This document shows, piece after piece, positions 1 to 64,000 of a stretch of DNA of 64,000 nt. Location of the stretch: NCBI RefSeq assembly GCF_009766105.1, contig NZ_LMUH01000005.1:396315-460314 (forward strand). Reading direction: 5' to 3'. Position numbers and translations under genes: made by a program. The notes below the pieces were generated by a model. That model ran no database searches. It had not been told where the DNA came from and worked only from the letters and a program-made list of their open reading frames with translations. Position 1 is the first letter of the stretch. Each line of letters opens with the position of its first letter. The DNA comes from Granulicella sp. S156 (lineage in GTDB: Bacteria > Acidobacteriota > Terriglobia > Terriglobales > Acidobacteriaceae).

Positions 1-450
1 GAGCGCGGCTTTGTCGAGGCTGGGCCGATTTTGCACACCAATTTTGTGGCTCCGGTCAGCCTGCTCACCTGGCTGGCAAACTACTGTGCGCAGCGCCACT
101 CCGGGACTCTGGCGGTGTTGTCGTCGGTAGCCGGCGAGCGCGGCCGCAAGTCGAACTACGTATACGGATCGTCCAAGGCTGGGCTGACAGTCTTCGTCGA
201 CGGGCTGCGCAACCGGATTGACCGTGAAGGCGTACGCGTCATGACGATCAAACCCGGTCCGGTGAAGACGGCGATGACGCAGTCGATGAAGGGCAACGAG
301 AAGTTTGCCGACGTAGAAACGGTCGCCGCGACACTGGTGAAGGCGATTGATAAGGGCACAGACGTGGTCTACGTGCCGGGAATCTGGCGGATCATCATGA
401 CGGTGATTCGCGCGATCCCTGAGCGCGTGTTCAAGAAGCTGAACCTGTAG
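1..450 (+). CDS. SDR family oxidoreductase, 5'-truncated by window edge
   Basis: This is the last 149 codons of a short-chain dehydrogenase/reductase; the reading frame is open from base 1, so the Rossmann dinucleotide-binding half is outside the window. The visible part has the catalytic serine strand (LSSVAGERG), the YxxxK pair in YVYGSSKAG, and the PGPVKTAM loop after the active site, all in the order usual for SDRs. The GRKSNYVYGSSKAGL stretch and the hydrophobic tail with a basic end resemble the reductases related to DprE2 (decaprenylphosphoryl-2-keto-ribose reductase), but that is only a likeness. The substrate is not known. A 508-base spacer separates it from the next gene, so it is probably the end of its own transcription unit. 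Confidence 0.85.
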   Translation, partial: ERGFVEAGPILHTNFVAPVSLLTWLANYCAQRHSGTLAVLSSVAGERGRKSNYVYGSSKAGLTVFVDGLRNRIDREGVRVMTIKPGPVKTAMTQSMKGNEKFADVETVAATLVKAIDKGTDVVYVPGIWRIIMTVIRAIPERVFKKLNL

Positions 451-958
451 AGCGCTTTTGCTCTTATTTCACCTGCAATCATTCGGAACGTAGAGAGGAG
501 CCTGCTCCTCGTCCGCAGCCGCAACGGTGCATCGAACATCCCTCTCGATCCTTGCTCGAGAGGGTGTCGGTTCCTGGCTGGTTTGGGGTGCCCAGCAAAT
601 ACCGACCCTCGAAACTCCAGTTTTCTATAAAAAGACACATTTAGCTGATCCGTCCTTTCGTAGAATCCCATTTTTTATATCTCCCTGTGCATTTTTGAGA
701 TTTTCTGGTCGCCGAAGCGATGATTTTTCTGACAGCAAATTGAAAATCCTTATTTAATGTCTGCGTCATATTGCCTATCGATTAGGCGAATAGTTTGGCA
801 TGAGGATTGCTACACCTGTTTGGATATAGCAGAACTGGGCCCTATTAGCATCCCCCAAAATTCCTACCTTTTATTCCTTGGTAGACGTCGCAAGTTTTCC
901 GGTTGCTCCGTTTAGTGGAGATCGATAGACAACTTCAGTTTGAGGAGATTCACCTAAA
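451..958 (+). other. Intergenic region carrying the leader of the first TonB-dependent receptor
   Basis: No credible gene is seen in this 508-base stretch. It is clearly more AT-rich than its surroundings between about 600 and 800, ending in a sigma-54 type promoter (795-811). An interrupted inverted repeat (GCCTA/TAGGC, 773-787) sits just upstream of that promoter. A GAGGAG ribosome-binding site at 942-947 precedes the ATG at 959. Confidence 0.6.
795..811 (+). promoter_or_regulatory. Sigma-54 (RpoN) type -24/-12 promoter
   Basis: The sequence TTGGCATGAGGATTGCT matches the RpoN consensus TTGGCACG-N4-TTGCT closely. The invariant GG (797-798) and GC (809-810) are separated by exactly 10 bases, the spacing RpoN needs. 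It lies about 150 bases upstream of the receptor start codon and points at it. An activator of the bacterial enhancer-binding family would be needed; none is encoded nearby. Confidence 0.72.
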
Positions 959-3900
959 ATGCGCAATTGGCTTGCAAAATTCGCCCTGTTGGCAGTAGTG
1001 CTCTCGGCTCCTTCTTTGATGAGCGCCCAGAATCTGTACGCCGCGTTGCATGGCACGGTAACCGACCCAACCGGCGCTGTTGTCCCTGGTGCTCTGATCA
1101 CGGTAGTCAATAGCAGTACAAGCATCACGACTACTGCAAAGACGGACAGCAAGGGCTACTACGTGGTGCCGCAGTTGCAGGCAGGCGGTCCCTATGCCGT
1201 TACGATCACTGCCAATGGATTCGATAAGGCGACGACGGGCAATCTCACTCTCAATGTGAACGACAACCGCGATGTGGACGTCAAGTTGGTGGTTGGCGGC
1301 AGCAATCTGACCGTGGAGGTCAACGCGACAGGTCTTCAGGTCGAAACAGCCGACACGCAGTTGAAGCAGATTGTGACTGCCACCCAGCTCGAGGAGATCC
1401 CCTTGCTGGGGCGCGATGCTGCTGGACTGCAGAAGCTGAATCCTGGCGTCGTCGAATCTTCCGACCGCTTCGGCAGCTTCTCGACCAACGGCAGCCAGAC
1501 TCCCGCGAACTCTTATTCCCTCAACGGTGTGGACATCAACGATGGCCCGCTTCAGAGTGAAGGCATTCAGGTCAACCCTGATGCCCTCCAGGAAGAGAAC
1601 ATCATCACCAGCACCATGAATCCGGAGTTCGCTCGCAACTCCGGCGCCATCGTGAATCAGATCGTAAAGTCTGGCACTAACCATCTCCACGGCAATGCGT
1701 TCGAGTACTACCGGGATACGTTCCTGAACGCGACTCCCTACCTGTCTACGCTAAAGCCGCAGTTTCATCAGAATCTCTACGGCGGTACCTTGGGCGGCCC
1801 GGTGATACACGACAAGCTCTTCCTGTTCCTGGCCTATCAGGGGCTACGCAGCCGTACTGGCGCCCCGACAAGTTCGACTACCCTTACTGCTGCGGATTTA
1901 GCGGGCAATTTTACCAACGATTCGAATTTTGCCAGTGGGGGTACGAATAGCGGCGGCCTGACCTCAAATCCGATTCCGAACAACATTGTCGGTGCCCTCG
2001 GGTGCCCCCAGGGCTCCACCTGGAGTTCATGCTTTCCGGCGGTAAATGGCACAACGGCAGTAAATGTACCGACGTCAGCGTGGAACTCGCTTGCCTCCAG
2101 CATTACGCAAAAATACATTCCACAAGCGAACTCTGCAGGCGATATTTACAACTTCAACTCCTCCGACACGGCGGCGCAGGATCAAGGCGTCATTCGTGTC
2201 GACTACACGCCCACCTCACGCGACACCATCTGGGGCTCGTCGGTCTTCCAGTCCAGCCCCTCCACTGCCTCACAGTCCTTTGGAGGCGGTAGCCTCCCGG
2301 GATTCGGCACGGTGCAAGCGGAACACTTCAAGATATTTAGCGGTGCTTATACGCACACCTTCAATGCCAGCACCCTGAATGAACTGCGAGCCAGCTACTA
2401 CCGGTTCAACTTTAAGGCGGTAGAGCCAGCGAACCCTGCGCTGCCAAGTTCCTACGGGTTTACCGGAATCACCCCGCAGAACACTACATCGCCGGGCTTC
2501 CCCTACCTGTCGATTGGCTCGTTCCAGGTGGGCAACAGTCTTGAAGGCCCACAGCCTCGCTTGGATAGTAACCTCACCTTCAGCGACAATTTTACGAAGA
2601 TCGTTGGAGGACACTCTCTCAAATTCGGTGGCTCCTATGAACAGTTCCGGGTCGACAACCCATTCGCCTTCGACAACAACGGAAACTTCGGCTACTCGGG
2701 TGGTACGGGTGGGGGCGGACTTTATACCTCGGGCGACCCGATCCTCGACTTTGAACTGGGTATTCCTGATACCTACGCGCAGACCAGCAATGGCGACATC
2801 AATGTGCTTGCCTCTGAAATCTATGCGTATGCCCAGGATAGCTATAAGGCCACCTCAACGCTGACCCTCAACTATGGCATTGCATGGGATGTGGAAGCTC
2901 CCACCAAAAATGCTCAATTTGGAGGTCTTGGGATCAACTGCTGGTCTCTCTCTTCCACCGAATCCGTTGTCTTCCCCGGAGCCCCTCCGGGACTCGGATT
3001 TCCTGGTGATCCTGGCTGCAATCGCGCTGGCGGTCCCACCACACACTTTAACCGCTTCGGTCCGCGTTTCGGTTTTGCGTGGTCCCCGGACTCCGGACTC
3101 CCCTGGCTGACAGGTGCGCCCGGCTCGCATAGTTTCTCCATTCGCGGCGGTTACGGTATCTACTACAACCGCGATCAGGAAGAGCAGTCGCTGCAAAACC
3201 TTGAAGATCCGCCATTTTTCCTGTTCTCGCATGGCGCAGCCGACGTTGGCGGAAGCCCTGCGTTTACCTCACCCTTTTCGGATGTTACGGGCACTGCAGC
3301 GGTGTCAGAGCCCAATGTCTTCCCCTTCACGGTTCCGACAGCAGGCGCAACCATCAATTGGGCCGGTCTCTACCATTCCCTGGGTCTTGCGACCTTCAAT
3401 CCGAGCCAGTACACCGTTCCCTACGTCGAAAACTTCAACCTCAACGTACAGCGGTCTCTGTCGAGCACCCTTCTATTGCAGGTCGGTTATGTCGGCTCCC
3501 TCGGACGCCATCTGGCTAGCTGGTATGAAGGCGACCCGATTACTGCTGCCGGCCACGCAGCCTGCTTAGCAGGCTCTGTCCCAGCCGGATATCCATCGAA
3601 CTACAACTGCAACAGCGGATTGGCTGGCGCGATTCATCAGTATTTTCCGCAGTTTACTGCTGATGCTGCTGCTCTCGTTCCTAGTAATCCGGCAGGTTTA
3701 CCCAATGGAACTCCTTGGTACACCAGCATCGCCACACAGACCACCGAAAACGCGTCAAGCTATAACTCTCTACAGGTCAGCCTTGTGAAATCTCGCTCCC
3801 ATGGCTTTAGTGGCACCTTTGCCTACACCTATTCGCATGCCCTGGACAATGGCTCAGGCTATGAGAGTTCGACAGGAAGTGAGTCGCAAGGTGCCGGTCA

Positions 3901-4591
3901 CGTTCAGATATCGACACCCGGTTTCACCTACCTCAACTATGGAGACTCCGACTACGATGCTCGTCATCGGTTTGTAGCTTCGTATGTCTATGAGGTGCCA
4001 GTCTTTGCTGCCATCCGCTCAAACGCCCTTCTCCGCGAGACGCTCGCAGGCTGGGAAGTTGGCGGTGTTACCGTCCTCCAGACAGGATTTCCGATCGGTA
4101 TCGCGGAGGGAGCAGACAGGTCCTTATGGTGCGATGGCTATAGCTACTTCGGCTGTGGCGATACGCCTGTAACTTCGAGCTTCCACATCAAGCACGAGGA
4201 CATCAGGAAGGTCCAGACTTTATCGGATGGAGAAGGCAATCCCATCACCGGTCACTTCTATTTCGATCCCTCTACCTTTACTGACGAGCCGGTTGGAACC
4301 TACGGAAACGTAAAGCGCAACTCTCTCCTTCACGGTCCCGGTTACAACTACACGGACCTTCAACTCTCCAAGAACTTCCACTTCTCCGCTGCGCATACGG
4401 ATCGTTATGTCCAACTTAGGATTGAAGCGGCCAACGCGTTCAACCATGCGAATTTTGCGGCGCCTGGTGGAAATTTCGCGGGTAGTAAATCAACGTTTGG
4501 TGTAGTGACCACAGTACAAGCGACTGCCGATCCAAATCAGGATCCAACACCAGCTCGTGTATTCCAGCTCGTCGGCAAGGTTTACTTCTAA
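959..4591 (+). CDS. TonB-dependent receptor, Oar-like, with carboxypeptidase-regulatory-like N-terminus
   Basis: This 1210-residue protein is predicted to be an outer-membrane beta-barrel that takes up large substrates with TonB energy. A signal peptide covers about residues 1-23, ending SLMSAQ. A carboxypeptidase-regulatory-like (transthyretin-fold) domain follows at about 27-115 (GTVTDPTGAVVPGA, then SKGYYVVPQL). The plug domain lies at about 130-260, with SLNGVDIND and VNQIVKSGTNHLHG. The rest is barrel and closes with the aromatic residue VYF. No clear TonB box was identified. The start is fixed by GAGGAG 11 bases before the ATG. It is followed by a strong terminator and seems to be monocistronic. 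Its sigma-54 promoter suggests control by a specific stimulus. The substrate cannot be read from the sequence. Confidence 0.92.
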   Translation: MRNWLAKFALLAVVLSAPSLMSAQNLYAALHGTVTDPTGAVVPGALITVVNSSTSITTTAKTDSKGYYVVPQLQAGGPYAVTITANGFDKATTGNLTLNVNDNRDVDVKLVVGGSNLTVEVNATGLQVETADTQLKQIVTATQLEEIPLLGRDAAGLQKLNPGVVESSDRFGSFSTNGSQTPANSYSLNGVDINDGPLQSEGIQVNPDALQEENIITSTMNPEFARNSGAIVNQIVKSGTNHLHGNAFEYYRDTFLNATPYLSTLKPQFHQNLYGGTLGGPVIHDKLFLFLAYQGLRSRTGAPTSSTTLTAADLAGNFTNDSNFASGGTNSGGLTSNPIPNNIVGALGCPQGSTWSSCFPAVNGTTAVNVPTSAWNSLASSITQKYIPQANSAGDIYNFNSSDTAAQDQGVIRVDYTPTSRDTIWGSSVFQSSPSTASQSFGGGSLPGFGTVQAEHFKIFSGAYTHTFNASTLNELRASYYRFNFKAVEPANPALPSSYGFTGITPQNTTSPGFPYLSIGSFQVGNSLEGPQPRLDSNLTFSDNFTKIVGGHSLKFGGSYEQFRVDNPFAFDNNGNFGYSGGTGGGGLYTSGDPILDFELGIPDTYAQTSNGDINVLASEIYAYAQDSYKATSTLTLNYGIAWDVEAPTKNAQFGGLGINCWSLSSTESVVFPGAPPGLGFPGDPGCNRAGGPTTHFNRFGPRFGFAWSPDSGLPWLTGAPGSHSFSIRGGYGIYYNRDQEEQSLQNLEDPPFFLFSHGAADVGGSPAFTSPFSDVTGTAAVSEPNVFPFTVPTAGATINWAGLYHSLGLATFNPSQYTVPYVENFNLNVQRSLSSTLLLQVGYVGSLGRHLASWYEGDPITAAGHAACLAGSVPAGYPSNYNCNSGLAGAIHQYFPQFTADAAALVPSNPAGLPNGTPWYTSIATQTTENASSYNSLQVSLVKSRSHGFSGTFAYTYSHALDNGSGYESSTGSESQGAGHVQISTPGFTYLNYGDSDYDARHRFVASYVYEVPVFAAIRSNALLRETLAGWEVGGVTVLQTGFPIGIAEGADRSLWCDGYSYFGCGDTPVTSSFHIKHEDIRKVQTLSDGEGNPITGHFYFDPSTFTDEPVGTYGNVKRNSLLHGPGYNYTDLQLSKNFHFSAAHTDRYVQLRIEAANAFNHANFAAPGGNFAGSKSTFGVVTTVQATADPNQDPTPARVFQLVGKVYF

Positions 4592-4612
4592 CCGAGACCC
4601 TTTGAAACGAGT

Positions 4613-4672
4613 GCGAGGCTTTTACCGCAAGACATCGAAAGGTGTTCCTGCGGTGGAAGCCTCGCTTTTTTT
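4613..4672 (+). terminator. Rho-independent terminator of the first receptor gene
   Basis: The arms GCGAGGCTT (4613-4621) and AAGCCTCGC (4657-4665) pair perfectly and run into seven T. An inner stem (CCGCA with TGCGG) lengthens the hairpin. It lies 21 bases after the stop codon. Confidence 0.9.
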
Positions 4673-5185
4673 GATAGGTGCAGCCTACAGGAATCCGCTT
4701 GCCAAAAGAATGGTGTTGCGGACTTCGCTCAAGATCGTGGATGCTTGCGGCTTATTCGGTTGCAAAACCAGGGCTTGGATGCCCGTACGGATTGAAGCCT
4801 GTAAAACTTAGGACGCTTTCCCCAGCTGCACCATAGCGGCTATCACAGATAGGGCAGGTAGGCTTACTGCACACTTTTGTGGTTGTAAATGCAGTAAATA
4901 ATATCGCATTGCGATAAATCCCAAAAATGGGATAATTGCGTCAGAACCCGTCCACGAATTTACTGAAAATTGTATCTTTGGTGTACTTGATGCATTCGCT
5001 CCGGTCGAATGTTGGCCGAATTTTCAAGAAAAATAAGGTCTATCTGTAAACTTTTTTGTTTGGCTAAGCGATTGCCTACACCTCGCTGGGTCACAAAAAC
5101 AGCGTTGCGGAATCAGGAAATGCAGGAGGCTAAACGTCTTCGTTGGCTCTTGATACATCTAGCACGCGAGTTATCAGGAGACAGA
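4673..5185 (+). other. Intergenic region upstream of the second TonB-dependent receptor
   Basis: No gene is supported here. An open frame continues upstream from the receptor to 5009 but lacks a ribosome-binding site and would bury the signal peptide. The stretch holds two adjacent palindromes (4902-4932) and a weak RpoN-like element at about 4978-4994, where GG and GC are again 10 bases apart but the rest of the match is poor. Confidence 0.5.
4902..4932. promoter_or_regulatory. Two adjacent palindromes, possible regulator binding sites
   Basis: TATCGCATTGCGATA (4902-4916) is a perfect palindrome around one central base. Two bases later comes TCCCA-AAAA-TGGGA (4919-4932). The first resembles operators of the TCGCA-N-TGCGA type used by several IclR-family regulators. 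They lie about 260 bases before the receptor start codon. That they are bound by a protein is inference. Confidence 0.4.
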
Positions 5186-8100
5186 ATGAAGAAGGCTCTT
5201 ATCTTTGCCATACTTTTTCTATTGGCAACAGGCATTGCACTGGCTCAAACAAGCAAAGGTATCCTTGTAGGGGTTGCGCGCGATTCTACCGGAGCGGTGA
5301 TCGTTGGCGCGCAGATCGCTGTCCGTAATGAGCTGACGGGAGAATCCCGCAATGCTACGACCAATGGTGGTGGTGCTTATCGTATTGATGCGCTAGGTCC
5401 CGGCTTGTATACCCTGCGTGCGACCGCATCTGGATTCGACGTTGCGAATGTCGAGCATTTGAAGGTAGACCCTTCCATCGTCACCTCGTATGATGCCACG
5501 TTAGCCGTGGGAACTTCTGCAACCACGGTGGATGTCCAGGCCACTTCCAATCTCATCGATACTGAAAATGCACAACTTGCTGGAACGTTCGGCGCGACAG
5601 AGCTAAGGAATATCCCGATCTTCAGTCTCAACCCTATCGAGCTCACCTATACGGCGCCAGGAGTTCAGTTGACGGATCAGGGCGGCCAGGGAGATGGCGT
5701 ATCGATTCAGGTCAATGGTTCCCGTCCGCGAGCTAATAACTTTCTTATCGATGGGCAGGATATCAATGAGCCAACGATAGCTGGGCAGGCTCTTCAGCCG
5801 GAATTACCTGACATCTTTCAGTCTGTGACCGTCATCACCAATTCAGCATCGGCCGAGTATGGTGGGGCTGGCGGCGGAATTGTCAATTTGGTTACTCAGA
5901 GCGGAACCAATCACTTCCATGGCGGCGTTTGGGACTTATATTCGGGTTCCGGATTGAATGCGTTGGATGGAATCCAACGCCAGGGGCCGCACACTCATGG
6001 TGCAAAGCCGCGCTCAAACGAGCACCAATATGGGTTTACGGTTGGTGGTCCGATCATCAAGAACAAACTTTTTGCATTCGGGTCTTCGCAATGGTCGCGC
6101 ATCTATGGAAATGAGACAGCAGCCGTAAATCTTCTTCCCGATGCCAACGGAATTGCAGTGTTGCAAGGCCTAGTTTCGCAATCTCCAAACGCGGGAATTC
6201 TACTGTCTCTACTCGACAATGGTAGCTATCTAAATTCATCGACTTCCCTTGGGGGAACTACAACAGTAGCACTTGGAAATGGACGTCCAGGTGTTGAACT
6301 GGGCAACTTTCAGCGGCAGGCGGCCCCGCAGAAGGCTCCTGATACCCAGTGGTTCTACCGTGTAGACTGGCTCCCCACCTCATCGGATACTTTCTACTTC
6401 CGGTACCTGCATGACCGGTCAAGCCTTTCGCCCGATTTCTTCACGAATAACACGGCGCTCCCCGGCTTCGATACAACGCAGGGAGGAACTTCAGAGCAAG
6501 GCGGCGGCGGATGGACGCACGTTTTTTCTTCGCACATGGTGAACGAACTGCGTGCATCGGAATTGCGCACGAACTTTGGTTTCCTTCTGGCGCCAGCAAC
6601 CGCAGCCAATCCGTTGTCTCAACTGCCACAGCTTAATTTTGCCAGTGAGAGCCAGGCTGGTTTCCCTGGGCTTGGGATTGCTCCTGGTTATCCGCAGGAC
6701 AGCGCGCAGGATGTTTATCAGCTTCAAGATACGGTTAGCTATACAAGGGGCCGCCAAACGATACGTGTAGGTTTCGATATAGGAAGAGAGATTGCTGTAT
6801 CTGGCGTTCCCTTCAACTACAACGGCTCGCTCACCTTCAATAAAGGAGGTGGCTTCTCTGATCTTGGAAACTTTATCGATAATTACCTTGGACCTTCGGG
6901 CAGCGCGACTATCGATCTTGGGAAGAGCCGTGTTGATCCCCACGCCTACAACCAGGCCTATTTCATCCAGGATGATATAAAATTCACCCCAGAACTTACG
7001 ATCAATTTGGGAGCTCGTTACGAGTACAAGGCGAATCCGGAAAACTCGGTGGGCTTTCCCGCTATGGACCCCAATAATCCTTTCCTGCCTATCACCACGA
7101 AAATTAGGGTTAAAGAAGATAAAAACAACATAGCTCCTCGTATTGGTCTGGCCTTCACTCCGCAGGGCGGTGGATGGCTGGGTGCCGGTAAAATGGCATA
7201 CCATGCGGGATTCGGTATCTTCTACGATCCCCTTTTCTTGAATATTGTCGACAATAGTCAAACATCGGCTCCTAACATTGCTGCGCCTATTGCCACTTCC
7301 ACGCAAGGCCGCGGTGTGGCCAACGCGACGTCAATTATCCCGACATTATCTCCGGTTATCGATCCTACAAATACACTTGAGCTTGTAGTCAATAACCTGG
7401 TCAACCCACAGACCTTTCAGTGGAATCTTGGGTTTGAACGGCAGTTACCCGCCAACCTCAAGTTGACGATCAACTATGTGGGTACTCGCTCGGAGAAGCT
7501 CTTTGCCAATCAGCAATACAATTATTTTGGTCCTACGCAGGCAAATGATTATCAGCCCGGCGAGCGTCTCGATCCGACTCGAGGACCGATCATAGCTCGT
7601 GGTAATTTCGCAGACTCTATTTATCACGGCGTCTCAACTTCTGTCTCGCATGACTTCAAGCACGGACTGCTGGTCAATGGGACCTATACCTTCAGCAAAT
7701 CTCTGGATGATGGTTCGGAAGTATTTACGACCTTCAACCAGCCAACCTCGTATTCTGCAAATCTTGCCCCGGGAGGCCGTTCCGGAGAATGGGGCGCATC
7801 TCCTTACGATCATCGGAACTATTTTTCTGTCCAATACGTTTACAGCCTTCCTGGGTATAACCGTGAAAAAATACTGTCCCTGATCACCAATGATTGGACG
7901 ATCTCTGGGGATACCACTCTGCAATCGGGACCTCCTTCAACCTGGTCTCTCAGTGGAATAGATACAAACGGCGACGGAAGTTCAGCGAATGATCGTCCTA
8001 CGCTTAGTAACCCGCGCGCGCCTTACACCGCAGTTGGTATTGATGGTGCGTTTTTGGGGCCGGATGCGGTCACAGGAAATCCTGCCGTACCCGGCACTTA

Positions 8101-8476
8101 TTATGATCTCGCTACGAACAACACGAGCGGCACCCTTTCGCCGGTCGATTCATCTACAGTTCATTTCTTGATTCCAACTGCTTCCGGCAATGTGCGTCGC
8201 GATAGCTTCCGCATGCCTGGAGTACAGTACTGGAATCTTGCACTTCAAAAAAGTATCCCACTCCATGGCCTGACGCATATAGAAGGAAACACTCTTCAGC
8301 TGCGGGCTGAAGCACAGGATGTAGGGAACCATAACAACGTCGAACCCTTCGACATTGATTTGCTGGATGTTGGAGGCTCTTCTTTTATGAATCCCTCTCT
8401 GAATCGCTCTTCAGCTTCAAATGGGTCGCTTGCAGCAGGAAGGGTTATTCGGCTCTGGGCAAAATTTACTTTCTAA
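5186..8476 (+). CDS. TonB-dependent receptor, Oar-like
   Basis: The protein has 1096 residues and the same plan as the first receptor. A signal peptide (MKKALIFAILFLL to ALAQ) covers about residues 1-22. A carboxypeptidase-regulatory-like domain follows at about 26-110 (GVARDSTGAVIVGA). The plug has FLIDGQDINEP and IVNLVTQSGTNHFHGG at about 180-260. A large barrel ends LWAKFTF. The ATG at 5186 was chosen because AGGAG lies five bases upstream and because it places the signal peptide at the N-terminus; a frame extending to 5009 adds 59 residues of unlikely composition. The two receptors are similar in layout but clearly diverged, so they are not a recent tandem duplication. It is followed by a bidirectional terminator. 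Confidence 0.92.
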   Translation: MKKALIFAILFLLATGIALAQTSKGILVGVARDSTGAVIVGAQIAVRNELTGESRNATTNGGGAYRIDALGPGLYTLRATASGFDVANVEHLKVDPSIVTSYDATLAVGTSATTVDVQATSNLIDTENAQLAGTFGATELRNIPIFSLNPIELTYTAPGVQLTDQGGQGDGVSIQVNGSRPRANNFLIDGQDINEPTIAGQALQPELPDIFQSVTVITNSASAEYGGAGGGIVNLVTQSGTNHFHGGVWDLYSGSGLNALDGIQRQGPHTHGAKPRSNEHQYGFTVGGPIIKNKLFAFGSSQWSRIYGNETAAVNLLPDANGIAVLQGLVSQSPNAGILLSLLDNGSYLNSSTSLGGTTTVALGNGRPGVELGNFQRQAAPQKAPDTQWFYRVDWLPTSSDTFYFRYLHDRSSLSPDFFTNNTALPGFDTTQGGTSEQGGGGWTHVFSSHMVNELRASELRTNFGFLLAPATAANPLSQLPQLNFASESQAGFPGLGIAPGYPQDSAQDVYQLQDTVSYTRGRQTIRVGFDIGREIAVSGVPFNYNGSLTFNKGGGFSDLGNFIDNYLGPSGSATIDLGKSRVDPHAYNQAYFIQDDIKFTPELTINLGARYEYKANPENSVGFPAMDPNNPFLPITTKIRVKEDKNNIAPRIGLAFTPQGGGWLGAGKMAYHAGFGIFYDPLFLNIVDNSQTSAPNIAAPIATSTQGRGVANATSIIPTLSPVIDPTNTLELVVNNLVNPQTFQWNLGFERQLPANLKLTINYVGTRSEKLFANQQYNYFGPTQANDYQPGERLDPTRGPIIARGNFADSIYHGVSTSVSHDFKHGLLVNGTYTFSKSLDDGSEVFTTFNQPTSYSANLAPGGRSGEWGASPYDHRNYFSVQYVYSLPGYNREKILSLITNDWTISGDTTLQSGPPSTWSLSGIDTNGDGSSANDRPTLSNPRAPYTAVGIDGAFLGPDAVTGNPAVPGTYYDLATNNTSGTLSPVDSSTVHFLIPTASGNVRRDSFRMPGVQYWNLALQKSIPLHGLTHIEGNTLQLRAEAQDVGNHNNVEPFDIDLLDVGGSSFMNPSLNRSSASNGSLAAGRVIRLWAKFTF

Positions 8477-8508
8477 TCTGAAGTATTTTGCCTTCGTTCA
8501 TAACTCGG

Positions 8509-8556
8509 AAAAGCGTTGGAGTGGTTTTCTCTAGGGAAAATCACTCCAACGCTTTT
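8509..8556. terminator. Bidirectional terminator between converging genes
   Basis: A 21-base stem (AAAAGCGTTGGAGTG...) with a six-base loop pairs along its whole length with one G-T wobble. A-tracts and T-tracts at both sides make it usable on both strands. It separates the plus-strand receptor from the minus-strand transglutaminase gene. Confidence 0.9.
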
Positions 8557-8589
8557 CTATTTCTCTAAATAGCCGCAGACAGATTGAGT

Positions 8590-9573
8590 CTATTGCTGTT
8601 GCGATTGTTGGTGCTGCCGTTTTGCCGGTGCAGGTTGCTCGGGGAGAGCCTGGGCTTTTTCTACCAGGATCGACCAGTCTTCCGGCACAGGCAGCTCGCG
8701 GTCGAGCGACGGCGTGCCCTCGCTCGGCGTCACGCGTACCGCGACTGTCAGCTCGCTCTTGGCGCGGCCGCGGAAGACGCCATGCGTGGGTGGTACGTCC
8801 GAGTAGTCGCGGCCGATAGCCGTGCGAATATGGCGATCGCCGGCGATTAGAAAGTTCGTCGGATCGAAACCCACCCACCCCAGCTCAGGCAGAAAGGCCT
8901 CGACCCAGGCATGGGTCGCCGATGCTTCCGAACGGTCGCGTGCATCCTCGCCGTGGTACAGATAGCCGCTGACGTAGCGGCAGGGAATCTGCAGCCGAGT
9001 ACGCACCAGCGCGATCATGATGTGCGAAAAGTCCTGGCAGACGCCGCCCTTGGTGCTGAGCGCGAGATCGATCGGTGAATCGGCCTTGGTGGAGAGCGGC
9101 TTGTAGTCGAAGTAGTGGTAGAGCTGTTCGTTCAGCTTGTGCAGCACGCTCAGCGGATCGTCGCGGCGGCGCAGATCGAGATGATTGGCGAGTTCTTCGA
9201 GTGCCGGAGTCGAAGTTGCGAACTCACTGGGCAGCAGCATCTCCCAGAAGTCGCTCTGGTGGACCTGGCGATCGAGCTCCGCCCAGGAGCTCTCGGGCAA
9301 CGATGCAGGCACCTCCAGATGCGGCTGCATCTCGACCAGCGACTCGGCGACAATCACCAGCTGCCCATGCTGGCCTGGGATATCGAAGTGGTGGACCTGG
9401 TTGGCCAGGTGGTCGCGATAGCTGAAGACGCGACAGCGCGGACTGACCGAGAGATGGAACGTGAGACATCGCTGGTTCTGGTCAGAGCGCGGGTGCATGC
9501 GCGTCTCCATGATGCTCTCGCTCACTTCGGTCTTGTAGAGGAACTTCGTCAGATGCCGGATCGAGTAATACAT
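8590..9573 (-). CDS. Transglutaminase-like (cysteine protease fold) protein
   Basis: The 327-residue protein belongs to the bacterial transglutaminase-like family. An N-terminal beta domain (YYSIRHLTKFLY, METRMHPRSD) comes first. The papain-like core follows with the catalytic cysteine in KGGVCQDFSHI, the histidine in SATHAWVEAF and the aspartate in VGFDPTN. The C-terminal tail is glutamine-rich. The start at 9573 is set by a GGAGGG six bases upstream; an earlier ATG at 9624 is possible. It is the last gene of a minus-strand group with an alpha-E protein and a circularly permuted ATP-grasp protein. Genes of these three families are often found together and have been predicted to make or cleave peptide-like amide bonds; the substrate is unknown. 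It is probably cytoplasmic, since no signal peptide is seen. Confidence 0.9.
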   Translation of the reverse strand: MYYSIRHLTKFLYKTEVSESIMETRMHPRSDQNQRCLTFHLSVSPRCRVFSYRDHLANQVHHFDIPGQHGQLVIVAESLVEMQPHLEVPASLPESSWAELDRQVHQSDFWEMLLPSEFATSTPALEELANHLDLRRRDDPLSVLHKLNEQLYHYFDYKPLSTKADSPIDLALSTKGGVCQDFSHIMIALVRTRLQIPCRYVSGYLYHGEDARDRSEASATHAWVEAFLPELGWVGFDPTNFLIAGDRHIRTAIGRDYSDVPPTHGVFRGRAKSELTVAVRVTPSEGTPSLDRELPVPEDWSILVEKAQALPEQPAPAKRQHQQSQQQ

Positions 9574-9674
9574 GGGGCCCTCCGTGCGGTTCGTGGTCGG
9601 TTCAAACTGCGTGAGAGTCAACATAGTTCTCTTGCGAATAGCCCTCTGGTGAAGCGTGTTGCTGTGTTGCTGAA

Positions 9675-10661
9675 TCAGCCCGCGAGGGCTGTCTGGATCG
9701 AGTAATCGACGTACAAGTGATAGATCGTCTCGTGAATCGCCTGGCATTCCTGTTGGATGCTGCGAAGATAGCTGACAATGTCGCCGGAGAGAATCTCGTC
9801 GACGCTGGCGAAGCCGAGCTTCGCGCTGAGGCGTCCAGCGATGCGGTGCAGCTCCTCGGCGCGGCTCTTGCCGGAGTTGCGCTGAATGGCTTGCAGCGCG
9901 GTCTGCAGGCTGTCGATGGAGAAGCGCAGCGAGTGCGGAAACTCCGGGTCGAGCAGCAGAAACTCAAGGATGCGCTCAGGCGTAAGGTCGGCGGTGTAGA
10001 CCTTGCAGTAGGCCTCGAATGCCGTTGCACTACGCAGCAGCCCCATCCACTCGAGATACTCATTGCCCTCGGGCAGGCGGTCCGGTTGCGACCAGAGGTC
10101 TTCGTGATAGGCCTCGAGCAGTATGGCGGTCGCGGTGGCACGCTCCAGGTAACGGCCGACCTGAATAAAGTGCCAACCCTCGCCGTGCGACATCGTCGAG
10201 TCCGTCACGCCCTGAAACTGGTGGACGGCCTCCATCACCTGTTGCAGGAACGCGGCAGGTGTCTCGCTGTTGTCCTGCAGCGCTTCGGCGTGCATCACGC
10301 TCTGCAGCTCAGGCCGCGTGACTTCGAGGTACAGCGAGTTCAGCCGATGCCACTGCTCGGTCGAGATCTGCTCGCGCACATGGCGCGAATTTTCTCTCGC
10401 GCGGATGATGCAGGAGAGCACCGAAGACTTGTTGTTCACATCGAAGGTAAGCGTGCGCGCCAGCTCATAGGGGTCGCCGTTCCAGCGGATGCGCCGCGGC
10501 TTGCCAAGAGCCTGTACCAGACGCTGCCAGCGGTGGTCGGAGCTGGTGGCGCTCTCATCGAGCATCAGGTTCAGGTTTACGTCGAGCAGGCGCGTCGTGT
10601 GCTCCGCGCGTTCCAGATAGCGCGACATCCAGTAGAGCGAATCGGCAACACGTGAGAGCAA
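9675..10661 (-). CDS. Alpha-E domain protein (DUF403)
   Basis: This 328-residue, almost entirely helical protein starts MLSRVADSLYWMSRYLERAEHT, the hallmark N-terminus of the alpha-E family. Conserved family blocks such as HFIQVGRYLERA at about residues 165-175 and the helix-rich remainder fit. The family has no catalytic residues with a proven role and is known mainly from its constant association with circularly permuted ATP-grasp and transglutaminase proteins. Here the transglutaminase lies 101 bases downstream, while the ATP-grasp gene lies 1.5 kb upstream, beyond a TetR gene. Length matches the family. Confidence 0.88.
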   Translation of the reverse strand: MLSRVADSLYWMSRYLERAEHTTRLLDVNLNLMLDESATSSDHRWQRLVQALGKPRRIRWNGDPYELARTLTFDVNNKSSVLSCIIRARENSRHVREQISTEQWHRLNSLYLEVTRPELQSVMHAEALQDNSETPAAFLQQVMEAVHQFQGVTDSTMSHGEGWHFIQVGRYLERATATAILLEAYHEDLWSQPDRLPEGNEYLEWMGLLRSATAFEAYCKVYTADLTPERILEFLLLDPEFPHSLRFSIDSLQTALQAIQRNSGKSRAEELHRIAGRLSAKLGFASVDEILSGDIVSYLRSIQQECQAIHETIYHLYVDYSIQTALAG

Positions 10662-10757
10662 ATCGTCTCCCTTTCCTGATACAAACTGGCCTGGATAAGG
10701 CTTTCCCTCTGCGGCCTGATGAAATCGCTGCCGCTTCGGAAAAATGTAACGGAGATT

Positions 10758-11411
10758 TCACTTTACACTGACGGCGGCTGTGTTTGAAGGGATCCTTCCA
10801 TCCGACGGCAATCCGACGGTTCTGAGGCAGAGGCGTTCCAGCTTGTCCGTCAGGCGGTTTCGATTGACTCGTTTTTCAGAGGCACAGGCCGCCTCCGTAA
10901 CGCCGTGGAAGCCGTTGAACAAAAAGACGGCTGTGAAGTGAGGGTCGTCGATCGACCACGCTCCGGCGGCAGCTCCTGCCTGCAGCAGCTCCAGGAGATG
11001 ATCGATGACGCGATTGTTGAAAAGGCCTCCATTCCCGACGGCCGGATGGGACTCCAGGTAGACAACATCGTGCAGCGGCTTTAAATCGAAATAGCCGGCC
11101 ACTCCGGCCTGGGCCCAAGCCTTCAGCTTTCCTGGCCAATCCTCCGCTGCCTTCGTGGCGACCGCTGTTTGTATCTTCTCCAGCAGCCCTAGCTCGAACC
11201 GTTCGCGGAGTGCCTCCAGCACGTCCTCTTTGGACGAAAAATAGAGATAGAACGTCCCCTTGGCGACATCGGCGCGCGAGGTGATCTGCTCGATCGTTGT
11301 AGGGGCGACGCCCTGTTCCAGGAAGAGGCGATAGGCAGCATGGATCAGCTCGTCACGCCGCTCTTGAGGGGGCTTGGTCCGAGGACGGGCTTTGGTAGCA
11401 GTACGCGTCAA
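10758..11411 (-). CDS. TetR/AcrR family transcriptional regulator
   Basis: The 217-residue protein has a TetR-type helix-turn-helix at about residues 15-60 (RRDELIHAAYRLFLEQGV, then ADVAKGTFYLYFSSKEDV) and an all-helical ligand domain. The start is a TTG at 11411 with GGAGGA six bases upstream; an ATG in the same area is in another frame and a TTG at 11435 lacks a site. It lies 61 bases after a 78-residue gene, and both seem to be driven by the promoter at 11775-11803, which contains an inverted repeat suited to TetR-type binding, so autoregulation is likely. It separates the ATP-grasp gene from the alpha-E gene, which is an unusual position. The ligand is unknown. Confidence 0.9.
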   Translation of the reverse strand: MTRTATKARPRTKPPQERRDELIHAAYRLFLEQGVAPTTIEQITSRADVAKGTFYLYFSSKEDVLEALRERFELGLLEKIQTAVATKAAEDWPGKLKAWAQAGVAGYFDLKPLHDVVYLESHPAVGNGGLFNNRVIDHLLELLQAGAAAGAWSIDDPHFTAVFLFNGFHGVTEAACASEKRVNRNRLTDKLERLCLRTVGLPSDGRIPSNTAAVSVK

Positions 11412-11472
11412 TACATGTCCTCCATGGCAGAACAAAGGTCACTAACAGCAGCATAGAGCACATGCGGGAAAG

Positions 11473-11709
11473 TCATGCGTTCGCAGGGGCGTTGGTAACT
11501 CTGGCGGCCACGCAAGCCGCAGCGGCAATCGTCACAGGCCGCCAACCCGAAGCGTCGCCGTCTGCAACGCAATCCATCGTCTCTAAAGATTCGATCCAGT
11601 CCATGGCTGCCGCGATCGCTTCTTCCGGCCCGTATGTCTTCAGCACAGCCGTATAAAAGGCCGCCAGCTCCTTCTCCGCTGTTCTCAAATCCGTTTCATT
11701 CTCGTACAT
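11473..11709 (-). CDS. Small hypothetical protein upstream of TetR
   Basis: This 78-residue product is not recognised. Its first 45 residues are acidic and helix-forming (LRTAEKELAAFYTAVLKTYG); the second half is alanine-rich with two cysteines. An ATG with GGAG eight bases upstream, the promoter at 11775-11803 and the codirectional TetR gene 61 bases downstream favour a real gene. The opposite-strand frame over the same bases has no comparable start signal. It may be co-regulated by the TetR protein. Confidence 0.55.
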   Translation of the reverse strand: MYENETDLRTAEKELAAFYTAVLKTYGPEEAIAAAMDWIESLETMDCVADGDASGWRPVTIAAAACVAARVTNAPANA

Positions 11710-11774
11710 CGCAACGACTCCTTACCACCGGGCTACGACGCCCAGTCTCGAACTCGCCAAGTCCGTATGTAGAG

Positions 11775-11803
11775 ATTATCAGTAATGACTGGTGGTCAGT
11801 CAA
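11775..11803 (-). promoter_or_regulatory. Sigma-70 type promoter with an inverted-repeat operator in its spacer
   Basis: Read on the minus strand, TTGACT (11798-11803) and GATAAT (11775-11780) are separated by exactly 17 bases. The spacer and the -35 box overlap an inverted repeat TGACTG-N5-CAGTCA (11786-11802), extended to 7 of 8 matching bases per arm. It lies 66 bases before the small gene. Repeats of this form are common operators for TetR-family proteins, and a TetR gene lies in the unit it drives. Confidence 0.7.
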
Positions 11804-11965
11804 TACAATCTGCAAAATTTAATCCACCGGTGATGGGCCGATGCCTCATTAAAGACAAGGGTTTTATAGTCTGCCCTGGGCGCCGTCGAGTTCCCACACA
11901 TGGCTGCTGACCATTGTGATCCCCAGCCCGCGTACCCGCGACGAGTTGTTTTTGTCTTTGTTTTT

Positions 11966-12149
11966 CTGGCTTGTCATTCCGAGCGTAGCGAGCGAACCTG
12001 CTGTCTCCCGTTCTTTGTTCGTATCACCCATAGACATATAGGACGGTATTGGAAGGAGATAGCCTGTGTTGGGGCATCGCACTTGTGGTGACATTGGTGA
12101 AAAGCGGGAGAAATCAGGTTCGCTCGCTACGCTCGGAATGACAAACCAG
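11966..12149. repeat. Dispersed element with 35-base inverted arms
   Basis: The left arm (11966-12000, containing GTCATTCCGAGCGTAGCGAG) and the right arm (12115-12149) are reverse complements at 34 of 35 positions, enclosing about 114 bases. A single related arm lies at 19648-19690, and a decayed relative at 56168-56220. It resembles REP/BIME-like intergenic elements. On the minus strand it lies directly after the ATP-grasp gene. Confidence 0.75.
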
Positions 12150-12179
12150 AAAGGCAAGCACCCTTCTCCGGTCACACCG

Positions 12180-13655
12180 CTAACTCAACACCCACGTATC
12201 CTTCGACCCGCCACCCTGTGAGCTATTCACCACCAGCGACCCGCGCTTGAGCGCGACCCGCGTAAGTCCCCCGGGCACGATCGTGACCTTGTCCCCATAC
12301 AGCACATAGGGCCGCAGGTCGACGTGCCGCGGCTCCAGTTCATCGCCGATCAAACACGGCGCGCGAGAGAAGCTGATCGTCGGTTGCGCAATGTAGTTGC
12401 GAGGATTGGCCTTGATGCGCTCGGCAAAATCCGCGCGCTCCTTGGCGGTCGAGTGTGGGCCAATCAGCATGCCATAGCCGCCTGACTCGCCCACCGCCTT
12501 GACCACCAGCTTGTCGAGGTTCGCCAGCACATGCTGACGGTCCTTCTCTCTCGCGCAGAGGTAGGTCTCGACATTGTTCAGCACCGGCTCTTCGCTCAGG
12601 TAGTAGCGGATGATGTCCGGCACATAGGCATAGATCGCCTTGTCGTCGGCGACTCCGGTGCCGAAGGCGTTGGACAGCGTCACATTGCCCGCGCGATACG
12701 CATTGAACAGCCCCGCAACGCCCAGCATAGAGTCCGCGCGGAAGGACAGCGGATCGATGAAGTCGTCGTCCACGCGCCGATAGATCACATCCACGCGCCG
12801 CAACCCGCTGGTGGTGCGCATGTAGCAGACGTTGTCATGCACCACGAGGTCGCGGCCCTCGACGAGCTCAATACCCATCTGACGAGCCAGGTACGCATGC
12901 TCGAAGTAGGCGGAGTTGAAGACCCCGGGAGACAGCAGCACGATGTTCGGCTCCGGACGGCCCTCCGGCGCGAGCGAGCGCAGCGTGCTCAGCAGCACCT
13001 GCGTGTAGTGCTCGATCGGCCGCACGTTGTAGCTGCGGAAGAGCTGCGGGAAGATGCGCTTCATTACGCGCCGGTTGGTGAGCATATAGCTCACGCCCGA
13101 AGGCACGCGCAGGTTGTCTTCGAGCACGGCGAAGTCGCCGTTCTCGAGTCGAATCAAATCTGTTCCACAGACGGCGATATAGACATTGCGCGGAACCTGC
13201 AGGCCGCTCATCTGGCGGCGGAACTGTGGGCACGAGTACACCAGCTCGCGCGGAACGATGCCGTCCTGCAGGATGCGGCCATCGTTATAGATGTCTTTGA
13301 GAAAGAGGTTGAGCGCGGTAATGCGCTGGGTCAGGCCCCGCTCCACCGTCGCCCACTCTGCGGCGGTGATGATGCGTGGCAGCAGGTCGTAGGGAAAGAT
13401 CCGCTCCGTGCCTTCATCGCGCCCGTAGACGGTGAAGGTGATGCCCTGGTTGAGAAAGCTCAGATCGGCGGCCTGTTTGCGCCGCTGGACCTCTTCCGGC
13501 GGCAGCGCGGCAAAGTGCTCCAGCAGCGGCTCGTAGTGCTCGTGCAGGGTATTCGCGCCGGAGAACATCTCATCGTACGCATGGTCGAGCTCATAGTTTT
13601 TCAGCGCTGCGAGCTCGCGCGGGCGGAGCGGAAGTCCCGAGGAAGTGTTATCCAT
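12180..13655 (-). CDS. Circularly permuted ATP-grasp protein (type 2)
   Basis: The 491-residue protein belongs to the circularly permuted ATP-grasp family (DUF404/DUF407). Recognisable family blocks are [22 protein letters not shown] near the N-terminus, YDVVIRE-like lysine and acidic segments such as [20 protein letters not shown], and the C-terminal ATP-grasp signature [11 protein letters not shown] with [21 protein letters not shown]. Such enzymes are predicted amide ligases activating a carboxylate with ATP. The ATG at 13655 was chosen because the family starts close to this point; upstream codons are of non-family composition. It normally travels directly with the alpha-E and transglutaminase genes, which here are 1.5 kb downstream past a TetR unit. 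The last residues lie directly against a dispersed repeat. Confidence 0.9.
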
Positions 13656-14039
13656 GTGAATTTTCAGTATAGGGGAACTCCCATAGGCAATTAGCCAACA
13701 ACTCCAAGCGCGCCACCCATAATTCACTTCGTTTTGAAGGGGCGGGGCTTCAGCCCAGCCGTCAGAAGGCAATCTGTTGCGGTGGCTTTAGCCACGGAGG
13801 GGGGGACGATGCCAAGCCTCGCCCCAGAAGCCGTCGCGTACCGTGGCGCTCTCTTCGCGCCCGTTGCGTCAAGGCTTTTACGCCTTCTTGATGGGGCATA
13901 CCGCCTCGATGCGGTAAACTAACAGGGACGCGCTTTTTACACAATTCCGGAGCCCTGAAGGCCTGCGCCTTCTTCCCCGCGCGCACCTAGCTCCCAAAAA
14001 CCGATATTAAGACTGATTCAGAACAGGATCCCTCTCTAA
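13656..14039. other. Intergenic region filled with short dispersed repeats
   Basis: No gene is supported. The stretch has small hairpins (GTGGCT-TT-AGCCAC near 13783-13796; GGGGCTTCAGCCC near 13743-13755) and a block at 13828-13880 (CCGTCGCGTACCGTGGCG... CCGTTGCGTCAAGG) that recurs at 17025-17073. The words TGTTGCGGTGGCTTT recur at about 49086-49100. The region must also hold the divergent promoters of the ATP-grasp gene and typA, but none is clear. Confidence 0.55.
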
Positions 14040-15881
14040 GTGAGCACCTCGACGACCGCCCAAGCCATCCGTAACATCGCCATTATTGCCCACGTTGATC
14101 ACGGCAAGACCACCCTGGTCGACGCCATGCTGCGTCAGAGCGGCACCTTCCGCGCCAACGAAGCCGTTGCCGAGCGCGTCATGGACTCCAACGACCTTGA
14201 AAAAGAGCGTGGCATCACCATTCTCGCCAAGAACACGGCGATCCAGTATCACGACTCCAAGATCAACATCGTCGACACCCCCGGCCACGCTGACTTCGGT
14301 GGCGAGGTAGAGCGCGCTCTCAAGATGGTCGACGGCGTCGTCCTGCTGGTGGACGCCTCTGAAGGCCCTCTGCCCCAGACCCGCTACGTGCTCTCCAAGG
14401 CACTCGAGGCCAAGCTGACGCCGATCGTCGTCGTCAACAAGATTGATCGTCCCGACGCCCGTCCGCAGGAAGTCCTGAACGAGGTCTATGACCTCTTCAT
14501 CGATCTCGATGCCGACGAGAGCGTCCTCGAGTTCCCTGTCATCTACACCAACGGCAAGGCAGGCACCGCGACTATGGACCTCAACGTCCCCGGCGTGGAT
14601 CTGCAGCCGCTCTTCGAGCTCATCTTCAAGACCATCCCGGCTGCAACGGGAACTCCTGACGGCGACCTCCAGGTGCTCGTCACCAATCTCGACTACTCCG
14701 ACTACCTCGGTCGCCTGGCGATTGCCCGTGTCTTCAACGGCACGCTGCGCATCGGCCAGGAGGTCAATCTTTCGCGCATCGACGGCAAGCTCGAAACCGT
14801 CAAGGTCACCAAGCTCTTCACCTTCAACGGCCTCAAGCGCACAGACACCAATGAGACCGAGGTCGGCGACATCATCGCCGTCGCCGGTATCCCGGGCATC
14901 ACCATCGGCGAGAGCTTCTGCGCGCTCGAAAACCCCAAGCCGCTGCCCCCGATCAAGATCGATGAGCCGACCATCGCTATCGTCTTCTCGGTCAACAACG
15001 GACCATTCGCTGGCCGTGAAGGCAAGCTCGTCACCTCGCGCAACATCAAGGAGCGTCTCGAAAAGGAGCTCCTCACCAACGTCTCCATCCGTGTCGAAGA
15101 CACCGGCACTCCGGATAACTTCAAGGTCCTGGGCCGTGGTGAACTCCAGCTCTCCGTGCTCATCGAGATGATGCGCCGCGAAGGCTTCGAGCTCATGGTC
15201 TCGCGTCCCACCATCGTCACCAAGCGCATCAATGACCAGCTCATGGAGCCCTCCGAGATCCTCACCATCGATATTCCGGAGAGCTTCGTCGGCACGGTCA
15301 TCGAACGCCTCGGACCGAGAAAAGGCGAGATGGTCAAGATGGCGAACCACGGCTCAGGCCGTGTCCGCATGGAGTTCAAGGTCCCGTCGCGCGGCCTCAT
15401 CGGTCTGCGCAACGAGATGCTCACCGAGACCCGCGGCACCATCGTGATGAACTCCATCGCCGGTGAGTACATCCCCTATACCGGTGAGATTCCGCAACGT
15501 CCTTCAGGCGCGCTGATCTCCGACCGCCAGGGTGTTACGACGCTTTACGCGCTGGACGGCACGCAAGAGCGCGGAATCCTGTTCCTCGGCGACGGCGTTG
15601 AAGTCTACGAAGGCATGATCATCGGCGAGCACTCCCGCGACAACGATCTCGACGTCAACTGCGTCCGCGAGAAGAAGCTAACCAACATGCGCGCCTCCGG
15701 TTCTGACGATGCGGTCCGCCTGGTGCCCTTCAAGGTGCTCACGCTGGAACAGTCCATCGAGTTCATCGCAGACGACGAGCTGGTAGAAGTCACGCCCAAG
15801 TCGCTGCGCATGCGCAAGAAGATCCTCCAGGCCAACCGCCGCCCCAAGGGCAGCCGCAGCGGCACCCAACAGCCCGAGTAA
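14040..15881 (+). CDS. typA: Translational GTPase TypA/BipA
   Basis: This 613-residue GTPase binds the ribosome and is needed for 50S assembly and growth under stress or cold. The G domain shows G1 [10 protein letters not shown]2 RGITILAKN (typical of TypA), G3 [14 protein letters not shown] and G4 NKIDRP within the first 140 residues. EF-G-like domains II, III and V follow, and the TypA-specific C-terminal domain is present with a basic tail. Length equals the family norm. The start is GTG at 14040; no strong ribosome-binding site precedes it, but the protein begins at the usual distance from G1. It stands alone with a terminator right after the stop. Confidence 0.97.
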
Positions 15882-15900
15882 CTCTGAACGGTTCACAGAA

Positions 15901-15937
15901 CAAAGGCCCTCCCACGCGGAGGGCCTTTGTTGTTTTT
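15901..15937 (+). terminator. Terminator after typA
   Basis: CAAAGGCCCTCC and GGAGGGCCTTTG (15901-15929) pair perfectly around a five-base loop and are followed by a T-rich run. It lies 19 bases after the typA stop. Confidence 0.92.
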
Positions 15938-15953
15938 GTCATTCCCCAACCTC

Positions 15954-16150
15954 TGTCATCTCGACCGGAGCATGACTGTTTCATCGTCATGCGTAGTGGA
16001 GAGACCCCTGTATTTCGCGATGCGCGTATCAGTACCGTCGTCGACTCGAACAAAATACAGGGGTTTCTTGATGCAGAGTGCGCCACAGACGTTTGTATCG
16101 CGCTCTGCGTCAAGGGGTCTCTCCACTCGCGATGCTCGGTCGAGATGACA
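15954..16150. repeat. Composite dispersed repeat with nested inverted arms
   Basis: Outer arms beginning GTCATCTCGACCG (15956) and ending CGGTCGAGATGAC (16149) are complementary. Inside are GTGGAGAGACCCCTGTATTT (about 15999-16018) and its partners: AAATACAGGGG near 16054 and GGGGTCTCTCCAC near 16115-16127. The arrangement can form a cruciform with two inner stems. Open frames across it are spurious. Confidence 0.7.
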
Positions 16151-16186
16151 ATATGGGGGCAGGCAAAATTTCAGCAACAAAACACA

Positions 16187-16211
16187 CGAGGCCGCCCAAA
16201 GGGCGGCCTCG
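16187..16211 (-). terminator. Terminator of the superoxide dismutase gene
   Basis: An 11-base perfect stem (CGAGGCCGCCC) with an AAA loop lies 18 bases past the stop codon on the minus strand and is followed there by a T-rich tract. Confidence 0.88.
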
Positions 16212-16228
16212 TCACATCCACAACAAAA

Positions 16229-16840
16229 CTACTTCTTCGCGTGCTCGAAGCGCTTATTAACCTCAGCCCAGTTGATGACGTTCCACCAAGCCGCAAGATA
16301 ATCCGGGCGCTTGTTCTGGTACTTCAGGTAGTAAGCGTGTTCCCAGACATCGTTGCCGAGGATCGGATACAGACCCTGCGACAGCGGATTGTCCTGGTTC
16401 GGCGTGGTCAGAATCTCCAGCTTGCCGCCCTTGAACACGAGCCAGCCCCAGCCGGAGCCAAACTGCTTGGCGGTCGTCTCGTTGAACTTTTTCTTGAAAT
16501 CCTCAAACGAGCCGAAGTCTGCCTTGATCTGCGCTGCGATAGCACCGTTCGGCTCGCCGCCGCCGCCCGGTCCCATGATCTGCCAGAACATCGTGTGGTT
16601 GACATGTCCGCCGCCGTTGTTGCGAACGACTCCACGCACATCTTCAGGGATGCTGGCGAGGTCCGAAACCAGCTCTTCGGGCGTCTTCGTGCCGAGCTCG
16701 GGGTGCTTCTCAACCGCACCATTCAGATTGGTGACATAGGTCTGGTGATGCTTGTCGTGGTGCAGTTTCATCGTCGCTTCGTCGATGGTCGGCTCGAGAG
16801 CGGCATAGTCATAAGGGAGAGGGGGAAGTTCGAAAGCCAC
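16229..16840 (-). CDS. sodA: Superoxide dismutase, Mn/Fe type
   Basis: The 203-residue enzyme turns superoxide into hydrogen peroxide and oxygen. It has the N-terminal helical hairpin with ligand H27 in [13 protein letters not shown], the second histidine in [11 protein letters not shown], and the last two ligands in [19 protein letters not shown]. The glutamine in TTPNQDNPL and the GGGG turn favour the manganese type, though metal choice cannot be proved from sequence. The GTG at 16840 was chosen because CAGGAG lies nine bases upstream and it begins right at the mature family N-terminus (AFELPPLPY); a longer frame to 16891 lacks a site. No export signal is seen, so it is cytoplasmic. It is monocistronic with its own terminator, and its leader holds an eight-base stem. 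Confidence 0.94.
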
Positions 16841-16905
16841 GGTAAGTTGCTCCTGTTCGTTCGAGTTGGGGAGCGCATCGGCTCCGCACACTTGGTTGGA
16901 TGCAC

Positions 16906-16924
16906 GCGCCGCGTTTCGCGGCGC
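16906..16924 (-). other. GC-rich hairpin in the sodA leader
   Basis: GCGCCGCG-TTT-CGCGGCGC is a perfect eight-base stem with a three-base loop, 66 bases before the sodA start codon. It may affect the leader RNA; no poly-T follows on the minus strand. Confidence 0.5.
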
Positions 16925-16981
16925 AACATCGTTGAGATTACACCCACGACGCCCGTGGACGTGAAATTCCGGTGAAGAAGC

Positions 16982-17073
16982 CCTGACGCAACGGGCGCTA
17001 TGCTACACAAAGAAACACCACGAAAGCCGTCGCGTACCGTGGCGCATCCGTCGCGACCGTTGCGTCAAGGTTT
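16982..17073. repeat. Second copy of the CCGTCGCGTACCGTGGCG repeat, with flanking inverted arms
   Basis: The block at 17025-17073 matches the one at 13828-13880 over about 50 bases with few changes. In this copy, CTGACGCAACGG (from 16983) is complementary to the block's end CCGTTGCGTCA (17058-17068), so the whole can fold back. It lies between sodA and the glucoamylase gene, which diverge. Confidence 0.6.
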
Positions 17074-17123
17074 TTGCTCTTGCCCCTGTAACCTCGCTGT
17101 CGATTTGTGCTCTCATAGTCACC

Positions 17124-19592
17124 ATGAGCGTCTTCGACGGAACGTATCACTGGCTGGACGATGATGGCCCGGCCTTCGGCGGCCCCGGCCTTGAACCGCG
17201 TTGGACTTCGAGCCAAAAAGATGCGGTCTCAACAGCCTATGCGGCTTCAAGCAGGATCTGGTTTACCGCCTCACACGGCACGCTGAACGAGATCTACTAC
17301 CCCACCATCGATCGTCCGCAGACGCGCGACATGGAACTGCTCTTCACCGACGAGGAGACTTTTTTCCATGAAGACAAGCGCGACTTCAACTACGACTTTC
17401 ACTACGTCGATGATGACGCACTGGCCGTGCGCGTCGTGGCGACCGACATCGGCGGACGTTACACCGTCACCAAGGAGTTCATCACCGACCCCCATCATCC
17501 GGTCGTGTTGATGCACGTGAAGATCGAGGGCGATGAGGCAATCCTTTCGCGGCTCAAGTGTTACGCGCTACTCGCGCCGCACCTGGATGGCGGTGGTGCA
17601 GGGAACTCAGCGCGGTCGCTGGACATCGCCGGCAAGCGCTGCATCCTGGCCTGGAAGAACAACATCTCGCTGGCCTTCGGCGCCGATTGCGGCTTCACGC
17701 GCTCGAGCTCCGGCTACGTCGGCACCAGTGACGGCTATCAGGATCTCTGCTCGCACATGCACATGGCCTGGAGCTTCGGTCAGGCGCTCGACGGCAACAT
17801 CGCGATGATGGGCGAGATCGACGTCGCGAAGAACCGCGAGTTCACCATCGCCATCTCGCTCGGCGACGGACACCACTCCGCACTCGCCAGCATGATGCAG
17901 ACACTCGCCACTCCCTATGCCGAGCATCTGCAGCGCTTTATAGCCCAGTGGCATCGCGCGGAATCACCGAAGCGACTGGCGAAGGCAGCGACCGATGGCG
18001 GCAAGCTCTTGCGCATCTCGCACAACGTTATCCTCACCCACGAGGACAAGACTTACTCCGGCGCGTTCATCGCCTCGGCGTCGATCCCCTGGGGCGCATC
18101 CAAATCCGACTCCGACCTCGGCGGCTATCACCTGGTCTGGACGCGCGATATGGTGCAATCGGCGACCGCCATGCTGGCCTGCGGCCGCATCGACACGGCC
18201 CTCCGCGCTCTCGTCTACCTCGCTTGCACACAGCATCCCGATGGCGGCTTCGCGCAGAACTTCTGGATCGATGGAACTCCCTACTGGCAGGGCATTCAGC
18301 TCGATGAAGTAGCGTTCCCCATCATCCTCGCGTGGCGTCTGTGGAAGGCCGACGGCCTCGGCAACTTCGATATCTTCCCCTTCGTCGTGAACGCCTCCGC
18401 ATTCCTCGTTCGCTATGCGCCGGTGACCCAGCAGGAGCGCTGGGAGGAGAATGCCGGCTACTCGCCCTCCACCCTGGCGGCTGTGATCTCCGCGCTCGTC
18501 TGTGCCGCCGATATCTGCATTGCGCACGGCTCCGAAGAGCTCGGCAAGTTCCTGGAGGACTACGCTGACTGGATCGAAGCGCATCTCGATGAGTGGACGA
18601 CGACCAACCGCGGCATGTTGCTGCCCGACGTTCCGTATCACTACATGCGCATCCGTCCGCCGGCTGAGGGCGAGCCCTTCCACAACCCGCAGATTCCTCC
18701 CGGCACGCTGCACCTCTCCAATCGCGGCCCGGGCGAGAAGTTCGCCTTCGAGGCCCGCGAGTTGATTGACGGCGGCTTCCTCGAACTGGTCCGCTACGGT
18801 GTTCGCCGGGCCGATGATCCGCTCATCATCGATTCACTCAAGGTCGTCGACGCGGTGCTGAAGATCGACACACCGTACGGTCCCTGCTGGCGCCGCTACA
18901 ACCACGATGGCTACGGCCAGCGTAAGGATGGCGGCCCGTATCTCGGCTGGGGTCAGGGCCGCGCCTGGCCCATTCTGACCGGCGAGCGCGCCCACTACGA
19001 GCTTGCTGCCGGCAAGGATGTCACCTCGTTCGTAACCGCGCTGGAGCAGTTCAGCTCGGTCGGCGGCATGTTGCCCGAGCAGGTATGGGACTACGCCGAC
19101 CTGCCCTCGGAGGGCATGTACTTCGGCCGTTCGGCGGGCTCCGCCCAGCCGCTGGTCTGGGCCCACGCCGAGTATGTCAAGCTGCTGCGCTCAGTCGCTG
19201 ACGGCAAGGTCTTCGACCGCATCTCGGTCGTCGAAGAACGCTACGCGGTTCCCAAGGAAAAACGCACCTTCCAGAGCCGCATGGAGATCTTCCAGACCGG
19301 CAGACCGATCTCTGCGATGGTGCAGGGCGGAACGCTGCGCATTCTGGATCCGGAACGTTTTCGTGTCGTATACACCACAGACAACTGGGCTACGAAGAGC
19401 ACACTCGACTCCCGCGTAGTGGGCCGGCCAGGGTCGTTCATCGACATCCAGACCGCCCACGACGAGACCGGGAGCATCCTCTTCACGATCTACTGGCCGG
19501 AGAGTGATCGCTGGCTAGGCCACAACTACGAGGTCGCGGTCCACGAAGAACCGCTCCCGCAGGGAACCGCGGCAACGAAGCCGAAATCCTAA
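17124..19592 (+). CDS. Glycoside hydrolase family 15 protein (glucoamylase type)
   Basis: The 822-residue protein is predicted to release glucose from the non-reducing ends of alpha-glucans or related oligosaccharides. The N-terminal beta-sandwich occupies about residues 20-290 (SRIWFTASHGTLNEIYYP). The (alpha/alpha)6 barrel follows with the family signature GGYHLVWTRDMVQSA at about 335-345 and WIDGTPYWQGIQLDE; later ELVRYGVRRADDP and MLPEQVWD hold the likely acid and base glutamates. No signal peptide is seen, so the enzyme is probably cytoplasmic and may act on stored glycogen or imported maltodextrin. It would feed glucose to the glucokinase encoded at 30.8 kb. The start ATG has only a weak ribosome-binding site. 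Confidence 0.93.
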   Translation: MSVFDGTYHWLDDDGPAFGGPGLEPRWTSSQKDAVSTAYAASSRIWFTASHGTLNEIYYPTIDRPQTRDMELLFTDEETFFHEDKRDFNYDFHYVDDDALAVRVVATDIGGRYTVTKEFITDPHHPVVLMHVKIEGDEAILSRLKCYALLAPHLDGGGAGNSARSLDIAGKRCILAWKNNISLAFGADCGFTRSSSGYVGTSDGYQDLCSHMHMAWSFGQALDGNIAMMGEIDVAKNREFTIAISLGDGHHSALASMMQTLATPYAEHLQRFIAQWHRAESPKRLAKAATDGGKLLRISHNVILTHEDKTYSGAFIASASIPWGASKSDSDLGGYHLVWTRDMVQSATAMLACGRIDTALRALVYLACTQHPDGGFAQNFWIDGTPYWQGIQLDEVAFPIILAWRLWKADGLGNFDIFPFVVNASAFLVRYAPVTQQERWEENAGYSPSTLAAVISALVCAADICIAHGSEELGKFLEDYADWIEAHLDEWTTTNRGMLLPDVPYHYMRIRPPAEGEPFHNPQIPPGTLHLSNRGPGEKFAFEARELIDGGFLELVRYGVRRADDPLIIDSLKVVDAVLKIDTPYGPCWRRYNHDGYGQRKDGGPYLGWGQGRAWPILTGERAHYELAAGKDVTSFVTALEQFSSVGGMLPEQVWDYADLPSEGMYFGRSAGSAQPLVWAHAEYVKLLRSVADGKVFDRISVVEERYAVPKEKRTFQSRMEIFQTGRPISAMVQGGTLRILDPERFRVVYTTDNWATKSTLDSRVVGRPGSFIDIQTAHDETGSILFTIYWPESDRWLGHNYEVAVHEEPLPQGTAATKPKS

Positions 19593-20069
19593 AGGGGGTG
19601 CGTCTTGTGGCTGGTCGTCTAGAGAGGTATTTTCTGCTTTTGCTTTTCTAGTTGTCATTCCGAGCGCAGTGAGCGAACCTGCTTTCTCCCGTTTTTCGCT
19701 AGTGCCGCCACAAACGTTATACGCCAGCACAGACCATGCCCTTCGGGGCTGGTTCTGTGTTGCTTTGTGACTTTCGCGCAAGCCCATTCGTTATCCAAAA
19801 ATTCTTGATCCGGATTTTCAGTCCGATGGTACTGTGATCGCGACTTGCCCATCTCCATTAGAGAGAGCGGAACATCGTGCGTGGCAGGGGTTGCACAAGG
19901 AACCATGCGGAAGAGCCCGAGGTCATAACGAAAGGGCAGGTTATATCGAGTCTTGGCCTGCCACATTGCTTTGATTGCACTTCGCTGAAGCCCATCTCGG
20001 GGTTATCTCCGTAGCAGTACGCCGCCATCTCATGGCGTATTCCAACCTACTCCCTACAGGAGAAATACG
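19593..20069 (+). other. Intergenic region with a solitary dispersed-repeat arm
   Basis: No gene is supported in these 477 bases. One arm of the CATTCCGAGCG repeat lies at 19648-19690, sharing its outer flank (TCTCCCGTT) with the copy at 11966-12149. The rest holds the leader of the bacilliredoxin gene, with AGGAG six bases before its ATG. No clear promoter was found. Confidence 0.5.
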
Positions 20070-20486
20070 ATGCCTTACAGCCCTTTGTTGGTTAAACCTT
20101 TTCGTGACGAAGTTGTAGAAGCCGGCGTTAAGGATTTGCAGACTTCTGCCGACGTCGATACTTTTTTTGCAAACCAGAAGGGCTTATCCCTTCTGTTTAT
20201 TAATTCAGTGTGCGGCTGCGCAGCAGGGACGGCGCGACCGGCGCTTCGCATTGCACTCGCTAACGACAAAAAACCCGATCAATCGGTTAGCGTCTTTGCC
20301 GGCCAGGACCTCGAAGCCACTGCAAAAGCCAGAAATTATTTTCCGGATATCCCGCCTTCCTCTCCATCGTTTGCTTTTTTCAAAGACGGCGAACTGGTGT
20401 ATTTCATACCCAAGCATCGGATCGAAAGCAGAGATGCCAATTCCGTGGCACAAGATCTGATAAGCGTGTTCCAGGAATTTGCTTGA
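20070..20486 (+). CDS. Bacilliredoxin, BrxA/BrxB family
   Basis: The 138-residue protein matches the bacilliredoxin (YphP/YqiW) family, thioredoxin-fold proteins that remove bacillithiol from S-bacillithiolated proteins. The active site CGC motif is plain in FINSVCGCAAGTARPA at about residues 50-60, and the cis-proline region reads PPSSPSFAFF. The C-terminal helix VAQDLISVFQEF matches the family end. Length is as expected. The start is supported by AGGAG. The gene stands alone. A YfiT-type bacillithiol transferase lies at 60.8 kb, which agrees with a bacillithiol-using cell. Confidence 0.92.
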   Translation: MPYSPLLVKPFRDEVVEAGVKDLQTSADVDTFFANQKGLSLLFINSVCGCAAGTARPALRIALANDKKPDQSVSVFAGQDLEATAKARNYFPDIPPSSPSFAFFKDGELVYFIPKHRIESRDANSVAQDLISVFQEFA

Positions 20487-20517
20487 TCGGTGTAGCGACA
20501 CGGTCCTATCCGCACAC

Positions 20518-20554
20518 CTCCCATCCATCGCGGTGAATCTGCGATGGATGGGAG
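20518..20554. other. Strong 14-base hairpin after the bacilliredoxin gene
   Basis: CTCCCATCCATCGC pairs perfectly with GCGATGGATGGGAG around a nine-base loop. No T-tract follows, so it is not a classical terminator, but it lies 31 bases past the stop and may protect the 3' end. Confidence 0.6.
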
Positions 20555-20614
20555 CCGCACACGTATCGGAACTATTTGTGGCGTGTTTTGCGTCCAGAAC
20601 GCCAGAGGGGCGCC

Positions 20615-20665
20615 GAGGTTTCGCGGCGGCCGCCACGAATGCCGTCGCGACCTCCGCGAAACCTC
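20615..20665. repeat. Inverted repeat GAGGTTTCGCGG / CCGCGAAACCTC
   Basis: Twelve-base perfect arms enclose 27 bases rich in GC. It lies 37 bases past the minus-strand VOC gene's stop codon. It looks like another short dispersed element. Confidence 0.5.
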
Positions 20666-20701
20666 CGCGCCCTCTGCTTTAAAGCTGTTCGCTGTTCGCT
20701 C

Positions 20702-21118
20702 TTAGCTCGGCTGCGGCCCCGGCACAGTCACCATCCAGCCCACGCCGAAGCGGTCTTTCAGCATACCGAACAGCGGCGACCAGAAGGTCTGTGCCAGCGG
20801 CATCTGTACGGAGCCGCCTTGACTCAACGCATCGAAGAGTCGCTTCACCTCAGCCTCATCGGTGGACTCCACGCATACCTGAAAGCCACCCAGCGCCTCC
20901 TCGCGGCCCTTGGGGGCGTCACAGCCCATCAGGGTAAAACCACCCAACGGCATCGACGTATGCAGGATGAGGTCCTTCGCATCGGGCGGTACAGGTGATC
21001 CTGCAGGTGCCTCGCCAAACGTCATGGTGAATTGGATCTTGGTGCCAAACGTCTTCTCATAAAACGCAAACGCTTCGCGACAGGTTCCCGGAAATACTAG
21101 GTGCAGATTCGTCTTCAT
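20702..21118 (-). CDS. VOC family protein, PhnB-like
   Basis: The 138-residue protein has the vicinal-oxygen-chelate fold in the PhnB-like (3-demethylubiquinone methyltransferase-like) branch: KTNLHLVFPGTCREAFAFYEKTFG at the start, then DLILHTSMPLGGFTLMGCDAP and a final FGVGWMV. These proteins are small, often of unknown substrate, and frequently sit near SRPBCC/AHSA1 proteins and ArsR regulators, as here. GAGGAG precedes the ATG. A 7-base-word inverted array separates it from the upstream SRPBCC gene, so it may be the last gene of that operon. Confidence 0.88.
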   Translation of the reverse strand: MKTNLHLVFPGTCREAFAFYEKTFGTKIQFTMTFGEAPAGSPVPPDAKDLILHTSMPLGGFTLMGCDAPKGREEALGGFQVCVESTDEAEVKRLFDALSQGGSVQMPLAQTFWSPLFGMLKDRFGVGWMVTVPGPQPS

Positions 21119-21134
21119 TGTCTTCTCCTCGCTT

Positions 21135-21246
21135 GTTGTACGTCTCGTTGTACGTCTCGTTGTCAGTTGTCAGTTGTCAGTGTCGGTTGCAGATTCATGG
21201 TTGCCAGTCCTCACTAACTGAGAACTGGCAACTGAGAACTGACAAC
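21135..21246. repeat. Heptad-word inverted array, GTTGTCA / AACTGAG type
   Basis: Two direct copies of a 12-base word (GTTGTACGTCTC, 21135-21158) lead into GTTGTCA repeated three times (21159-21179). After a 36-base spacer, the other arm (21216-21246) is a chain of 7-base words: AACTGAG, AACTGGC, AACTGAG, AACTGAC. The arms are complementary in several registers. It lies between two minus-strand genes. Confidence 0.8.
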
Positions 21247-21261
21247 CCACTCGGCACCGAA

Positions 21262-22242
21262 TCATACGCTTTGCAGCAACTCACCCAACCGATCAAGGCT
21301 CGAGTTCCATCCAGCAGTCATCCCCTTCAGGTGCTGTTCGGCCCCCGGCTTGGAGTTCATGACATGGACATCCAGCGTGACCTCTGTACCGCCTTCGACC
21401 TCGGCAAAGAACACCGAGTTCCAGTTCTCGAACATCGCATCGCCGTTTTTATCCAGCGGTGATGCCGTGAAGTGAAACCTGTATGGCGGATAGAACTCCA
21501 CGAACCGTCCCGTCATCGGATACACGGTCCCATCCGGTGCCTGCATGTGGATGAGGAGTGCGCCGCCGGCGCGCGCATCGACTTCACACACCGGGTTGGT
21601 GAAGCCCTTCGGCCCCCACCACTGTGCCAGCATCTCCGGCTTGGTCCACGCGTCGAAGACCAACTCGCGCGGCGCTGCGAAGAAGCGCCTCAGGTGCAGT
21701 TCGCTCGGCACTTCGTTGGGGTCGAGAACCCTCTCGGGCTGTACAGAGTTCATAAACTCCGCGAAGCAGTCGAACGCGCTGTTCCAGCCGCCGTTGTGTC
21801 CGTCGCGCTCGCCTTCGGTTGCGAACGGAGCCTGATGAAAGTGCATAACCGTCTTCTTTCCGCGCTCTTCAAAGCGCACGGTAATGATGTTTTCTTTGAA
21901 GGGACTTTCGCTGAGCCCCACGCTGGAGCGGTCTTCCCACGCAAACGTGTAGACCAATAGCTCTGGCGGCTTGATCTCGCGGGTTACGCCGCCCTGCCGC
22001 AGATAGGCCATCTGCTCACATCCGGGGATGCGGCCTTCCATGCAGAGCCGCCACTTGCCACCCGGTTCCGATGGCGCTACAAACTCTGTTGTCTGGAAGC
22101 CGCGCGGGCCCATCCAGTGCTTCGCCATCTCGGGATCGGTCCAGGCCTTCCACACCAACTCCCGTGGTGCGTCGAAGACGCGCGTAATGCGGAGCTCATA
22201 ACCAGTCGTAGAGGATACGGGCGATAGCGTTGCGGTGCTCAT
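21262..22242 (-). CDS. Tandem SRPBCC (AHSA1-like) protein
   Basis: The 326-residue protein is made of two AHSA1/START-like domains. The first (about 12-165) begins YELRITRVFDAPRELVWKAW with HWMGPRGF. The second (about 178-326) begins LHLRRFFAAPRELVFDAW with QWWGPKGF. These domains form a hydrophobic cavity and bind unknown small molecules; none has a proven reaction. Its start codon overlaps the stop of the preceding SRPBCC gene by four bases (ATGA), so the two are translationally coupled. A duplication and fusion of the neighbour's domain is a likely origin. Confidence 0.9.
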   Translation of the reverse strand: MSTATLSPVSSTTGYELRITRVFDAPRELVWKAWTDPEMAKHWMGPRGFQTTEFVAPSEPGGKWRLCMEGRIPGCEQMAYLRQGGVTREIKPPELLVYTFAWEDRSSVGLSESPFKENIITVRFEERGKKTVMHFHQAPFATEGERDGHNGGWNSAFDCFAEFMNSVQPERVLDPNEVPSELHLRRFFAAPRELVFDAWTKPEMLAQWWGPKGFTNPVCEVDARAGGALLIHMQAPDGTVYPMTGRFVEFYPPYRFHFTASPLDKNGDAMFENWNSVFFAEVEGGTEVTLDVHVMNSKPGAEQHLKGMTAGWNSSLDRLGELLQSV

Positions 22243-22742
22243 GCGGCAACTCCTTTTGTGGCGAGATGTTCGGCGAGCCGTTCCAGCGTCTGCTTGCCGC
22301 CTTCGACGGCGTGGTACTCGCGGATGATGGTGTCGCGCGCTTCGGTGCTGGGGAAGATCATGCGCAGGGTCAACAGTGTCTTGTCGCCCTCTGCCACTTC
22401 GAAGGTCACAATCTTCTGAGCGTTCACCTCGGTTGAGCCTTCGCCGCCATGACCGCCGTGCGTGGAGGAGAGGAGCTCAGGCCGCACCACCTCCAGGAAG
22501 ACGCTCTTATTCGGATAGTCGGTGCCGTCGGGCCCATGCATCACATGGTTCCATTCGCCGCCGGGGCGGACATCCATCTTTTCGATGGTGGTCGTGAAGC
22601 CCTCAGGTCCCCACCAGTGAACGATCTGCTCAGGGTCCGTCCACGCGTCGAAGACGAGTTCGCGGGGAGCGTCGATGACGCGTGTGATGACCATCTCGCG
22701 ACCGTCGGGTTGGACTACGGCGTTACTTTCTCTTGGGTTCAT
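22239..22742 (-). CDS. SRPBCC (AHSA1-like) domain protein
   Basis: A single-domain 167-residue protein of the AHSA1 family: MVITRVIDAPRELVFDAWTDPEQIVHWWGPEGF at about residues 17-49, then MDVRPGGEWNHVMHGPDG and a C-terminal helix with GGKQTLERLAEHL. Its start lies 20 bases inside the ArsR gene, behind a GGAG site, so it is co-transcribed and perhaps coupled. A regulator of this ArsR type followed by SRPBCC proteins is a common arrangement; the ligand is not known. Confidence 0.92.
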   Translation of the reverse strand: MNPRESNAVVQPDGREMVITRVIDAPRELVFDAWTDPEQIVHWWGPEGFTTTIEKMDVRPGGEWNHVMHGPDGTDYPNKSVFLEVVRPELLSSTHGGHGGEGSTEVNAQKIVTFEVAEGDKTLLTLRMIFPSTEARDTIIREYHAVEGGKQTLERLAEHLATKGVAA

Positions 22743-23082
22743 CGTCCTTCTCCTTGGCTTGCAGTTTTTTCAGGTAGTCGTCGAGGCGGTCGAAGCTCTG
22801 TTCCCAGAACCTTCGATACTCGTCAATCCAGACAGAGGCATCCTGGAGCGGCCCGGCCTGCAGCTTGCAGGGCCTCCACTGTGCCTCGCGCCCCCGTGCA
22901 ATGAGTCCAGCCCGCTCCAGCACCTTCAGGTGTTTGGAGATGGCCGGCATGCTCATCTCGAAGGGCGCGGCCAGCTCCGTGACCGAGGTTTCACCCAGGG
23001 CCAGCCGCCCCAGAATGGCCCGCCGCGTCGGATCGGCAAGAGCAGCAAACGTCGAGTCGAGATTGGAAGTATGCATATTCAT
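22723..23082 (-). CDS. ArsR family winged-helix regulator
   Basis: The 119-residue protein has the ArsR winged helix at about residues 8-85: DPTRRAILGRLALGETSVTEL, then MSMPAISKHLKVLERAGLI. There is no metal-binding CxC in the recognition helix, so it is of the non-metal group that usually accompanies SRPBCC genes. Two start codons are possible (23082 and 23076); the later one has better spacing from GGTG. Either way the start region lies at the edge of a perfect 36-bp palindrome, so the protein very probably represses its own operon. Confidence 0.93.
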   Translation of the reverse strand: MNMHTSNLDSTFAALADPTRRAILGRLALGETSVTELAAPFEMSMPAISKHLKVLERAGLIARGREAQWRPCKLQAGPLQDASVWIDEYRRFWEQSFDRLDDYLKKLQAKEKDDEPKRK

Positions 23083-23116
23083 TTCACCAATCGGTTATAT
23101 AACCGATTGGTGAAAT
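23081..23116. promoter_or_regulatory. Perfect 36-bp palindromic operator
   Basis: The 36 bases are exactly their own reverse complement; each half reads ATTTCACCAATCGGTTAT. It overlaps the -10 box, the expected transcription start and the ribosome-binding site of the ArsR gene. A repressor bound here would block both polymerase and, if transcribed, leave a hairpin over the ribosome site. Confidence 0.85.
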
Positions 23117-23142
23117 ATAGGCCCAGCCAAAACCCTTGTCAA
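23114..23142 (-). promoter_or_regulatory. Consensus sigma-70 type promoter of the ArsR-SRPBCC operon
   Basis: On the minus strand TTGACA (23137-23142) and TATATT (23114-23119) are exactly 17 bases apart. The -35 box lies inside a second inverted repeat, AAACCCT/AGGGTTT (23130-23150). The predicted start near 23107 falls inside the 36-bp palindrome. Confidence 0.85.
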
Positions 23143-23338
23143 CAGGGTTTCTAGATTTTTTTGGCCCATCCTTGCAAAGCACCACTTCGGCCACGAAATG
23201 CCACAAATCCTGATGGCCCAGACTCTAAGGCTGAGGGCACATTTGAGATTCACGCCCTTCCGTTACACTGGAACGACCTGTGAATGAGCGGCGCGCACGG
23301 TGCGCGCAAACACACGAGATTACTTTTTTGAGGACAGA

Positions 23339-25336
23339 ATGACCGATCAGCAGAAGCAAGATGCACTCGACCAGCTTTCCATCAACACGCTGCGCTTCCT
23401 CGCAGTCGATCAGGTTGAAAAGGCCAAGAGCGGCCACCCCGGAGCGCCATTGGGCTGCGCCCCCATCGCCTACCTGCTGTACCACAAGATCATGAAGTAC
23501 AACCCGTCCGAGCCGCACTGGTCGGACCGCGATCGCTTCATCTTGTCCAATGGCCATGCGTCCGCGCTGCTCTATGGCGTACTGCACCTGGCCGGCTACG
23601 ACCTGCCCCTGTCTCAGCTCGAGCAGTTCCGCCAGTGGGGTTCGCACACTCCGGGTCACCCGGAGGTCGGTGAGGCTCCAGGCGTTGAAGTGACCACCGG
23701 TCCGCTTGGCCAGGGCTTTGCCATGGCCGTGGGTGAAGCCATCGCCGAGAAGCATCTCGCCGCAATCTACAACCACGACAACCACACGCCGGTCGATCAC
23801 CACACCTACGTCCTCTGCGGCGACGGTGACTTGATGGAAGGCATTAGCCACGAATCCGCGTCTCTTGCCGGCACATTGAACTTAGGCAAGCTGATCGTGC
23901 TCTACGACGACAATCTGATCTCGCTCGACGGCCCCACCGATCTCAGCTACACCGAGGACGTTACCGAGCGCTTCCATGCCTACCACTGGCATGTGCAGAT
24001 GGTCGAAGACGGCAACGACCTCGTCGCGATTGAAAAAGCAATCCGCGCGGCCCAGGCTGAGACCACCAAGCCCTCGCTGATCCGCGTACGCACGGTCATT
24101 GGCTACGGCTCGCCCAAGGCCGGCACGAACAAGGTTCACGGCGAAGCGCTCGGAGCAGAGGCCACCAAGGCCACCAAGAAGAACCTCGGCTTCCCCGAGG
24201 ACCAGAGCTTCTACATCCCTGAAGAGGCCGGCAAGAACTGGCTGCAGGCTAAGGACAAGGGAGCGAAGGCTCAAGCCGAGTGGCAGGAGAACTTCGACGC
24301 CTACAAGAAGGCCTACCCCGAACTGGGCACGCAGTATGAGCGTACCTTTGCGGCGAAGCTGGCTGAGGGCTGGGAAAAGGCGATCCCCACCTTCCCAGTG
24401 GACAAGCCTGTGGCTACGCGCAACGCCGGCCAGGTAGTGTTGAATGCCGTCGCAAAGATCGTTCCGGAGCTGTTCGGCGGCGCGGCGGATCTTACGGCCT
24501 CCACCAAAACCATCTTCAAGGACTCACCTAGCTTCCACGTCGACCCCAAGGGCCGCAACGTGTTCTTCGGTGTGCGTGAGTTCGGCATGATGGCAGCTGT
24601 GAACGGCATCGCGGCACACGGCGGGCTCATTCCCTTCGGCTCGACGTTCTTCACCTTTAGCGATTACTGCCGTTCAGCGTTGCGCATGGGCGCGCTGATG
24701 CAAACCCACTCGCTCTACATCTTCACGCACGACTCCGTCGGCCTCGGCGAGGATGGTCCTACGCACCAGCCTGTCGAGCACCTCATGAGCCTGCGCGCCA
24801 TCCCACACCTTACCGACTTCCGGCCTGCGGACGCCAACGAGACCGCTGCCAGCTGGCAGCTTGCGTTAGAGCGCAAGTCGCCCAGCTTCATGGCTCTCTC
24901 TCGCCAGGACCTGCCGGTCATCGACGCCGTGAAGTACAAGGTATTCGAGGGCACGCGCAAAGGCGCCTACATCCTCGACGGCAGCGGCAAGGACATCGTC
25001 CTCGTCGCCACTGGCTCTGAGGTGGAGCTGATCGTCAAGGCTGCTGAAGAGTTGAAGGCCGCAGGCATTGGGGCAACAGTCGTCTCCATGCCGAGCTTCA
25101 AGCTCTTTGAGGAGCAGAGCGAGGAGTACAAGCTCTCCATCTTCCCGCACGGCGTGCCCAAGATCTCGGTCGAAGCCGGCGCCACGATGGGCTGGTGGAA
25201 GTACATCGGTCGTGAAGGCATCGCTATCGGGATCGACCGCTTCGGTGCCTCAGCTCCTGGGCCGATTGCGCTGGAGAAGCTCGGTATCTCGGTCGGCCAC
25301 ATCGTCGAGGCTGCCAAGAAGCTGGTGAAGAAGTAG
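23339..25336 (+). CDS. tkt: Transketolase
   Basis: The 665-residue thiamine-diphosphate enzyme moves two-carbon units between sugar phosphates in the non-oxidative pentose phosphate pathway. The N-terminal domain has KSGHPGAPLGCAP, the GHASALLY histidine and the TPP motif CGDGDLMEG..SHESASLAG. The pyrimidine domain has GVREFGMMAAVNGIAAHGG, and the C-terminal domain is complete with STFFTFSDYCR and HDSVGLGEDGPTHQPVEH. GAGGA nine bases before the ATG at 23339 fixes the start; the frame is open further upstream to 23300 without a site. First gene of the plus-strand pentose phosphate group; rpiA follows after a heptad-word hairpin array. Confidence 0.97.
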   Translation: MTDQQKQDALDQLSINTLRFLAVDQVEKAKSGHPGAPLGCAPIAYLLYHKIMKYNPSEPHWSDRDRFILSNGHASALLYGVLHLAGYDLPLSQLEQFRQWGSHTPGHPEVGEAPGVEVTTGPLGQGFAMAVGEAIAEKHLAAIYNHDNHTPVDHHTYVLCGDGDLMEGISHESASLAGTLNLGKLIVLYDDNLISLDGPTDLSYTEDVTERFHAYHWHVQMVEDGNDLVAIEKAIRAAQAETTKPSLIRVRTVIGYGSPKAGTNKVHGEALGAEATKATKKNLGFPEDQSFYIPEEAGKNWLQAKDKGAKAQAEWQENFDAYKKAYPELGTQYERTFAAKLAEGWEKAIPTFPVDKPVATRNAGQVVLNAVAKIVPELFGGAADLTASTKTIFKDSPSFHVDPKGRNVFFGVREFGMMAAVNGIAAHGGLIPFGSTFFTFSDYCRSALRMGALMQTHSLYIFTHDSVGLGEDGPTHQPVEHLMSLRAIPHLTDFRPADANETAASWQLALERKSPSFMALSRQDLPVIDAVKYKVFEGTRKGAYILDGSGKDIVLVATGSEVELIVKAAEELKAAGIGATVVSMPSFKLFEEQSEEYKLSIFPHGVPKISVEAGATMGWWKYIGREGIAIGIDRFGASAPGPIALEKLGISVGHIVEAAKKLVKK

Positions 25337-25341
25337 AAGAG

Positions 25342-25417
25342 CAGGGATCAGGAAACAGGGATTAGGGAAGACGCTGACGTCTTTCCTGTTTCCTGTTTCC
25401 TGTCTCCTGTTTCCTGA
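25342..25417. repeat. Heptad-word inverted array between tkt and rpiA
   Basis: The left arm reads in sevens GGATCAG, GAAACAG, GGATTAG, GGAAGAC. A short turn (CTGA) follows, then TCTTTCC, TGTTTCC, TGTTTCC, TGTCTCC, TGTTTCC. It begins five bases after the tkt stop and ends on the GAGGT ribosome-binding site of rpiA. Confidence 0.85.
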
Positions 25418-25423
25418 GGTTTC

Positions 25424-26104
25424 ATGACACAGGACGAAGCAAAAGCACTCGTGGGCAAGCGTGCCGTAGAGTTTGTGAAAGACGGTATGGCCGTTGGTCT
25501 TGGCACGGGCACAACAGCGACGCTGTTCATCAGGTCCCTTGGTGAGCGTGTGCAGCAGGGTTTGAAGATCCGTTGTGTGGCATCGAGCGATGCGAGCCAC
25601 AATCTGGCGGCGTCATTGGGCATGGATATCACAACGCTCGACAAGCTGCCCGAGCTCGATGTGTACATCGACGGCGCAGACGAAGTTGCACCAGGCTTGG
25701 CCCTGATCAAGGGCGGTGGCGGCGCGCTGCTGCGCGAGAAGATCGTCGCAAGCGCAGCGAAAAAATTCATCGTAGTTGCAGACCAGACAAAAGTAGTCAA
25801 GATGCTAGGCCGCTTTCCGCTGCCGGTGGAAGTCATCAAGATGGCTCTGCCACTTGTACTGCCGAAGCTGGCTGAGCTGGGGCTAAATCCCTCGCAGCGC
25901 CCTGCAAAGAACGGTAACGGCCCTTACCTTACGGACGAAGGAAACTTCATCCTGGACTGTGCCTGCGGCCAGATTCCGGATCCAGTGGCAACGGCGGCTG
26001 CGATTCGCAGCATCGTCGGTGTAGTGGAGCACGGTCTCTTTCTGCACATGGCCAGCCTCGCACTCATCGCAGGAGATGATGGCGTGACCGAGCTCCAGCC
26101 GTAA
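25424..26104 (+). CDS. rpiA: Ribose-5-phosphate isomerase A
   Basis: The 226-residue enzyme interconverts ribose 5-phosphate and ribulose 5-phosphate. Family motifs are all present: VGLGTGTTATLF (phosphate loop), VASSDAS, the catalytic aspartates and lysine in YIDGADEVAPGLALIKGGGGALLREKIVA, and a C-terminal GVVEHGLFLHMA. Length is typical. GAGGT lies directly upstream, at the foot of the heptad hairpin. Its substrate is made by the gnd gene product two genes downstream. Confidence 0.97.
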   Translation: MTQDEAKALVGKRAVEFVKDGMAVGLGTGTTATLFIRSLGERVQQGLKIRCVASSDASHNLAASLGMDITTLDKLPELDVYIDGADEVAPGLALIKGGGGALLREKIVASAAKKFIVVADQTKVVKMLGRFPLPVEVIKMALPLVLPKLAELGLNPSQRPAKNGNGPYLTDEGNFILDCACGQIPDPVATAAAIRSIVGVVEHGLFLHMASLALIAGDDGVTELQP

Positions 26105-26184
26105 TCGCAACCGAAAAGCCACATTTTATTGAGTTCGTAAAACAGACTTGCATCGCCACGACCTCCGCAAGCGTCTCTTCTTCC

Positions 26185-27051
26185 ATGAGTGATTCGACGA
26201 ACAACACGCAGGCTGGAAAAGTTTGGTTCATTACCGGTGCTTCTACCGGCTTCGGTCGCGAGATGGCCGAGCAACTGCTTGCGGACGGCGCGAAGGTCGT
26301 AGCCACGGCGCGCAAGCCCGATCAATTGAGTGATCTCGCGGCAAAGTATCCCGAGACCGCGCTGATACTGCCTTTGGACGTGACGAAGGATGACGCCGTA
26401 CAGTCGGCGGTTGAGAAGACGCTGGCGAAGTTCGGCCATGTAGATGTGCTGGTGAACAACGCGGGCTACGGAACGGCAGGCGCGGTGGAAGAGGTAACCG
26501 AAGCCGAATTTATGCCGATGTACGAGACCAACGTCTTCGGTCTCATTCGAGTGACGAGGGCCCTGTTGCCGCAGTTCCGCGAGCGCCGCAGCGGCCATAT
26601 CGTAAATCTTTCGTCAATTGGCGGCCTCGTTGGTCTGCCTGGCTGGGGCCTCTACAACTCATCGAAATTTGCCGTTGAAGGCCTCTCCGAGGCGCTCTTT
26701 GTCGAACTTGCCCCACTGGGCATCAAGGTTCTGATTGTTGAGCCAGGCCCGTTCCGGACGGACTTCTTAGGGCGTTCCGGTCAGGAGGCTGCTAAGCGCA
26801 TCGTGGACTACGACGCGACCTCCGGCAAGACCCGTGAGTACATGAAGAGTAACGACGGCAAGCAGGCGGGGGACCCGGTGCGCGCTGTGCAGGCGATTAT
26901 CGCTGCAGTCGCGTCGCCCAACACGCCGAAACATCTGCTGCTGGGTAAGTTAGCCCTCACTCGCTTCCGCCAGAAACTCGATGAATTTACCCAGGAAATA
27001 GCCATTTGGGAGCCGGTCACGCTCGGCGCTGACTTCCCCGAAGGTCAATGA
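26185..27051 (+). CDS. SDR family NAD(P)-dependent oxidoreductase
   Basis: A classical 288-residue SDR: cofactor loop TGASTGFGREMAE at about residues 17-30, DVTKDDA, NNAGYG at about 93-98, the catalytic serine in NLSSIGG and YxxxK in LYNSSKFAVEG. The PGPFRTDF loop follows. The family resembles bacterial oxidoreductases annotated as short-chain dehydrogenases with unassigned carbonyl substrates. It sits inside the pentose phosphate gene group, which might hint at a sugar or polyol substrate, but nothing in the sequence shows it. The ribosome-binding site is weak. Confidence 0.92.
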   Translation: MSDSTNNTQAGKVWFITGASTGFGREMAEQLLADGAKVVATARKPDQLSDLAAKYPETALILPLDVTKDDAVQSAVEKTLAKFGHVDVLVNNAGYGTAGAVEEVTEAEFMPMYETNVFGLIRVTRALLPQFRERRSGHIVNLSSIGGLVGLPGWGLYNSSKFAVEGLSEALFVELAPLGIKVLIVEPGPFRTDFLGRSGQEAAKRIVDYDATSGKTREYMKSNDGKQAGDPVRAVQAIIAAVASPNTPKHLLLGKLALTRFRQKLDEFTQEIAIWEPVTLGADFPEGQ

Positions 27052-27076
27052 GGGTAGCTAGGCATTCGGTTTGGTT

Positions 27077-27101
27077 GGAGGGGCGGGATTTCAGCCCCTC
27101 C
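27077..27101. other. Hairpin of the GGGGCGGG..CAGCCCC repeat type
   Basis: GGAGGGGC pairs perfectly with GCCCCTCC around a nine-base loop. A related word lies at about 13737-13755. A second stem (TTCCAGG / CCTGGAA) follows at about 27110-27141. It lies between the SDR gene and gnd. Confidence 0.5.
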
Positions 27102-27210
27102 ATGCCCTTCCAGGCAGGCCTGTCCTCGGAACCTGGAATGTGACCCATTTCTCATTGACAGCGGTTCGGATTACTCTCTAAGAGGCGTTTAAAACGCGTG
27201 AGGATGGTAC

Positions 27211-28116
27211 ATGGAACTTGGATTGATCGGACTCGGCAAGATGGGCGGCAACATGGCGGAACGCCTGCGCCTCGCCGGGCACAAGGTTGTCGGCTTTGAT
27301 TTTTCTGCCGACGCGGTAAAGAAGTTGAACGATGCCGGCTCCGTCGGCGTGAACACTCTCGAAGATCTCGTCAAAAATCTCCAGGCGCCGCGTGCGATCT
27401 GGATCATGGTCCCGGCGGGCGATCCTGTCGACGAGACCATCGCAAAGCTGAAGCCGCTGATGCAGAAGGGCGACATCTTTATCGATGGTGGTAACTCCAA
27501 CTACAAGGATACGCAGAGACGGCATGATGTCCTGAAGGCAGAGGGCTTCGAATTCGTCGACGTAGGAACGTCGGGCGGCATCTGGGGTATCACTGAGGGC
27601 TATAGCATGATGATCGGCGGCGACGTGGATGTCGTCGAGCGGCTACGCCCGATCTTCGAGACGCTGGCTCCAGGCGCCGACAAGGGCTGGGGCCGTGTTG
27701 GCCCATCGGGCGCCGGGCACTTCGTGAAGATGGTCCACAACGGCATCGAGTACGGCGTGATGCAGGCGTATGCCGAGGGCTTCTCGATTATGAAGGCGAA
27801 GAAGCCGCTCGACCTCGACCTTACACAGATCTCCGAGATCTGGCGTTATGGGTCGGTGGTACGTTCGTGGCTGCTGGATCTGACAGCAGATGCGCTCAAG
27901 AAAAACCCCACGCTGGAAGGTCTCGAGGCCTATGTGCCGGACTCCGGCGAGGGCCGCTGGACGGTCTTCGAAGCCATCGATCTCAATGTGTCGGCTCCGG
28001 TGATTACGGAGTCGTTGATTCGCCGCCTGCGCTCGCGCGAAGAGAACAACTTCACCGACCGCATGTTGTCGGTGATGCGCAATGAGTTTGGCGGACACGC
28101 CGTGAAGAAGAGCTAG
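27211..28116 (+). CDS. gnd: 6-phosphogluconate dehydrogenase (decarboxylating), short form
   Basis: The 301-residue enzyme oxidises 6-phosphogluconate to ribulose 5-phosphate and CO2. The Rossmann start GLIGLGKMGGNMAERL, FIDGGNSNY, VGTSGGIWGITEGYSMMIGG and the catalytic lysine in GPSGAGHFVKMVHNGIEYG are all clear. It is of the short class (about 300 residues instead of about 470) that lacks the long C-terminal dimer domain and in several bacteria prefers NAD. AGGA lies 10 bases before the ATG. It is followed by a heptad-word array and zwf. Confidence 0.96.
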   Translation: MELGLIGLGKMGGNMAERLRLAGHKVVGFDFSADAVKKLNDAGSVGVNTLEDLVKNLQAPRAIWIMVPAGDPVDETIAKLKPLMQKGDIFIDGGNSNYKDTQRRHDVLKAEGFEFVDVGTSGGIWGITEGYSMMIGGDVDVVERLRPIFETLAPGADKGWGRVGPSGAGHFVKMVHNGIEYGVMQAYAEGFSIMKAKKPLDLDLTQISEIWRYGSVVRSWLLDLTADALKKNPTLEGLEAYVPDSGEGRWTVFEAIDLNVSAPVITESLIRRLRSREENNFTDRMLSVMRNEFGGHAVKKS

Positions 28117-28186
28117 AGGATAGAGGGTAGAGGATGGAGGATAGAACGTTCTCTCTATCCTCTACCCTCTGCACTCTACGCTCTCA
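28114..28186. repeat. Heptad-word inverted array, GAGGATA type, between gnd and zwf
   Basis: The left arm reads GAGGATA, GAGGGTA, GAGGATG, GAGGATA; the right arm reads CTCTATC, CTCTACC, CTCTGCA, CTCTACG, CTCTCAA. The centre is the palindrome AACGTT. The array begins within the gnd stop codon and ends a few bases before the GAGGAG of zwf. The words differ from the GGAAACA family next door, but the 7-base period and layout are the same. Confidence 0.85.
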
Positions 28187-28201
28187 AACCTGAGGAGCAT
28201 T

Positions 28202-29749
28202 ATGTCGACAACACAAGTCAATATCAGTCCCGCGGCCATGAAGGCCAGCCAGTCTCTGGAGCGTCGCCCCGATCCGTGTATTGTGGTGATCTTTGGAGCT
28301 TCGGGTGACCTGACCAAGCGCAAGCTGCTGCCTGCGCTCTACCACTTGGAGCAATCGGGCTTCCTCCCGGAAAACTTCGCCGTGCTTGGCGTCGCCCGGC
28401 GCTCGCTGGAGGCCACGTTTCCGGCCGACATGAAGGATGGCATCGTTAAGGGCGGTGGCGTCGAGGAAAACGAAGCCAAGCTCGCTCCGTTCGTCGATCG
28501 TGTGCAGTACTACGCGATGAACTTCGACGACGATGCAGCCTACGATGGCTTGAAGAAGAAGCTCGCCGAGATGGATAAGAAGTTCGGCACCAAGGCCAAC
28601 CGGCTCTTCTATCTCGCCGTTGCACCGGAATACTTCTCCGACATCGTCGCGTATCTCGGCAAGCACGAGATGAATAAGCCCGCTGAGGGCGACAATCACT
28701 GGATTCGCACCGTCATCGAGAAGCCCTTTGGCCATGATCTCGAGTCGGCGCGTGCTCTGAACGACGAAGTCAACAAGGTGTTCGAAGAGAACCAGATCTT
28801 CCGCATCGATCACTATCTGGGCAAGGAGACGGTGCAGAACATCCTCGTCTTCCGCTTTGCCAACGGTATCTTCGAGCACGTCTGGAATCGCAACTACATC
28901 GACCACGTCGAGATCACGGCAGCTGAGTCGATCGGCATCGAAGGCCGTGGGCCGTTCTACGAACAGGCTGGTGCGCTGCGCGACGTCGTGCAGAACCACG
29001 TGATGGAGCTGTTGAGCTTCGTCGCAATGGAGCCGCCGGTTAGTTTCGAAGCCGACGCTGTTCGCAACGAGAAGGTCAAGGTGTGGAAGGCGATTCAGCC
29101 GATCCATCCGGCTGATACGGTGCGTGGTCAGTATGGCCCGGGTACCGTCGACGGTAAGGCTGTAATTGGCTATCGCCAGGAAGATCGCGTACATCCTCGC
29201 TCGCAGACCGAGACCTATGCGGCACTGCGGTTGGAGATTGAAAACTGGCGCTGGGCTGGCGTGCCGTTCTACATCCGCGCCGGTAAGCGTTTGGCCAAGC
29301 GCGTGACTGAGATCACCATTCAGTTCAAGCAGCCGCCGCTGCTGCTCTTCAAGGGTCACGAAGGCAAGGGTGCTGAGGGCATCAAGCCGAACGTGATCTC
29401 GATGCGCATTCAGCCGGATGAAGGTATTGCACTGCGCTTTGCGGCCAAGGTCCCCGGCCCGAACATGAGCATGAGCTCGGTGAACATGAACTTCAGCTAT
29501 GCTGACGCGTTCGGCGCTTCATCGGCCAACGGTTACGAGCGTCTGCTGCTCGACGCGATGCTGGGTGACGGAACACTGTTCGCACACCGCGACGGCGTTG
29601 AAGCCACATGGTCGCTGATCACGCCGATCCTCGAAGCCTGGGCCAAAGATCCGGTCAAGGACTTCCCGAACTATGCTGCGGGAACCTGGGGACCGCCCTT
29701 GTCTGACGCTATGCTGAAGGCCGATGGACGCAAATGGCGGAAGCTGTAA
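28202..29749 (+). CDS. zwf: Glucose-6-phosphate 1-dehydrogenase
   Basis: The 515-residue enzyme makes 6-phosphogluconolactone and reduced cofactor, the entry step of the oxidative branch. The cofactor loop GASGDLTKRKLLPALYHL lies at about residues 30-48, IEKPFGHDLESA follows, and the active-site RIDHYLGKE is at about 200-208. The C-terminal domain is complete, with YIRAGKRLAKRVTEI and a closing GPPLSDAML. TGAGGAG precedes the ATG. Length is usual. The next gene encodes the lactonase for its product. Confidence 0.97.
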   Translation: MSTTQVNISPAAMKASQSLERRPDPCIVVIFGASGDLTKRKLLPALYHLEQSGFLPENFAVLGVARRSLEATFPADMKDGIVKGGGVEENEAKLAPFVDRVQYYAMNFDDDAAYDGLKKKLAEMDKKFGTKANRLFYLAVAPEYFSDIVAYLGKHEMNKPAEGDNHWIRTVIEKPFGHDLESARALNDEVNKVFEENQIFRIDHYLGKETVQNILVFRFANGIFEHVWNRNYIDHVEITAAESIGIEGRGPFYEQAGALRDVVQNHVMELLSFVAMEPPVSFEADAVRNEKVKVWKAIQPIHPADTVRGQYGPGTVDGKAVIGYRQEDRVHPRSQTETYAALRLEIENWRWAGVPFYIRAGKRLAKRVTEITIQFKQPPLLLFKGHEGKGAEGIKPNVISMRIQPDEGIALRFAAKVPGPNMSMSSVNMNFSYADAFGASSANGYERLLLDAMLGDGTLFAHRDGVEATWSLITPILEAWAKDPVKDFPNYAAGTWGPPLSDAMLKADGRKWRKL

Positions 29750-29750
29750 A

Positions 29751-29786
29751 AGCAGGAAACAGGGAATAGCAAACAGAAAACAGCTG
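29751..29786. repeat. Half heptad-word array after zwf
   Basis: GGAAACA, GGGAATA, GCAAACA, GAAAACA follow each other in exact 7-base steps. There is no long pyrimidine arm; only CAGCTGTAGGGTTAGCTG can fold. It seems to be a broken or incomplete member of the family. Confidence 0.7.
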
Positions 29787-29929
29787 TAGGGTTAGCTGCT
29801 CCCTTTATTGTTATTTCGAACCTGACTGAGGAATCTGTTGTCCACTGGGCCGTTTGCCGAGAGGGCGACAGGTTTCTCGCTCAGTGTGAAATTAGGCCAA
29901 GATAGAAGCAACGGAGAACAGAGAACACT

Positions 29930-30745
29930 ATGCCGCGTCCCGTCACTGTTACGTATCAGGTTTGGTCTTCGCCAGCTGAGGTTGCGCTGGCTTCGGCACG
30001 GCTGCTGGCTTCGCGTGCCGAGCATGCAGTCGCTACGCGTGGCATTGCGCGCATCGCGATCTCCGGTGGGTCGACTCCGCAGGCTACCTTTAAGCTGCTG
30101 GCCGATCCGGCGCGGCCGTTTCTCGCAACCATTCCGTGGGACAAACTGCAGCTCTTCTGGGTAGACGAACGCTGCGTTCCGCCGGACCATCCGGAGTCGA
30201 ACTACGGTGTTTGCCGTGAGTTGCTGCTGAGCAAGGTGCCGATCCCCGAAGCCAATGTCTTCCGCATGGAAGGCGAGCTCGATCCTGAAGAGGCGGCTTC
30301 GCGCTATGAGAGCCTGCTGCGCAATACGCTGAAGCTCGAAGGAGCAGAGTCTCCTGTGTTCGATCTGGTGGCGCTTGGCATGGGCCCGGACGGCCATACC
30401 GCGTCGCTGTTTCCAAACACAGAGGGGCTGAATGAGCTCAATCGGCTGGTCATTGCCAACCACGTTCCGCAGAAGGATACATGGCGCATCTCGCTGACGT
30501 GGCCTGTCATCAATCAGGCGACCGAGGTTGCATTTGAGATTGAAGGTCCCAGCAAAACAGACATTCTGGCCGAGGTGCTGACTGGGCCTCGCGATCCTGA
30601 GCGCCTGCCGTCGCAACTGATTCGCCCCTCGAATGGTAAGCTGCTCTTCTTGCTCGACGAAGCTGCCGCAGCTAAGCTGCCCGCTACGAGCGAGGTCTTC
30701 ACGACGCCCAATGGAAGCCGTAAAGTGGGCACGCTGGAGATATGA
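29930..30745 (+). CDS. pgl: 6-phosphogluconolactonase
   Basis: The 271-residue protein hydrolyses 6-phosphogluconolactone. It has the SugarP-isomerase fold motifs IAISGGSTPQATFKLLA at about residues 43-60, WVDERCVPPDHPESNYG and LGMGPDGHTASLFPN. The last contains the catalytic histidine region of the DevB-type family. Length is close to the norm. A purine-rich ribosome site lies before the ATG. Another heptad array separates it from glucokinase. Confidence 0.95.
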   Translation: MPRPVTVTYQVWSSPAEVALASARLLASRAEHAVATRGIARIAISGGSTPQATFKLLADPARPFLATIPWDKLQLFWVDERCVPPDHPESNYGVCRELLLSKVPIPEANVFRMEGELDPEEAASRYESLLRNTLKLEGAESPVFDLVALGMGPDGHTASLFPNTEGLNELNRLVIANHVPQKDTWRISLTWPVINQATEVAFEIEGPSKTDILAEVLTGPRDPERLPSQLIRPSNGKLLFLLDEAAAAKLPATSEVFTTPNGSRKVGTLEI

Positions 30746-30754
30746 CAAAGATAG

Positions 30755-30825
30755 AAAAACAGGAAGTATCAAACAGGAAGAAGTAGCAAACAGCATACTG
30801 TTTCCTATTGCTGTTTCCTGTCTCT
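30755..30825. repeat. Heptad-word inverted array between pgl and glk
   Basis: Left words GGAAGTA, TCAAACA, GGAAGAA, then GCAAACAG; a tight turn AAACAG-CATA-CTGTTT (30788-30803); right words TGTTTCC, TATTGC, TGTTTCC, TGTCTC. The 7-base step slips by two or three bases in places. It ends 15 bases before the glk start codon. Confidence 0.8.
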
Positions 30826-30840
30826 AAAAACGGGGCGTAC

Positions 30841-31884
30841 ATGATTCTCGCAGGCGATATTGGCGGCACAAAAGTTCATCTGGCTCTTTACAACTTCGAC
30901 GGCGGCAAACTCGTGCCTGTCCGCGACCATAAGTTTCCCGCAACAAACTACAAGTGTCTCGACGATATTGTCAAAGAGTTCCTCGCCGGTGAAGAGAGCG
31001 CCAAGCCTGAGATCATGGCCTCGTGTTTCGGTTGCCCTGGCCCCGTGCGCAATGGCCGGCTAAAGCTTACGAACCTGCCGTGGACGCTTGATACGCGCGA
31101 TCTGCAGCAGTCGCTGGGAATTGAGCACATCTTCCTTATCAATGACCTTGAGGCCAATGGTTTCGGTATTCCGGAGCTTGCGCCAGCCAGCGTATTCACG
31201 TTGCACCAGGGAGATCCCAGTTCGGTAGGGCATCGCGGTCTGGTGTCGGCAGGGACGGGTCTTGGCGAGTGCCTGCTCATCTGGGACGCCCAACGGCAGC
31301 GTCACGTTCCTTTGCCCTCCGAGGGAGGGCACGCGGACTTCGCTGCGCGCAACGATCGCGAGATCGCTCTGTTGACCTACCTACATCACACGCTCAATGG
31401 CCGCGTCAGCTTCGAGCGCGTCGTCTCCGGCCTCGGTATCAAGAACGTCTACGCTTTTCTGCGCGACGACCAGAAGATGGAAGAGCCAAGCTGGTTGCGC
31501 GACCGCATGGCGACGGAAGATCCAAACGCTGTGATCGGTCAGTGTGCTGAGGATGGCTCAAGCGAAATCTGCTTCGAGACGTTGCAGATGTTCACCGCAG
31601 CCTTCGGCGCAGAGGCGGGCAACGTCGCGTTGAAGGTGCTCGCGGCAGGCGGCATCTATCTTGGCGGCGGCATCGCTCCAAAGATTCTGAAGACCATGCA
31701 GAATGGTGCATTTACGCAGGCGTTTCTCGATAAGGGACGCCTCTCACCGTTACTCGAAGCAATTCCTGTGCGAATCATCCTCGACGACACCTGTGCTTTG
31801 CTTGGTGCGGCGGCATATGCTGAGGCGCGGGCGGCGGAGCTCTCAGGGCATTCGGAGCGGGCAGCTTCGGTTCATGCAGCCTAA
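30841..31884 (+). CDS. glk: Glucokinase
   Basis: The 347-residue enzyme phosphorylates glucose with ATP, supplying zwf. It belongs to the ASKHA fold Glk family: MILAGDIGGTKVHLALY at the N-terminus (phosphate 1), FLINDLEANGFG at about residues 99-110 with the catalytic aspartate, GTGLGECLL, and PSEGGHADFAARNDRE, the glucose-binding histidine/glutamate region. A longer frame to 30808 starts inside the repeat array and is rejected; the ATG at 30841 begins exactly at the family N-terminus and has GGGG upstream. It is the last gene of the pentose phosphate group. Confidence 0.96.
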   Translation: MILAGDIGGTKVHLALYNFDGGKLVPVRDHKFPATNYKCLDDIVKEFLAGEESAKPEIMASCFGCPGPVRNGRLKLTNLPWTLDTRDLQQSLGIEHIFLINDLEANGFGIPELAPASVFTLHQGDPSSVGHRGLVSAGTGLGECLLIWDAQRQRHVPLPSEGGHADFAARNDREIALLTYLHHTLNGRVSFERVVSGLGIKNVYAFLRDDQKMEEPSWLRDRMATEDPNAVIGQCAEDGSSEICFETLQMFTAAFGAEAGNVALKVLAAGGIYLGGGIAPKILKTMQNGAFTQAFLDKGRLSPLLEAIPVRIILDDTCALLGAAAYAEARAAELSGHSERAASVHAA

Positions 31885-31977
31885 CCATCCCGTAAAACCG
31901 CTTGACTGAACGAAAAATAGAGCAAATCATACGTCTGCCGTGCTATCTTGCTTTTGCCCGATACATGGAGTGGTTTG

Positions 31978-33165
31978 ATGAATCATCGCAACGTCGCAAT
32001 TCTTCTCAGCGGTCTTATGCTGTTCGCCCTGGTTCCTGCAACAGCTACGGCACAGACCGTCAAGCACGATGCTGGATCGGTCGAGCGCGAAGCTGCCGGC
32101 AGCACGCCTCCTGATCCTGGGCCGCTGGCGAGCGATCTCTCGGCGAAGCTCGATTCGCGGGACATCCAGAAGGCGATGCGCAAGGTTGCCGATTGGCAGC
32201 TCAGCGTAGCTGAGTCGAAGTTCAATCGGCAGTGGACCTTCGCAACCCTGTACGACGGCTTGTTGGCGGCGTCCGCGACCACCGGGGATCCGAAATACCG
32301 TGATGCCGTAGCGCAGGCTTCCTCTGACAAGTTCCGCTGGGAGCTGGAGCAGACGCGCTTTCCGCATGCGGACGACGAGGCGCTCGGTAAGAGTTATCTG
32401 GCGCTGTATCAGCTCGCTCCTGAACCGGTGAAGATCGCCGACGTCCGCACCACGATGGACCGCCTTGTGGCTCGTCCTGATGATCCGAACAAGAACGTCT
32501 GGTGGTGGTGCGACGCTCTTTATATGGCACCCCCGGTGCTGGTGGAACTATCCCGAATAACGGGCGACCATCGGTATCTCGATTACATGGATCACGAGTG
32601 GGCGCTGACCACAGCGCAACTCTACGATCCTCAACAACATCTGTTCACCCGCGACGCGACGTATCTGAAGAAGACCGAAGCCAATGGACAGAAACTCTTC
32701 TGGGCGCGCGGTAACGGCTGGGTACTGGGGGCGCTTGTTCGCGTGCTCTCTGCGATGCCCAAAGACTATCCCTCCCGTCCGAAGTACGAGCAGCAGTTCC
32801 GCGATATTGCCGATCGCGTCGCTGGCTTGCAACAGCCCGATGGCTTGTGGCGAACCGGACTGCTCGATCAGGAGGCTTACAAGGAGCCTGAGGTCTCGGG
32901 TACCGCGTTCTATACCTACGCGATGGCGTGGGGTATCAACACAGGACGGTTGCCGCGGGCGAAGTTCTTACCGGTGGTAACAAAAGCCTGGGCCGGGATG
33001 CTGACGCATATCTATGCCGACGGCAGGCTGGGATCGATTCAACCCATCGGCGCTGCTCCGGACTCCGTAGGCGTCTCCAGTAGCTATGTTTATGGCGTCG
33101 GCGGGTTCCTGTTGGCGGGCTCGGAACTCGATCACATAGTACGGAAGCCGAGGTCTCAGAAGTAG
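31978..33165 (+). CDS. Exported glycosyl hydrolase, GH88/GH105 family
   Basis: The 395-residue protein has a signal peptide (MNHRNVAILLSGLMLFAL to ATAQ, about residues 1-26) and an (alpha/alpha)6 barrel of the unsaturated rhamnogalacturonyl hydrolase type. WWWCDALYMAPPVL at about residue 180 carries the conserved aspartate; FWARGNGWVLGALVRVL, LQQPDGLWRTGLLD and EVSGTAFYTYAMAWGIN are family blocks. Such enzymes remove unsaturated uronic acids left by pectin lyases, working in the periplasm. GGAG seven bases upstream supports the ATG at 31978. It lies before a TonB-dependent receptor gene, suggesting a link to plant polysaccharide use, though a 435-base gap separates them. Confidence 0.92.
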   Translation: MNHRNVAILLSGLMLFALVPATATAQTVKHDAGSVEREAAGSTPPDPGPLASDLSAKLDSRDIQKAMRKVADWQLSVAESKFNRQWTFATLYDGLLAASATTGDPKYRDAVAQASSDKFRWELEQTRFPHADDEALGKSYLALYQLAPEPVKIADVRTTMDRLVARPDDPNKNVWWWCDALYMAPPVLVELSRITGDHRYLDYMDHEWALTTAQLYDPQQHLFTRDATYLKKTEANGQKLFWARGNGWVLGALVRVLSAMPKDYPSRPKYEQQFRDIADRVAGLQQPDGLWRTGLLDQEAYKEPEVSGTAFYTYAMAWGINTGRLPRAKFLPVVTKAWAGMLTHIYADGRLGSIQPIGAAPDSVGVSSSYVYGVGGFLLAGSELDHIVRKPRSQK

Positions 33166-33600
33166 ACCCGCTCGCCTGGTTCAGTCCTGCCGCTCCAGCA
33201 TATTTCGATGTTGATCGCAGCTGCGTGCGCGCATCGGTTTGCTCTACAGCCGGTCCGACACGCACACCAGCCTTTGTTTCTGCGCACCAAAACAACGAAT
33301 ACTGCTCCCACCGAACTGACAGCTTCCAGATTTCCACGCCCTGTGGTCATCTCTGAGTGGGTTTATTAGCGGGTTCTGTGCAGTCTGCCGACGCCAAAAT
33401 TTATAAGTAAGTTATTCATTACAGAAAACATCGTCCAAGTGAGGCATTTTTCTGTATGACAGCGATAGATTCCGACTTGACAGCTTTCAATAGGGAAGTG
33501 GATACTTCTCGTCGCACATCAAAGACCCTTCTATTTTGTACCTTTGGGAAAAAGGAGAGGTCTGACGATCGCAAGCTTTTGTAACACCTTGAGGAGTCCT
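33166..33600 (+). other. Intergenic region upstream of the third receptor
   Basis: No gene is supported in these 435 bases. The right half is AT-richer and holds the promoter candidate at 33477-33506. No sigma-54 element with correct spacing was found, unlike the first receptor. GAGGAG lies directly before the ATG at 33601. Confidence 0.5.
33477..33506 (+). promoter_or_regulatory. Sigma-70 type promoter of the third receptor
   Basis: TTGACA (33477-33482) and GATACT (33501-33506) are 18 bases apart, about 95 bases before the start codon. The -35 box is perfect, the -10 box matches TATAAT at three of six positions. Confidence 0.55.
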
Positions 33601-36600
33601 ATGAATCACAAGTTCCCCCCCCGCCATCCCTTCCAATCATTGGGTTCGATTTCGCGATCAGGCACCCTATTGCTCTTTATTCTTGCCCTGCTAGTGGCAA
33701 GCGTTACGGCTCACGCGCAGCTCGCCGGTAAAGGTGCGATTGCGGGTACAGTATTCGATTCAACTGGAGCCGCAGTACCAGATGCCACCATTGTCGTCAC
33801 TAGCGATGCGACTGGGATCGCCACCAGGACCACGAGCACTTCGGCGGGCGACTTCAGCGTCTCAACGCTCGATCCGGGTGTATATACGATCACGATAACT
33901 GCCCCGAGCTTTGAGAAGTTAACTCAGAAGAATGTGCAGATCAACGCCCTTGAGACCGTCAGTTTCAGTCCGAAGTTGACGGTTGGCGCTGCCGACCAGA
34001 CCGTTACGGTCTCGGCTTTGCCTCCGCAACTGGAGACCACCAATGCCACGCTGGGCGCAACGATGGAGAATGAGATGTACTCCGCGCTGCCGATCGAGAT
34101 GGGTGCTTATGGCAACCCCGACCAGCGCCGCGCCACCGACTTCGCCTTCCTCATGCCCGGAGTGCAGGGCAACAACACAACAGGCAATGCAACTACCAAT
34201 ACCGGTATTGTCAACGGTTCGGGCAGCAAGGGTGCGGTCTCCGATGTGTACGTCGACGGCGTTGCTTTTGTGCGAGCAGGCGGCAATGGCGACCCGCGTT
34301 ATGTGTGGACAGCTATTTCAGTCGATGCGATTGATCAGTTCCAGGTGCAGACTAGTGGCTATTCGGCTATCTATGAAGGCCAGGGCATTCAGAACTACAC
34401 GGTTAAACAGGGTGGCAACAAATACCACGGTTCGGTGTATGAGTTCTTCCGCAACACAGCGCTCGATACTTGGGGATTCTTTGGCCCAGCCACTCTAAAC
34501 CCTGCTACCGGTAAGCCGGAGAAGCCGATCGAGAATAGCAACGAGTATGGCATCAACCTCAGCGGCCCATTGGTTCCGTTTGGCGGATGGAAAGATAAAG
34601 TTTTCTTCTATGCCAACTACAACGGCTTCCGTTATGCCAGTGCGAACCCGCAATTTATTACTCTTCCTACGACAGCGGAACAGCAGGGCAACTTCAGCGG
34701 CGAGCCCTACCCGATCTATGACCCTTCCACTCAGGCTGCTTGTACTGCGGCCCACGCTGGCGTCGAGTGCCGGTACCAATATGCTGGAAACATTGTTCCT
34801 TCCTCCGAATTTTCTCAAGTCGCGTTGAATCTGCAGAAATTTCTCCCTGCACTTACAAACCAAAATCCACAGAATAACTATCTAGCCCCCAACAAAACAG
34901 GATTGGTGAACTGGTCTACGACCGATCGCATCGATTATGTCATCAATCCGAAAGACACTCTTACGATGGTCGCGGCTATTGGTCGGCAGGCCAGTTCGAA
35001 TCCTGTGGGTCAGACCACGGCAGGCCGTAACGTCGGGCCGATTCCGTATAACTATGGCCAGACTTACGCCCCTAAGACGGCCGTTGGCATTATCGAGGAG
35101 GCTCACACCTTCACGTCGCACCTCGTCAACCAGATCAAATACGGTTACGCCCGTTACAACGGGCCGACATTCGACGCTGACGAAGTTCCGGCTTATTCCG
35201 CAACGACTGCGGGGTTATCTGGACTGCCGGCAGGAGCGGCGCAAAGTGCTTTCCCCATAGTCAACTTCAGCTCCAGTTGTTCGACTCTGACGAGTGATGC
35301 TCCGACATGCTGGGGAGGTACGACGCCCAGCGTGACCCTCGCAGAAAATTACACACTGGTCGATAACCTGCAGTGGGTTAAGGGCAAGCACACCTTTACG
35401 TTTGGCGGACAAAGCGCGTGGTTGCTCTACAACGTGATCAATGCCACGGGCGGAAGTACACCGTTCACGCTGGCCACTTCCACTACGGAGACAGCGGAGA
35501 TTGTAAAAAATGCTGCTGTGGCAAATACTGGCTTAGCCTATGCCAGCTTTCTCGTCGGACAAATCGACAAAGGGAGCTTCACCCAATATTTGCAACAGGA
35601 GTTCGGCGCTCGTTTCCGTGCGATCTCTCCCTATGTCCAGGACAATTGGAAGGTCACATCAAAGCTGACGCTTGATCTGGGACTTCGCTACGATTTCTTC
35701 CCATCCGTCACGGAAGTGCATAATGCCGAGAGTTTTTTCAGCCCCAACCTTGCCAATCCTGTAACTGGTATCAATGGAGCTCTACAGTTCACCGGGACAG
35801 GTTCCGGCACCTGCAACTGCTCCACTCCGGTCAACAACTACAAAAAGAACTTTGGACCACGTATCGGGCTAGCTTTCCAGAGCGATCCGAAGACGGTATG
35901 GCGGGCAAGCTATGGTGTCATGTTTACGCATGGAAATGCCGTAGGCGGATCGTCGACGAGTCTTGGAACGCTGGGCTTTTCGGCCGCTCCATCGTTCGCG
36001 TCCAATGGTTCTCTGTTAAGCACGATGCCTCTTACCGGGACGAATGGCGCAATCCCAGCCTTCGCGAGCGCGTGCGGTCTGTTGTCGGGTCCACAATATG
36101 GTACCGGCTACACTACCGTGTTGGGCTATCCTAACGCTGCCGGTTGCGGTGCGTCCGGATCTACAGCCAGCTACACGGGTACCCCATCCTCCATCGCCTA
36201 TGACGATCCCTATCTGGGAGGTCGCTCTCCCGAATTCGTCAATTGGACCCTCGGGTTCCAGCATCAGTGGACAGATGCCATCACCTCGACCATTACCTAT
36301 GTCGGTTCTCAAGGTCACTTCCTTCCCACCGATGGCGGCAATCCGCGTGGCTACTATGCAGACCAGCTCAACCCGTCGTATCTGTCGCTGGGATCAGTGC
36401 TGAGCGATACCGGTACAAAGATCGCTACGGATTGCGCCACCTACAATCTGCCCTGCCCAGCTAAATTCAATACGAGTCAAAGCCTTTCTACGGCGTTGAA
36501 ACCATTCCCCTTCCAAACGGTCACAGACGCCTTCGGTTACGTAGGGAATGCTAACTACAACGCATTGCAGGTTTCGGTGAACATGCGTCCTGCGCACGGT

Positions 36601-37341
36601 CTGACGTTCATGGCCAACTACACCTGGTCACGGTCAATCGATGATGGTGGCACCTTCCGCAGTGGTTATGCCATTCCGGCGGCTTACCTCGCGGGTGGTG
36701 GCGGCAAGTCCTGGCCTGTGGACCGCATCGAACGTACAGTATCCACGAGCAACCAGCCGCAGCACGTTGTAATAACGGGTGTCTGGGATCTGCCAGTAGG
36801 ACGGCAAGTGCTCGCGGGTAGAGCCTGGGAGCGTGCGGTTTTTGGTGGCTACAAGTTCTCAGAGGTCTTACAGGCATTCTCCGGCTCACCGTTGGCGATC
36901 ACAGGCAACAGCTGCGGAACCAACCCGTCGCAAGGTACCTGCATGCCGACCTACAACCCGGCGTTCACAGGTCCAGCTCGTATTCATGGAAAGTGGGGTC
37001 AGGGGATCACTGCTGCTAACCCGTCTGCGATCTCTTACATCAATTCGGCCGCCTTTATTACAACCCCGGCCTATCAATTCGGCAACACGGCTCGCACGGC
37101 TCCGTATAACCTTTACGGTCCCGGCAACTATCAATTGGATATCGCTCTTGTCCGCAGTGTCCCGTTGCACCTGACTCAAACTTCCAGACTCAACCTCCGA
37201 GCCGAGATGTACAACGTCACGAATCACACATGGTTCGCCGTGGCCAACACAGCGGCAGGCAACTCCAGCTTTGGAGAGGTGACCACCAACACGAACTATG
37301 CTCGCAGGGCGGTCCAACTCTCGGGTCGCATCGAGTTCTAA
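33601..37341 (+). CDS. TonB-dependent receptor, Oar-like
   Basis: The 1246-residue protein has a long signal peptide (about residues 1-39, hydrophobic LLLFILALLVASVTAHAQ), a carboxypeptidase-regulatory-like domain at about 43-125 (GAIAGTVFDSTGAAVPDA), a plug at about 140-290 with VYVDGVAFVRAGG and NYTVKQGGNKYHGS, and a barrel ending QLSGRIEF. The start at 33601 is set by GAGGAG; a frame open to 33544 lacks a site. It follows the GH105-type gene in the same direction. Its plug has no SGTNHFHG box but the variant QGGNKYHG, marking it as a different subtype from the two receptors at 1-8.5 kb. Confidence 0.92.
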   Translation: MNHKFPPRHPFQSLGSISRSGTLLLFILALLVASVTAHAQLAGKGAIAGTVFDSTGAAVPDATIVVTSDATGIATRTTSTSAGDFSVSTLDPGVYTITITAPSFEKLTQKNVQINALETVSFSPKLTVGAADQTVTVSALPPQLETTNATLGATMENEMYSALPIEMGAYGNPDQRRATDFAFLMPGVQGNNTTGNATTNTGIVNGSGSKGAVSDVYVDGVAFVRAGGNGDPRYVWTAISVDAIDQFQVQTSGYSAIYEGQGIQNYTVKQGGNKYHGSVYEFFRNTALDTWGFFGPATLNPATGKPEKPIENSNEYGINLSGPLVPFGGWKDKVFFYANYNGFRYASANPQFITLPTTAEQQGNFSGEPYPIYDPSTQAACTAAHAGVECRYQYAGNIVPSSEFSQVALNLQKFLPALTNQNPQNNYLAPNKTGLVNWSTTDRIDYVINPKDTLTMVAAIGRQASSNPVGQTTAGRNVGPIPYNYGQTYAPKTAVGIIEEAHTFTSHLVNQIKYGYARYNGPTFDADEVPAYSATTAGLSGLPAGAAQSAFPIVNFSSSCSTLTSDAPTCWGGTTPSVTLAENYTLVDNLQWVKGKHTFTFGGQSAWLLYNVINATGGSTPFTLATSTTETAEIVKNAAVANTGLAYASFLVGQIDKGSFTQYLQQEFGARFRAISPYVQDNWKVTSKLTLDLGLRYDFFPSVTEVHNAESFFSPNLANPVTGINGALQFTGTGSGTCNCSTPVNNYKKNFGPRIGLAFQSDPKTVWRASYGVMFTHGNAVGGSSTSLGTLGFSAAPSFASNGSLLSTMPLTGTNGAIPAFASACGLLSGPQYGTGYTTVLGYPNAAGCGASGSTASYTGTPSSIAYDDPYLGGRSPEFVNWTLGFQHQWTDAITSTITYVGSQGHFLPTDGGNPRGYYADQLNPSYLSLGSVLSDTGTKIATDCATYNLPCPAKFNTSQSLSTALKPFPFQTVTDAFGYVGNANYNALQVSVNMRPAHGLTFMANYTWSRSIDDGGTFRSGYAIPAAYLAGGGGKSWPVDRIERTVSTSNQPQHVVITGVWDLPVGRQVLAGRAWERAVFGGYKFSEVLQAFSGSPLAITGNSCGTNPSQGTCMPTYNPAFTGPARIHGKWGQGITAANPSAISYINSAAFITTPAYQFGNTARTAPYNLYGPGNYQLDIALVRSVPLHLTQTSRLNLRAEMYNVTNHTWFAVANTAAGNSSFGEVTTNTNYARRAVQLSGRIEF

Positions 37342-37362
37342 CCGTAACCTCAACCGACAGCA

Positions 37363-37396
37363 AAAAAAGATGCCGCCCACCAGGGCGGCATCTTTT
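37363..37396. terminator. Bidirectional terminator between converging genes
   Basis: AAAAGATGCCGCCC and GGGCGGCATCTTTT pair over 14 bases around ACCA, with A- and T-tracts on both sides. It closes the receptor gene (plus) and the 96-residue gene (minus). Confidence 0.93.
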
Positions 37397-37406
37397 CTGG
37401 TCGAAA

Positions 37407-37697
37407 CTACATAATGCGGAAGCGTTCGAGCATCAGCCGCTGAAAACGCGGCTTCCAGATCAGATCGTAAGCGAGTTCCTTGCCGGGAAACATCGTGAGA
37501 GCGGCGGTGCGGGCGTCGGCGATCATCTGCGAGGCGTCGTCGATGGTCACCGTTGGATCCTGCGCAACCACCTGCATCACCATGTTCATCATCATCTGCA
37601 TGCGGCGGATCAGGCGCTGTTCTTCGAGCGCCTCCGGGGTTGCCAGCGGCTTTGCGACCTTCGTTGTTGCCTCTGTCGCTCCCATATCTTTTTGCAT
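37407..37697 (-). CDS. Hypothetical methionine-rich helical protein
   Basis: This 96-residue protein is not recognised. It has an N-terminal alanine/threonine stretch, then a helix with RLIRRMQMMMNMVMQVV at about residues 28-45, an acidic DDASQMIADARTAAL helix, and a basic end (KPRFQRLMLERFRIM). No signal peptide or membrane segment is convincing. GGGGG lies before the ATG at 37697. It starts 19 bases after the comEC stop and is the last gene of the long minus-strand run, so it is co-transcribed with it. No function is proposed. Confidence 0.75.
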   Translation of the reverse strand: MQKDMGATEATTKVAKPLATPEALEEQRLIRRMQMMMNMVMQVVAQDPTVTIDDASQMIADARTAALTMFPGKELAYDLIWKPRFQRLMLERFRIM

Positions 37698-37716
37698 AGT
37701 ACCCCCTTTCGCCTTC

Positions 37717-40443
37717 TTAGTTAGATGTAGCGGTACCTGCGGAGATTCCACCATCGCTCGTCAGCAGGAAGGTCTCGGCCCCTTCGCGATCGGTGCGAAA
37801 GGTCTGTACATGGGCGGCTTCAAGTCGGTCGAGCACCTCGAAACGCGGGTGCCCGAAGGTATTGTGGCGACCCACGCTGATGATCGCTTCGCGCGGTGCG
37901 ACGGCGGCAAGGAACTCCGGCGTTGTCGAGGTATTGCTGCCGTGATGGCCGACCTTCAGCAGCGTTGCCGATGCCACACGTCTCTGGGCAAGCATGGCTG
38001 CCTCGCTCGGCGCTTCGGCATCGCCTTCGAGCAGGACGCTGGCCTTGCCGAAGCCGAGGTGCATGACCAGTGAATCGTCGTTCACAGCTGCGCCAGGATT
38101 GGCATATCCGATCTCAGGTGCTAGCACGTCGGCCTGCAGCCCTCCCCAGGTAAATGTATTGCCGGCGCGAAACCAGCGCACAACGATGCCGAGCTGCCGC
38201 GCTTCGTCCAGCAAGGCGTGCAACCCTGGGGCATCGCCGGGTTGCACACTAAGCCAAAGCTCGCGCGGACGCAGATCGCGCAGTACGGCAGGCATGCCAC
38301 CCATGTGGTCGCTATGTGCATGCGTTAGCAGTACCGCATCAAGGCGGCGAATGCGCCGCGACCACAGATAGGGTGCAACGACCTCTTCGCCGATGTCCCA
38401 GCGATCTGCTGACGGTGTCTGTTGTCCTACGGGTCCGCCGGCATCGACGAGTAGCGTGCGGCCTTCCGGCGACACGACCAGCAGTGAATCGCCCTGCCCT
38501 ACGTCGAGTGCCGTCACTTCAAGCACGCCATGATGCAGCAGTGGCGGCTCCGGCAGCAGCACCGCGAGCGGAATGACAGCCATCGCAGCTACGCCCAACC
38601 AGAGCCACACTCGCCGCCGTGCACGCAATGCCCAGCAGCAGAAGATGATTGCGATGCAAGCGAGTGCGATGGCCAAAGGTGCAGGAGTTGGCACGCGCAG
38701 GTCAGCAATGCCGGTATGGCCGAGATGCTCCACCGTTGCTCGTACTGCATGAGTGAGCAATGCGGTGAGGGCACCGGGGATCATCGCCAGCCAGGAGTTC
38801 AACAACGATAGGCAGAACGTTAGAACCGCAACACAGATCAGCATTGCCACTAGTGGTACGGAGATGAGGTTCAGCGGCAACGCCAGCAGTGTTGCGCGAT
38901 GGAAGTACACGGCCATGGGGAGCACCATGCAGATCTCCACGACGGCGCCGAACAGAAACACTTCCAGCGTCCAGGTCACAGCGCGCAGCAGCCACAACGG
39001 AAGATCGCGTGCTCTTTTACTAAATAGCTCACCACACAGCACGCCGAACATGCGCAGACGAACGCGAAGCTGTGCGACGCGCGGCGGCAGGAAGGCATCA
39101 AGACGCACAAGCCAGAGATGGTGCATTGCACGCTTCCAGGGGCCAAACATGCGGTCGCTGAGCGGCACCGCGAGGCCTGCGATGGCGAAGATAACCAGAA
39201 AGGTCATCTGAAAGCTGGCTTCAAACAGCGCGCGGGGATCGAATGCAAGCACGGCAAGCCCTGCTGCGCCGAGCGCATTGAGTGTGCCAGCCTCGCGGGC
39301 CAGCCACCGAGCAAGCAGATACACGGCGGTCATCCCAAGAGCGCGTTGTACCGGAACGCCGAAGCCCGTGAGCAATGCGTAGCCTGTCGCTGCAACGATG
39401 GTTGCCATAACTGCGGCACCCTCTGGAGCGCGCAGCTTGCGGAGTATCCAGAAGAGTGCACCGGACAGAAGCACGATGTGCAATCCCGACACCACGAAGA
39501 GGTGAAACGTGCCAGTTCGCTCGAAACCCGCGCGCAGCGTATGGCTCAAGCTCCCGCGATCCCCAAAGAGCATCGCATTCAGCATGGTCGCGTCTTCCGC
39601 GCTGAGTCGTGCCGCAGCAGGTAACGTGTGATTGGCGCGCGAGTGGACGAAGTTGTCTATACGACTTGCCGCCCACGTCTGCGCGGCGTAGAGGCGGCAA
39701 CGCCAGTCACTGTGCGCGCTGCCGGTCTTCTGCACGCGCGCCGCCTTTACGTTGGCTTGGGCCGCGATGCCTTCGCCGAGCAGCTCTTCCGCATACGACC
39801 ATGCGCCAGGGTCGCGATACGTGTCCGGCACGCGCAGGCGTAGCGACATCTCCAGTACATCCCCGCAGGCCAGTTCGGGCGTATCGCCGGTGATGGTCAC
39901 GCGCACACCACCTTGCATTGGCAGCATCGTTGAGATGTCCGGTGTGACATCCTCAACGGCTTGCACGTCCAGATCGACGGACTCCAGAGCATGCTCGGCA
40001 TCGGCTTCCCACGCACCGGGCTCCATGCGCCACGGTTGTTGAGGCTGCTGTGGCGCGGCGTTGTTCTGTTGTGTGTCGTGTAGTTTTCGTACGCGCACGA
40101 CTCGGCCACGCACCGTGCGGCTCAGGCCATCGGCGTATTGGGTGAGTGCCGTTTGTGGCGCTATAGAGGGCTGTATCTGCGCGCACCAGCAACCAATGAC
40201 GATCCAGAGTCCGAGCACAGGGACACCAGCAACGCGCGTGGCCCGCCATAGGCTGGCTGCAGAGAGTAGCGCCAACAGCGTGGTTGACGCGGCGAGAACG
40301 AAGGGAGTGTGCCAGCTACGTGCGAATGCGTCACCGATGGCAAAACAAGACATGGCTGCAAGCAGAGGCACTCTGCGAAATTGCAGAGGCTCGACCGCCG
40401 GAGCGGAGTCCATCCAGAAACCTGAAGTACCTATAACCCGCAT
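37717..40443 (-). CDS. comEC: ComEC/Rec2 family DNA uptake channel protein
   Basis: The 908-residue inner-membrane protein is expected to carry single-stranded DNA into the cell in natural transformation. It has the usual three parts. A hydrophobic start with an OB-like domain covers about 30-240. The competence membrane core follows at about 270-620 (HLFVVSGLHIVLLSGALFWIL, then several helices up to VWLWLGVAAMAVIPLAVLL). A metallo-beta-lactamase domain begins VTALDVGQGDSLLVVSPEG, with the metal motif LLTHAHSDHMGG and VGHHGSNTSTTP. All metal-binding residues are present, so the C-terminal domain may be an active nuclease. Whether the organism is competent cannot be judged without com/pil genes. 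Confidence 0.95.
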   Translation of the reverse strand: MRVIGTSGFWMDSAPAVEPLQFRRVPLLAAMSCFAIGDAFARSWHTPFVLAASTTLLALLSAASLWRATRVAGVPVLGLWIVIGCWCAQIQPSIAPQTALTQYADGLSRTVRGRVVRVRKLHDTQQNNAAPQQPQQPWRMEPGAWEADAEHALESVDLDVQAVEDVTPDISTMLPMQGGVRVTITGDTPELACGDVLEMSLRLRVPDTYRDPGAWSYAEELLGEGIAAQANVKAARVQKTGSAHSDWRCRLYAAQTWAASRIDNFVHSRANHTLPAAARLSAEDATMLNAMLFGDRGSLSHTLRAGFERTGTFHLFVVSGLHIVLLSGALFWILRKLRAPEGAAVMATIVAATGYALLTGFGVPVQRALGMTAVYLLARWLAREAGTLNALGAAGLAVLAFDPRALFEASFQMTFLVIFAIAGLAVPLSDRMFGPWKRAMHHLWLVRLDAFLPPRVAQLRVRLRMFGVLCGELFSKRARDLPLWLLRAVTWTLEVFLFGAVVEICMVLPMAVYFHRATLLALPLNLISVPLVAMLICVAVLTFCLSLLNSWLAMIPGALTALLTHAVRATVEHLGHTGIADLRVPTPAPLAIALACIAIIFCCWALRARRRVWLWLGVAAMAVIPLAVLLPEPPLLHHGVLEVTALDVGQGDSLLVVSPEGRTLLVDAGGPVGQQTPSADRWDIGEEVVAPYLWSRRIRRLDAVLLTHAHSDHMGGMPAVLRDLRPRELWLSVQPGDAPGLHALLDEARQLGIVVRWFRAGNTFTWGGLQADVLAPEIGYANPGAAVNDDSLVMHLGFGKASVLLEGDAEAPSEAAMLAQRRVASATLLKVGHHGSNTSTTPEFLAAVAPREAIISVGRHNTFGHPRFEVLDRLEAAHVQTFRTDREGAETFLLTSDGGISAGTATSN

Positions 40444-40519
40444 GAGCAGCGACGACTGAGTTCTGCCCAGTGTGCCATATGTCGTCTACTCGAAACAGCT
40501 GATCTATTGTGAAATCGTT

Positions 40520-41815
40520 CTATCTGCGCCTTAGAACCACAACAGTCTCTAGATGGAAGGTCTGAGGGAAGAGGTCTACCAGGTGCAGTGCGGTGATGAG
40601 ATAGTCGCGCTGCAGCACGACAAGATCGCGAGCCAGCGTCGTTGGATCGCACGAGACATAGGTGATTTCTCGTGCGCCGATTTTTAGCAGCAACTCGCAA
40701 GCCTCCAGCCCAGCGCCTGCACGAGGAGGGTCGAGCACGATTAACTCAGGCCGTTCGCGCTGTACGACCGCGACACGCAAAAAATCCAGCGTCGTTGCCT
40801 GAACGGCGCGATGTTGTGTCCCCGGCGTGGCAAGCGCGTTCTTAAGGTCGCTGGCAGCAGAAGGGTTCGCTTCGACAGCGGTGATCTGTTGGAAGCCTCG
40901 CGCGAGTACCCGCGAAAAAAGTCCGACGCCCGCGAAGAGGTCCCATGCGATTGTTCCTTGCTGGCCCGTGCAGACGAGGGCGACGAGTTCATCTACCAGA
41001 AATTGGTTGACCTGGAAGAAACCGCCGCGGCTTATCCAATAGCCTTCGCCGGCGACGCGATAGGCAAGACCATTGGATCCCCAAGACGCTGTGCGAATCA
41101 GTTTGACGCTTGCTCGTCGCGCGTCAGGAGGCGCGACGCCAGCACCGGCAAGCTGTGGCAACCTCTTTTGCAAAGCCTCGCACAGGCGCGTAAAGCCATT
41201 CTTTTTTGTTGGCATCGCACCCGAGCCCAGCAAAGTCATCAGCAACCGAGAACGATCCTCATTGCAGAAGAACTCAACTTCGTCGGCGCTTGAGACCCAG
41301 GCACGCGCTTCCACATCACTCTCTGCGAGTTCCAATAATGCGGTCGCCGCTTGCCAGAGCAGCGGTGCTGCGATGGGGCACTCCGTGATGGGGAGAAATT
41401 CATTCGTTTTCCGTATGCTGTAGCCAACGCGAAGCTTCCCTTCAACCATGCCGAAACGAAAGCGCACACGGTTGCGATAGCTCCAAGGCTCTCCTGTATG
41501 CGTTGCGATCTCAGGCAGATCACGGACGCTTGCACGCTGCATCGTCTCTACCAGAATTGAGTGCTTTATCTCGAGTTGTGTTGCATACTCCGCATGCTGA
41601 TACTGACAGCCTCCACACCGGCCAAAGTGGCCACATTTCGCGGCGACGCGTGTCAGCGCAGGTTCAAGGACATACAGCAATTCGTCCGTAGAGGCATCGA
41701 TTTCGACAAGCTCCCCAGGCAGTGCGAAAGGCACAAGTGCCACCGCACCATTTTCTTTTCGGGTGAGCCCCGCGCCACCATATACGGCACGCTCGATGCG
41801 AACAGTCTCGGCCAT
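40520..41815 (-). CDS. rlmD: 23S rRNA (uracil-5-)-methyltransferase, RlmD/TrmA type
   Basis: The 431-residue enzyme methylates uracil C5 in RNA with S-adenosylmethionine. The N-terminal TRAM-like part leads into the iron-sulfur motif CGHFGRCGGCQYQH at about residues 61-75. The SAM-binding domain has WDLFAGVGLFSRVLA, and the catalytic region reads LDPPRAGAGLEACELLL and YVSCDPTTLARDL with the nucleophilic cysteine. RlmD (U1939 of 23S rRNA) is the likeliest target but RlmCD or TrmA-like targets cannot be excluded. Its ATG at 41815 shares one base with the stop of the upstream gene (TGATG), so translation is coupled. Confidence 0.93.
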   Translation of the reverse strand: MAETVRIERAVYGGAGLTRKENGAVALVPFALPGELVEIDASTDELLYVLEPALTRVAAKCGHFGRCGGCQYQHAEYATQLEIKHSILVETMQRASVRDLPEIATHTGEPWSYRNRVRFRFGMVEGKLRVGYSIRKTNEFLPITECPIAAPLLWQAATALLELAESDVEARAWVSSADEVEFFCNEDRSRLLMTLLGSGAMPTKKNGFTRLCEALQKRLPQLAGAGVAPPDARRASVKLIRTASWGSNGLAYRVAGEGYWISRGGFFQVNQFLVDELVALVCTGQQGTIAWDLFAGVGLFSRVLARGFQQITAVEANPSAASDLKNALATPGTQHRAVQATTLDFLRVAVVQRERPELIVLDPPRAGAGLEACELLLKIGAREITYVSCDPTTLARDLVVLQRDYLITALHLVDLFPQTFHLETVVVLRRR

Positions 41816-42531
41816 CACTCATGCCCCATGTAGAAGAGACTGAGGCGCGGAAGGCTGCGGGCTTCGAGCAAGCGCTTCTGCAGAAACTGCGTTTGGATCT
41901 GCCGAATCTGCACCGCACCGATCTTGGCACGATACGGTGCGAGCTCGCGGTCGGCTTGTTCGCGCAGGCTGACAATTTCAGCTTCTGGTGCAGCGTTCAT
42001 CAGAGCCGCGAAGAGCTTCTCTTCGAGCACGGTCAATGTGCGGTCAAGCTCGTCCAGCGGCATCGCAGCAGCCGCGCGCATTGCCTCCGCCAACTCCCGC
42101 AAGCGGCGCGCGGTTTCGAGGAGTACTGGCGATGCGGAGGCTTGTGTGTGAACAGCGGCTTCGATTGCCTTTGCGTTTTCTTCAAGAAAACGTGCAACGC
42201 GCTCCGCTTCAAAGCCACTCTCGACGGTCTCATGCTGTGTCGTTTTCGCAGAGCCTGTCGCTGCTTCGGCCATGTCTTCTACCGCCTGCATCACAGCCTG
42301 CGAGCACCAGGCTAGGCCGTTGACCTTGCGCGTACGGCCTTTGGCGCGCAGCAGCTTTGCATCGTGTTTATCGAAGGCCTCGTCGATGCCGCGCAACACC
42401 GCTTCGAGAGGAATGCCAGCCTCACGCCATGTTTCGATCAACGCCCAGTCCAGCGTCGAGAGCAGCAGCAGTGAGCCACGCCGACGGCTGAAGCGTTCTT
42501 CGATCTCCGAGAAGTAGTGAAAGTAGTTCAT
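41815..42531 (-). CDS. Conserved-looking hypothetical protein between coaX and rlmD
   Basis: The 238-residue product is not recognised. The start MNYFHYFSEIEERFSRRRGS is followed by a compact part with DWALIETWREAGIPLEAVLRGIDEAF and KVNGLAWCSQAV up to about residue 95. The rest is a long charged helical region (about 100-225) with heptad-like leucine spacing, ending KRLLEARSLPRLSLFYMGHE. The N-terminal part looks like a small DNA- or RNA-binding helical domain, but this is only an impression. It is translationally coupled to rlmD and starts immediately after a heptad-word array, so it belongs to the same operon. Confidence 0.85.
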   Translation of the reverse strand: MNYFHYFSEIEERFSRRRGSLLLLSTLDWALIETWREAGIPLEAVLRGIDEAFDKHDAKLLRAKGRTRKVNGLAWCSQAVMQAVEDMAEAATGSAKTTQHETVESGFEAERVARFLEENAKAIEAAVHTQASASPVLLETARRLRELAEAMRAAAAMPLDELDRTLTVLEEKLFAALMNAAPEAEIVSLREQADRELAPYRAKIGAVQIRQIQTQFLQKRLLEARSLPRLSLFYMGHE

Positions 42532-42533
42532 AA

Positions 42534-42620
42534 GCAGCAAGCAGGAAACAGCAAACAGGAAACAGCATATAGGTATGACCAGCTTTCGCTGTTTGCTGTT
42601 AACTGTTTGCTGTTTCCTGC
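42534..42620. repeat. Heptad-word inverted array between coaX and the hypothetical gene
   Basis: Left words: GCAAGCA, GGAAACA, GCAAACA, GGAAACA, GCATATA. Right words: TTTCGCT, GTTTGCT, GTTAACT, GTTTGCT, GTTTCCT. It fills nearly the whole gap between the coaX stop (42622) and the next start codon (42531), and includes the ribosome-binding region of that gene. Confidence 0.87.
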
Positions 42621-42621
42621 A

Positions 42622-43425
42622 CTATCGCCTTCTTTGGCGCTCCTGATTCCGTTCCCAGATCAGCCGCAGTCCGGTCAGCGTAAGCATCTCGTCGACAGCG
42701 CCGATGTGTTTGCAGTCTACGGCGATCAGCTTGGCGAGGCCCCCGGTAGCAATCGTCTTTGTCTCCGGTCCGAGCTCCGCAATGAATCGCTCGAGGATGC
42801 CGTCGACGAGGCCAATATAGCCGTAATAGAGTCCGATTTGGATGTTGTCGGTCGTGTTGGTGCCGATAATCTTCGCCGGTTTCTTGATCTCCACGCGCGT
42901 CAAACGCGCCGCACGTGAAAACAGCGCATCCGCGGAGATGCCAAGCCCCGGAGCGATAGCCCCACCTACGAACTCGCCCCTCTTCGAAACAACGTCGAAG
43001 GTGGTCGCCGTGCCCATATCGACGACGATCGTTGGGCCTCCGAGCAGGTCGTAGGCCGCGACGCAGTTCGCCACGCGGTCTGCGCCGGCCTCGCTGGGAT
43101 TGTCGGTCAACACGGGCAAGCCAGTCTTCACGCCGGGTTCGATGAAGAGTGGCCTGATGTGGAAGTACATCTCACACACGTGCCGCAAAGTGGAATCGAG
43201 CGGTGGGACTACAGAAGAGATGACTATGCCGGTGACGACGTCCGTCTTCAATCCGCGCATGCCGAACAGGGTCTGTAGCAGCACGCCAAGCTCGTCAGGC
43301 GTCTGCTGTTTGTAGGGCGTAGTGATGCGCCAGTCCGCGATCACCGCAGCGGGTACGCCCTCCGCCGAGGGGCGAAAGAGCCCCACGACTGTGTTTGAGT
43401 TGCCTACATCGAGTGCCAGTAGCAT
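42622..43425 (-). CDS. coaX: Type III pantothenate kinase
   Basis: The 267-residue enzyme phosphorylates pantothenate in coenzyme A synthesis and is of the ASKHA-fold type III class, which is not inhibited by CoA. Clear motifs: MLLALDVGNSNTVVGLF at the N-terminus, GADRVANCVAAYD near the middle with the catalytic aspartate, and VDMGTATTFDVVS. GGGAAGG precedes the ATG. It follows birA by 27 bases in one operon; the pairing of birA with coaX is common in many phyla. Confidence 0.97.
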   Translation of the reverse strand: MLLALDVGNSNTVVGLFRPSAEGVPAAVIADWRITTPYKQQTPDELGVLLQTLFGMRGLKTDVVTGIVISSVVPPLDSTLRHVCEMYFHIRPLFIEPGVKTGLPVLTDNPSEAGADRVANCVAAYDLLGGPTIVVDMGTATTFDVVSKRGEFVGGAIAPGLGISADALFSRAARLTRVEIKKPAKIIGTNTTDNIQIGLYYGYIGLVDGILERFIAELGPETKTIATGGLAKLIAVDCKHIGAVDEMLTLTGLRLIWERNQERQRRR

Positions 43426-43452
43426 GATCGCCTTCCCGCCTCGGTTGAATTA

Positions 43453-44277
43453 CTATTCCATCTCACGAACACCACCCGAGAGCACTGTCCGCAGCACACC
43501 GTCGTCGCTTGCAACGAGCAGAAATCCGCGCTCGTTCAACCCCGCCGTTACGCCAGTATATCCACCCTGCTCGGGCACGCTCACACGTTTTCCGCTTACC
43601 CAGCTGGTGGCCTCTGTAAATCTCATAAGCAGATCTTTTTCGCGCGGGGCAGAGGAGTCTTCAAGCAGCGTAAGCTCGCGGTCAAGGGCTCGCAGCAGGG
43701 CGATCAACAGTTTGCTGCGGCTCAACTGTTTGCCAGTCACGAGCCGCAGTGAGGTCGCCAGAGGAGCAAGTTCTTCTGAAAAGAGCGGATGATTGATATT
43801 CACGCCTACGCCAATCACGGCATAGCGCAAGACCGTGTTCTGCTCGAGTTCCTGGTTGCGTCCAAGGGCAGTTTCGACAAGGATGCCGCCGCACTTTTTG
43901 CCGCTGAACAGCAGATCGTTTGGCCAGCGAATGTCGGAGATCAGCCCGGTGCACTCTCGAATCGCATGTTGGACAGCGAGGCCCGTCGCCAGGGAAATCC
44001 AGAGCGCATCGTTCAACAGCAGAGCCGGTTTTGCGAGGATGCTCACGTACAGGCCGTCTCCGGGAGAGGAGTGCCAGGAGTGGCCTCCGCGTCCACGGCC
44101 CGCAGTCTGTTCGTCGGCGACAAAGACAGTGCCTTCAGGCGCACCAGCGGCCGCGGCTTCGAGCAGCATGGCATTGGTCGAGTCCACCGAAGCGAAGTGC
44201 TGTAGCCCCCGGGCGAAGCGCGTGCCTACCAAAGCCGAACGCACGATGGCGATGTTGAGATCATTCGGAGCGACCAT
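43453..44277 (-). CDS. birA: Biotin--[acetyl-CoA-carboxylase] ligase
   Basis: The 274-residue enzyme activates biotin as biotinyl-AMP and attaches it to the carrier protein of acetyl-CoA carboxylase. It shows SVDSTNAMLLE, the adenylate loop ADEQTAGRGRGGHSW, DIRWPNDLLFSGKKCGGILVE and VIGVGVNINHP. A C-terminal SH3-like domain is present (SGKRVSVPEQGG). There is no N-terminal DNA-binding domain, so it is a monofunctional ligase and not a repressor. One base separates the valS stop from its ATG. Confidence 0.96.
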   Translation of the reverse strand: MVAPNDLNIAIVRSALVGTRFARGLQHFASVDSTNAMLLEAAAAGAPEGTVFVADEQTAGRGRGGHSWHSSPGDGLYVSILAKPALLLNDALWISLATGLAVQHAIRECTGLISDIRWPNDLLFSGKKCGGILVETALGRNQELEQNTVLRYAVIGVGVNINHPLFSEELAPLATSLRLVTGKQLSRSKLLIALLRALDRELTLLEDSSAPREKDLLMRFTEATSWVSGKRVSVPEQGGYTGVTAGLNERGFLLVASDDGVLRTVLSGGVREME

Positions 44278-44278
44278 G

Positions 44279-47062
44279 TTAATCCTTCGGCAGTGCTGTT
44301 AGTGCTGCTTCAGTCTTCTCCTTCAGTGCGCGAGTTTCGGCCGCTTGCTTCTTCAACCCTTCGACGATGTGTGCAGGCGCTTTGGCCACAAAGCCTTCGT
44401 TGTTCAACTGGCGTTCCGCGGCTTGCAGTCCTTTGTCGTACTTCGCGAGGTCTTTTTCGAGGCGCTCACGCTCAGCGGCGACATCGATCTGACGCTCGTA
44501 GACGACGGAGACATCGAAGATTGCCGTTGCGCGGGCGTTGTTCCCCTTGGGGGCCTCCTGGACCAGCTCAACGGAGCTCACACGCGCGAGCCTTGCAAGC
44601 ATATCGGCGTTGGCGTCGGCCAGCGCAGCGATGCGATTGCTCGCGTGAACGTGAATCGGAGTGGCTTCTTTTTCAGGAACGCCGAGCTCTTTGCGCAGAC
44701 CGCGTACGGTAACGATGAGCTCCTGCAGGATGTTCATCGCTTCCACGCTGGCCGCGTCGTTGGCGAAGTCAGCTGCCTGCGGGAAGCGTGTGAGCGCGAT
44801 GGACTTCGCGGGCGATTCGCTGCCAACGGAGGCATAGAGCGCATGCCAGAGCTCTTCGGTGAGGAACGGCATAAAGGGCGAGAGCAGACGCAGCGCGGCT
44901 TCGAACACGCTGACCAGCGCGCCCAGGGTGATTCCTGTCACATCGCTATGCGGCTTGAAGAGGCCTTTTTCGTCGGGCATGAAATCAAACCGCAGCTTGA
45001 CGAGTTCGAGATACCAATCGCAGAACTCGCCCCAGAAGAACTGGTAGACGGCGTTTGCGGCCTCGTCGAAACGATAGTCCGCAAGTGCGCGTTCGACCTC
45101 CGCGCACACCGTGCTCAGGCGCGCGAAGATCCAACGTGTCTCGAGCGGTGTAGACTCCGGCAGCTCCAGCGATACGGAGTCGTGCGATCCGAGCGAGACC
45201 TTGTATCCAGCCTCACGACCGCGTTCAATCTGCATCTGCAGGAAGCGAGCGGCGTTCCATATCTTGTTCGCGAATGCACGATAGCCTTCGGTACGAGCCT
45301 CGCTAAAGGCGATGTCGGTACCCGGCGAGGCCTGCGAGGCGAGCGTGAAGCGTACCGCATCCGTTCCATACTTGGTAACAATCTCAATGGGATCAATGAC
45401 GTTGCCCTTGGTCTTGGACATCTTCTGCCGGTCAGCATCGCGCACCAGCGCATGGATATAGACCTCGCGGAAGGGTACGGCGTCAGCGAGTGTGCGCGGC
45501 GAGCCATCGGGCAGGGGGATATCGAGCATGAAGTGACAGCCCAGCATGATCATGCGGGCGACCCAGAAGAAGAGGATGTCGAAACCCGTAACAAGAAGCT
45601 GCGTCGGATAGAAGGATGCGAGATCCGGAGTGAGTTTGTCACTGCCATCCCAGCCGAAGACAGTGAATGGCAGCAAACCCGACGAGAACCATGTGTCGAG
45701 CACATCGGTCTCCTGCACCAGTTTCGCGCTGCCGCACTTTGCGCAGGCGGTTGGTGTGTCGCGTGAGACATTGATCTCGCCGCAATCGCCGCAGTGCCAC
45801 GCCGGGATGCGATGCCCCCACCACAGTTGCCGCGAGATGCACCAGTCATGGATGTTCTTCATCCACTCGTCGTAGGTCTTGCGATAGTTCTCGGGCGTGA
45901 ACTTGATATAGCCTTTGTCGACGGCCTCAATGGCCTTGTCGGCCAGTGGCTGAATCTTGAGGAACCACTGCATCGATAGGCGCGGCTCGATCACGGCGCC
46001 AGTGCGCTGCGAAACCGGAAGCGTGAGTGTGTGGTCCTTGATGTCCACCAGCGCGCCGTTGGCGCGAAGGTCTTCGACGATGCGCTTGCGGGCCTCGAAA
46101 CGGTCGAGCCCGTGATACGGCGAGCCTTCGAGCTTGATGTGAGCCTGCTCGTCCATAATGCTGGGCGAGGGCAGATTGTGCCGTTGGCCGATGGCGAAGT
46201 CGTTTGGATCATGGGCCGGTGTGACCTTTACGGCGCCGGTGCCGAACTCGGGGTTGGCCCAGTCGTCGGCTATGACGGGAATCTCTCTGCCGACCAGAGG
46301 CAGGATCAGATTCTTACCGAGGAATACCGTGTAGCGCTCATCGTTCGGGTTCACGGCCACGGCAACGTCGCCAAGCATCGTCTCGGGGCGTGTGGTCGCG
46401 ATGACGATGGAGCCTGTGCCATCTGCCAGCTCATAGCGGATGTGAAAGAGCGAGCCCGCACGCTCTTCGGATTCAACTTCGAGATCGCTCACTGCAGTCT
46501 GAATCTGCGGGTCCCAGTTGACGATGTACGCCCCACGGTAGATGAGCCCCTGCTCCCACAGGCGCACGAAGCTCTCCTTCACGGCGTGGCTTAGCCGCTC
46601 GTCCATTGTGAAGTACTCGCGCGACCAGTCGACGCTGGCGCCAAGCCGTCGCATCTGATCGGTGATGGCGCCACCATACTGTTCTTTCCACTGCCACACA
46701 CGCTCAGTGAAGGCCTCGCGCCCAAGCTGCTGGCGTGTCGTCGTGCCTTCGGCGGCGAGTTGCCGCTCGACCATCATCTGGGTCGCGATGCCCGCATGAT
46801 CGGTGCCCGGGACCCATACGGCCGTGTCGCCGCGCATGCGGTGCCAGCGCGTGAGAATGTCCATCTCCGTTTGGTTGAGCATGTGCCCCATGTGCAGCCG
46901 GCCGGTAACGTTGGGCGGCGGCAGCAGTTGCACGAATGTCTTGTCCGCGGCGGTTTTACCTGTAGGTGTGGTGACATCGAACAGCCGCTCTTCCACCCAG
47001 AACTTCGCCCACTTCTCTTCAATCGACGACGGATCGTATGCCTTTGGTAGTTCTTGATTCAT
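44279..47062 (-). CDS. valS: Valyl-tRNA synthetase
   Basis: The 927-residue class I synthetase charges tRNA-Val. The HIGH motif is HMGH in PPPNVTGRLHMGHML at about residues 50-62. The editing domain spans about 190-345, the zinc-like region has two CxxC pairs (CGDCGEINV and CAKCG) at about 410-440, KMSKTKGNVIDP is the KMSKS loop, and the C-terminal coiled coil (ERERLEKDLAKYDKGLQ to ALKEKTEAALTALP) is complete. No T-box leader is seen. A 156-base gap filled by a heptad array separates it from bamD. Confidence 0.97.
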   Translation of the reverse strand: MNQELPKAYDPSSIEEKWAKFWVEERLFDVTTPTGKTAADKTFVQLLPPPNVTGRLHMGHMLNQTEMDILTRWHRMRGDTAVWVPGTDHAGIATQMMVERQLAAEGTTTRQQLGREAFTERVWQWKEQYGGAITDQMRRLGASVDWSREYFTMDERLSHAVKESFVRLWEQGLIYRGAYIVNWDPQIQTAVSDLEVESEERAGSLFHIRYELADGTGSIVIATTRPETMLGDVAVAVNPNDERYTVFLGKNLILPLVGREIPVIADDWANPEFGTGAVKVTPAHDPNDFAIGQRHNLPSPSIMDEQAHIKLEGSPYHGLDRFEARKRIVEDLRANGALVDIKDHTLTLPVSQRTGAVIEPRLSMQWFLKIQPLADKAIEAVDKGYIKFTPENYRKTYDEWMKNIHDWCISRQLWWGHRIPAWHCGDCGEINVSRDTPTACAKCGSAKLVQETDVLDTWFSSGLLPFTVFGWDGSDKLTPDLASFYPTQLLVTGFDILFFWVARMIMLGCHFMLDIPLPDGSPRTLADAVPFREVYIHALVRDADRQKMSKTKGNVIDPIEIVTKYGTDAVRFTLASQASPGTDIAFSEARTEGYRAFANKIWNAARFLQMQIERGREAGYKVSLGSHDSVSLELPESTPLETRWIFARLSTVCAEVERALADYRFDEAANAVYQFFWGEFCDWYLELVKLRFDFMPDEKGLFKPHSDVTGITLGALVSVFEAALRLLSPFMPFLTEELWHALYASVGSESPAKSIALTRFPQAADFANDAASVEAMNILQELIVTVRGLRKELGVPEKEATPIHVHASNRIAALADANADMLARLARVSSVELVQEAPKGNNARATAIFDVSVVYERQIDVAAERERLEKDLAKYDKGLQAAERQLNNEGFVAKAPAHIVEGLKKQAAETRALKEKTEAALTALPKD

Positions 47063-47081
47063 AAGCTTTAAGCGTAGCAGG

Positions 47082-47218
47082 GGAAGAAGCAGGAAACAGC
47101 AAACAGGAAGTAGGAAACAGGAAGAGCAAAGCAGTTTAGTGATTTATGTGGCCACAACGGCAAACAGGAGAAGCCGAAGCCCCTCCTGTTTGCTGTTTCC
47201 TGTTTGCTGTTTCCTGCC
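47082..47218. repeat. Long heptad-word inverted array between bamD and valS
   Basis: The left arm (47085-47132) reads GGAAACA, GCAAACA, GGAAGTA, GGAAACA, GGAAGAG; the right arm (47183-47217) reads CTCCTGT, TTGCTGT, TTCCTGT, TTGCTGT, TTCCTGC. A second nested hairpin pairs GCAAACAGGAG (47160-47170) with CTCCTGTTTGC (47183-47193) perfectly, competing with the long arm for the same bases. It ends one base before the bamD stop. Confidence 0.87.
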
Positions 47219-49021
47219 TTAGAGCGGGTTCAGCTTGGCCAAGCCCTTTTTCTTCTTGTGCTTGCTGGAGCTTTCGTCGTTCTTGTCGTAAGGCTGCTTG
47301 GGATTTTTCTTCTGGCCCTCAGCTTTGGTCTGAGCTGCTGGCTGTGCTGGCTGACCGTTCATGTCGTTCACCTGGTCGGGAGCCTCAGCAGGCTTTTCTA
47401 CAGGGGGCAGGGCTGAAGCATCCTTCGGTCCAACCGAGCGTATTCCGTTATTGGGATCGGGAGCGCCTGTTGCTGCCGGAAGATTGCTCACCGGCGAGGT
47501 GGTTACTCCCGGGGTCAACACTTCAACCCCCAGTCCTGTTCCGCGAGGTCCACTGGGGGCGGCAGGTGCCGCTTCCATCGTGGTTGTTGCGCTGTCGCGT
47601 GATCCCTCACCAACTCCTGGAACATCGGAAAGCGTAGGCGGTGCGGTTGATGCCGGCGGCGCGGGCGCAGATGCTGGGGTTGTGTCAGAATCTGCTGCCG
47701 GTGTGGTTGTTGCTATAGGAGTCTTTTCAGGCACCCCAGCGTTGGGACTCAGCGCGGCGATATAACTTGTCTGCAGTTGCTTGATGACACCCGGTGCAGT
47801 AGTGATTGCTGCATCGTCCAGCGGAGGATCGCCGGCTCGTGCTGCAGGTACCGTATCTGGCTTGTGCAGGAAAAGCACTTCGAGGCGCCTGGAGATGGTG
47901 TATTGCGCGCGGCTGCCTTCAAGGGCTTCGCTGGCTGCTACCTGTTCCGGCGTTGGCGTCGGAATCGGCAGGTTCATTGCCGCAAGCCGCTCCTTGGCAT
48001 CTTCGACGTGGGGTGCTGCAGAGTGCTCCAGTACGACCGTCCGATAGGCTGTTGCAGCTTTGCCGTCATACTCCTGCAGGAGCTTCGCCCTTGCGGCCTC
48101 AGGCAGCTTTTGTGTCCGGATGATCCGGGACTGGGCCGCGTACGCGTCGCCGAGCCCGATCAGGGTGTCGTCCATGTGGCTGTACTGCGGATAGGTATCG
48201 ACCACGGTCTGATAGCGAGCGATCGACGCTGCCCAGTTCTCATGGGAGGCATAGAACGCGCCGAGATCAGCCTCGCGCGTTGCCATCACTTCCTGTACCT
48301 CACGCAGCTTCTGACGTACCTCTTCGAGCAGCTTCGGCGGGGCATCGCGATACTGTCTCAACATCGTCCGGTAGGCTTCCTCGGCCTTCAGGGCCTTGGT
48401 ATAGTCGCGGTCCGGAACGTCCATCTGCTTAAGGTAGATATCGCCGACGCGCATCTGAGCCTCAGCGGCCTCAGTCGCGTTGGGGAAGAAGGTGATGAAA
48501 TCGGTGTACTCCTGCTCAGCCTGTGCGAGTGCAGCCGAGCCACCCTCCTTGTACCAGCTATCGGCGACGGCCAGCTTGGCGCGCATCAGGTACTGCGAGT
48601 CGGGATAGGTATTCAGCAGTGTCTGCAGGTCGAGCCGGGCCACGTCATAGTGGCCGCTCTTCATCTGGGTCAGCGCTTTGTCGTAGAGCTGCTTGTCGGG
48701 CAGTTGCGCGTCTTTGCCGGCTATCGGGCTGAGCTTGTTGTCGCGCTTGACCGCTGCGCGCGTATCTTTGCCCTGCTTGACACGATCTTCCTTGGCCTTC
48801 TTTTTAGGCTTGGTGTTGCTGAGCGTAGCGGTGGTAGCCGGAGTTCCGTCGGTAGTCTGCGCTGACGGGGTTGCTGCTGGCTCAGTGGTCTGCGGCGTCG
48901 CTGCCGGTGTTGCTTCCTGAGCCACAAGGGCGAGAGATGACGACAGCATCGCTGCGACTGCCAGCCCGGCCATCCAACCTGCCCGGCGGCTCGTGAAAAA
49001 GCTTCCAAACCCTCTACGCAT
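47219..49021 (-). CDS. BamD-like outer-membrane assembly protein with a long disordered tail
   Basis: This 600-residue protein has a signal peptide (about residues 1-35, GWMAGLAVAAMLSSSLALVAQE), an alanine/threonine-rich linker, and a BamD/YfiO-type TPR domain at about 100-340 (LYDKALTQMKSGHYDVARLDLQTLLNTYPDS, AEQEYTDFITFFPN, SRIIRTQKLPEAARAKLL). The remaining 230 residues are low-complexity, rich in alanine, proline and threonine, and end in a lysine cluster (KHKKKKGLAK). BamD is normally a lipoprotein; here no cysteine follows the signal peptide, so lipid anchoring is not supported. Its usual role is folding beta-barrels such as the receptors in this window. It lies between rpe and valS. 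Confidence 0.85.
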   Translation of the reverse strand: MRRGFGSFFTSRRAGWMAGLAVAAMLSSSLALVAQEATPAATPQTTEPAATPSAQTTDGTPATTATLSNTKPKKKAKEDRVKQGKDTRAAVKRDNKLSPIAGKDAQLPDKQLYDKALTQMKSGHYDVARLDLQTLLNTYPDSQYLMRAKLAVADSWYKEGGSAALAQAEQEYTDFITFFPNATEAAEAQMRVGDIYLKQMDVPDRDYTKALKAEEAYRTMLRQYRDAPPKLLEEVRQKLREVQEVMATREADLGAFYASHENWAASIARYQTVVDTYPQYSHMDDTLIGLGDAYAAQSRIIRTQKLPEAARAKLLQEYDGKAATAYRTVVLEHSAAPHVEDAKERLAAMNLPIPTPTPEQVAASEALEGSRAQYTISRRLEVLFLHKPDTVPAARAGDPPLDDAAITTAPGVIKQLQTSYIAALSPNAGVPEKTPIATTTPAADSDTTPASAPAPPASTAPPTLSDVPGVGEGSRDSATTTMEAAPAAPSGPRGTGLGVEVLTPGVTTSPVSNLPAATGAPDPNNGIRSVGPKDASALPPVEKPAEAPDQVNDMNGQPAQPAAQTKAEGQKKNPKQPYDKNDESSSKHKKKKGLAKLNPL

Positions 49022-49070
49022 TCCTACTCCATCCGCCCGCAGCGATACCGCGGGAACTGCCTCTTTATTT

Positions 49071-49185
49071 TAGAGCAGTTTCACAGTTGCGGTGGCTTTG
49101 GGGGCGGGGCATAGGGTAGTTTTCAGGGAGAGAAAACCACGCAAACGTCCTTCACTTAGGCCTGCATCTACTGTGAACTGCTCTA
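49071..49185. repeat. Inverted-repeat element spanning the rpe stop and the bamD leader
   Basis: Arms TAGAGCAGTTTCACAGT (49071-49087) and ACTGTGAACTGCTCTA (49170-49185) pair with a single one-base bulge. Inside is a smaller hairpin (49116-49140, GTAGTTTTC/GAAAACCAC) and the words TTGCGGTGGCTTT, also present at about 13780. The right arm contributes the rpe stop codon. It may be a small mobile-type element (MITE-like) or a structured leader. Confidence 0.55.
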
Positions 49186-49911
49186 TTTGCGGGAGCGGGA
49201 ACCCGCACGAGGAAGGCTTTTCGCATTCCGTCGGGTGTCTGGCTTGACCCCAGCTGCCGCCCGCGCGACCTTTAGGAACTCGCGAGCGTTCTTTTCCGTC
49301 TTGCCTCGTTCAAAGATCGCCGAGCCAGCCACGAGCATGTCCGCTCCTGCTTCGACGACGCTCGCCACCGTATCGTGAGCGACACCGCCATCGACCTCTA
49401 TGCGGTAGTTCAGGCCCATCTCCTCCCGCAAGCGGCGCAGGTGCGCGATCCGCTCCACCGAGCGCGGCAGGAACTTCTGCCCCCCAAAGCCGGGGTTTAC
49501 GCTCATTACCAGCACATGATGCACCATCGGCAGTACTTCGACGATCATCTCCACCGGTGTCGCCGGGTTCAGCACGACGCCCGCGCCCATGCCGTGATCG
49601 ACAATGTGCTGCAAGGTGCGATTGAGGTGGCGGCACACTTCCACATGCACGCTGACCATATTCGCGCCGGCCTCAGCGAATGCCGGGATGAACTCGTCGG
49701 GGTCCTCGATCATCAGGTGGCAGTCGAGCGGTAGTTTTGTGACGGGGCGAATCGCCTTGACCACTGGAGGCCCGAAGGTGATATTGGGCACAAAATGGCC
49801 GTCCATCACATCCACGTGGACGATTGTGCCGCCACCGCGCTCGGCGCGCGCAATCTCATCTGCAAGATGCGCGAAGTCCGCCGCCAAAATCGAAAATGCT
49901 AACTCAATCAC
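49183..49911 (-). CDS. rpe: Ribulose-phosphate 3-epimerase
   Basis: The 242-residue TIM-barrel enzyme interconverts ribulose and xylulose 5-phosphates. Motifs: ELAFSILAADFAHL at the start, VHVDVMDGHFVPNITFGP with the metal ligands, DCHLMIEDPDEF, MSVNPGFGGQKFLP and EVDGGVAHDT with the second acid. The start is GTG at 49911 with GGGAG seven bases upstream. The protein has about 20 extra residues (KPDTRRNAKSLPRAGSRSRK) beyond the usual end, basic in nature. It completes the pentose phosphate enzymes but lies 18 kb from the others. First gene of the long minus-strand run. Confidence 0.96.
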   Translation of the reverse strand: MIELAFSILAADFAHLADEIARAERGGGTIVHVDVMDGHFVPNITFGPPVVKAIRPVTKLPLDCHLMIEDPDEFIPAFAEAGANMVSVHVEVCRHLNRTLQHIVDHGMGAGVVLNPATPVEMIVEVLPMVHHVLVMSVNPGFGGQKFLPRSVERIAHLRRLREEMGLNYRIEVDGGVAHDTVASVVEAGADMLVAGSAIFERGKTEKNAREFLKVARAAAGVKPDTRRNAKSLPRAGSRSRK

Positions 49912-50352
49912 AATGCCGCTCCCGTTTGCCGGAATCTTTCAAGTTTAGCAGTGGACGTGGCATCGAGACGGTATTCGATGCCACGTGGCAGTGGGCTCCC
50001 TCCGAATAAACCGTCATCCGCCCAGAACGCTAAACAGCGGTATTCTGCAGTTCGTGGCTTGGATTGTTCGATGAGTGAATCTGCGATTTAGCAATAACTG
50101 GCCACGCTGAACCGTGTTCACGGTCGTATCTGATTGCGCCGTGATCCCAGAACCGTTTATATTCAGGCAAACATTTCTTTGCCGCGTTCGTAACGAATGT
50201 CTTTGCGGCCCTCTCTACAGTTGCACTCAGAATCACTGACAGGCTGAACGCTGGCGGGCCATTCAACCCTCGCAGGAGGAAGTCTTCCTGTTGATACCCA
50301 GTTCAGGGTGCCGCTGCAAATAGTCTCTCTCTGCATCAAGGTTGGAGGAGCG
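49912..50352. other. Intergenic region between divergent rpe and DUF305 genes
   Basis: No gene is supported. A minus-strand frame of 78 codons at 50030-50266 has no proper start signal. A perfect 12-base hairpin lies at 49955-49986. An AGGAGG at 50274-50279 is not near any in-frame start. No clear promoter was found. Confidence 0.45.
49955..49986. promoter_or_regulatory. Perfect 12-base inverted repeat upstream of rpe
   Basis: ACGTGGCATCGA and TCGATGCCACGT surround an eight-base centre, 44 bases before the rpe start codon. It could be an operator or a hairpin in the leader RNA; no T-tract follows. Confidence 0.5.
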
Positions 50353-51027
50353 TTGTCTTACCCGGTTTTCCTAATACTTCGGTCAGTCGTACTCTGTGCC
50401 GCGATTGCCTCGTCGCAGCAGACCACCCCGGCACTTCCGTCTGCACCGGCGATCGTCCAGCCCGGCGCTCCCGGCACCGGCAACAAGACCCTTTCCAAAG
50501 CCGACGCAACTGCCAGCGAAGCGCCCAAGGTGCCTTCCAAAGCCGACGTCGATTTCATGCAGGGCATGATCATGCACCACAGTCAGGCCGTCGAAATGAC
50601 GGAGCTCCTCAAGACCCGCACCAAGGACCCTGCGATTATGGAGCTCGGCAAGAAGATTGACGTCTCCCAAAGCGATGAGATGCGCTGGATGAAGCAGTGG
50701 CTCACCGACCGAGGCCTTCCCATCTCCGCCGATCCTATGGCCGGCATGGATATGAAGGGTATGGATATGAGCATGCCCATGATGCCCGGCATGCTGACTC
50801 CTGCTCAGATGGACACTCTGCGCAAGGCCACTGGACCCGAGTTCGATCACCTCTTTCTTACCGGAATGATCCAGCACCACACCGGCGCTCTGCAGATGGT
50901 CAAAGATCTCTTTGCCAATCCTGGGGCCGGTCAGGACCCACAACTGTTCGACTTCGCCAGCGACGTCGACAACACACAACAGGCTGAAATCGACATCATG
51001 CGTCACATGCTGAAGGAGAGACAATGA
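50353..51027 (+). CDS. DUF305 family protein, probably exported and metal-related
   Basis: The product has about 224 residues from a TTG at 50353, which has GGAGGAG just upstream; a GTG at 50308 in the same frame is an alternative. A hydrophobic N-terminal segment (about residues 1-20) suggests export. The DUF305 domain (about 60-220) has the paired motifs FMQGMIMHHSQAVEMTELL and FLTGMIQHHTGALQMVKDL, with histidines and methionines in helical hairpins, and between them a methionine-rich stretch MAGMDMKGMDMSMPMMPGM. Family members often accompany copper or silver resistance genes. The stop overlaps the next start (ATGA), so both proteins are made together. Confidence 0.85.
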   Translation: MSYPVFLILRSVVLCAAIASSQQTTPALPSAPAIVQPGAPGTGNKTLSKADATASEAPKVPSKADVDFMQGMIMHHSQAVEMTELLKTRTKDPAIMELGKKIDVSQSDEMRWMKQWLTDRGLPISADPMAGMDMKGMDMSMPMMPGMLTPAQMDTLRKATGPEFDHLFLTGMIQHHTGALQMVKDLFANPGAGQDPQLFDFASDVDNTQQAEIDIMRHMLKERQ

Positions 51028-53069
51028 TCCGCAGTATTTCGACCCGCAGTATTTCCTCGCACTTCACCTGTAACACCCTCACGCTGGCCCTTTCCCTGTC
51101 AGTGGCAGGCCTCTGCGCTGCCCAGACCACGACCACCGCATCTGCAGTACCCCCCACCGCCAAAACGCCACCGAAGCCACCCAGCGTCTTCGTCAATCCC
51201 CGCTCTGGTCCGGACGATCCTCGCGTCGGCCTCAAAGGCGGCCTCTATGACGCCAACACTGCCATCCTCGGCATGAAGCTAGTGATCACCACTCCCAAGC
51301 CCGCCGGCTTTGCGCCCGACCTCGACTCCATCAAGGCTGTCGACGCCACGCCTCCGCCGCCGCCTGTTGATCCCGACGCTCCTCGCCAGCCCGGCGGCCC
51401 TATGCGGCCCAGCGGCCCTCGCGCCAACTATGGTGGAACGAACTCCGACCTCGCCTTCAACGCGAAGTACCTGTTCAACGGCAACTATAGCGGTGTCAAT
51501 ATCTACGACATCTCCGATCCAACCCACATGACGCTGGTCACATCCATGGTCTGTCCTGGTGGTCAGGGAGATGTCTCGGTCTACAAAAACCTGCTCTTCA
51601 TGTCGGTCGAAGCCGCCAACGGCCGCATGGATTGCGGCACCCAGGGCTTCCCCACCGCGAGTCCCGAGCCTCAACCACCAGCTCCGACCGGCGACGCAGC
51701 AGCCGATGCCGCCGCCATCAGGGCTTTTAGATCGCGCCAGCCGCCTCCCAGTCCGGACCGCGTGAAGGGTGTCCGGATCTTCGACATCTCCGACATCCAC
51801 AACCCGAAGCAGGTTGCTGACGTTCAAACCTGCCGCGGCTCCCACACCCACACTCTCGTGGTCGACCCCAAAGACAAGGACAACGTCTACATCTATGTCT
51901 CCGGCTCTGCGGGCGTCCGTCCCTCTGCCGAACTCGGCGGCTGCTCCGGCGACGATCCCGACAAGGATCCCAATACCGCGCTCTTCACGATCGTCATCAT
52001 CAAGGTACCCGTCGCACATCCTGAACTTGCCAAAGTCATCGACAGCCCGCGCATCTTCTCCGATCCCGTAACCGGCAATATGGACGGCTTGTGGAAGGGC
52101 GGCAACCACGGTGATGGCACGCAGACCACCTCGTCCACCCGGGGCTGCCACGACATCACCGTCTACTCCTGGCTGGGCCTGGCCGGCGGCGCCTGTTCGG
52201 GTAACGGTATCTTGCTCGACATTAAAGACCCCGCACATCCCAAGCGCCTCGACGCTGTCACCGATCCCAACTACGCCTTCTGGCACTCGGCCAATTTCTC
52301 CAACGACGGCAAGACGGTTCTCTTCACCGATGAGTGGGGCGGCGGCGGCCAACCGCGCTGCCGCGTCTCCGACCCCATGGCCTGGGGTGCGGACGCCATC
52401 TTCTCCATCACCCCCGACAAGAAGCTGAAGCTCGACGCCTACTACAAGATGCCCGCGCCCCAGACCGACAAGGAAAACTGCGTCGCGCACAACGGCTCGA
52501 TGATCCCTGTCCCCGGACGCGACATCGAAGTCCAGTCCTGGTATCAGGGCGGCGTCTCCATCATGGATTACACAGACCCCACGCATCCCTTTGAGATCGG
52601 CTATTTCGACCGTGGCCCGGTCGACGATAGCCGTCCTGCGATGGGTGGCCAGTGGTCCACCTACTACTACAACGGCTACATCTACGGCTCAGAGATCGCC
52701 CGCGGTACGGACGTCCTCAAGCTCGTTCCCACCAAAGACCTCACCCAAAACGAGATCGATGCGGCAGCCCAGGTCTACCTGCCTGAGTTGAACGTTCAGG
52801 ATCAGCCGCACATTGACTACCCGCTGACGTTCGTCACGGCGAAGGCTTACCTTGACCAACTTGCCCGCGGAAGCAGCCTGAATGCAGACAAAATCGCGGC
52901 GATCGGCGCCGACATCGACGCGAAGAACATCAAGAAACTTCACGCCGATGCCAAGACAGCCGAGAAGGCCGCCGCCACTGCCAAAACACCGGGAGATGCC
53001 GACCGCCTCCACGCACTATCGAAGATCCTCGTGAGCGACGGTGCAGGCACCGCCAAGGCCGGCGAATAA
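51024..53069 (+). CDS. LVIVD-repeat (beta-propeller-like) exported protein
   Basis: The 681-residue protein has a signal peptide (about residues 1-34, LALSLSVAGLCAAQ), a proline-rich linker, and several LVIVD-type repeats: NYSGVNIYDISDPTHMTLV, KGVRIFDISDIHNPKQV, GILLDIKDPAHPKRLD and GVSIMDYTDPTHPFEIGYFD. Such repeats build a propeller. Conserved histidines and cysteines (CRGSHTHTLV, TRGCHDITVY, HNGSMIPV) are spread through it, and a C-terminal alanine/lysine-rich helix follows. The function is unknown. Coupled translation with the DUF305 gene suggests that the two act together outside the cytoplasm. Confidence 0.87.
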   Translation: MIRSISTRSISSHFTCNTLTLALSLSVAGLCAAQTTTTASAVPPTAKTPPKPPSVFVNPRSGPDDPRVGLKGGLYDANTAILGMKLVITTPKPAGFAPDLDSIKAVDATPPPPPVDPDAPRQPGGPMRPSGPRANYGGTNSDLAFNAKYLFNGNYSGVNIYDISDPTHMTLVTSMVCPGGQGDVSVYKNLLFMSVEAANGRMDCGTQGFPTASPEPQPPAPTGDAAADAAAIRAFRSRQPPPSPDRVKGVRIFDISDIHNPKQVADVQTCRGSHTHTLVVDPKDKDNVYIYVSGSAGVRPSAELGGCSGDDPDKDPNTALFTIVIIKVPVAHPELAKVIDSPRIFSDPVTGNMDGLWKGGNHGDGTQTTSSTRGCHDITVYSWLGLAGGACSGNGILLDIKDPAHPKRLDAVTDPNYAFWHSANFSNDGKTVLFTDEWGGGGQPRCRVSDPMAWGADAIFSITPDKKLKLDAYYKMPAPQTDKENCVAHNGSMIPVPGRDIEVQSWYQGGVSIMDYTDPTHPFEIGYFDRGPVDDSRPAMGGQWSTYYYNGYIYGSEIARGTDVLKLVPTKDLTQNEIDAAAQVYLPELNVQDQPHIDYPLTFVTAKAYLDQLARGSSLNADKIAAIGADIDAKNIKKLHADAKTAEKAAATAKTPGDADRLHALSKILVSDGAGTAKAGE

Positions 53070-53092
53070 CAGAGGAGAATCATAGGTCGGGC

Positions 53093-54637
53093 TCACCTTG
53101 ACCCAGTCGTCTGCGATTCGAGAGTGCGTTGCCCCGGAGTCTTGCGAACACCGGACGAAATCATTCGCGCACTGAGCGCACTGACTAGGCTTAGGGCAAT
53201 GGCGATCAGGACGATATCGTGATAACCGGATACGAAGGCTTCGTCGATCGCTTGCCTCAGGCGCGGGTCACTCGTTTCGGCTCCCGCTAGCCTGGGGCGT
53301 TCACGATTGATCGTTTGCAGGGCTTCGGACGATAGCGATAGTTGGCTAAGCCTGTGAGTTAGAGACCGATTGAACCCGAAAGACAAAACCAGACCGAAGA
53401 CCGCAACCGCTAAGAGCCCGGCAATTCGTGAAACGGCATTGTTGACTCCCGAGGCCACACCCGCTTCGCTATCGGGAACGGATTCCATAACGGCTGTAGT
53501 GAGTGGAGCTACGCTGATCGCCATCCCAAATCCAAGAGTCAAAATGGCCGGAAAGAGTGTCGACCAATAGGAACGACCGGTGTCACCTCGTAGCATGAGC
53601 GCATAGCCGGCGGCTGCTATGAGTGGTCCGATCATTAGGGGTGTTCTTGCTCCATAGCGTGCAATAAGCCCGCCGGACCACCGAGACAGTAGAAAGATCA
53701 AAAGAATAAGTGGCAGCAGCGCACCTCCTGCCTGGGTCGCAGAGTAGTGCTGAACCTGGATGAGATTAAGAGGGAGAAAAAAGAGAAGACCGCTCAAAGC
53801 TGCATATAGGAAAAAAGTAAGGAGGTTGGCGCCGCTGAAGTCTCTCGAGCGGAATAGCCTCAGAGAAACCATGGGAGCTGGAGAGTGAGATTCAAACCGT
53901 AAAAAGGCGGCGAGCGCGCCAACTCCGACAACGCCCATAACCCAGACGATACGGCCACCGTGGGGAGCTTCGATCAGTGCGAAGGTCGTCGCTCCCAGAC
54001 CAATGGTTGCCAACGATGCGCCTTGCCAATCCAGAACCCGGCTGGCCTGTTCATTGCGGCTTTCTGAGACATAAAGCAACGTCAATGCCACAACGACGAT
54101 CGCAATTGGAATATTGATAAAGAAGACCCATCGCCAGGAGCCATGCTCGACTAGCCAGCCTCCGAGAACCGGGCCGATCGTTGCTGTAATTGCCGTAAAG
54201 CCCGACCACGTGCCGATAGCGCGGCCTCGTTCGCTTGTCGGAAATGACGAACTGATAAGAGCCAGGCTGCCCGGAACCAGTAGCGACGCACCGATTCCCT
54301 GGAAGGCTCGTGCAAGGATAAGAAACTCAATCGAAGAAGCGAATCCGCACCACGCAGAACCTATTGCAAAGACCAGCACGCCTATGACAAAGATTCTTCG
54401 GCGACCGTACAGGTCGCTGAGCGAGCCTCCTAACAGAAGCAGCGAAGCCAGTAGAAGTGCATAGGATTCCACCACCCATTGAAGATCGCTTGCGGTTGCG
54501 TGGAGAGCAACTTGTACTGCTGGAAGGGCAACGTTGACGACCGTCCCATCGATGAAAGCCATGCTCGATCCGAGAATGGTTGCGATCAGGACCCATCGTC
54601 CGTCAGAGTCCGATGGTGTTTTCGAGGAAGCGTGCAT
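53093..54637 (-). CDS. MFS drug exporter, DHA2 (14-TM) family
   Basis: The 514-residue inner-membrane protein matches the EmrB/QacA-type drug:proton antiporters. It starts with WVLIATILGSSMAFIDGTVVNVALPA (TM1, with the family aspartate). Motif A follows as GGSLSDLYGRRRIFVIG, then GGWLVEHGSWRWVFFINIPIAI, and about 14 hydrophobic segments can be counted. The ATG at 54637 has GGAG eight bases upstream. Its base composition seems less GC-biased than neighbouring genes, which may point to transfer, but this was judged by eye. It converges with the LVIVD gene at a distance of 23 bases. The substrate is unknown. Confidence 0.92.
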   Translation of the reverse strand: MHASSKTPSDSDGRWVLIATILGSSMAFIDGTVVNVALPAVQVALHATASDLQWVVESYALLLASLLLLGGSLSDLYGRRRIFVIGVLVFAIGSAWCGFASSIEFLILARAFQGIGASLLVPGSLALISSSFPTSERGRAIGTWSGFTAITATIGPVLGGWLVEHGSWRWVFFINIPIAIVVVALTLLYVSESRNEQASRVLDWQGASLATIGLGATTFALIEAPHGGRIVWVMGVVGVGALAAFLRFESHSPAPMVSLRLFRSRDFSGANLLTFFLYAALSGLLFFLPLNLIQVQHYSATQAGGALLPLILLIFLLSRWSGGLIARYGARTPLMIGPLIAAAGYALMLRGDTGRSYWSTLFPAILTLGFGMAISVAPLTTAVMESVPDSEAGVASGVNNAVSRIAGLLAVAVFGLVLSFGFNRSLTHRLSQLSLSSEALQTINRERPRLAGAETSDPRLRQAIDEAFVSGYHDIVLIAIALSLVSALSARMISSGVRKTPGQRTLESQTTGSR

Positions 54638-54679
54638 CGTCGCTCTCCAGAGGGACACGATGATCATCTTACTGATCCG

Positions 54680-56134
54680 TTACGCGATGTCTCCCGGCGT
54701 CACGCTTTTGCGCGAGCGTGAACGTTTTGGCAGCACCGGCACAACGCGTTCCACGCCCTCGCGGCCCGCATGTATCACCTTCGTCTTCAGGTTCTTCGCG
54801 GCCTCGCGATCGACGGCCTGCAGCTCGCCCGGAGGTCCGAGCATAATCCGCGCTGCGCCGTTCAGGATGCGACGTATAGGCCATGCGCCATCGGCGTTGG
54901 GCAGAAAGACTTCGCCTGCGCGTTGCTTTTCGGGCCGGTAGTACCAGCGGCGAAAGAGCGAGAGCGTATCGCAGCGCTCGTTGATCTCCGCTTCGCCCGC
55001 AGAATCTGCTCGCTCCGCAAGCCGCTGCAATACTCCACGGGCACGGTCCTCAGGGGAAAGCGTCGAAGTTTTTGTGGATGCCGTAGTTTCGGATGGGTAC
55101 GTAGGTTCATCCAGCGGGACTGCGGCAAGCATCAGCGGCTGTGCGAACAGCGAGCTTCCCACGGCCGTCTGCTCGCGGACCGCACGAACCCCCAGCGTCG
55201 ACAGGGGCTCAAGCCCAACGATCCTCCCACGTTCCAGCAGAAAGACCGCAGCCTCCTCAAGCTTCTCTCCCTCGCGAGGCGCAGCCTCTTGCAGGACAAC
55301 GGCGCGCAGCTCCGCGACCGGACGGACCAACTCATCGACGAGAAGCGAAGCAGCCTTCACGCGTTCCCATTGCTTGTGCAGGGCGGCGGCCTCCTCGAAG
55401 TCCATGGCCTCGCTGGCTTTCTCGCGCTGCTCGGCAATCTCCGCAAGCATCGACTCGCCGCTCGTTGCGAAGAACCGGAAGACCCGCTGAGCCTCAGCGG
55501 CATATTCTTCAGAGGAGCACGCCACCTTGCAGGGCTCCATGCACTTCTTCATCTCGCCGTAGACGCATCCTGGATGCTCCGGATAAGGCTGCAGGTCTTC
55601 ATAGCAGCGTCTCAACTTGAAGAGATCGAGCACGGCATCGCAGTAGCGTTCCGCCGCCGCCCGCGAAGGGAAGGGGCCAAAGGTTTCGGCGAGTGCCCGC
55701 TTACTCAGGCGATTGGTGGAGTAGACGCGCGGATGCTCGTGCGTCATGGTCACACGCAAAAAGTATGGCGGATATAGGCGCAATCGCCGCCGTGCTTCTT
55801 CGGCGCCATAGGTCGCACGCGCCGCACAATAAAGAACCAGTGCCGATTCAAACTCCGAACCTGTGCGGGTCCACTCGATCCAGCGAACCTTCTCGCGCAG
55901 GTTGAGGCGCTTGGAGAGTACCGGCCGGCCCAGCTCATCGACGGCTTCCGGTGGCGCTAGCAATCGCCGTAATCTTCTTCGCAGGTCGGCCGCGCGTGTG
56001 AGATAAGGCTCATCGCCTTCGCGCTCGCCCCGCAGAGCAAACACGCCCGCTCCAGCCGGAACGCCGCGCAGAATTTCTTCGGCGTTGGAGGGGAAAAACT
56101 CGATGCGATGGTCGAAATTAAAGGCCGTGCTCAC
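54680..56134 (-). CDS. UvrC-like protein with a degenerate GIY-YIG domain and no nuclease C-terminus
   Basis: The 484-residue protein is related to the N-terminal half of the excision-repair nuclease UvrC. The GIY-YIG-like segment (about residues 25-60) reads GVFALRG and PYLTRAADLRRRLRRLL, so the GIY and YIG triplets are lost. A cysteine cluster, GCVYGEMKKCMEPCKVAC, occurs at about 205-225. The UVR motif (about 250-290, MDFEEAAALHKQWERVKAA) is intact. The RNase H-like endonuclease and helix-hairpin-helix domains are missing; the last 190 residues are only weakly reminiscent of UvrC and end in a basic tail. It may bind UvrB or DNA without cutting, but its role is unknown. It starts at GTG 56134; no strong ribosome site is seen. 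Confidence 0.8.
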   Translation of the reverse strand: MSTAFNFDHRIEFFPSNAEEILRGVPAGAGVFALRGEREGDEPYLTRAADLRRRLRRLLAPPEAVDELGRPVLSKRLNLREKVRWIEWTRTGSEFESALVLYCAARATYGAEEARRRLRLYPPYFLRVTMTHEHPRVYSTNRLSKRALAETFGPFPSRAAAERYCDAVLDLFKLRRCYEDLQPYPEHPGCVYGEMKKCMEPCKVACSSEEYAAEAQRVFRFFATSGESMLAEIAEQREKASEAMDFEEAAALHKQWERVKAASLLVDELVRPVAELRAVVLQEAAPREGEKLEEAAVFLLERGRIVGLEPLSTLGVRAVREQTAVGSSLFAQPLMLAAVPLDEPTYPSETTASTKTSTLSPEDRARGVLQRLAERADSAGEAEINERCDTLSLFRRWYYRPEKQRAGEVFLPNADGAWPIRRILNGAARIMLGPPGELQAVDREAAKNLKTKVIHAGREGVERVVPVLPKRSRSRKSVTPGDIA

Positions 56135-56167
56135 AGCGAGAATTGTAGCCGGGGCGAAGCTGTATTT

Positions 56168-56220
56168 GCTTTTCTGGTTGTCATTCGCTCACTACCCTCG
56201 GAAGGACAAACTCGAAAAGC
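56168..56220. repeat. Decayed dispersed-repeat hairpin after pmbA
   Basis: GCTTTTC and GAAAAGC with GGTTGTC/GGACAA segments fold over 53 bases and contain a worn version of the CATTCCGAGCG word. It begins seven bases after the pmbA stop on the minus strand and may act as its terminator. Confidence 0.55.
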
Positions 56221-56226
56221 AAAAAT

Positions 56227-57675
56227 TTAACTGCCCGCTACGGTCATGCCTTCAATCCGCATGGTAGGCACAGCCCCACTCCCGCGAAATTCCAGATCAT
56301 TTCCAATTGCTGTCACATTGCGGAACATATCTTTCAAATTCCCTGCAATCGTGATCTCCTCTACCGGATACGCGAGTTCGCCGTTCTCGATCCACAGGCC
56401 ACTTACCCCCAGGGAGTAATCGCCCGTGACCAGGTTCACGCCTGTACCCATCGTCTGTAGTACATAGAGTCCCTGCTTCACGTCGCCAATAATCTCTTCC
56501 GGGGCCTCAGTTCCAGGCTCAAGAAAGTAGTTGCCGCCGCCGATGCCTGGAGCTCCCGCAAGCCCACGCGATGCTTTGTGGGTCGACTGCATCGTCAGCT
56601 TGCGCGCGGTGTAGGTATTCAACATCAGCTCTTTCAACACGCCGCGTTCGATCACTACGGTGCGCCGCGTCGGCAGGCCATCGCCGTCAAAGGGTGAGGT
56701 GCCAAAGCCGCCCACGCGCAACGTGCCGCCGGCATTGCTTCCGGTCATCCCGTTTTCTTTCAGGATGTGATCGAAGACCATCGTGCCGTCATCGACCATC
56801 GTGATGTTCTCGCCCGCCACCTGCTCGCCGAGCTTGCCGGCAAACATTGATGCGTTGCGATAGATCGAATCGCCATTGGCCGCGCTCAACAGGCTGCCCA
56901 TCAGCCCGCGTGAGGCCTCTGGAGGAAAGACAACCGGGCACTGCTGTGTGGGCACACGCCGTGCGCCAAGTTTTCGTAGAGCGCGCTGTGCGGCGATGAT
57001 GCCGATCTCTTCCGGAGTGTCGAGCAGCTTCGTAGTGCGTGCACTGGAGTACCAGTAGCCACCCTGCATCGCTCCACTGGCATCCTGCGCAATAGGAGAC
57101 GCAGAGAAGCCGCAGTAGCTGCGGCGGTATTCCCCCGCGAAATCACGGGAGTTCACCATCACTCGCCGCGCGTTCGAGGCATCGAAGTCCGCACCCCTGG
57201 AGTTCTGAATGCGTACATCAAAGCTCATCGCTGCCGCTTCGCAACGGCGGGCAATTTCGATGCGTTCGGCTGCGGGAACATCGTTCACGTCGTCGAAGTA
57301 GAGAGCCAGTTCGCCGACATTCTGCGAACCAAAGGTCTCACGCTCCGGGAGACCTGCAAAAGGGTCGACACCCGTTACTTTGGCGAGTTCGACCGCGCCT
57401 GAGACCAGCTGTTCAAGACCTTCGCGCGAAAGATCTGAGGTCGAGGTGCTGGCTGTGCGCTGTCCGCCCTGGGCTGCAAAGAAAACACGCAGCCCAAGAG
57501 CTCGCGAGCCCGATTCCGTCAGCTGTTCTACCTGTCCCAGCCGCACGTTGACCGCGAACTCTTCGCTCTCAAAGCCGACCGCTTCAGCGTCGATCGCGCC
57601 CGCCTTAAGCGCGCGCGCGACGGCCTCTTCCGCGAGCGCCTTCAACGCTACTTTTGAACCTGTCGCAACAGCCAA
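56227..57675 (-). CDS. pmbA: TldD/PmbA family metalloprotease subunit (TldE-like)
   Basis: The 482-residue protein is the non-metal-binding partner (TldE/PmbA) of the TldD/TldE proteolytic complex, which trims peptides and processes some modified antibiotics. It shows VRLGQVEQLTESGSRALGLRVF near the N-terminus and VVFPPEASRGLMGSLLSAANGDSIYRNASMFAGKLGEQVA in the middle, with GGLGIGGGNYFLEPG-like AGAPGIGGGNYFLEPG and the family end GVSGLWIENGELAYPVEEITIAGNL. The HExxxH motif is absent, as expected for this subunit. The start is TTG at 57675 with GGAGAG four bases upstream. A small CxxC protein and then tldD lie upstream in the same direction. Confidence 0.94.
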   Translation of the reverse strand: MAVATGSKVALKALAEEAVARALKAGAIDAEAVGFESEEFAVNVRLGQVEQLTESGSRALGLRVFFAAQGGQRTASTSTSDLSREGLEQLVSGAVELAKVTGVDPFAGLPERETFGSQNVGELALYFDDVNDVPAAERIEIARRCEAAAMSFDVRIQNSRGADFDASNARRVMVNSRDFAGEYRRSYCGFSASPIAQDASGAMQGGYWYSSARTTKLLDTPEEIGIIAAQRALRKLGARRVPTQQCPVVFPPEASRGLMGSLLSAANGDSIYRNASMFAGKLGEQVAGENITMVDDGTMVFDHILKENGMTGSNAGGTLRVGGFGTSPFDGDGLPTRRTVVIERGVLKELMLNTYTARKLTMQSTHKASRGLAGAPGIGGGNYFLEPGTEAPEEIIGDVKQGLYVLQTMGTGVNLVTGDYSLGVSGLWIENGELAYPVEEITIAGNLKDMFRNVTAIGNDLEFRGSGAVPTMRIEGMTVAGS

Positions 57676-57695
57676 GGGTCTCTCCGCGTATCGAT

Positions 57696-58019
57696 TTACT
57701 GGACTGGCGAGCTCGAAAGTCGCGCCGCCTGCCCCTCGGCTGCTTCGCGAACCAGCAGTACCCCGGCACAGTGCTCTGCATCGCTCTTCAACTTGTGAGC
57801 CGCATGCGAGGCTGGGCCATTGGCAATGTGGCGCTTGTGCACCTTCACGGCGCCATGGCAGTCCTTGCAGCGAAACTCGGTGTCGCCATCGCCCAGCGCC
57901 TCTTCCAGGTTCTTCACCTTCCAGAACGGCTCATAGCCGCTTCCGCTCGCGCGAACGCGCCGCCGTTTCACCTCGCACTCGTACAGTTTTTCTGTCTTCG
58001 CTTCGACTTTTGTAGCCAT
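57696..58019 (-). CDS. Small CxxC/HxxH protein between tldD and pmbA
   Basis: The 107-residue product is not recognised by name. It has a basic N-terminus (ECEVKRRRVRASGSG), then FRCKDCHGAVKVHKRH at about residues 49-64, a PASHAAH segment and a further HC pair. The C-x2-C...H-x2-H...C pattern is like small zinc-binding domains seen in DNA-related proteins, so it may bind a zinc ion. It sits exactly between tldD and pmbA (20 bases before pmbA), an interruption of a normally two-gene unit, and may be co-transcribed. No enzymatic role is proposed. Confidence 0.8.
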   Translation of the reverse strand: MATKVEAKTEKLYECEVKRRRVRASGSGYEPFWKVKNLEEALGDGDTEFRCKDCHGAVKVHKRHIANGPASHAAHKLKSDAEHCAGVLLVREAAEGQAARLSSSPVQ

Positions 58020-58092
58020 GCTAGATCTTCTTTCCTGATGCGGTTGCGGTGCGTGTGCGCTTCTTTTCTGTAGTCTTCAAAATCTGCTGCAG

Positions 58093-59568
58093 CTAACGGC
58101 CTGTACCACCCACCGTCATGCGATCCAGCTTCACGGTCGGCATTCCGACGCCGACCGGCACGCTCTGCCCGGCTTTGCCGCAGGTGCCGACGCCTTCGTC
58201 GAGCGCAAGATCGTTGCCCACCATCGACACATACTTCAGCGCCTCGGGGCCATTGCCGATCAGCGTCGCGCCCTTCACCGGCGCTGTCACCTTGCCATCT
58301 TCGATCAGGTAGGCTTCGCTGGCGGTGAAGACGAACTTGCCGTTCGTGATGTCGACCGAGCCTCCGCCAAAGTTCACGGCGTAGAGCCCACGTTTTACGC
58401 TCTTCAGAATGTCCCCGGGATCGTCCTCCCCGTTGAGCATGTAGGTATTGGTCATGCGCGGCATGGGGATGGACTGATAGCTTTCGCGGCGCCCGCTGCC
58501 GGTGTTCGGCATCTTCATCAGCCGCGAACTCAGCTTGTCGCTGAGGTATCCGCGCAGAATGCCGTTTTCGATCAGCACCGTCTCCTGCGTCGGATTGCCC
58601 TCGTCGTCCACATTCAACGACCCACGCCGTCCGGGCATCCTTCCATTGTCCACGACCGTGACCTTGCTCGACGCGACTTGTTGCCCGATCAATCCCGCAA
58701 AGGCGCTCGTCTTCTTGCGATTGAAGTCGGCTTCCAGTCCATGGCCTACGGCCTCATGCAGCAGCACGCCGGGCCAGCCAGGGCCGAGCACGACCTCCAT
58801 CTCGCCTGCGGGCGCGGCTACCGCACCCAGTTGCAGAATCGCCGTGCGCGCGGCCTCGCGAGCGAAGTGCTCGGGAGATTTGTCGCCCGTAAAGAAATCC
58901 AGCGCCACGCGTCCGCCGCCGCCGCTGGTGCCGCGAGCCATGTTGTTTCCAGATTCGCCATGTTCATCCTTCGCGATGACCATCACGTTCAGCCGCGCCA
59001 GCGGCTGCGTATCACTGGCAAAGGTGCCGTCGCTGGCAGCGATCAGGATGCGGCGCAGTTCGTCATTGATACTGGCGTGTACCTGCACAATGCGCGAGTC
59101 AAAGTCGCGAGCCGCTTTGTCGGCGCGCTCGATCAGCCGCAGCTTCGCAGCGATCTCGACGTCGGTGCTGGCTCCTGCAACCGGATAAAGCTGCGGTGTA
59201 CGAGTCTCCGTGAAACCCTGCACGCGCTCGATCTGGGGGCCGCTGGCGATCAGCGCTGCCGTACGCGCTGCCTTCAGCAGGCGGTCCGCACTCAAATCAT
59301 CGGTGTAGGCAAACCCTGTGCGCTCGCCCGAAAGCACGCGTATGCCGCAGCCTACGCTGATTCCCTGGGCTGCGGTCTTGACGATGCCCTCGTCCATACC
59401 CAGCGAGGTCGAGGTAACGGCCTCGAAGTAGAGATCGGCGAACTCGCCACCCGCGCTCAGGGCTTCACCCAGACAGCGTTCCAGCAGACGCTCACTCAGC
59501 CCGAGTTTCTCGAAGAAGTATCGTTTGTGGTCGGTAATCTCAGGGAAAAAGGAGGGGGCAGACGCCAT
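58093..59568 (-). CDS. tldD: TldD metalloprotease
   Basis: The 491-residue protein is the catalytic subunit of the TldD/TldE protease. The zinc motif HEAVGHGLE lies at about residues 255-263 in GPGWPGVLLHEAVGHGLEAD. Other blocks are DEGIVKTAAQGISVGCGIRV near the N-terminus, VDDEGNPTQETVLIENGILRGYLSD, and GTCGKAGQSVPVGVGMPTVKLDRMTVGG at the end. Length is typical. The partner pmbA is two genes downstream in the same direction. The complex acts in the cytoplasm. Confidence 0.96.
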   Translation of the reverse strand: MASAPSFFPEITDHKRYFFEKLGLSERLLERCLGEALSAGGEFADLYFEAVTSTSLGMDEGIVKTAAQGISVGCGIRVLSGERTGFAYTDDLSADRLLKAARTAALIASGPQIERVQGFTETRTPQLYPVAGASTDVEIAAKLRLIERADKAARDFDSRIVQVHASINDELRRILIAASDGTFASDTQPLARLNVMVIAKDEHGESGNNMARGTSGGGGRVALDFFTGDKSPEHFAREAARTAILQLGAVAAPAGEMEVVLGPGWPGVLLHEAVGHGLEADFNRKKTSAFAGLIGQQVASSKVTVVDNGRMPGRRGSLNVDDEGNPTQETVLIENGILRGYLSDKLSSRLMKMPNTGSGRRESYQSIPMPRMTNTYMLNGEDDPGDILKSVKRGLYAVNFGGGSVDITNGKFVFTASEAYLIEDGKVTAPVKGATLIGNGPEALKYVSMVGNDLALDEGVGTCGKAGQSVPVGVGMPTVKLDRMTVGGTGR

Positions 59569-59772
59569 CTTTCTATTCTAGTCCGATACTCGACCCTAGC
59601 AGTGCCCCGACCCGCTCGAGGCGCAGCATCGCATGCTGTTGGCGTTCCGAATACCTCGCGAAATCCGCACACTGACGCCCCGTACTATCGTGCTCAGGGA
59701 TCGCCCAACTCCATGAAAAGGCACCCTTCCACCCGAATGGCAGGCCTCGACAAGCCTTCACTGCGGATCAAC

Positions 59773-60684
59773 TTAGCGCCCGTGCGAAGGGTCCGGCGAG
59801 TTCGCAACGTTCATATCGAGAAATACCTTCGGAAATCCCGGAGCATAGCAGTTGCCATCCGTCGCATAGGTCTTCGCGCAGCTCTTGGTAATCGAAGGTC
59901 TTCTTGGCGACTGCGAGTATTGCCATGCCACCAGATCGGGTTCTCCCGCCTCGGAGAGCGGCTTGGCCTGCAAAGTGCATCCCGGTGCAGGCGAACACTC
60001 ATCCTGCGCATCGAAGATCGCAACCTCATGCAGGCCGCCCTTCTTGATGCGGTCGCGTATGTCCTGCACGGTGTCGATCCACACGCCGGGATCATCCTGC
60101 ACACGCTGGCCGCTGGCGTACACACCCGGCCGAAAATCCGAGGTGGCAACCGCCTCCGTCCACGCCAGCAGATAGGCAGCTTGTACGTCGGTCAGCCTGC
60201 CGCCTTCTTCCTGGTCGAGAAAGACGATCGTGTGCGCGGGGAACTCCTCGCTCTTCGCAGCGGCAATCGCCCCTGCCGCATCTTTTCGACCAAGGTCAGT
60301 CGGGGAGGTGCCTGCCTTCTTCGCCTTCAGTATCTCCGCCTCCAGTTTGCCGTTGGCGAGCACCAGAAAGCCCCAGCCCTGTTGCTTGAGCAACTCGCGC
60401 TTGCCTGTCCATGTATTCGTGTCATCGCCAGGAGGAGTGGTGAGCCAATAGCCGGTAAAGGCAAAGTCCTTCCGCATGGCTGCCATGCTGTCATCGCCGG
60501 GGTAGTCATTGCGGTCGAAGCCGACGGACTGTCCGGTAGCAGATATCGAACCGCTCGCAGCACTCGGTTGTGTCTGAACGGCAGAGGCTAATGCTGAATC
60601 CGTGGCTCGCACTGCATTGCTGCTTCGCGAGCATCCGCACACGGCCACAGCTCCCAATAAAATACCCATCCAGACGGCACGCAT
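59773..60684 (-). CDS. Lipoprotein with a DUF1906 glycoside-hydrolase-like domain
   Basis: The 303-residue protein has a lipoprotein signal (MRAVWMGILLGAVAVCGC, lipobox at about residues 15-18). A serine/alanine-rich linker follows to about 50, then a DUF1906-type (Rv2525c-like, TIM-barrel) domain: GFDRNDYPGDDSM, FTGYWLTTPP, IVFLDQEEGGRLTDVQAAYLLAW and FRPGVYASGQ. The acidic pair in FLDQEEGG matches the position of the glycoside-hydrolase-like catalytic site, but no activity is proven for the family. AGGAGGT precedes the ATG. It diverges from the YfiT gene and is expected at the membrane facing the periplasm. Confidence 0.87.
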   Translation of the reverse strand: MRAVWMGILLGAVAVCGCSRSSNAVRATDSALASAVQTQPSAASGSISATGQSVGFDRNDYPGDDSMAAMRKDFAFTGYWLTTPPGDDTNTWTGKRELLKQQGWGFLVLANGKLEAEILKAKKAGTSPTDLGRKDAAGAIAAAKSEEFPAHTIVFLDQEEGGRLTDVQAAYLLAWTEAVATSDFRPGVYASGQRVQDDPGVWIDTVQDIRDRIKKGGLHEVAIFDAQDECSPAPGCTLQAKPLSEAGEPDLVAWQYSQSPRRPSITKSCAKTYATDGNCYAPGFPKVFLDMNVANSPDPSHGR

Positions 60685-60786
60685 TGATTCTTACCTCCTG
60701 CTCAGATTACAACTGCGTCTACAATCGCTGTCGGAGAACCACTCCAGGTTGAGTTGTCTCCTAGGCCAGCCTCAAGGAACCGTACT

Positions 60787-61317
60787 ATGTCCGTGTCGCA
60801 AGACCCTCGTTATCCTATCGGCGAGTTTGTACCGCCCGAAACCATCACGCCCGAAGACCGCCACAACGCGATCCTCACACTGGCTGAGATGCCTGAGTTG
60901 CTGCGCGAGGCGGTACGCAACTTCAACGCCGAGCAGATTGACACACCCTATCGCGACGGCGGATGGACGGTCCGCCAGGTGGTGCATCACGTTGCCGACT
61001 CTCACATGACGGCATTTCATCGCCTGCGCAGGGCACTCACGGAAGATTGGCCTGAGGTACCCGGTTACGACGAAAGCGCATTCGCCGAACTGCCGGACCT
61101 CGCAGCGCCGCTCGAGTGGTCGCTGGAGCTGATCGAAAGCCTCCATGCGCGCTGGGTGATGGTGCTGCAGGCACTTAGGGAAGATCAATGGCATCGCGGC
61201 TTCCGCCACAGCGAGCGCGGCCCCACGGCACTCGACCTGGCCACGTTGAATTATGCATGGCACTCGCGGCATCATGTCGCGCACATCACACGGCTGCGAT
61301 CCAGGAAGGGCTGGTAG
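60787..61317 (+). CDS. YfiT-type bacillithiol transferase (DinB fold)
   Basis: The 176-residue protein belongs to the DinB/YfiT superfamily of metal-dependent thiol transferases. It begins DPRYPIGEFVPPETITPEDR, the standard YfiT start, and has the metal histidines in WTVRQVVHHVADSHMTAFHRLR and in WHSRHHVAHITRLR. Members join bacillithiol to electrophiles. AGGAA precedes the ATG at 60787; the frame reaching 60754 lacks a site. It overlaps nothing and is followed after two bases by a GNAT gene. Together with the bacilliredoxin at 20 kb it suggests bacillithiol metabolism. Confidence 0.92.
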   Translation: MSVSQDPRYPIGEFVPPETITPEDRHNAILTLAEMPELLREAVRNFNAEQIDTPYRDGGWTVRQVVHHVADSHMTAFHRLRRALTEDWPEVPGYDESAFAELPDLAAPLEWSLELIESLHARWVMVLQALREDQWHRGFRHSERGPTALDLATLNYAWHSRHHVAHITRLRSRKGW

Positions 61318-61319
61318 GT

Positions 61320-61748
61320 ATGCCGATTCAACTTGCGACCTCTCCTGCATCTATTGCGCGTTGCTTTGAAGTACTTCGTGAACTGCGTCCTTCACTTGAG
61401 AGTGAGGCGGACCTTGTTGCCAAGGTGCAGCAAAAGCAGAGCGAGGGCTTCCAGCTCGCGTTTCTCGAACACGAAGAGGAGGTAGTCACGGTCGCTGGCT
61501 TCCGGGTAATGCATATGCTGGTCTCCGGCCTCACGCTTTACGTGGATGACCTCGTTACAGGCGAGCAGTTTCGTTCGCAGGGCCATGGAAAAACTATGCT
61601 CGACTGGCTCATCGCGCACGCTCGCGAGCGCGGCTGTCAGCACTTCTCGCTCGACTCCGGAACGCATCGCCAGTCCGCGCACGCGTTCTACTTTCGCGAA
61701 GGCATGCGTATCTCCAGCTTCCATTTCGTTCTGCCGTTAAAGCCCTGA
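61320..61748 (+). CDS. GNAT family N-acetyltransferase
   Basis: The 142-residue protein is a compact GNAT: SIARCFEVLRELRPSLESEADLVAKV at the start, then AGFRVMHMLVSGLTLYVDDLVTGEQFRSQGHGKTMLDWL with the acetyl-CoA loop RSQGHGK, and AHAFYFREGMRISSFHFVL at the end. The ATG at 61320 lies two bases after the YfiT stop, so the two are probably coupled. The longer frame beginning 61188 overlaps YfiT and is rejected. Acceptor unknown. Confidence 0.92.
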   Translation: MPIQLATSPASIARCFEVLRELRPSLESEADLVAKVQQKQSEGFQLAFLEHEEEVVTVAGFRVMHMLVSGLTLYVDDLVTGEQFRSQGHGKTMLDWLIAHARERGCQHFSLDSGTHRQSAHAFYFREGMRISSFHFVLPLKP

Positions 61749-61775
61749 TGTAAGTCCAATGCTACCCTTCCTCTC

Positions 61776-63662
61776 ATGCCGCCAAAATCCTCCGCGGACA
61801 AATCAACCGCGTCACAAACCGCCACACAGATCGCAACCGCCATCGAAAACTTTGTCGCGCAGCATAGCGAAGCCGCTGTGCTCGAAGACGGCAAAGTCCT
61901 CTTCGACCTGCGCTCTGCGAAGTACACACTCTCGACGGAGTACGGCCGCTGCACGTTTCATCTGTGGAGCGATGAGCGCAATATGGTGCGACGCGTTCTT
62001 TCCGCGATTCCGCGCAGCGGGACGCTGCGTTTGTCAACGCAACGCTTCGGCCAGACTCAGCCCAAGCTGCTGGAGCTTGTAGGCTCACGAATCAGCCGTA
62101 CCCCGACCACCCGAGACGCCAATCGCACGCACTATCTGCGCACGCTGGAGCGTGTATTGCAACGCCAGTTCCCCGACTGGAAGCCTGATGCCTTTCGCAC
62201 GGCGATGGACCTCGAGCGCAGCTTCGGGCCAGCCTATGCGCGTGGTTCACTGATTCGCGGCAACCAGGCATGGGCCGTCATCGGCGTGAACGAGAATGAA
62301 ACCGCGACCATCATCGACGGCATCCTCACGCTCGGCATTCTCTGGCTGCACCACTGTCGTGAGCAGTCGAGCAGACATTTGTACCAGGGGCTCAAGCTCA
62401 TTCTTCCGCGCGGCACCGCGACACTGACACTCTCACGGCTGGCGTGGCTCAACGACGGCGCGGCACAGTGGCACCTCTATGAACTCGACCAGAACACGGA
62501 AGAGTTGGTCCAGCGCGACGCCACCGATCAAGGCAATCTGCGCACACGGTTGGTTCATCATCCTGACGAGGACGCTGCGAGCGAGCGCTTTGCCTCGGCT
62601 ATCGAGCAGGTCATGCAGCTTGTACCCACCGGGGAAGAACAACGAGTAGAGCAGCGTCTGCGCAGCACGGCTGAGCTGGCCTTTCTGCTGCATGGCATGG
62701 AGTTCGCCCGTGCCCGCATCGGGCTCGCACCGAACAGCTTTGCCCGCACGCTTGAAATCACAGCGGGCGCCAATGAGACTCCGCTGACGCCAGCTACTCG
62801 CGTCGAGATTGCAGCCAACATCGCCGAACTCTTTCGCCGTCGCCGCGCCTTCGTCTCCGCGACAGACTTCACCCGTCGCGGACAGAGGCCTTCGCGTCGC
62901 ATCGGCGCTGCCACGGCAACTGCGGCACATTCACGATTACAGTTTCGTGCGAATCAGCCTGCCGGCGAGGTTAATCCTGCACAAGACCCCCTCTACCGCG
63001 CCGCTCCCGAGCGCTGGCTGGAGTCGGTGTTGCGCCGCGACCTCGCTCCTCTGACACGCAGTCTGGCACCCCAGCCGCGCGAAGCCTCATTCGCCAGCAA
63101 CGAAGCCTTCGCGAACGATCCTGATCCCGACACCCGAGGCAACCGCGCGGATCTTCCCTGGAAGAGCGATCCTGATGCGAATCCATCTCTCGCAGAGGTT
63201 GGCCTCACCCACAAACCTCGCGTTATCCCCCACCTCGACCCGAAGCACGTCTACGCACAGGTTCCCGCCATTGCGGGTGCGAGCGATCGCGGCCTGCTCG
63301 ATCTCCTCGGAGTCACCGCCGACGGACGTCTGGCAGTCATTGAACTTAAAGCTGACGACGATCTCCACCTCGCACTGCAGGGGCTCGACTACTGGATCCG
63401 CGTGCGCCATCATCACCTGCAAACCGCCGATGCAACGACCGGTCTCGGCGAGTTCCAGCGCCATGGCTACTTTCGTGGCGTCGAACTCTCGCCATTGCCG
63501 CCGAGGTTATATCTCGTAGCTCCCGCGCTGCACATTCACCCGGCAACGGAGACGATCCTCCGCTACCTCTCGCCACGCGTCGAATGGAACCTTCTGGCGC
63601 TCGATGAGCGCTGGCGCCAGGAGATTCGCGTGGTGTGGCGTAAGCAGGCCGGAAAGAGTTAA
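61776..63662 (+). CDS. Large unknown protein with a C-terminal PD-(D/E)XK-type nuclease motif
   Basis: The 628-residue protein is not recognised as a whole. Residues about 15-100 begin with a helix and strands (FDLRSAKYTLSTEYGRCTFHLW). The middle (about 115-330) has WAVIGVNENETATIIDGILTLGILWLHHCRE and charged helices, and a linker at about 390-480 is low-complexity. Near the end D509 in GLLDLLGV and E523-x-K525 in VIELKADDDLHLALQGLDYW form the PD-(D/E)XK pattern, as in restriction-like endonucleases, and the tail reads RLYLVAPALHIHP. No metal-independent alternative is evident. It is 27 bases after the GNAT gene in the same direction. The likeliest guess is a DNA-repair or defence nuclease, not more. 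Confidence 0.75.
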   Translation: MPPKSSADKSTASQTATQIATAIENFVAQHSEAAVLEDGKVLFDLRSAKYTLSTEYGRCTFHLWSDERNMVRRVLSAIPRSGTLRLSTQRFGQTQPKLLELVGSRISRTPTTRDANRTHYLRTLERVLQRQFPDWKPDAFRTAMDLERSFGPAYARGSLIRGNQAWAVIGVNENETATIIDGILTLGILWLHHCREQSSRHLYQGLKLILPRGTATLTLSRLAWLNDGAAQWHLYELDQNTEELVQRDATDQGNLRTRLVHHPDEDAASERFASAIEQVMQLVPTGEEQRVEQRLRSTAELAFLLHGMEFARARIGLAPNSFARTLEITAGANETPLTPATRVEIAANIAELFRRRRAFVSATDFTRRGQRPSRRIGAATATAAHSRLQFRANQPAGEVNPAQDPLYRAAPERWLESVLRRDLAPLTRSLAPQPREASFASNEAFANDPDPDTRGNRADLPWKSDPDANPSLAEVGLTHKPRVIPHLDPKHVYAQVPAIAGASDRGLLDLLGVTADGRLAVIELKADDDLHLALQGLDYWIRVRHHHLQTADATTGLGEFQRHGYFRGVELSPLPPRLYLVAPALHIHPATETILRYLSPRVEWNLLALDERWRQEIRVVWRKQAGKS

Positions 63663-63688
63663 AGCGTTATCACTCGTGGCAGTAACTG

Positions 63689-64000
63689 TCAGCCCCACGC
63701 TGCGGGCGCGGCTTCAAGCTCTGCATCGTGTTCGAGCGAAAAGTCCTGCTGTGGCTCGGCGCGTAGCGTAAAGAATGCCTCTACCTTCTCCATCACCTGC
63801 GCCCCACGCTTGGCGTCAAAGATTTCTTTGCGTAGCGTCGAACCGCCAGGAACACCATGCGTGAACCAGCTAGCGAACTGCTTCATGCGGCCGATGGCAT
63901 CGCGCTGAGCGCTCTCGTGATTACGCTTCAGGCGCTTGTCTAAATCGCTCTCGGCGGGGCCGACAATCTCGGGATGTTCGGCGACCTCGTGCATCAGCCG
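63689..64000 (-). CDS. dus: tRNA-dihydrouridine synthase, C-terminal part, cut by window edge
   Basis: The frame runs off the right edge, so only the last 103 codons are seen. The segment FASWFTHGVPGGSTLRKEIFDAKRGAQVMEKVEAFF matches the C-terminal RNA-recognition helices of Dus enzymes (DusB type), which reduce uridine to dihydrouridine in tRNA. The catalytic barrel is outside the window, so the exact subclass cannot be told. It converges with the nuclease-like gene at a distance of 26 bases. Confidence 0.8.
   Translation of the reverse strand, partial: RLMHEVAEHPEIVGPAESDLDKRLKRNHESAQRDAIGRMKQFASWFTHGVPGGSTLRKEIFDAKRGAQVMEKVEAFFTLRAEPQQDFSLEHDAELEAAPAAWG

Follow-up and report, generated by a model that had tools for sequence, protein, structure and literature searches.

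The STRR sequences of cyanobacteria are direct tandem arrays of heptamers. Heptamer repeats are reported to be commoner than expected in several bacteria unrelated to one another; why the unit has seven bases has so far only been guessed at, the suggestion put forward being a polymerase footprint (PMC4679880, PMC4692102). In Xanthomonas, (GGGANTN)n or GGGAATC heptamers are described in 186 (Xcc) and 183 (Xac) arrays, 89% and 93% of them intergenic, with convergent pairs in 70 and 75 cases, respectively; they lie close behind the upstream ORF, are rarer between divergent ORFs, and have mostly the same gene neighbours in the two species, with the sequence varying (Rehm 2015, PMC4692102). For the P6b region of the Nostoc trnL intron, a stem-loop is described in which complementary 7-base repeats form the two arms. 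There, a word class has given way entirely to another, repeatedly and at the same place, and a single 7-base repeat is gained or lost on one side of the stem (Kaasalainen 2015, PMC4476775). The TAACTGA repeats of Beggiatoaceae, cyanobacteria and Bacteroidetes are intergenic heptamers distributed genome-wide, the BOGUAY genome being credited with 169 direct-repeat sets and one indirect repeat (MacGregor 2015, PMC4679880). Satellites of the type (GATAGRA)n are reported from Chloroflexus aurantiacus (Subirana 2019, PMC6749651), and three heptanucleotides are mentioned for Calothrix (PMC4692102). Inverted repeats in general, as surveyed in 118,019 genomes, show a bacterial peak 50-80 bp behind stop codons (PMC13155455). 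For Acidobacteria, a search of the open-access literature, which included a Solibacter genome paper (PMC3174227), found no earlier report of such arrays.

Results

Period-7 arrays in the window and in the S156 genome

The stretch of DNA analysed (the window) comprises 64,000 nucleotides of Granulicella sp. S156, positions 396315-460314 of contig C20, in a genome of 6.44 Mb in 26 contigs. Among named relatives, Granulicella mallensis X5P3 (label L125) stands closest by its glucose-6-phosphate dehydrogenase (96% protein identity). An initial annotation had named seven intergenic places of the window as holding inverted heptamer arrays, and heptamer arrays are present at all seven. Their arms are listed below in window coordinates, with no strand assigned, together with the z score of the fold of the gap.

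21159..21181, left arm of the 21.1 kb array, (CAGTTGT)n class
21216..21246, right arm of the 21.1 kb array, CTGAGAA/CTGACAA; gap fold z -3.5
25342..25373, left arm in the tkt-rpiA gap, CAGGGAT and CAGGAAA, beginning 5 nt past the tkt stop codon; gap fold z -7.2
25378..25416, right arm in the tkt-rpiA gap, (TTTCCTG)n
28114..28145, left arm in the gnd-zwf gap, (TAGAGGA)n, its first TAG being the gnd stop codon; gap fold z -6.6
28153..28184, right arm in the gnd-zwf gap
29753..29783, single left arm in the zwf-pgl gap, CAGGAAA, CAGGGAA, TAGCAAA and CAGAAAA, beginning 3 nt past the zwf stop
30760..30793, degenerate left arm in the pgl-glk gap; gap fold z -3.2
30798..30821, right arm in the pgl-glk gap
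42541..42572, left arm in the 42.5 kb gap, CAGGAAA/CAGCAAA
42589..42620, right arm in the 42.5 kb gap; gap fold z -8.3
47089..47127, left arm in the 47.1 kb gap, CAGGAAA/CAGCAAA
47179..47217, right arm in the 47.1 kb gap; gap fold z -9.4

Four arrays (25.3, 28.1, 29.75 and 30.75 kb) lie within a codirectional pentose-phosphate run consisting of tkt, rpiA, a short-chain dehydrogenase gene, gnd, zwf, pgl and glk. On the - strand, the right arms at 42.5 and 47.1 kb place their first CAG 2 nt past the stop codons of the type III pantothenate kinase gene and of a YfiO-domain gene, respectively. The inverted, two-armed layout claimed for all seven places holds for six; the zwf-pgl gap (29.75 kb) was searched for a right arm matching 29753..29783 and none was found. 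Folding, which had been suggested as a check, gave the same division, as RNA of the six folds better than nearly all shuffles (z -3.2 to -9.4) and that of the 29.75 kb gap folds no better than shuffles (z 0.03). A search of the 64-kb window against Rfam returned no family at gathering score. Adjoining the 21.1 kb heptamer array, a 12-base sequence is duplicated in tandem (GTTGTACGTCTC, 2.4 copies) at positions 21135-21163.

When the window was scanned strictly at periods 2-24, 3 clusters appeared at period 7, 4 at period 14 and a single one, at 21.1 kb, at period 12; the remaining periods had none, and neither did any period in five Markov simulations. In 2.05 Mb of the S156 genome, of which intergenic DNA makes up 16.6%, we found 72 period-7 stretches, 65 of them mainly intergenic. 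Periods 4, 5, 8, 10, 11 and 13 gave only 1-3 stretches each, and periods 6, 9, 12, 15 and 18 gave 33, 12, 32, 31 and 41 hits, with 16, 2, 11, 5 and 10 of these, respectively, being intergenic. A scan of 864 kb of S156 detected 28 segments at period 7 and none at periods 4, 5, 8-11 and 13, the counts at other periods being 8 each for 6 and 12, 21 for 14, 6 for 18 and 11 for 21. Genome-wide, AGGAAACAGGAAACAG with at most 2 mismatches occurs at 270 places in S156, versus 5 for its reversed control.

With gene calls made by a simple caller of our own rather than taken from an annotation, the 2.05 Mb contain 52 array-bearing gaps, of which 28 lie among 815 codirectional gaps, 12 among 227 convergent ones and 12 among 269 divergent ones. 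The placement in codirectional gaps that had been noticed in the window is thus accurate for its seven places and no general rule, because 12 convergent and 12 divergent gaps stand among the 52. An inverted repeat better than shuffles was found in 33 of the 52 gaps by a first criterion, 6 of these 33 repeats not overlapping the array; by a second criterion 29 gaps have one that overlaps the array and 23 do not. Overall, the proposed intergenic family of inverted, word-swapping heptamer arrays is borne out by the 65 intergenic stretches among 72 and by relatives that carry arrays with other words; equal frequency inside genes and ordinary leaders lacking period 7 were both looked at as grounds against it, and neither undoes it. 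The features reported in the following two sections, namely an AG anchor, a fixed convergent orientation and anchoring to stop codons, go beyond what the initial annotation had described.

A dinucleotide frame with a fixed orientation

To describe the units themselves, we used 42 distinct paired arrays found by period and pairing, 7 of which came from a word-pattern search and from which one duplicate of 43 had been dropped. AG is the sole dinucleotide in phase nearly everywhere in these arrays, with a mean in-phase fraction of 0.92 in left arms, followed by CA at 0.57. In-phase AG exceeds CT in the left arm of 40 of the 42, and of 35 out of 35 once the seven word-pattern arrays are removed, both exceptions (one tie and one loss) being among those seven. 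In the intergenic DNA of S156 and of two relatives, G209 and G166, period-7 runs of at least 5 number 48 for AG and 56 for CT, whereas AG or CT runs of that length at six other periods average 0.8 each. Of the pairs of neighbouring AG and CT runs at most 200 bp apart in these three genomes, 45 are convergent, 1 is divergent and 8 are tandem; the fixed letters are AG, every 7 bases on the inward-pointing strand.

The two arms of the 45 convergent pairs, which had been picked without regard to their non-AG letters, agree at 3.78 of 5 free positions, compared with 1.83 of 5 when re-paired, and the observed agreement was reached in none of 5000 random re-pairings. On the strength of the AG phase, the convergent orientation and the arm match, a paired element can be written as two inward-pointing (NAGNNNN)n arms that have most of their five free letters in common. 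The arms differ in unit number and order; by inspection they are non-palindromic heptad runs, and the symmetry is between the two arms. The first unit is often GCAG: of 117 arms, 35 have GC before the first AG, compared with 12 of 519 inner units.

CAG was tried in place of AG as the anchor and rejected, its runs forming 23 convergent, 2 divergent and 17 tandem pairs in S156 and 9 convergent, 3 divergent and 7 tandem pairs in the relatives. The AG rule is wider than a CAG rule and also covers TAG, AAG and GAG words. Rho sites, CsrA, TRAP-like proteins and primase (CTG template) are what we take to be candidate readings of the AG/CT spacing.

Placement relative to genes

AG runs of at least 5 units that lie behind a gene on the same strand begin no more than 12 nt from its stop codon in 45 of 52 cases, compared with 145 of 2420 random intergenic points. 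For runs whose outer neighbour is a start codon, 8 of 52 lie within 12 nt of it (median 26 nt), the corresponding figures for random intergenic points being 171 of 3154 and a median of 170; runs that face a start are thus also nearer to it than random points are. In codirectional gaps, 24 of 28 arrays lie closer to the stop, at a median of 2 nt from it, the median distance to the next start being 31.5 nt. The arrays begin at about +3 behind the stop codon, and a TAG stop sometimes doubles as the first array unit, as for gnd in the window. TGA stops are rare at array starts, being found at 6 of 62 runs versus 564 of 1924 called genes in S156, G209 and G166 together, a tally in which some gaps are counted twice.

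The same gaps with changed words in relatives

Orthologous gaps were compared between S156 contig C20, G209 contig C5 (376 kb) and 80 kb of G166; the last two genomes are 92.9% identical over 66 kb of aligned DNA. Scored as occupied in both genomes, in the first only, in the second only or in neither, the gaps numbered 5/1/1/27 for G166-G209 (p 1e-4), 5/0/2/34 for S156-G209 (p 3e-5), 5/3/0/38 for G209-S156 (p 4e-5) and 4/2/1/9 for S156-G166 (p 0.04), tables that rest on a small part of the arrays because many S156 array gaps had no orthologous gap found in G209 or G166. Arrays occupy the same orthologous gaps far more often than expected by chance.

The word at an occupied gap is often another one. 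In the tkt-rpiA gap, S156 has CAGGAAA and CAGGGAT, G209 has CAGGGCT and CAGGGTC, and G166 has TAGGGAT; a second co-occupied gap holds TAGAGGA in G166 versus AAGTGAC in G209, and a third, shared by these two genomes, TAGGGAT versus AGGGCTT. The word thus differs in 3 of the 5 gaps co-occupied in G166 and G209, with flanks 93-98% identical, and is the same in the other 2. The 42.5 kb gap has CAGGAAA in S156 and TAGGGAT in both relatives, the 47.1 kb gap has CAGGAAA in S156 and TAGAGGA in both relatives, and the gnd-zwf gap has TAGAGGA in both S156 and G209. The right arm in the 47.1 kb gap differs by 21 bases (3 units) between G166 and G209.

Divergence is not clearly faster in array gaps than in other gaps, their median identities being 0.58 and 0.565, respectively, for S156-G209, and 0.75 and 0.87 for G166-G209, where only five array gaps enter the comparison. 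Since array gaps are not clearly more diverged than others, turnover of gaps is general, and what is unusual is therefore the persistence of structure and not a fast change of letters.

Two gaps of the pentose-phosphate run were followed more widely. Among the gnd-zwf gaps of relatives, 9 of 62 have a period-7 score of at least 11, with various words; the best of five other periods, computed for all but the shortest gaps, reaches this in 3 of 62. The gnd-zwf gaps of L126 and L128 carry arrays whose unit resembles GTTAGCGGA/GTTAGC, with period 9 in L126, and other unit lengths may occur at sites where relatives have heptamers. The pgl-glk gap measures at most 3 bp in 45 of 51 relatives, which leaves no room for an array, and the S156 array there was therefore probably gained. 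The zwf-pgl gap of Granulicella mallensis X5P3 (814 bp) contains an apparent inserted open reading frame that is absent from the S156 window.

Distribution of the words among genomes

With at most 1 mismatch, the CAGGAAA word (CAGGAAACAGGAAACAG) was counted at 167 places in S156, 17 in G166 and 12 in G209, and at no more than 4 places in each of the other 25 of 28 genomes. The TAGGGAT word (TAGGGATTAGGGATTAG, at most 1 mismatch) occurs in 14 of the 28, with 3 places in S156, 41 in G208, 37 in G166, 14 in G209 and 52 in G222; a reversed control is invalid for this count, TAGGGAT reading the same backwards. Judged from these counts, the dominant word is species-specific. Three near-perfect CAGGAAA arrays of about 8-12 units in S156, apparently one-armed, lie at C19:959524-959604, C4:188073-188145 and C4:264167-264225, and these long arrays are candidates for recent expansion.

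The pattern YWGNNRA, four times in a row, was found in 118 of 200 genomes of the wider family. As a grammar it is not general, because the reversed control exceeds the forward count in some genomes (4 forward versus 92 reversed in G052). In G052, G153 and G031 the reversed pattern ARNNGWY is far commoner than the forward one, and there may be other heptamer grammars in the family. A second type of inverted repeat or motif, TGTCATTCCCG...GGGAATGACA, is present in intergenic DNA at S156 C20:146140-146362 and in L089.

Discussion

The reading that we prefer, and whose chances we put at close to even, is that the arrays are intercistronic or 3' stem-loops remodelled by slippage, by copying from arm to arm and by replacement between arrays. 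In a two-armed array the arms would form one long hairpin, enclosing an interior that in most cases is unrelated to those at other places. Slippage in 7-base steps would add and remove heptad units; it most simply accounts for the 21 bases by which the right arm at 47.1 kb differs between G166 and G209. One arm would be rewritten from the other by template switching inside the quasi-palindrome, and the match between arms is what such switching would give. Finally, short-homology copying from array to array would exchange the resident word of a site for another, with the register supplied by the AG-every-7 frame that the arrays have in common, and in this way a single word could come to occupy many sites within a lineage. 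Because the dominant word is species-specific, something acting between loci appears to be needed; between-locus copying through the AG frame is our preferred explanation, offered as a guess. The order of units does not clearly favour such copying, and the interiors of different arrays are for the most part unrelated.

As to function, we infer that the array would be transcribed behind the stop codon and form a long stem-loop, serving as an intercistronic processing signal or a barrier to decay. Such a role fits the placement at stop codons, but it is not the whole story because there are one-armed arrays, dispensable sites and divergent arrays (in 12 of the 52 array gaps), which have no 3' end on which to act. 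The stem-loop is probably tolerated behind stops and at times of use, although it can be dispensed with and in most cases is no intrinsic terminator. Arrays as copies of one master arm were considered and not adopted, as a shared unit order between arrays is near the null expectation (2 pairs versus 0.67 in shuffles, with a null maximum of 9).

The arrays could also be a pure mutational residue, in which slippage and quasi-palindrome correction act in unprotected DNA with no function and no copying between loci. We regard this as unlikely, if well short of negligible. The closeness to stop codons could then be merely the edge of what selection protects, arrays abutting the stop because selection on the coding sequence halts them there. 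Unit gain or loss is seen (the 47.1 kb gap in G166 and G209), gap turnover is general, divergent gaps hold arrays too, and among long simple repeats, heptamers are reported to be the commonest class in most genomes rich in such repeats (Mrazek 2007, via PMC4679880). Taken alone, however, such a process leaves unexplained the AG anchor across unrelated words, the 45:1 orientation, the repeated occupation of the same gaps and the species-specific dominant word. It seems to us improbable that the arrays are mobile elements of MITE or REP type, bounded by terminal inverted repeats and mobilised by a RAYT/Y1-type transposase, with the words representing different families. Such an element would account for the partly defined outer start GCAG and for an S156 array in a pgl-glk gap that is closed in most relatives, and Y1_Tnp genes are present in 26 of 28 genomes of the genus. 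But the interiors are mostly not common to arrays, the arms vary in the number and order of units, and Y1_Tnp numbers, compared by eye, do not evidently track array numbers: across the 28 genomes there are 0-11 matches per genome with no evident link to arrays, S156 having 5 against 167 CAGGAAA places, G209 11 against 12, and G222 1 against 52 TAGGGAT places. Two particular element types do not match. A MITE should have a shared interior, and this reading was rejected, since only one pair is related among the 10 S156 interiors of at least 20 nt, the related part being a terminator-like hairpin; in REP/BIME elements each unit should be a palindrome of 20-40 nt, and the arms here are runs of non-palindromic heptads.

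That the arrays are ordinary transcription terminators which happen to be repetitive is, in our estimation, highly improbable, and as the general case it was rejected given the divergent gaps and the 2 of 7 window arrays flagged by a terminator scan. Anchoring to stop codons and hairpin folds would both be expected of terminators, 3 of 19 paired S156 interiors contain a GC-rich hairpin (followed in one by TCGTTTTT), and the peak of perfect bacterial inverted repeats 50-80 bp behind stops has been ascribed to termination (PMC13155455). The consensus scan flags a short inner hairpin at 25363-25388 in the 25.3 kb array, in the gene sense, and another at 29775-29804 on the other strand, yet both have broken T tails, where an intrinsic terminator should have a GC-rich stem running straight into a T run, the other five window arrays give none, and the sites hardly exceed those in shuffles (14 vs 8.7; 4 vs 4.4). 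Moreover, four of the seven window arrays stand inside the tkt-rpiA-gnd-zwf-pgl-glk run, arrays begin at about +3 and not at +50, a terminator requires neither a 7-base period nor an AG frame, and 12 of the 52 array gaps are divergent. A last account, which we judge distinctly improbable although slightly less so than terminators, would make the arrays scars of a dedicated process that adds or copies heptads where intergenic breaks or stalled forks leave 3' ends pointing inward. The 3' ends would be extended in 7-base steps, re-priming on AG/CT, and then joined, giving head-to-head arrays like fused telomeres; the word would be set by the template in use, and would hence be species-specific and overwrite older words at fragile palindromes; and AG every 7 bases would be the footprint of an enzyme and not a matter of hairpin function.

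The Granulicella genomes offer a natural experiment, with many arrays and words, one dinucleotide frame and one orientation. Orthologous sites keep the structure while the letters are rewritten, and so offer an approach to the spread and rewriting of short repeats in bacteria. Culturable Granulicella allow direct tests of the origin of the 7-base period, of the way in which a word spreads through a genome and of any importance of the hairpins for mRNA.

Comparison with known heptamer systems

Cyanobacterial STRR sequences and the S156-type arrays both consist of short tandem heptamers, a likeness drawn on that feature alone. With the Chloroflexus (GATAGRA)n family, compared by its satellite description alone, the S156-type arrays have in common that they form a bacterial heptamer family (PMC6749651). 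The TAACTGA repeats resemble them in being intergenic, genome-wide heptamers, but are, as described, direct, mostly just upstream of start codons, and rarely accompanied by repeats of related words (PMC4679880). Relative to the inverted repeats of the large survey, with their peak 50-80 bp behind stops, S156-type arrays begin at about +3 (PMC13155455). Nostoc P6b has heptads in complementary arms and replacement of words at one place, as do the S156-type arrays; it is, however, described as one locus in a group I intron with two word classes, whereas S156-type arrays occupy many intergenic places with many words, those of the window lying between protein genes and not inside a trnL group I intron.

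The inverted, word-varying heptamer layout had initially been thought to be an undescribed class, but it is already published for the convergent (GGGANTN)n pairs of Xanthomonas (PMC4692102). Xanthomonas and S156 arrays have in common a 7-base unit with free letters, a mainly intergenic position, convergent pairs and a place behind the upstream ORF. In the published account, the Xanthomonas words carry G-tracts able to form G-quadruplexes, the word contains no AG, and there is one word type. A G-tract of at least 3 per unit is lacking in many S156-type words: GGG is absent from the commonest words of S156 (CAGGAAA, CAGTTCT and CAGCAAA) and present in TAGGGAT and CAGGGAT, which are common in G166 and G209. 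In the S156-type arrays, unlike those described for Xanthomonas, AG is fixed, many words coexist, and the word changes at an orthologous gap. The S156-type arrays are thus of the same kind as the Xanthomonas repeats, and are set apart from them by the AG frame, the coexisting words and the turnover of words at orthologous places.
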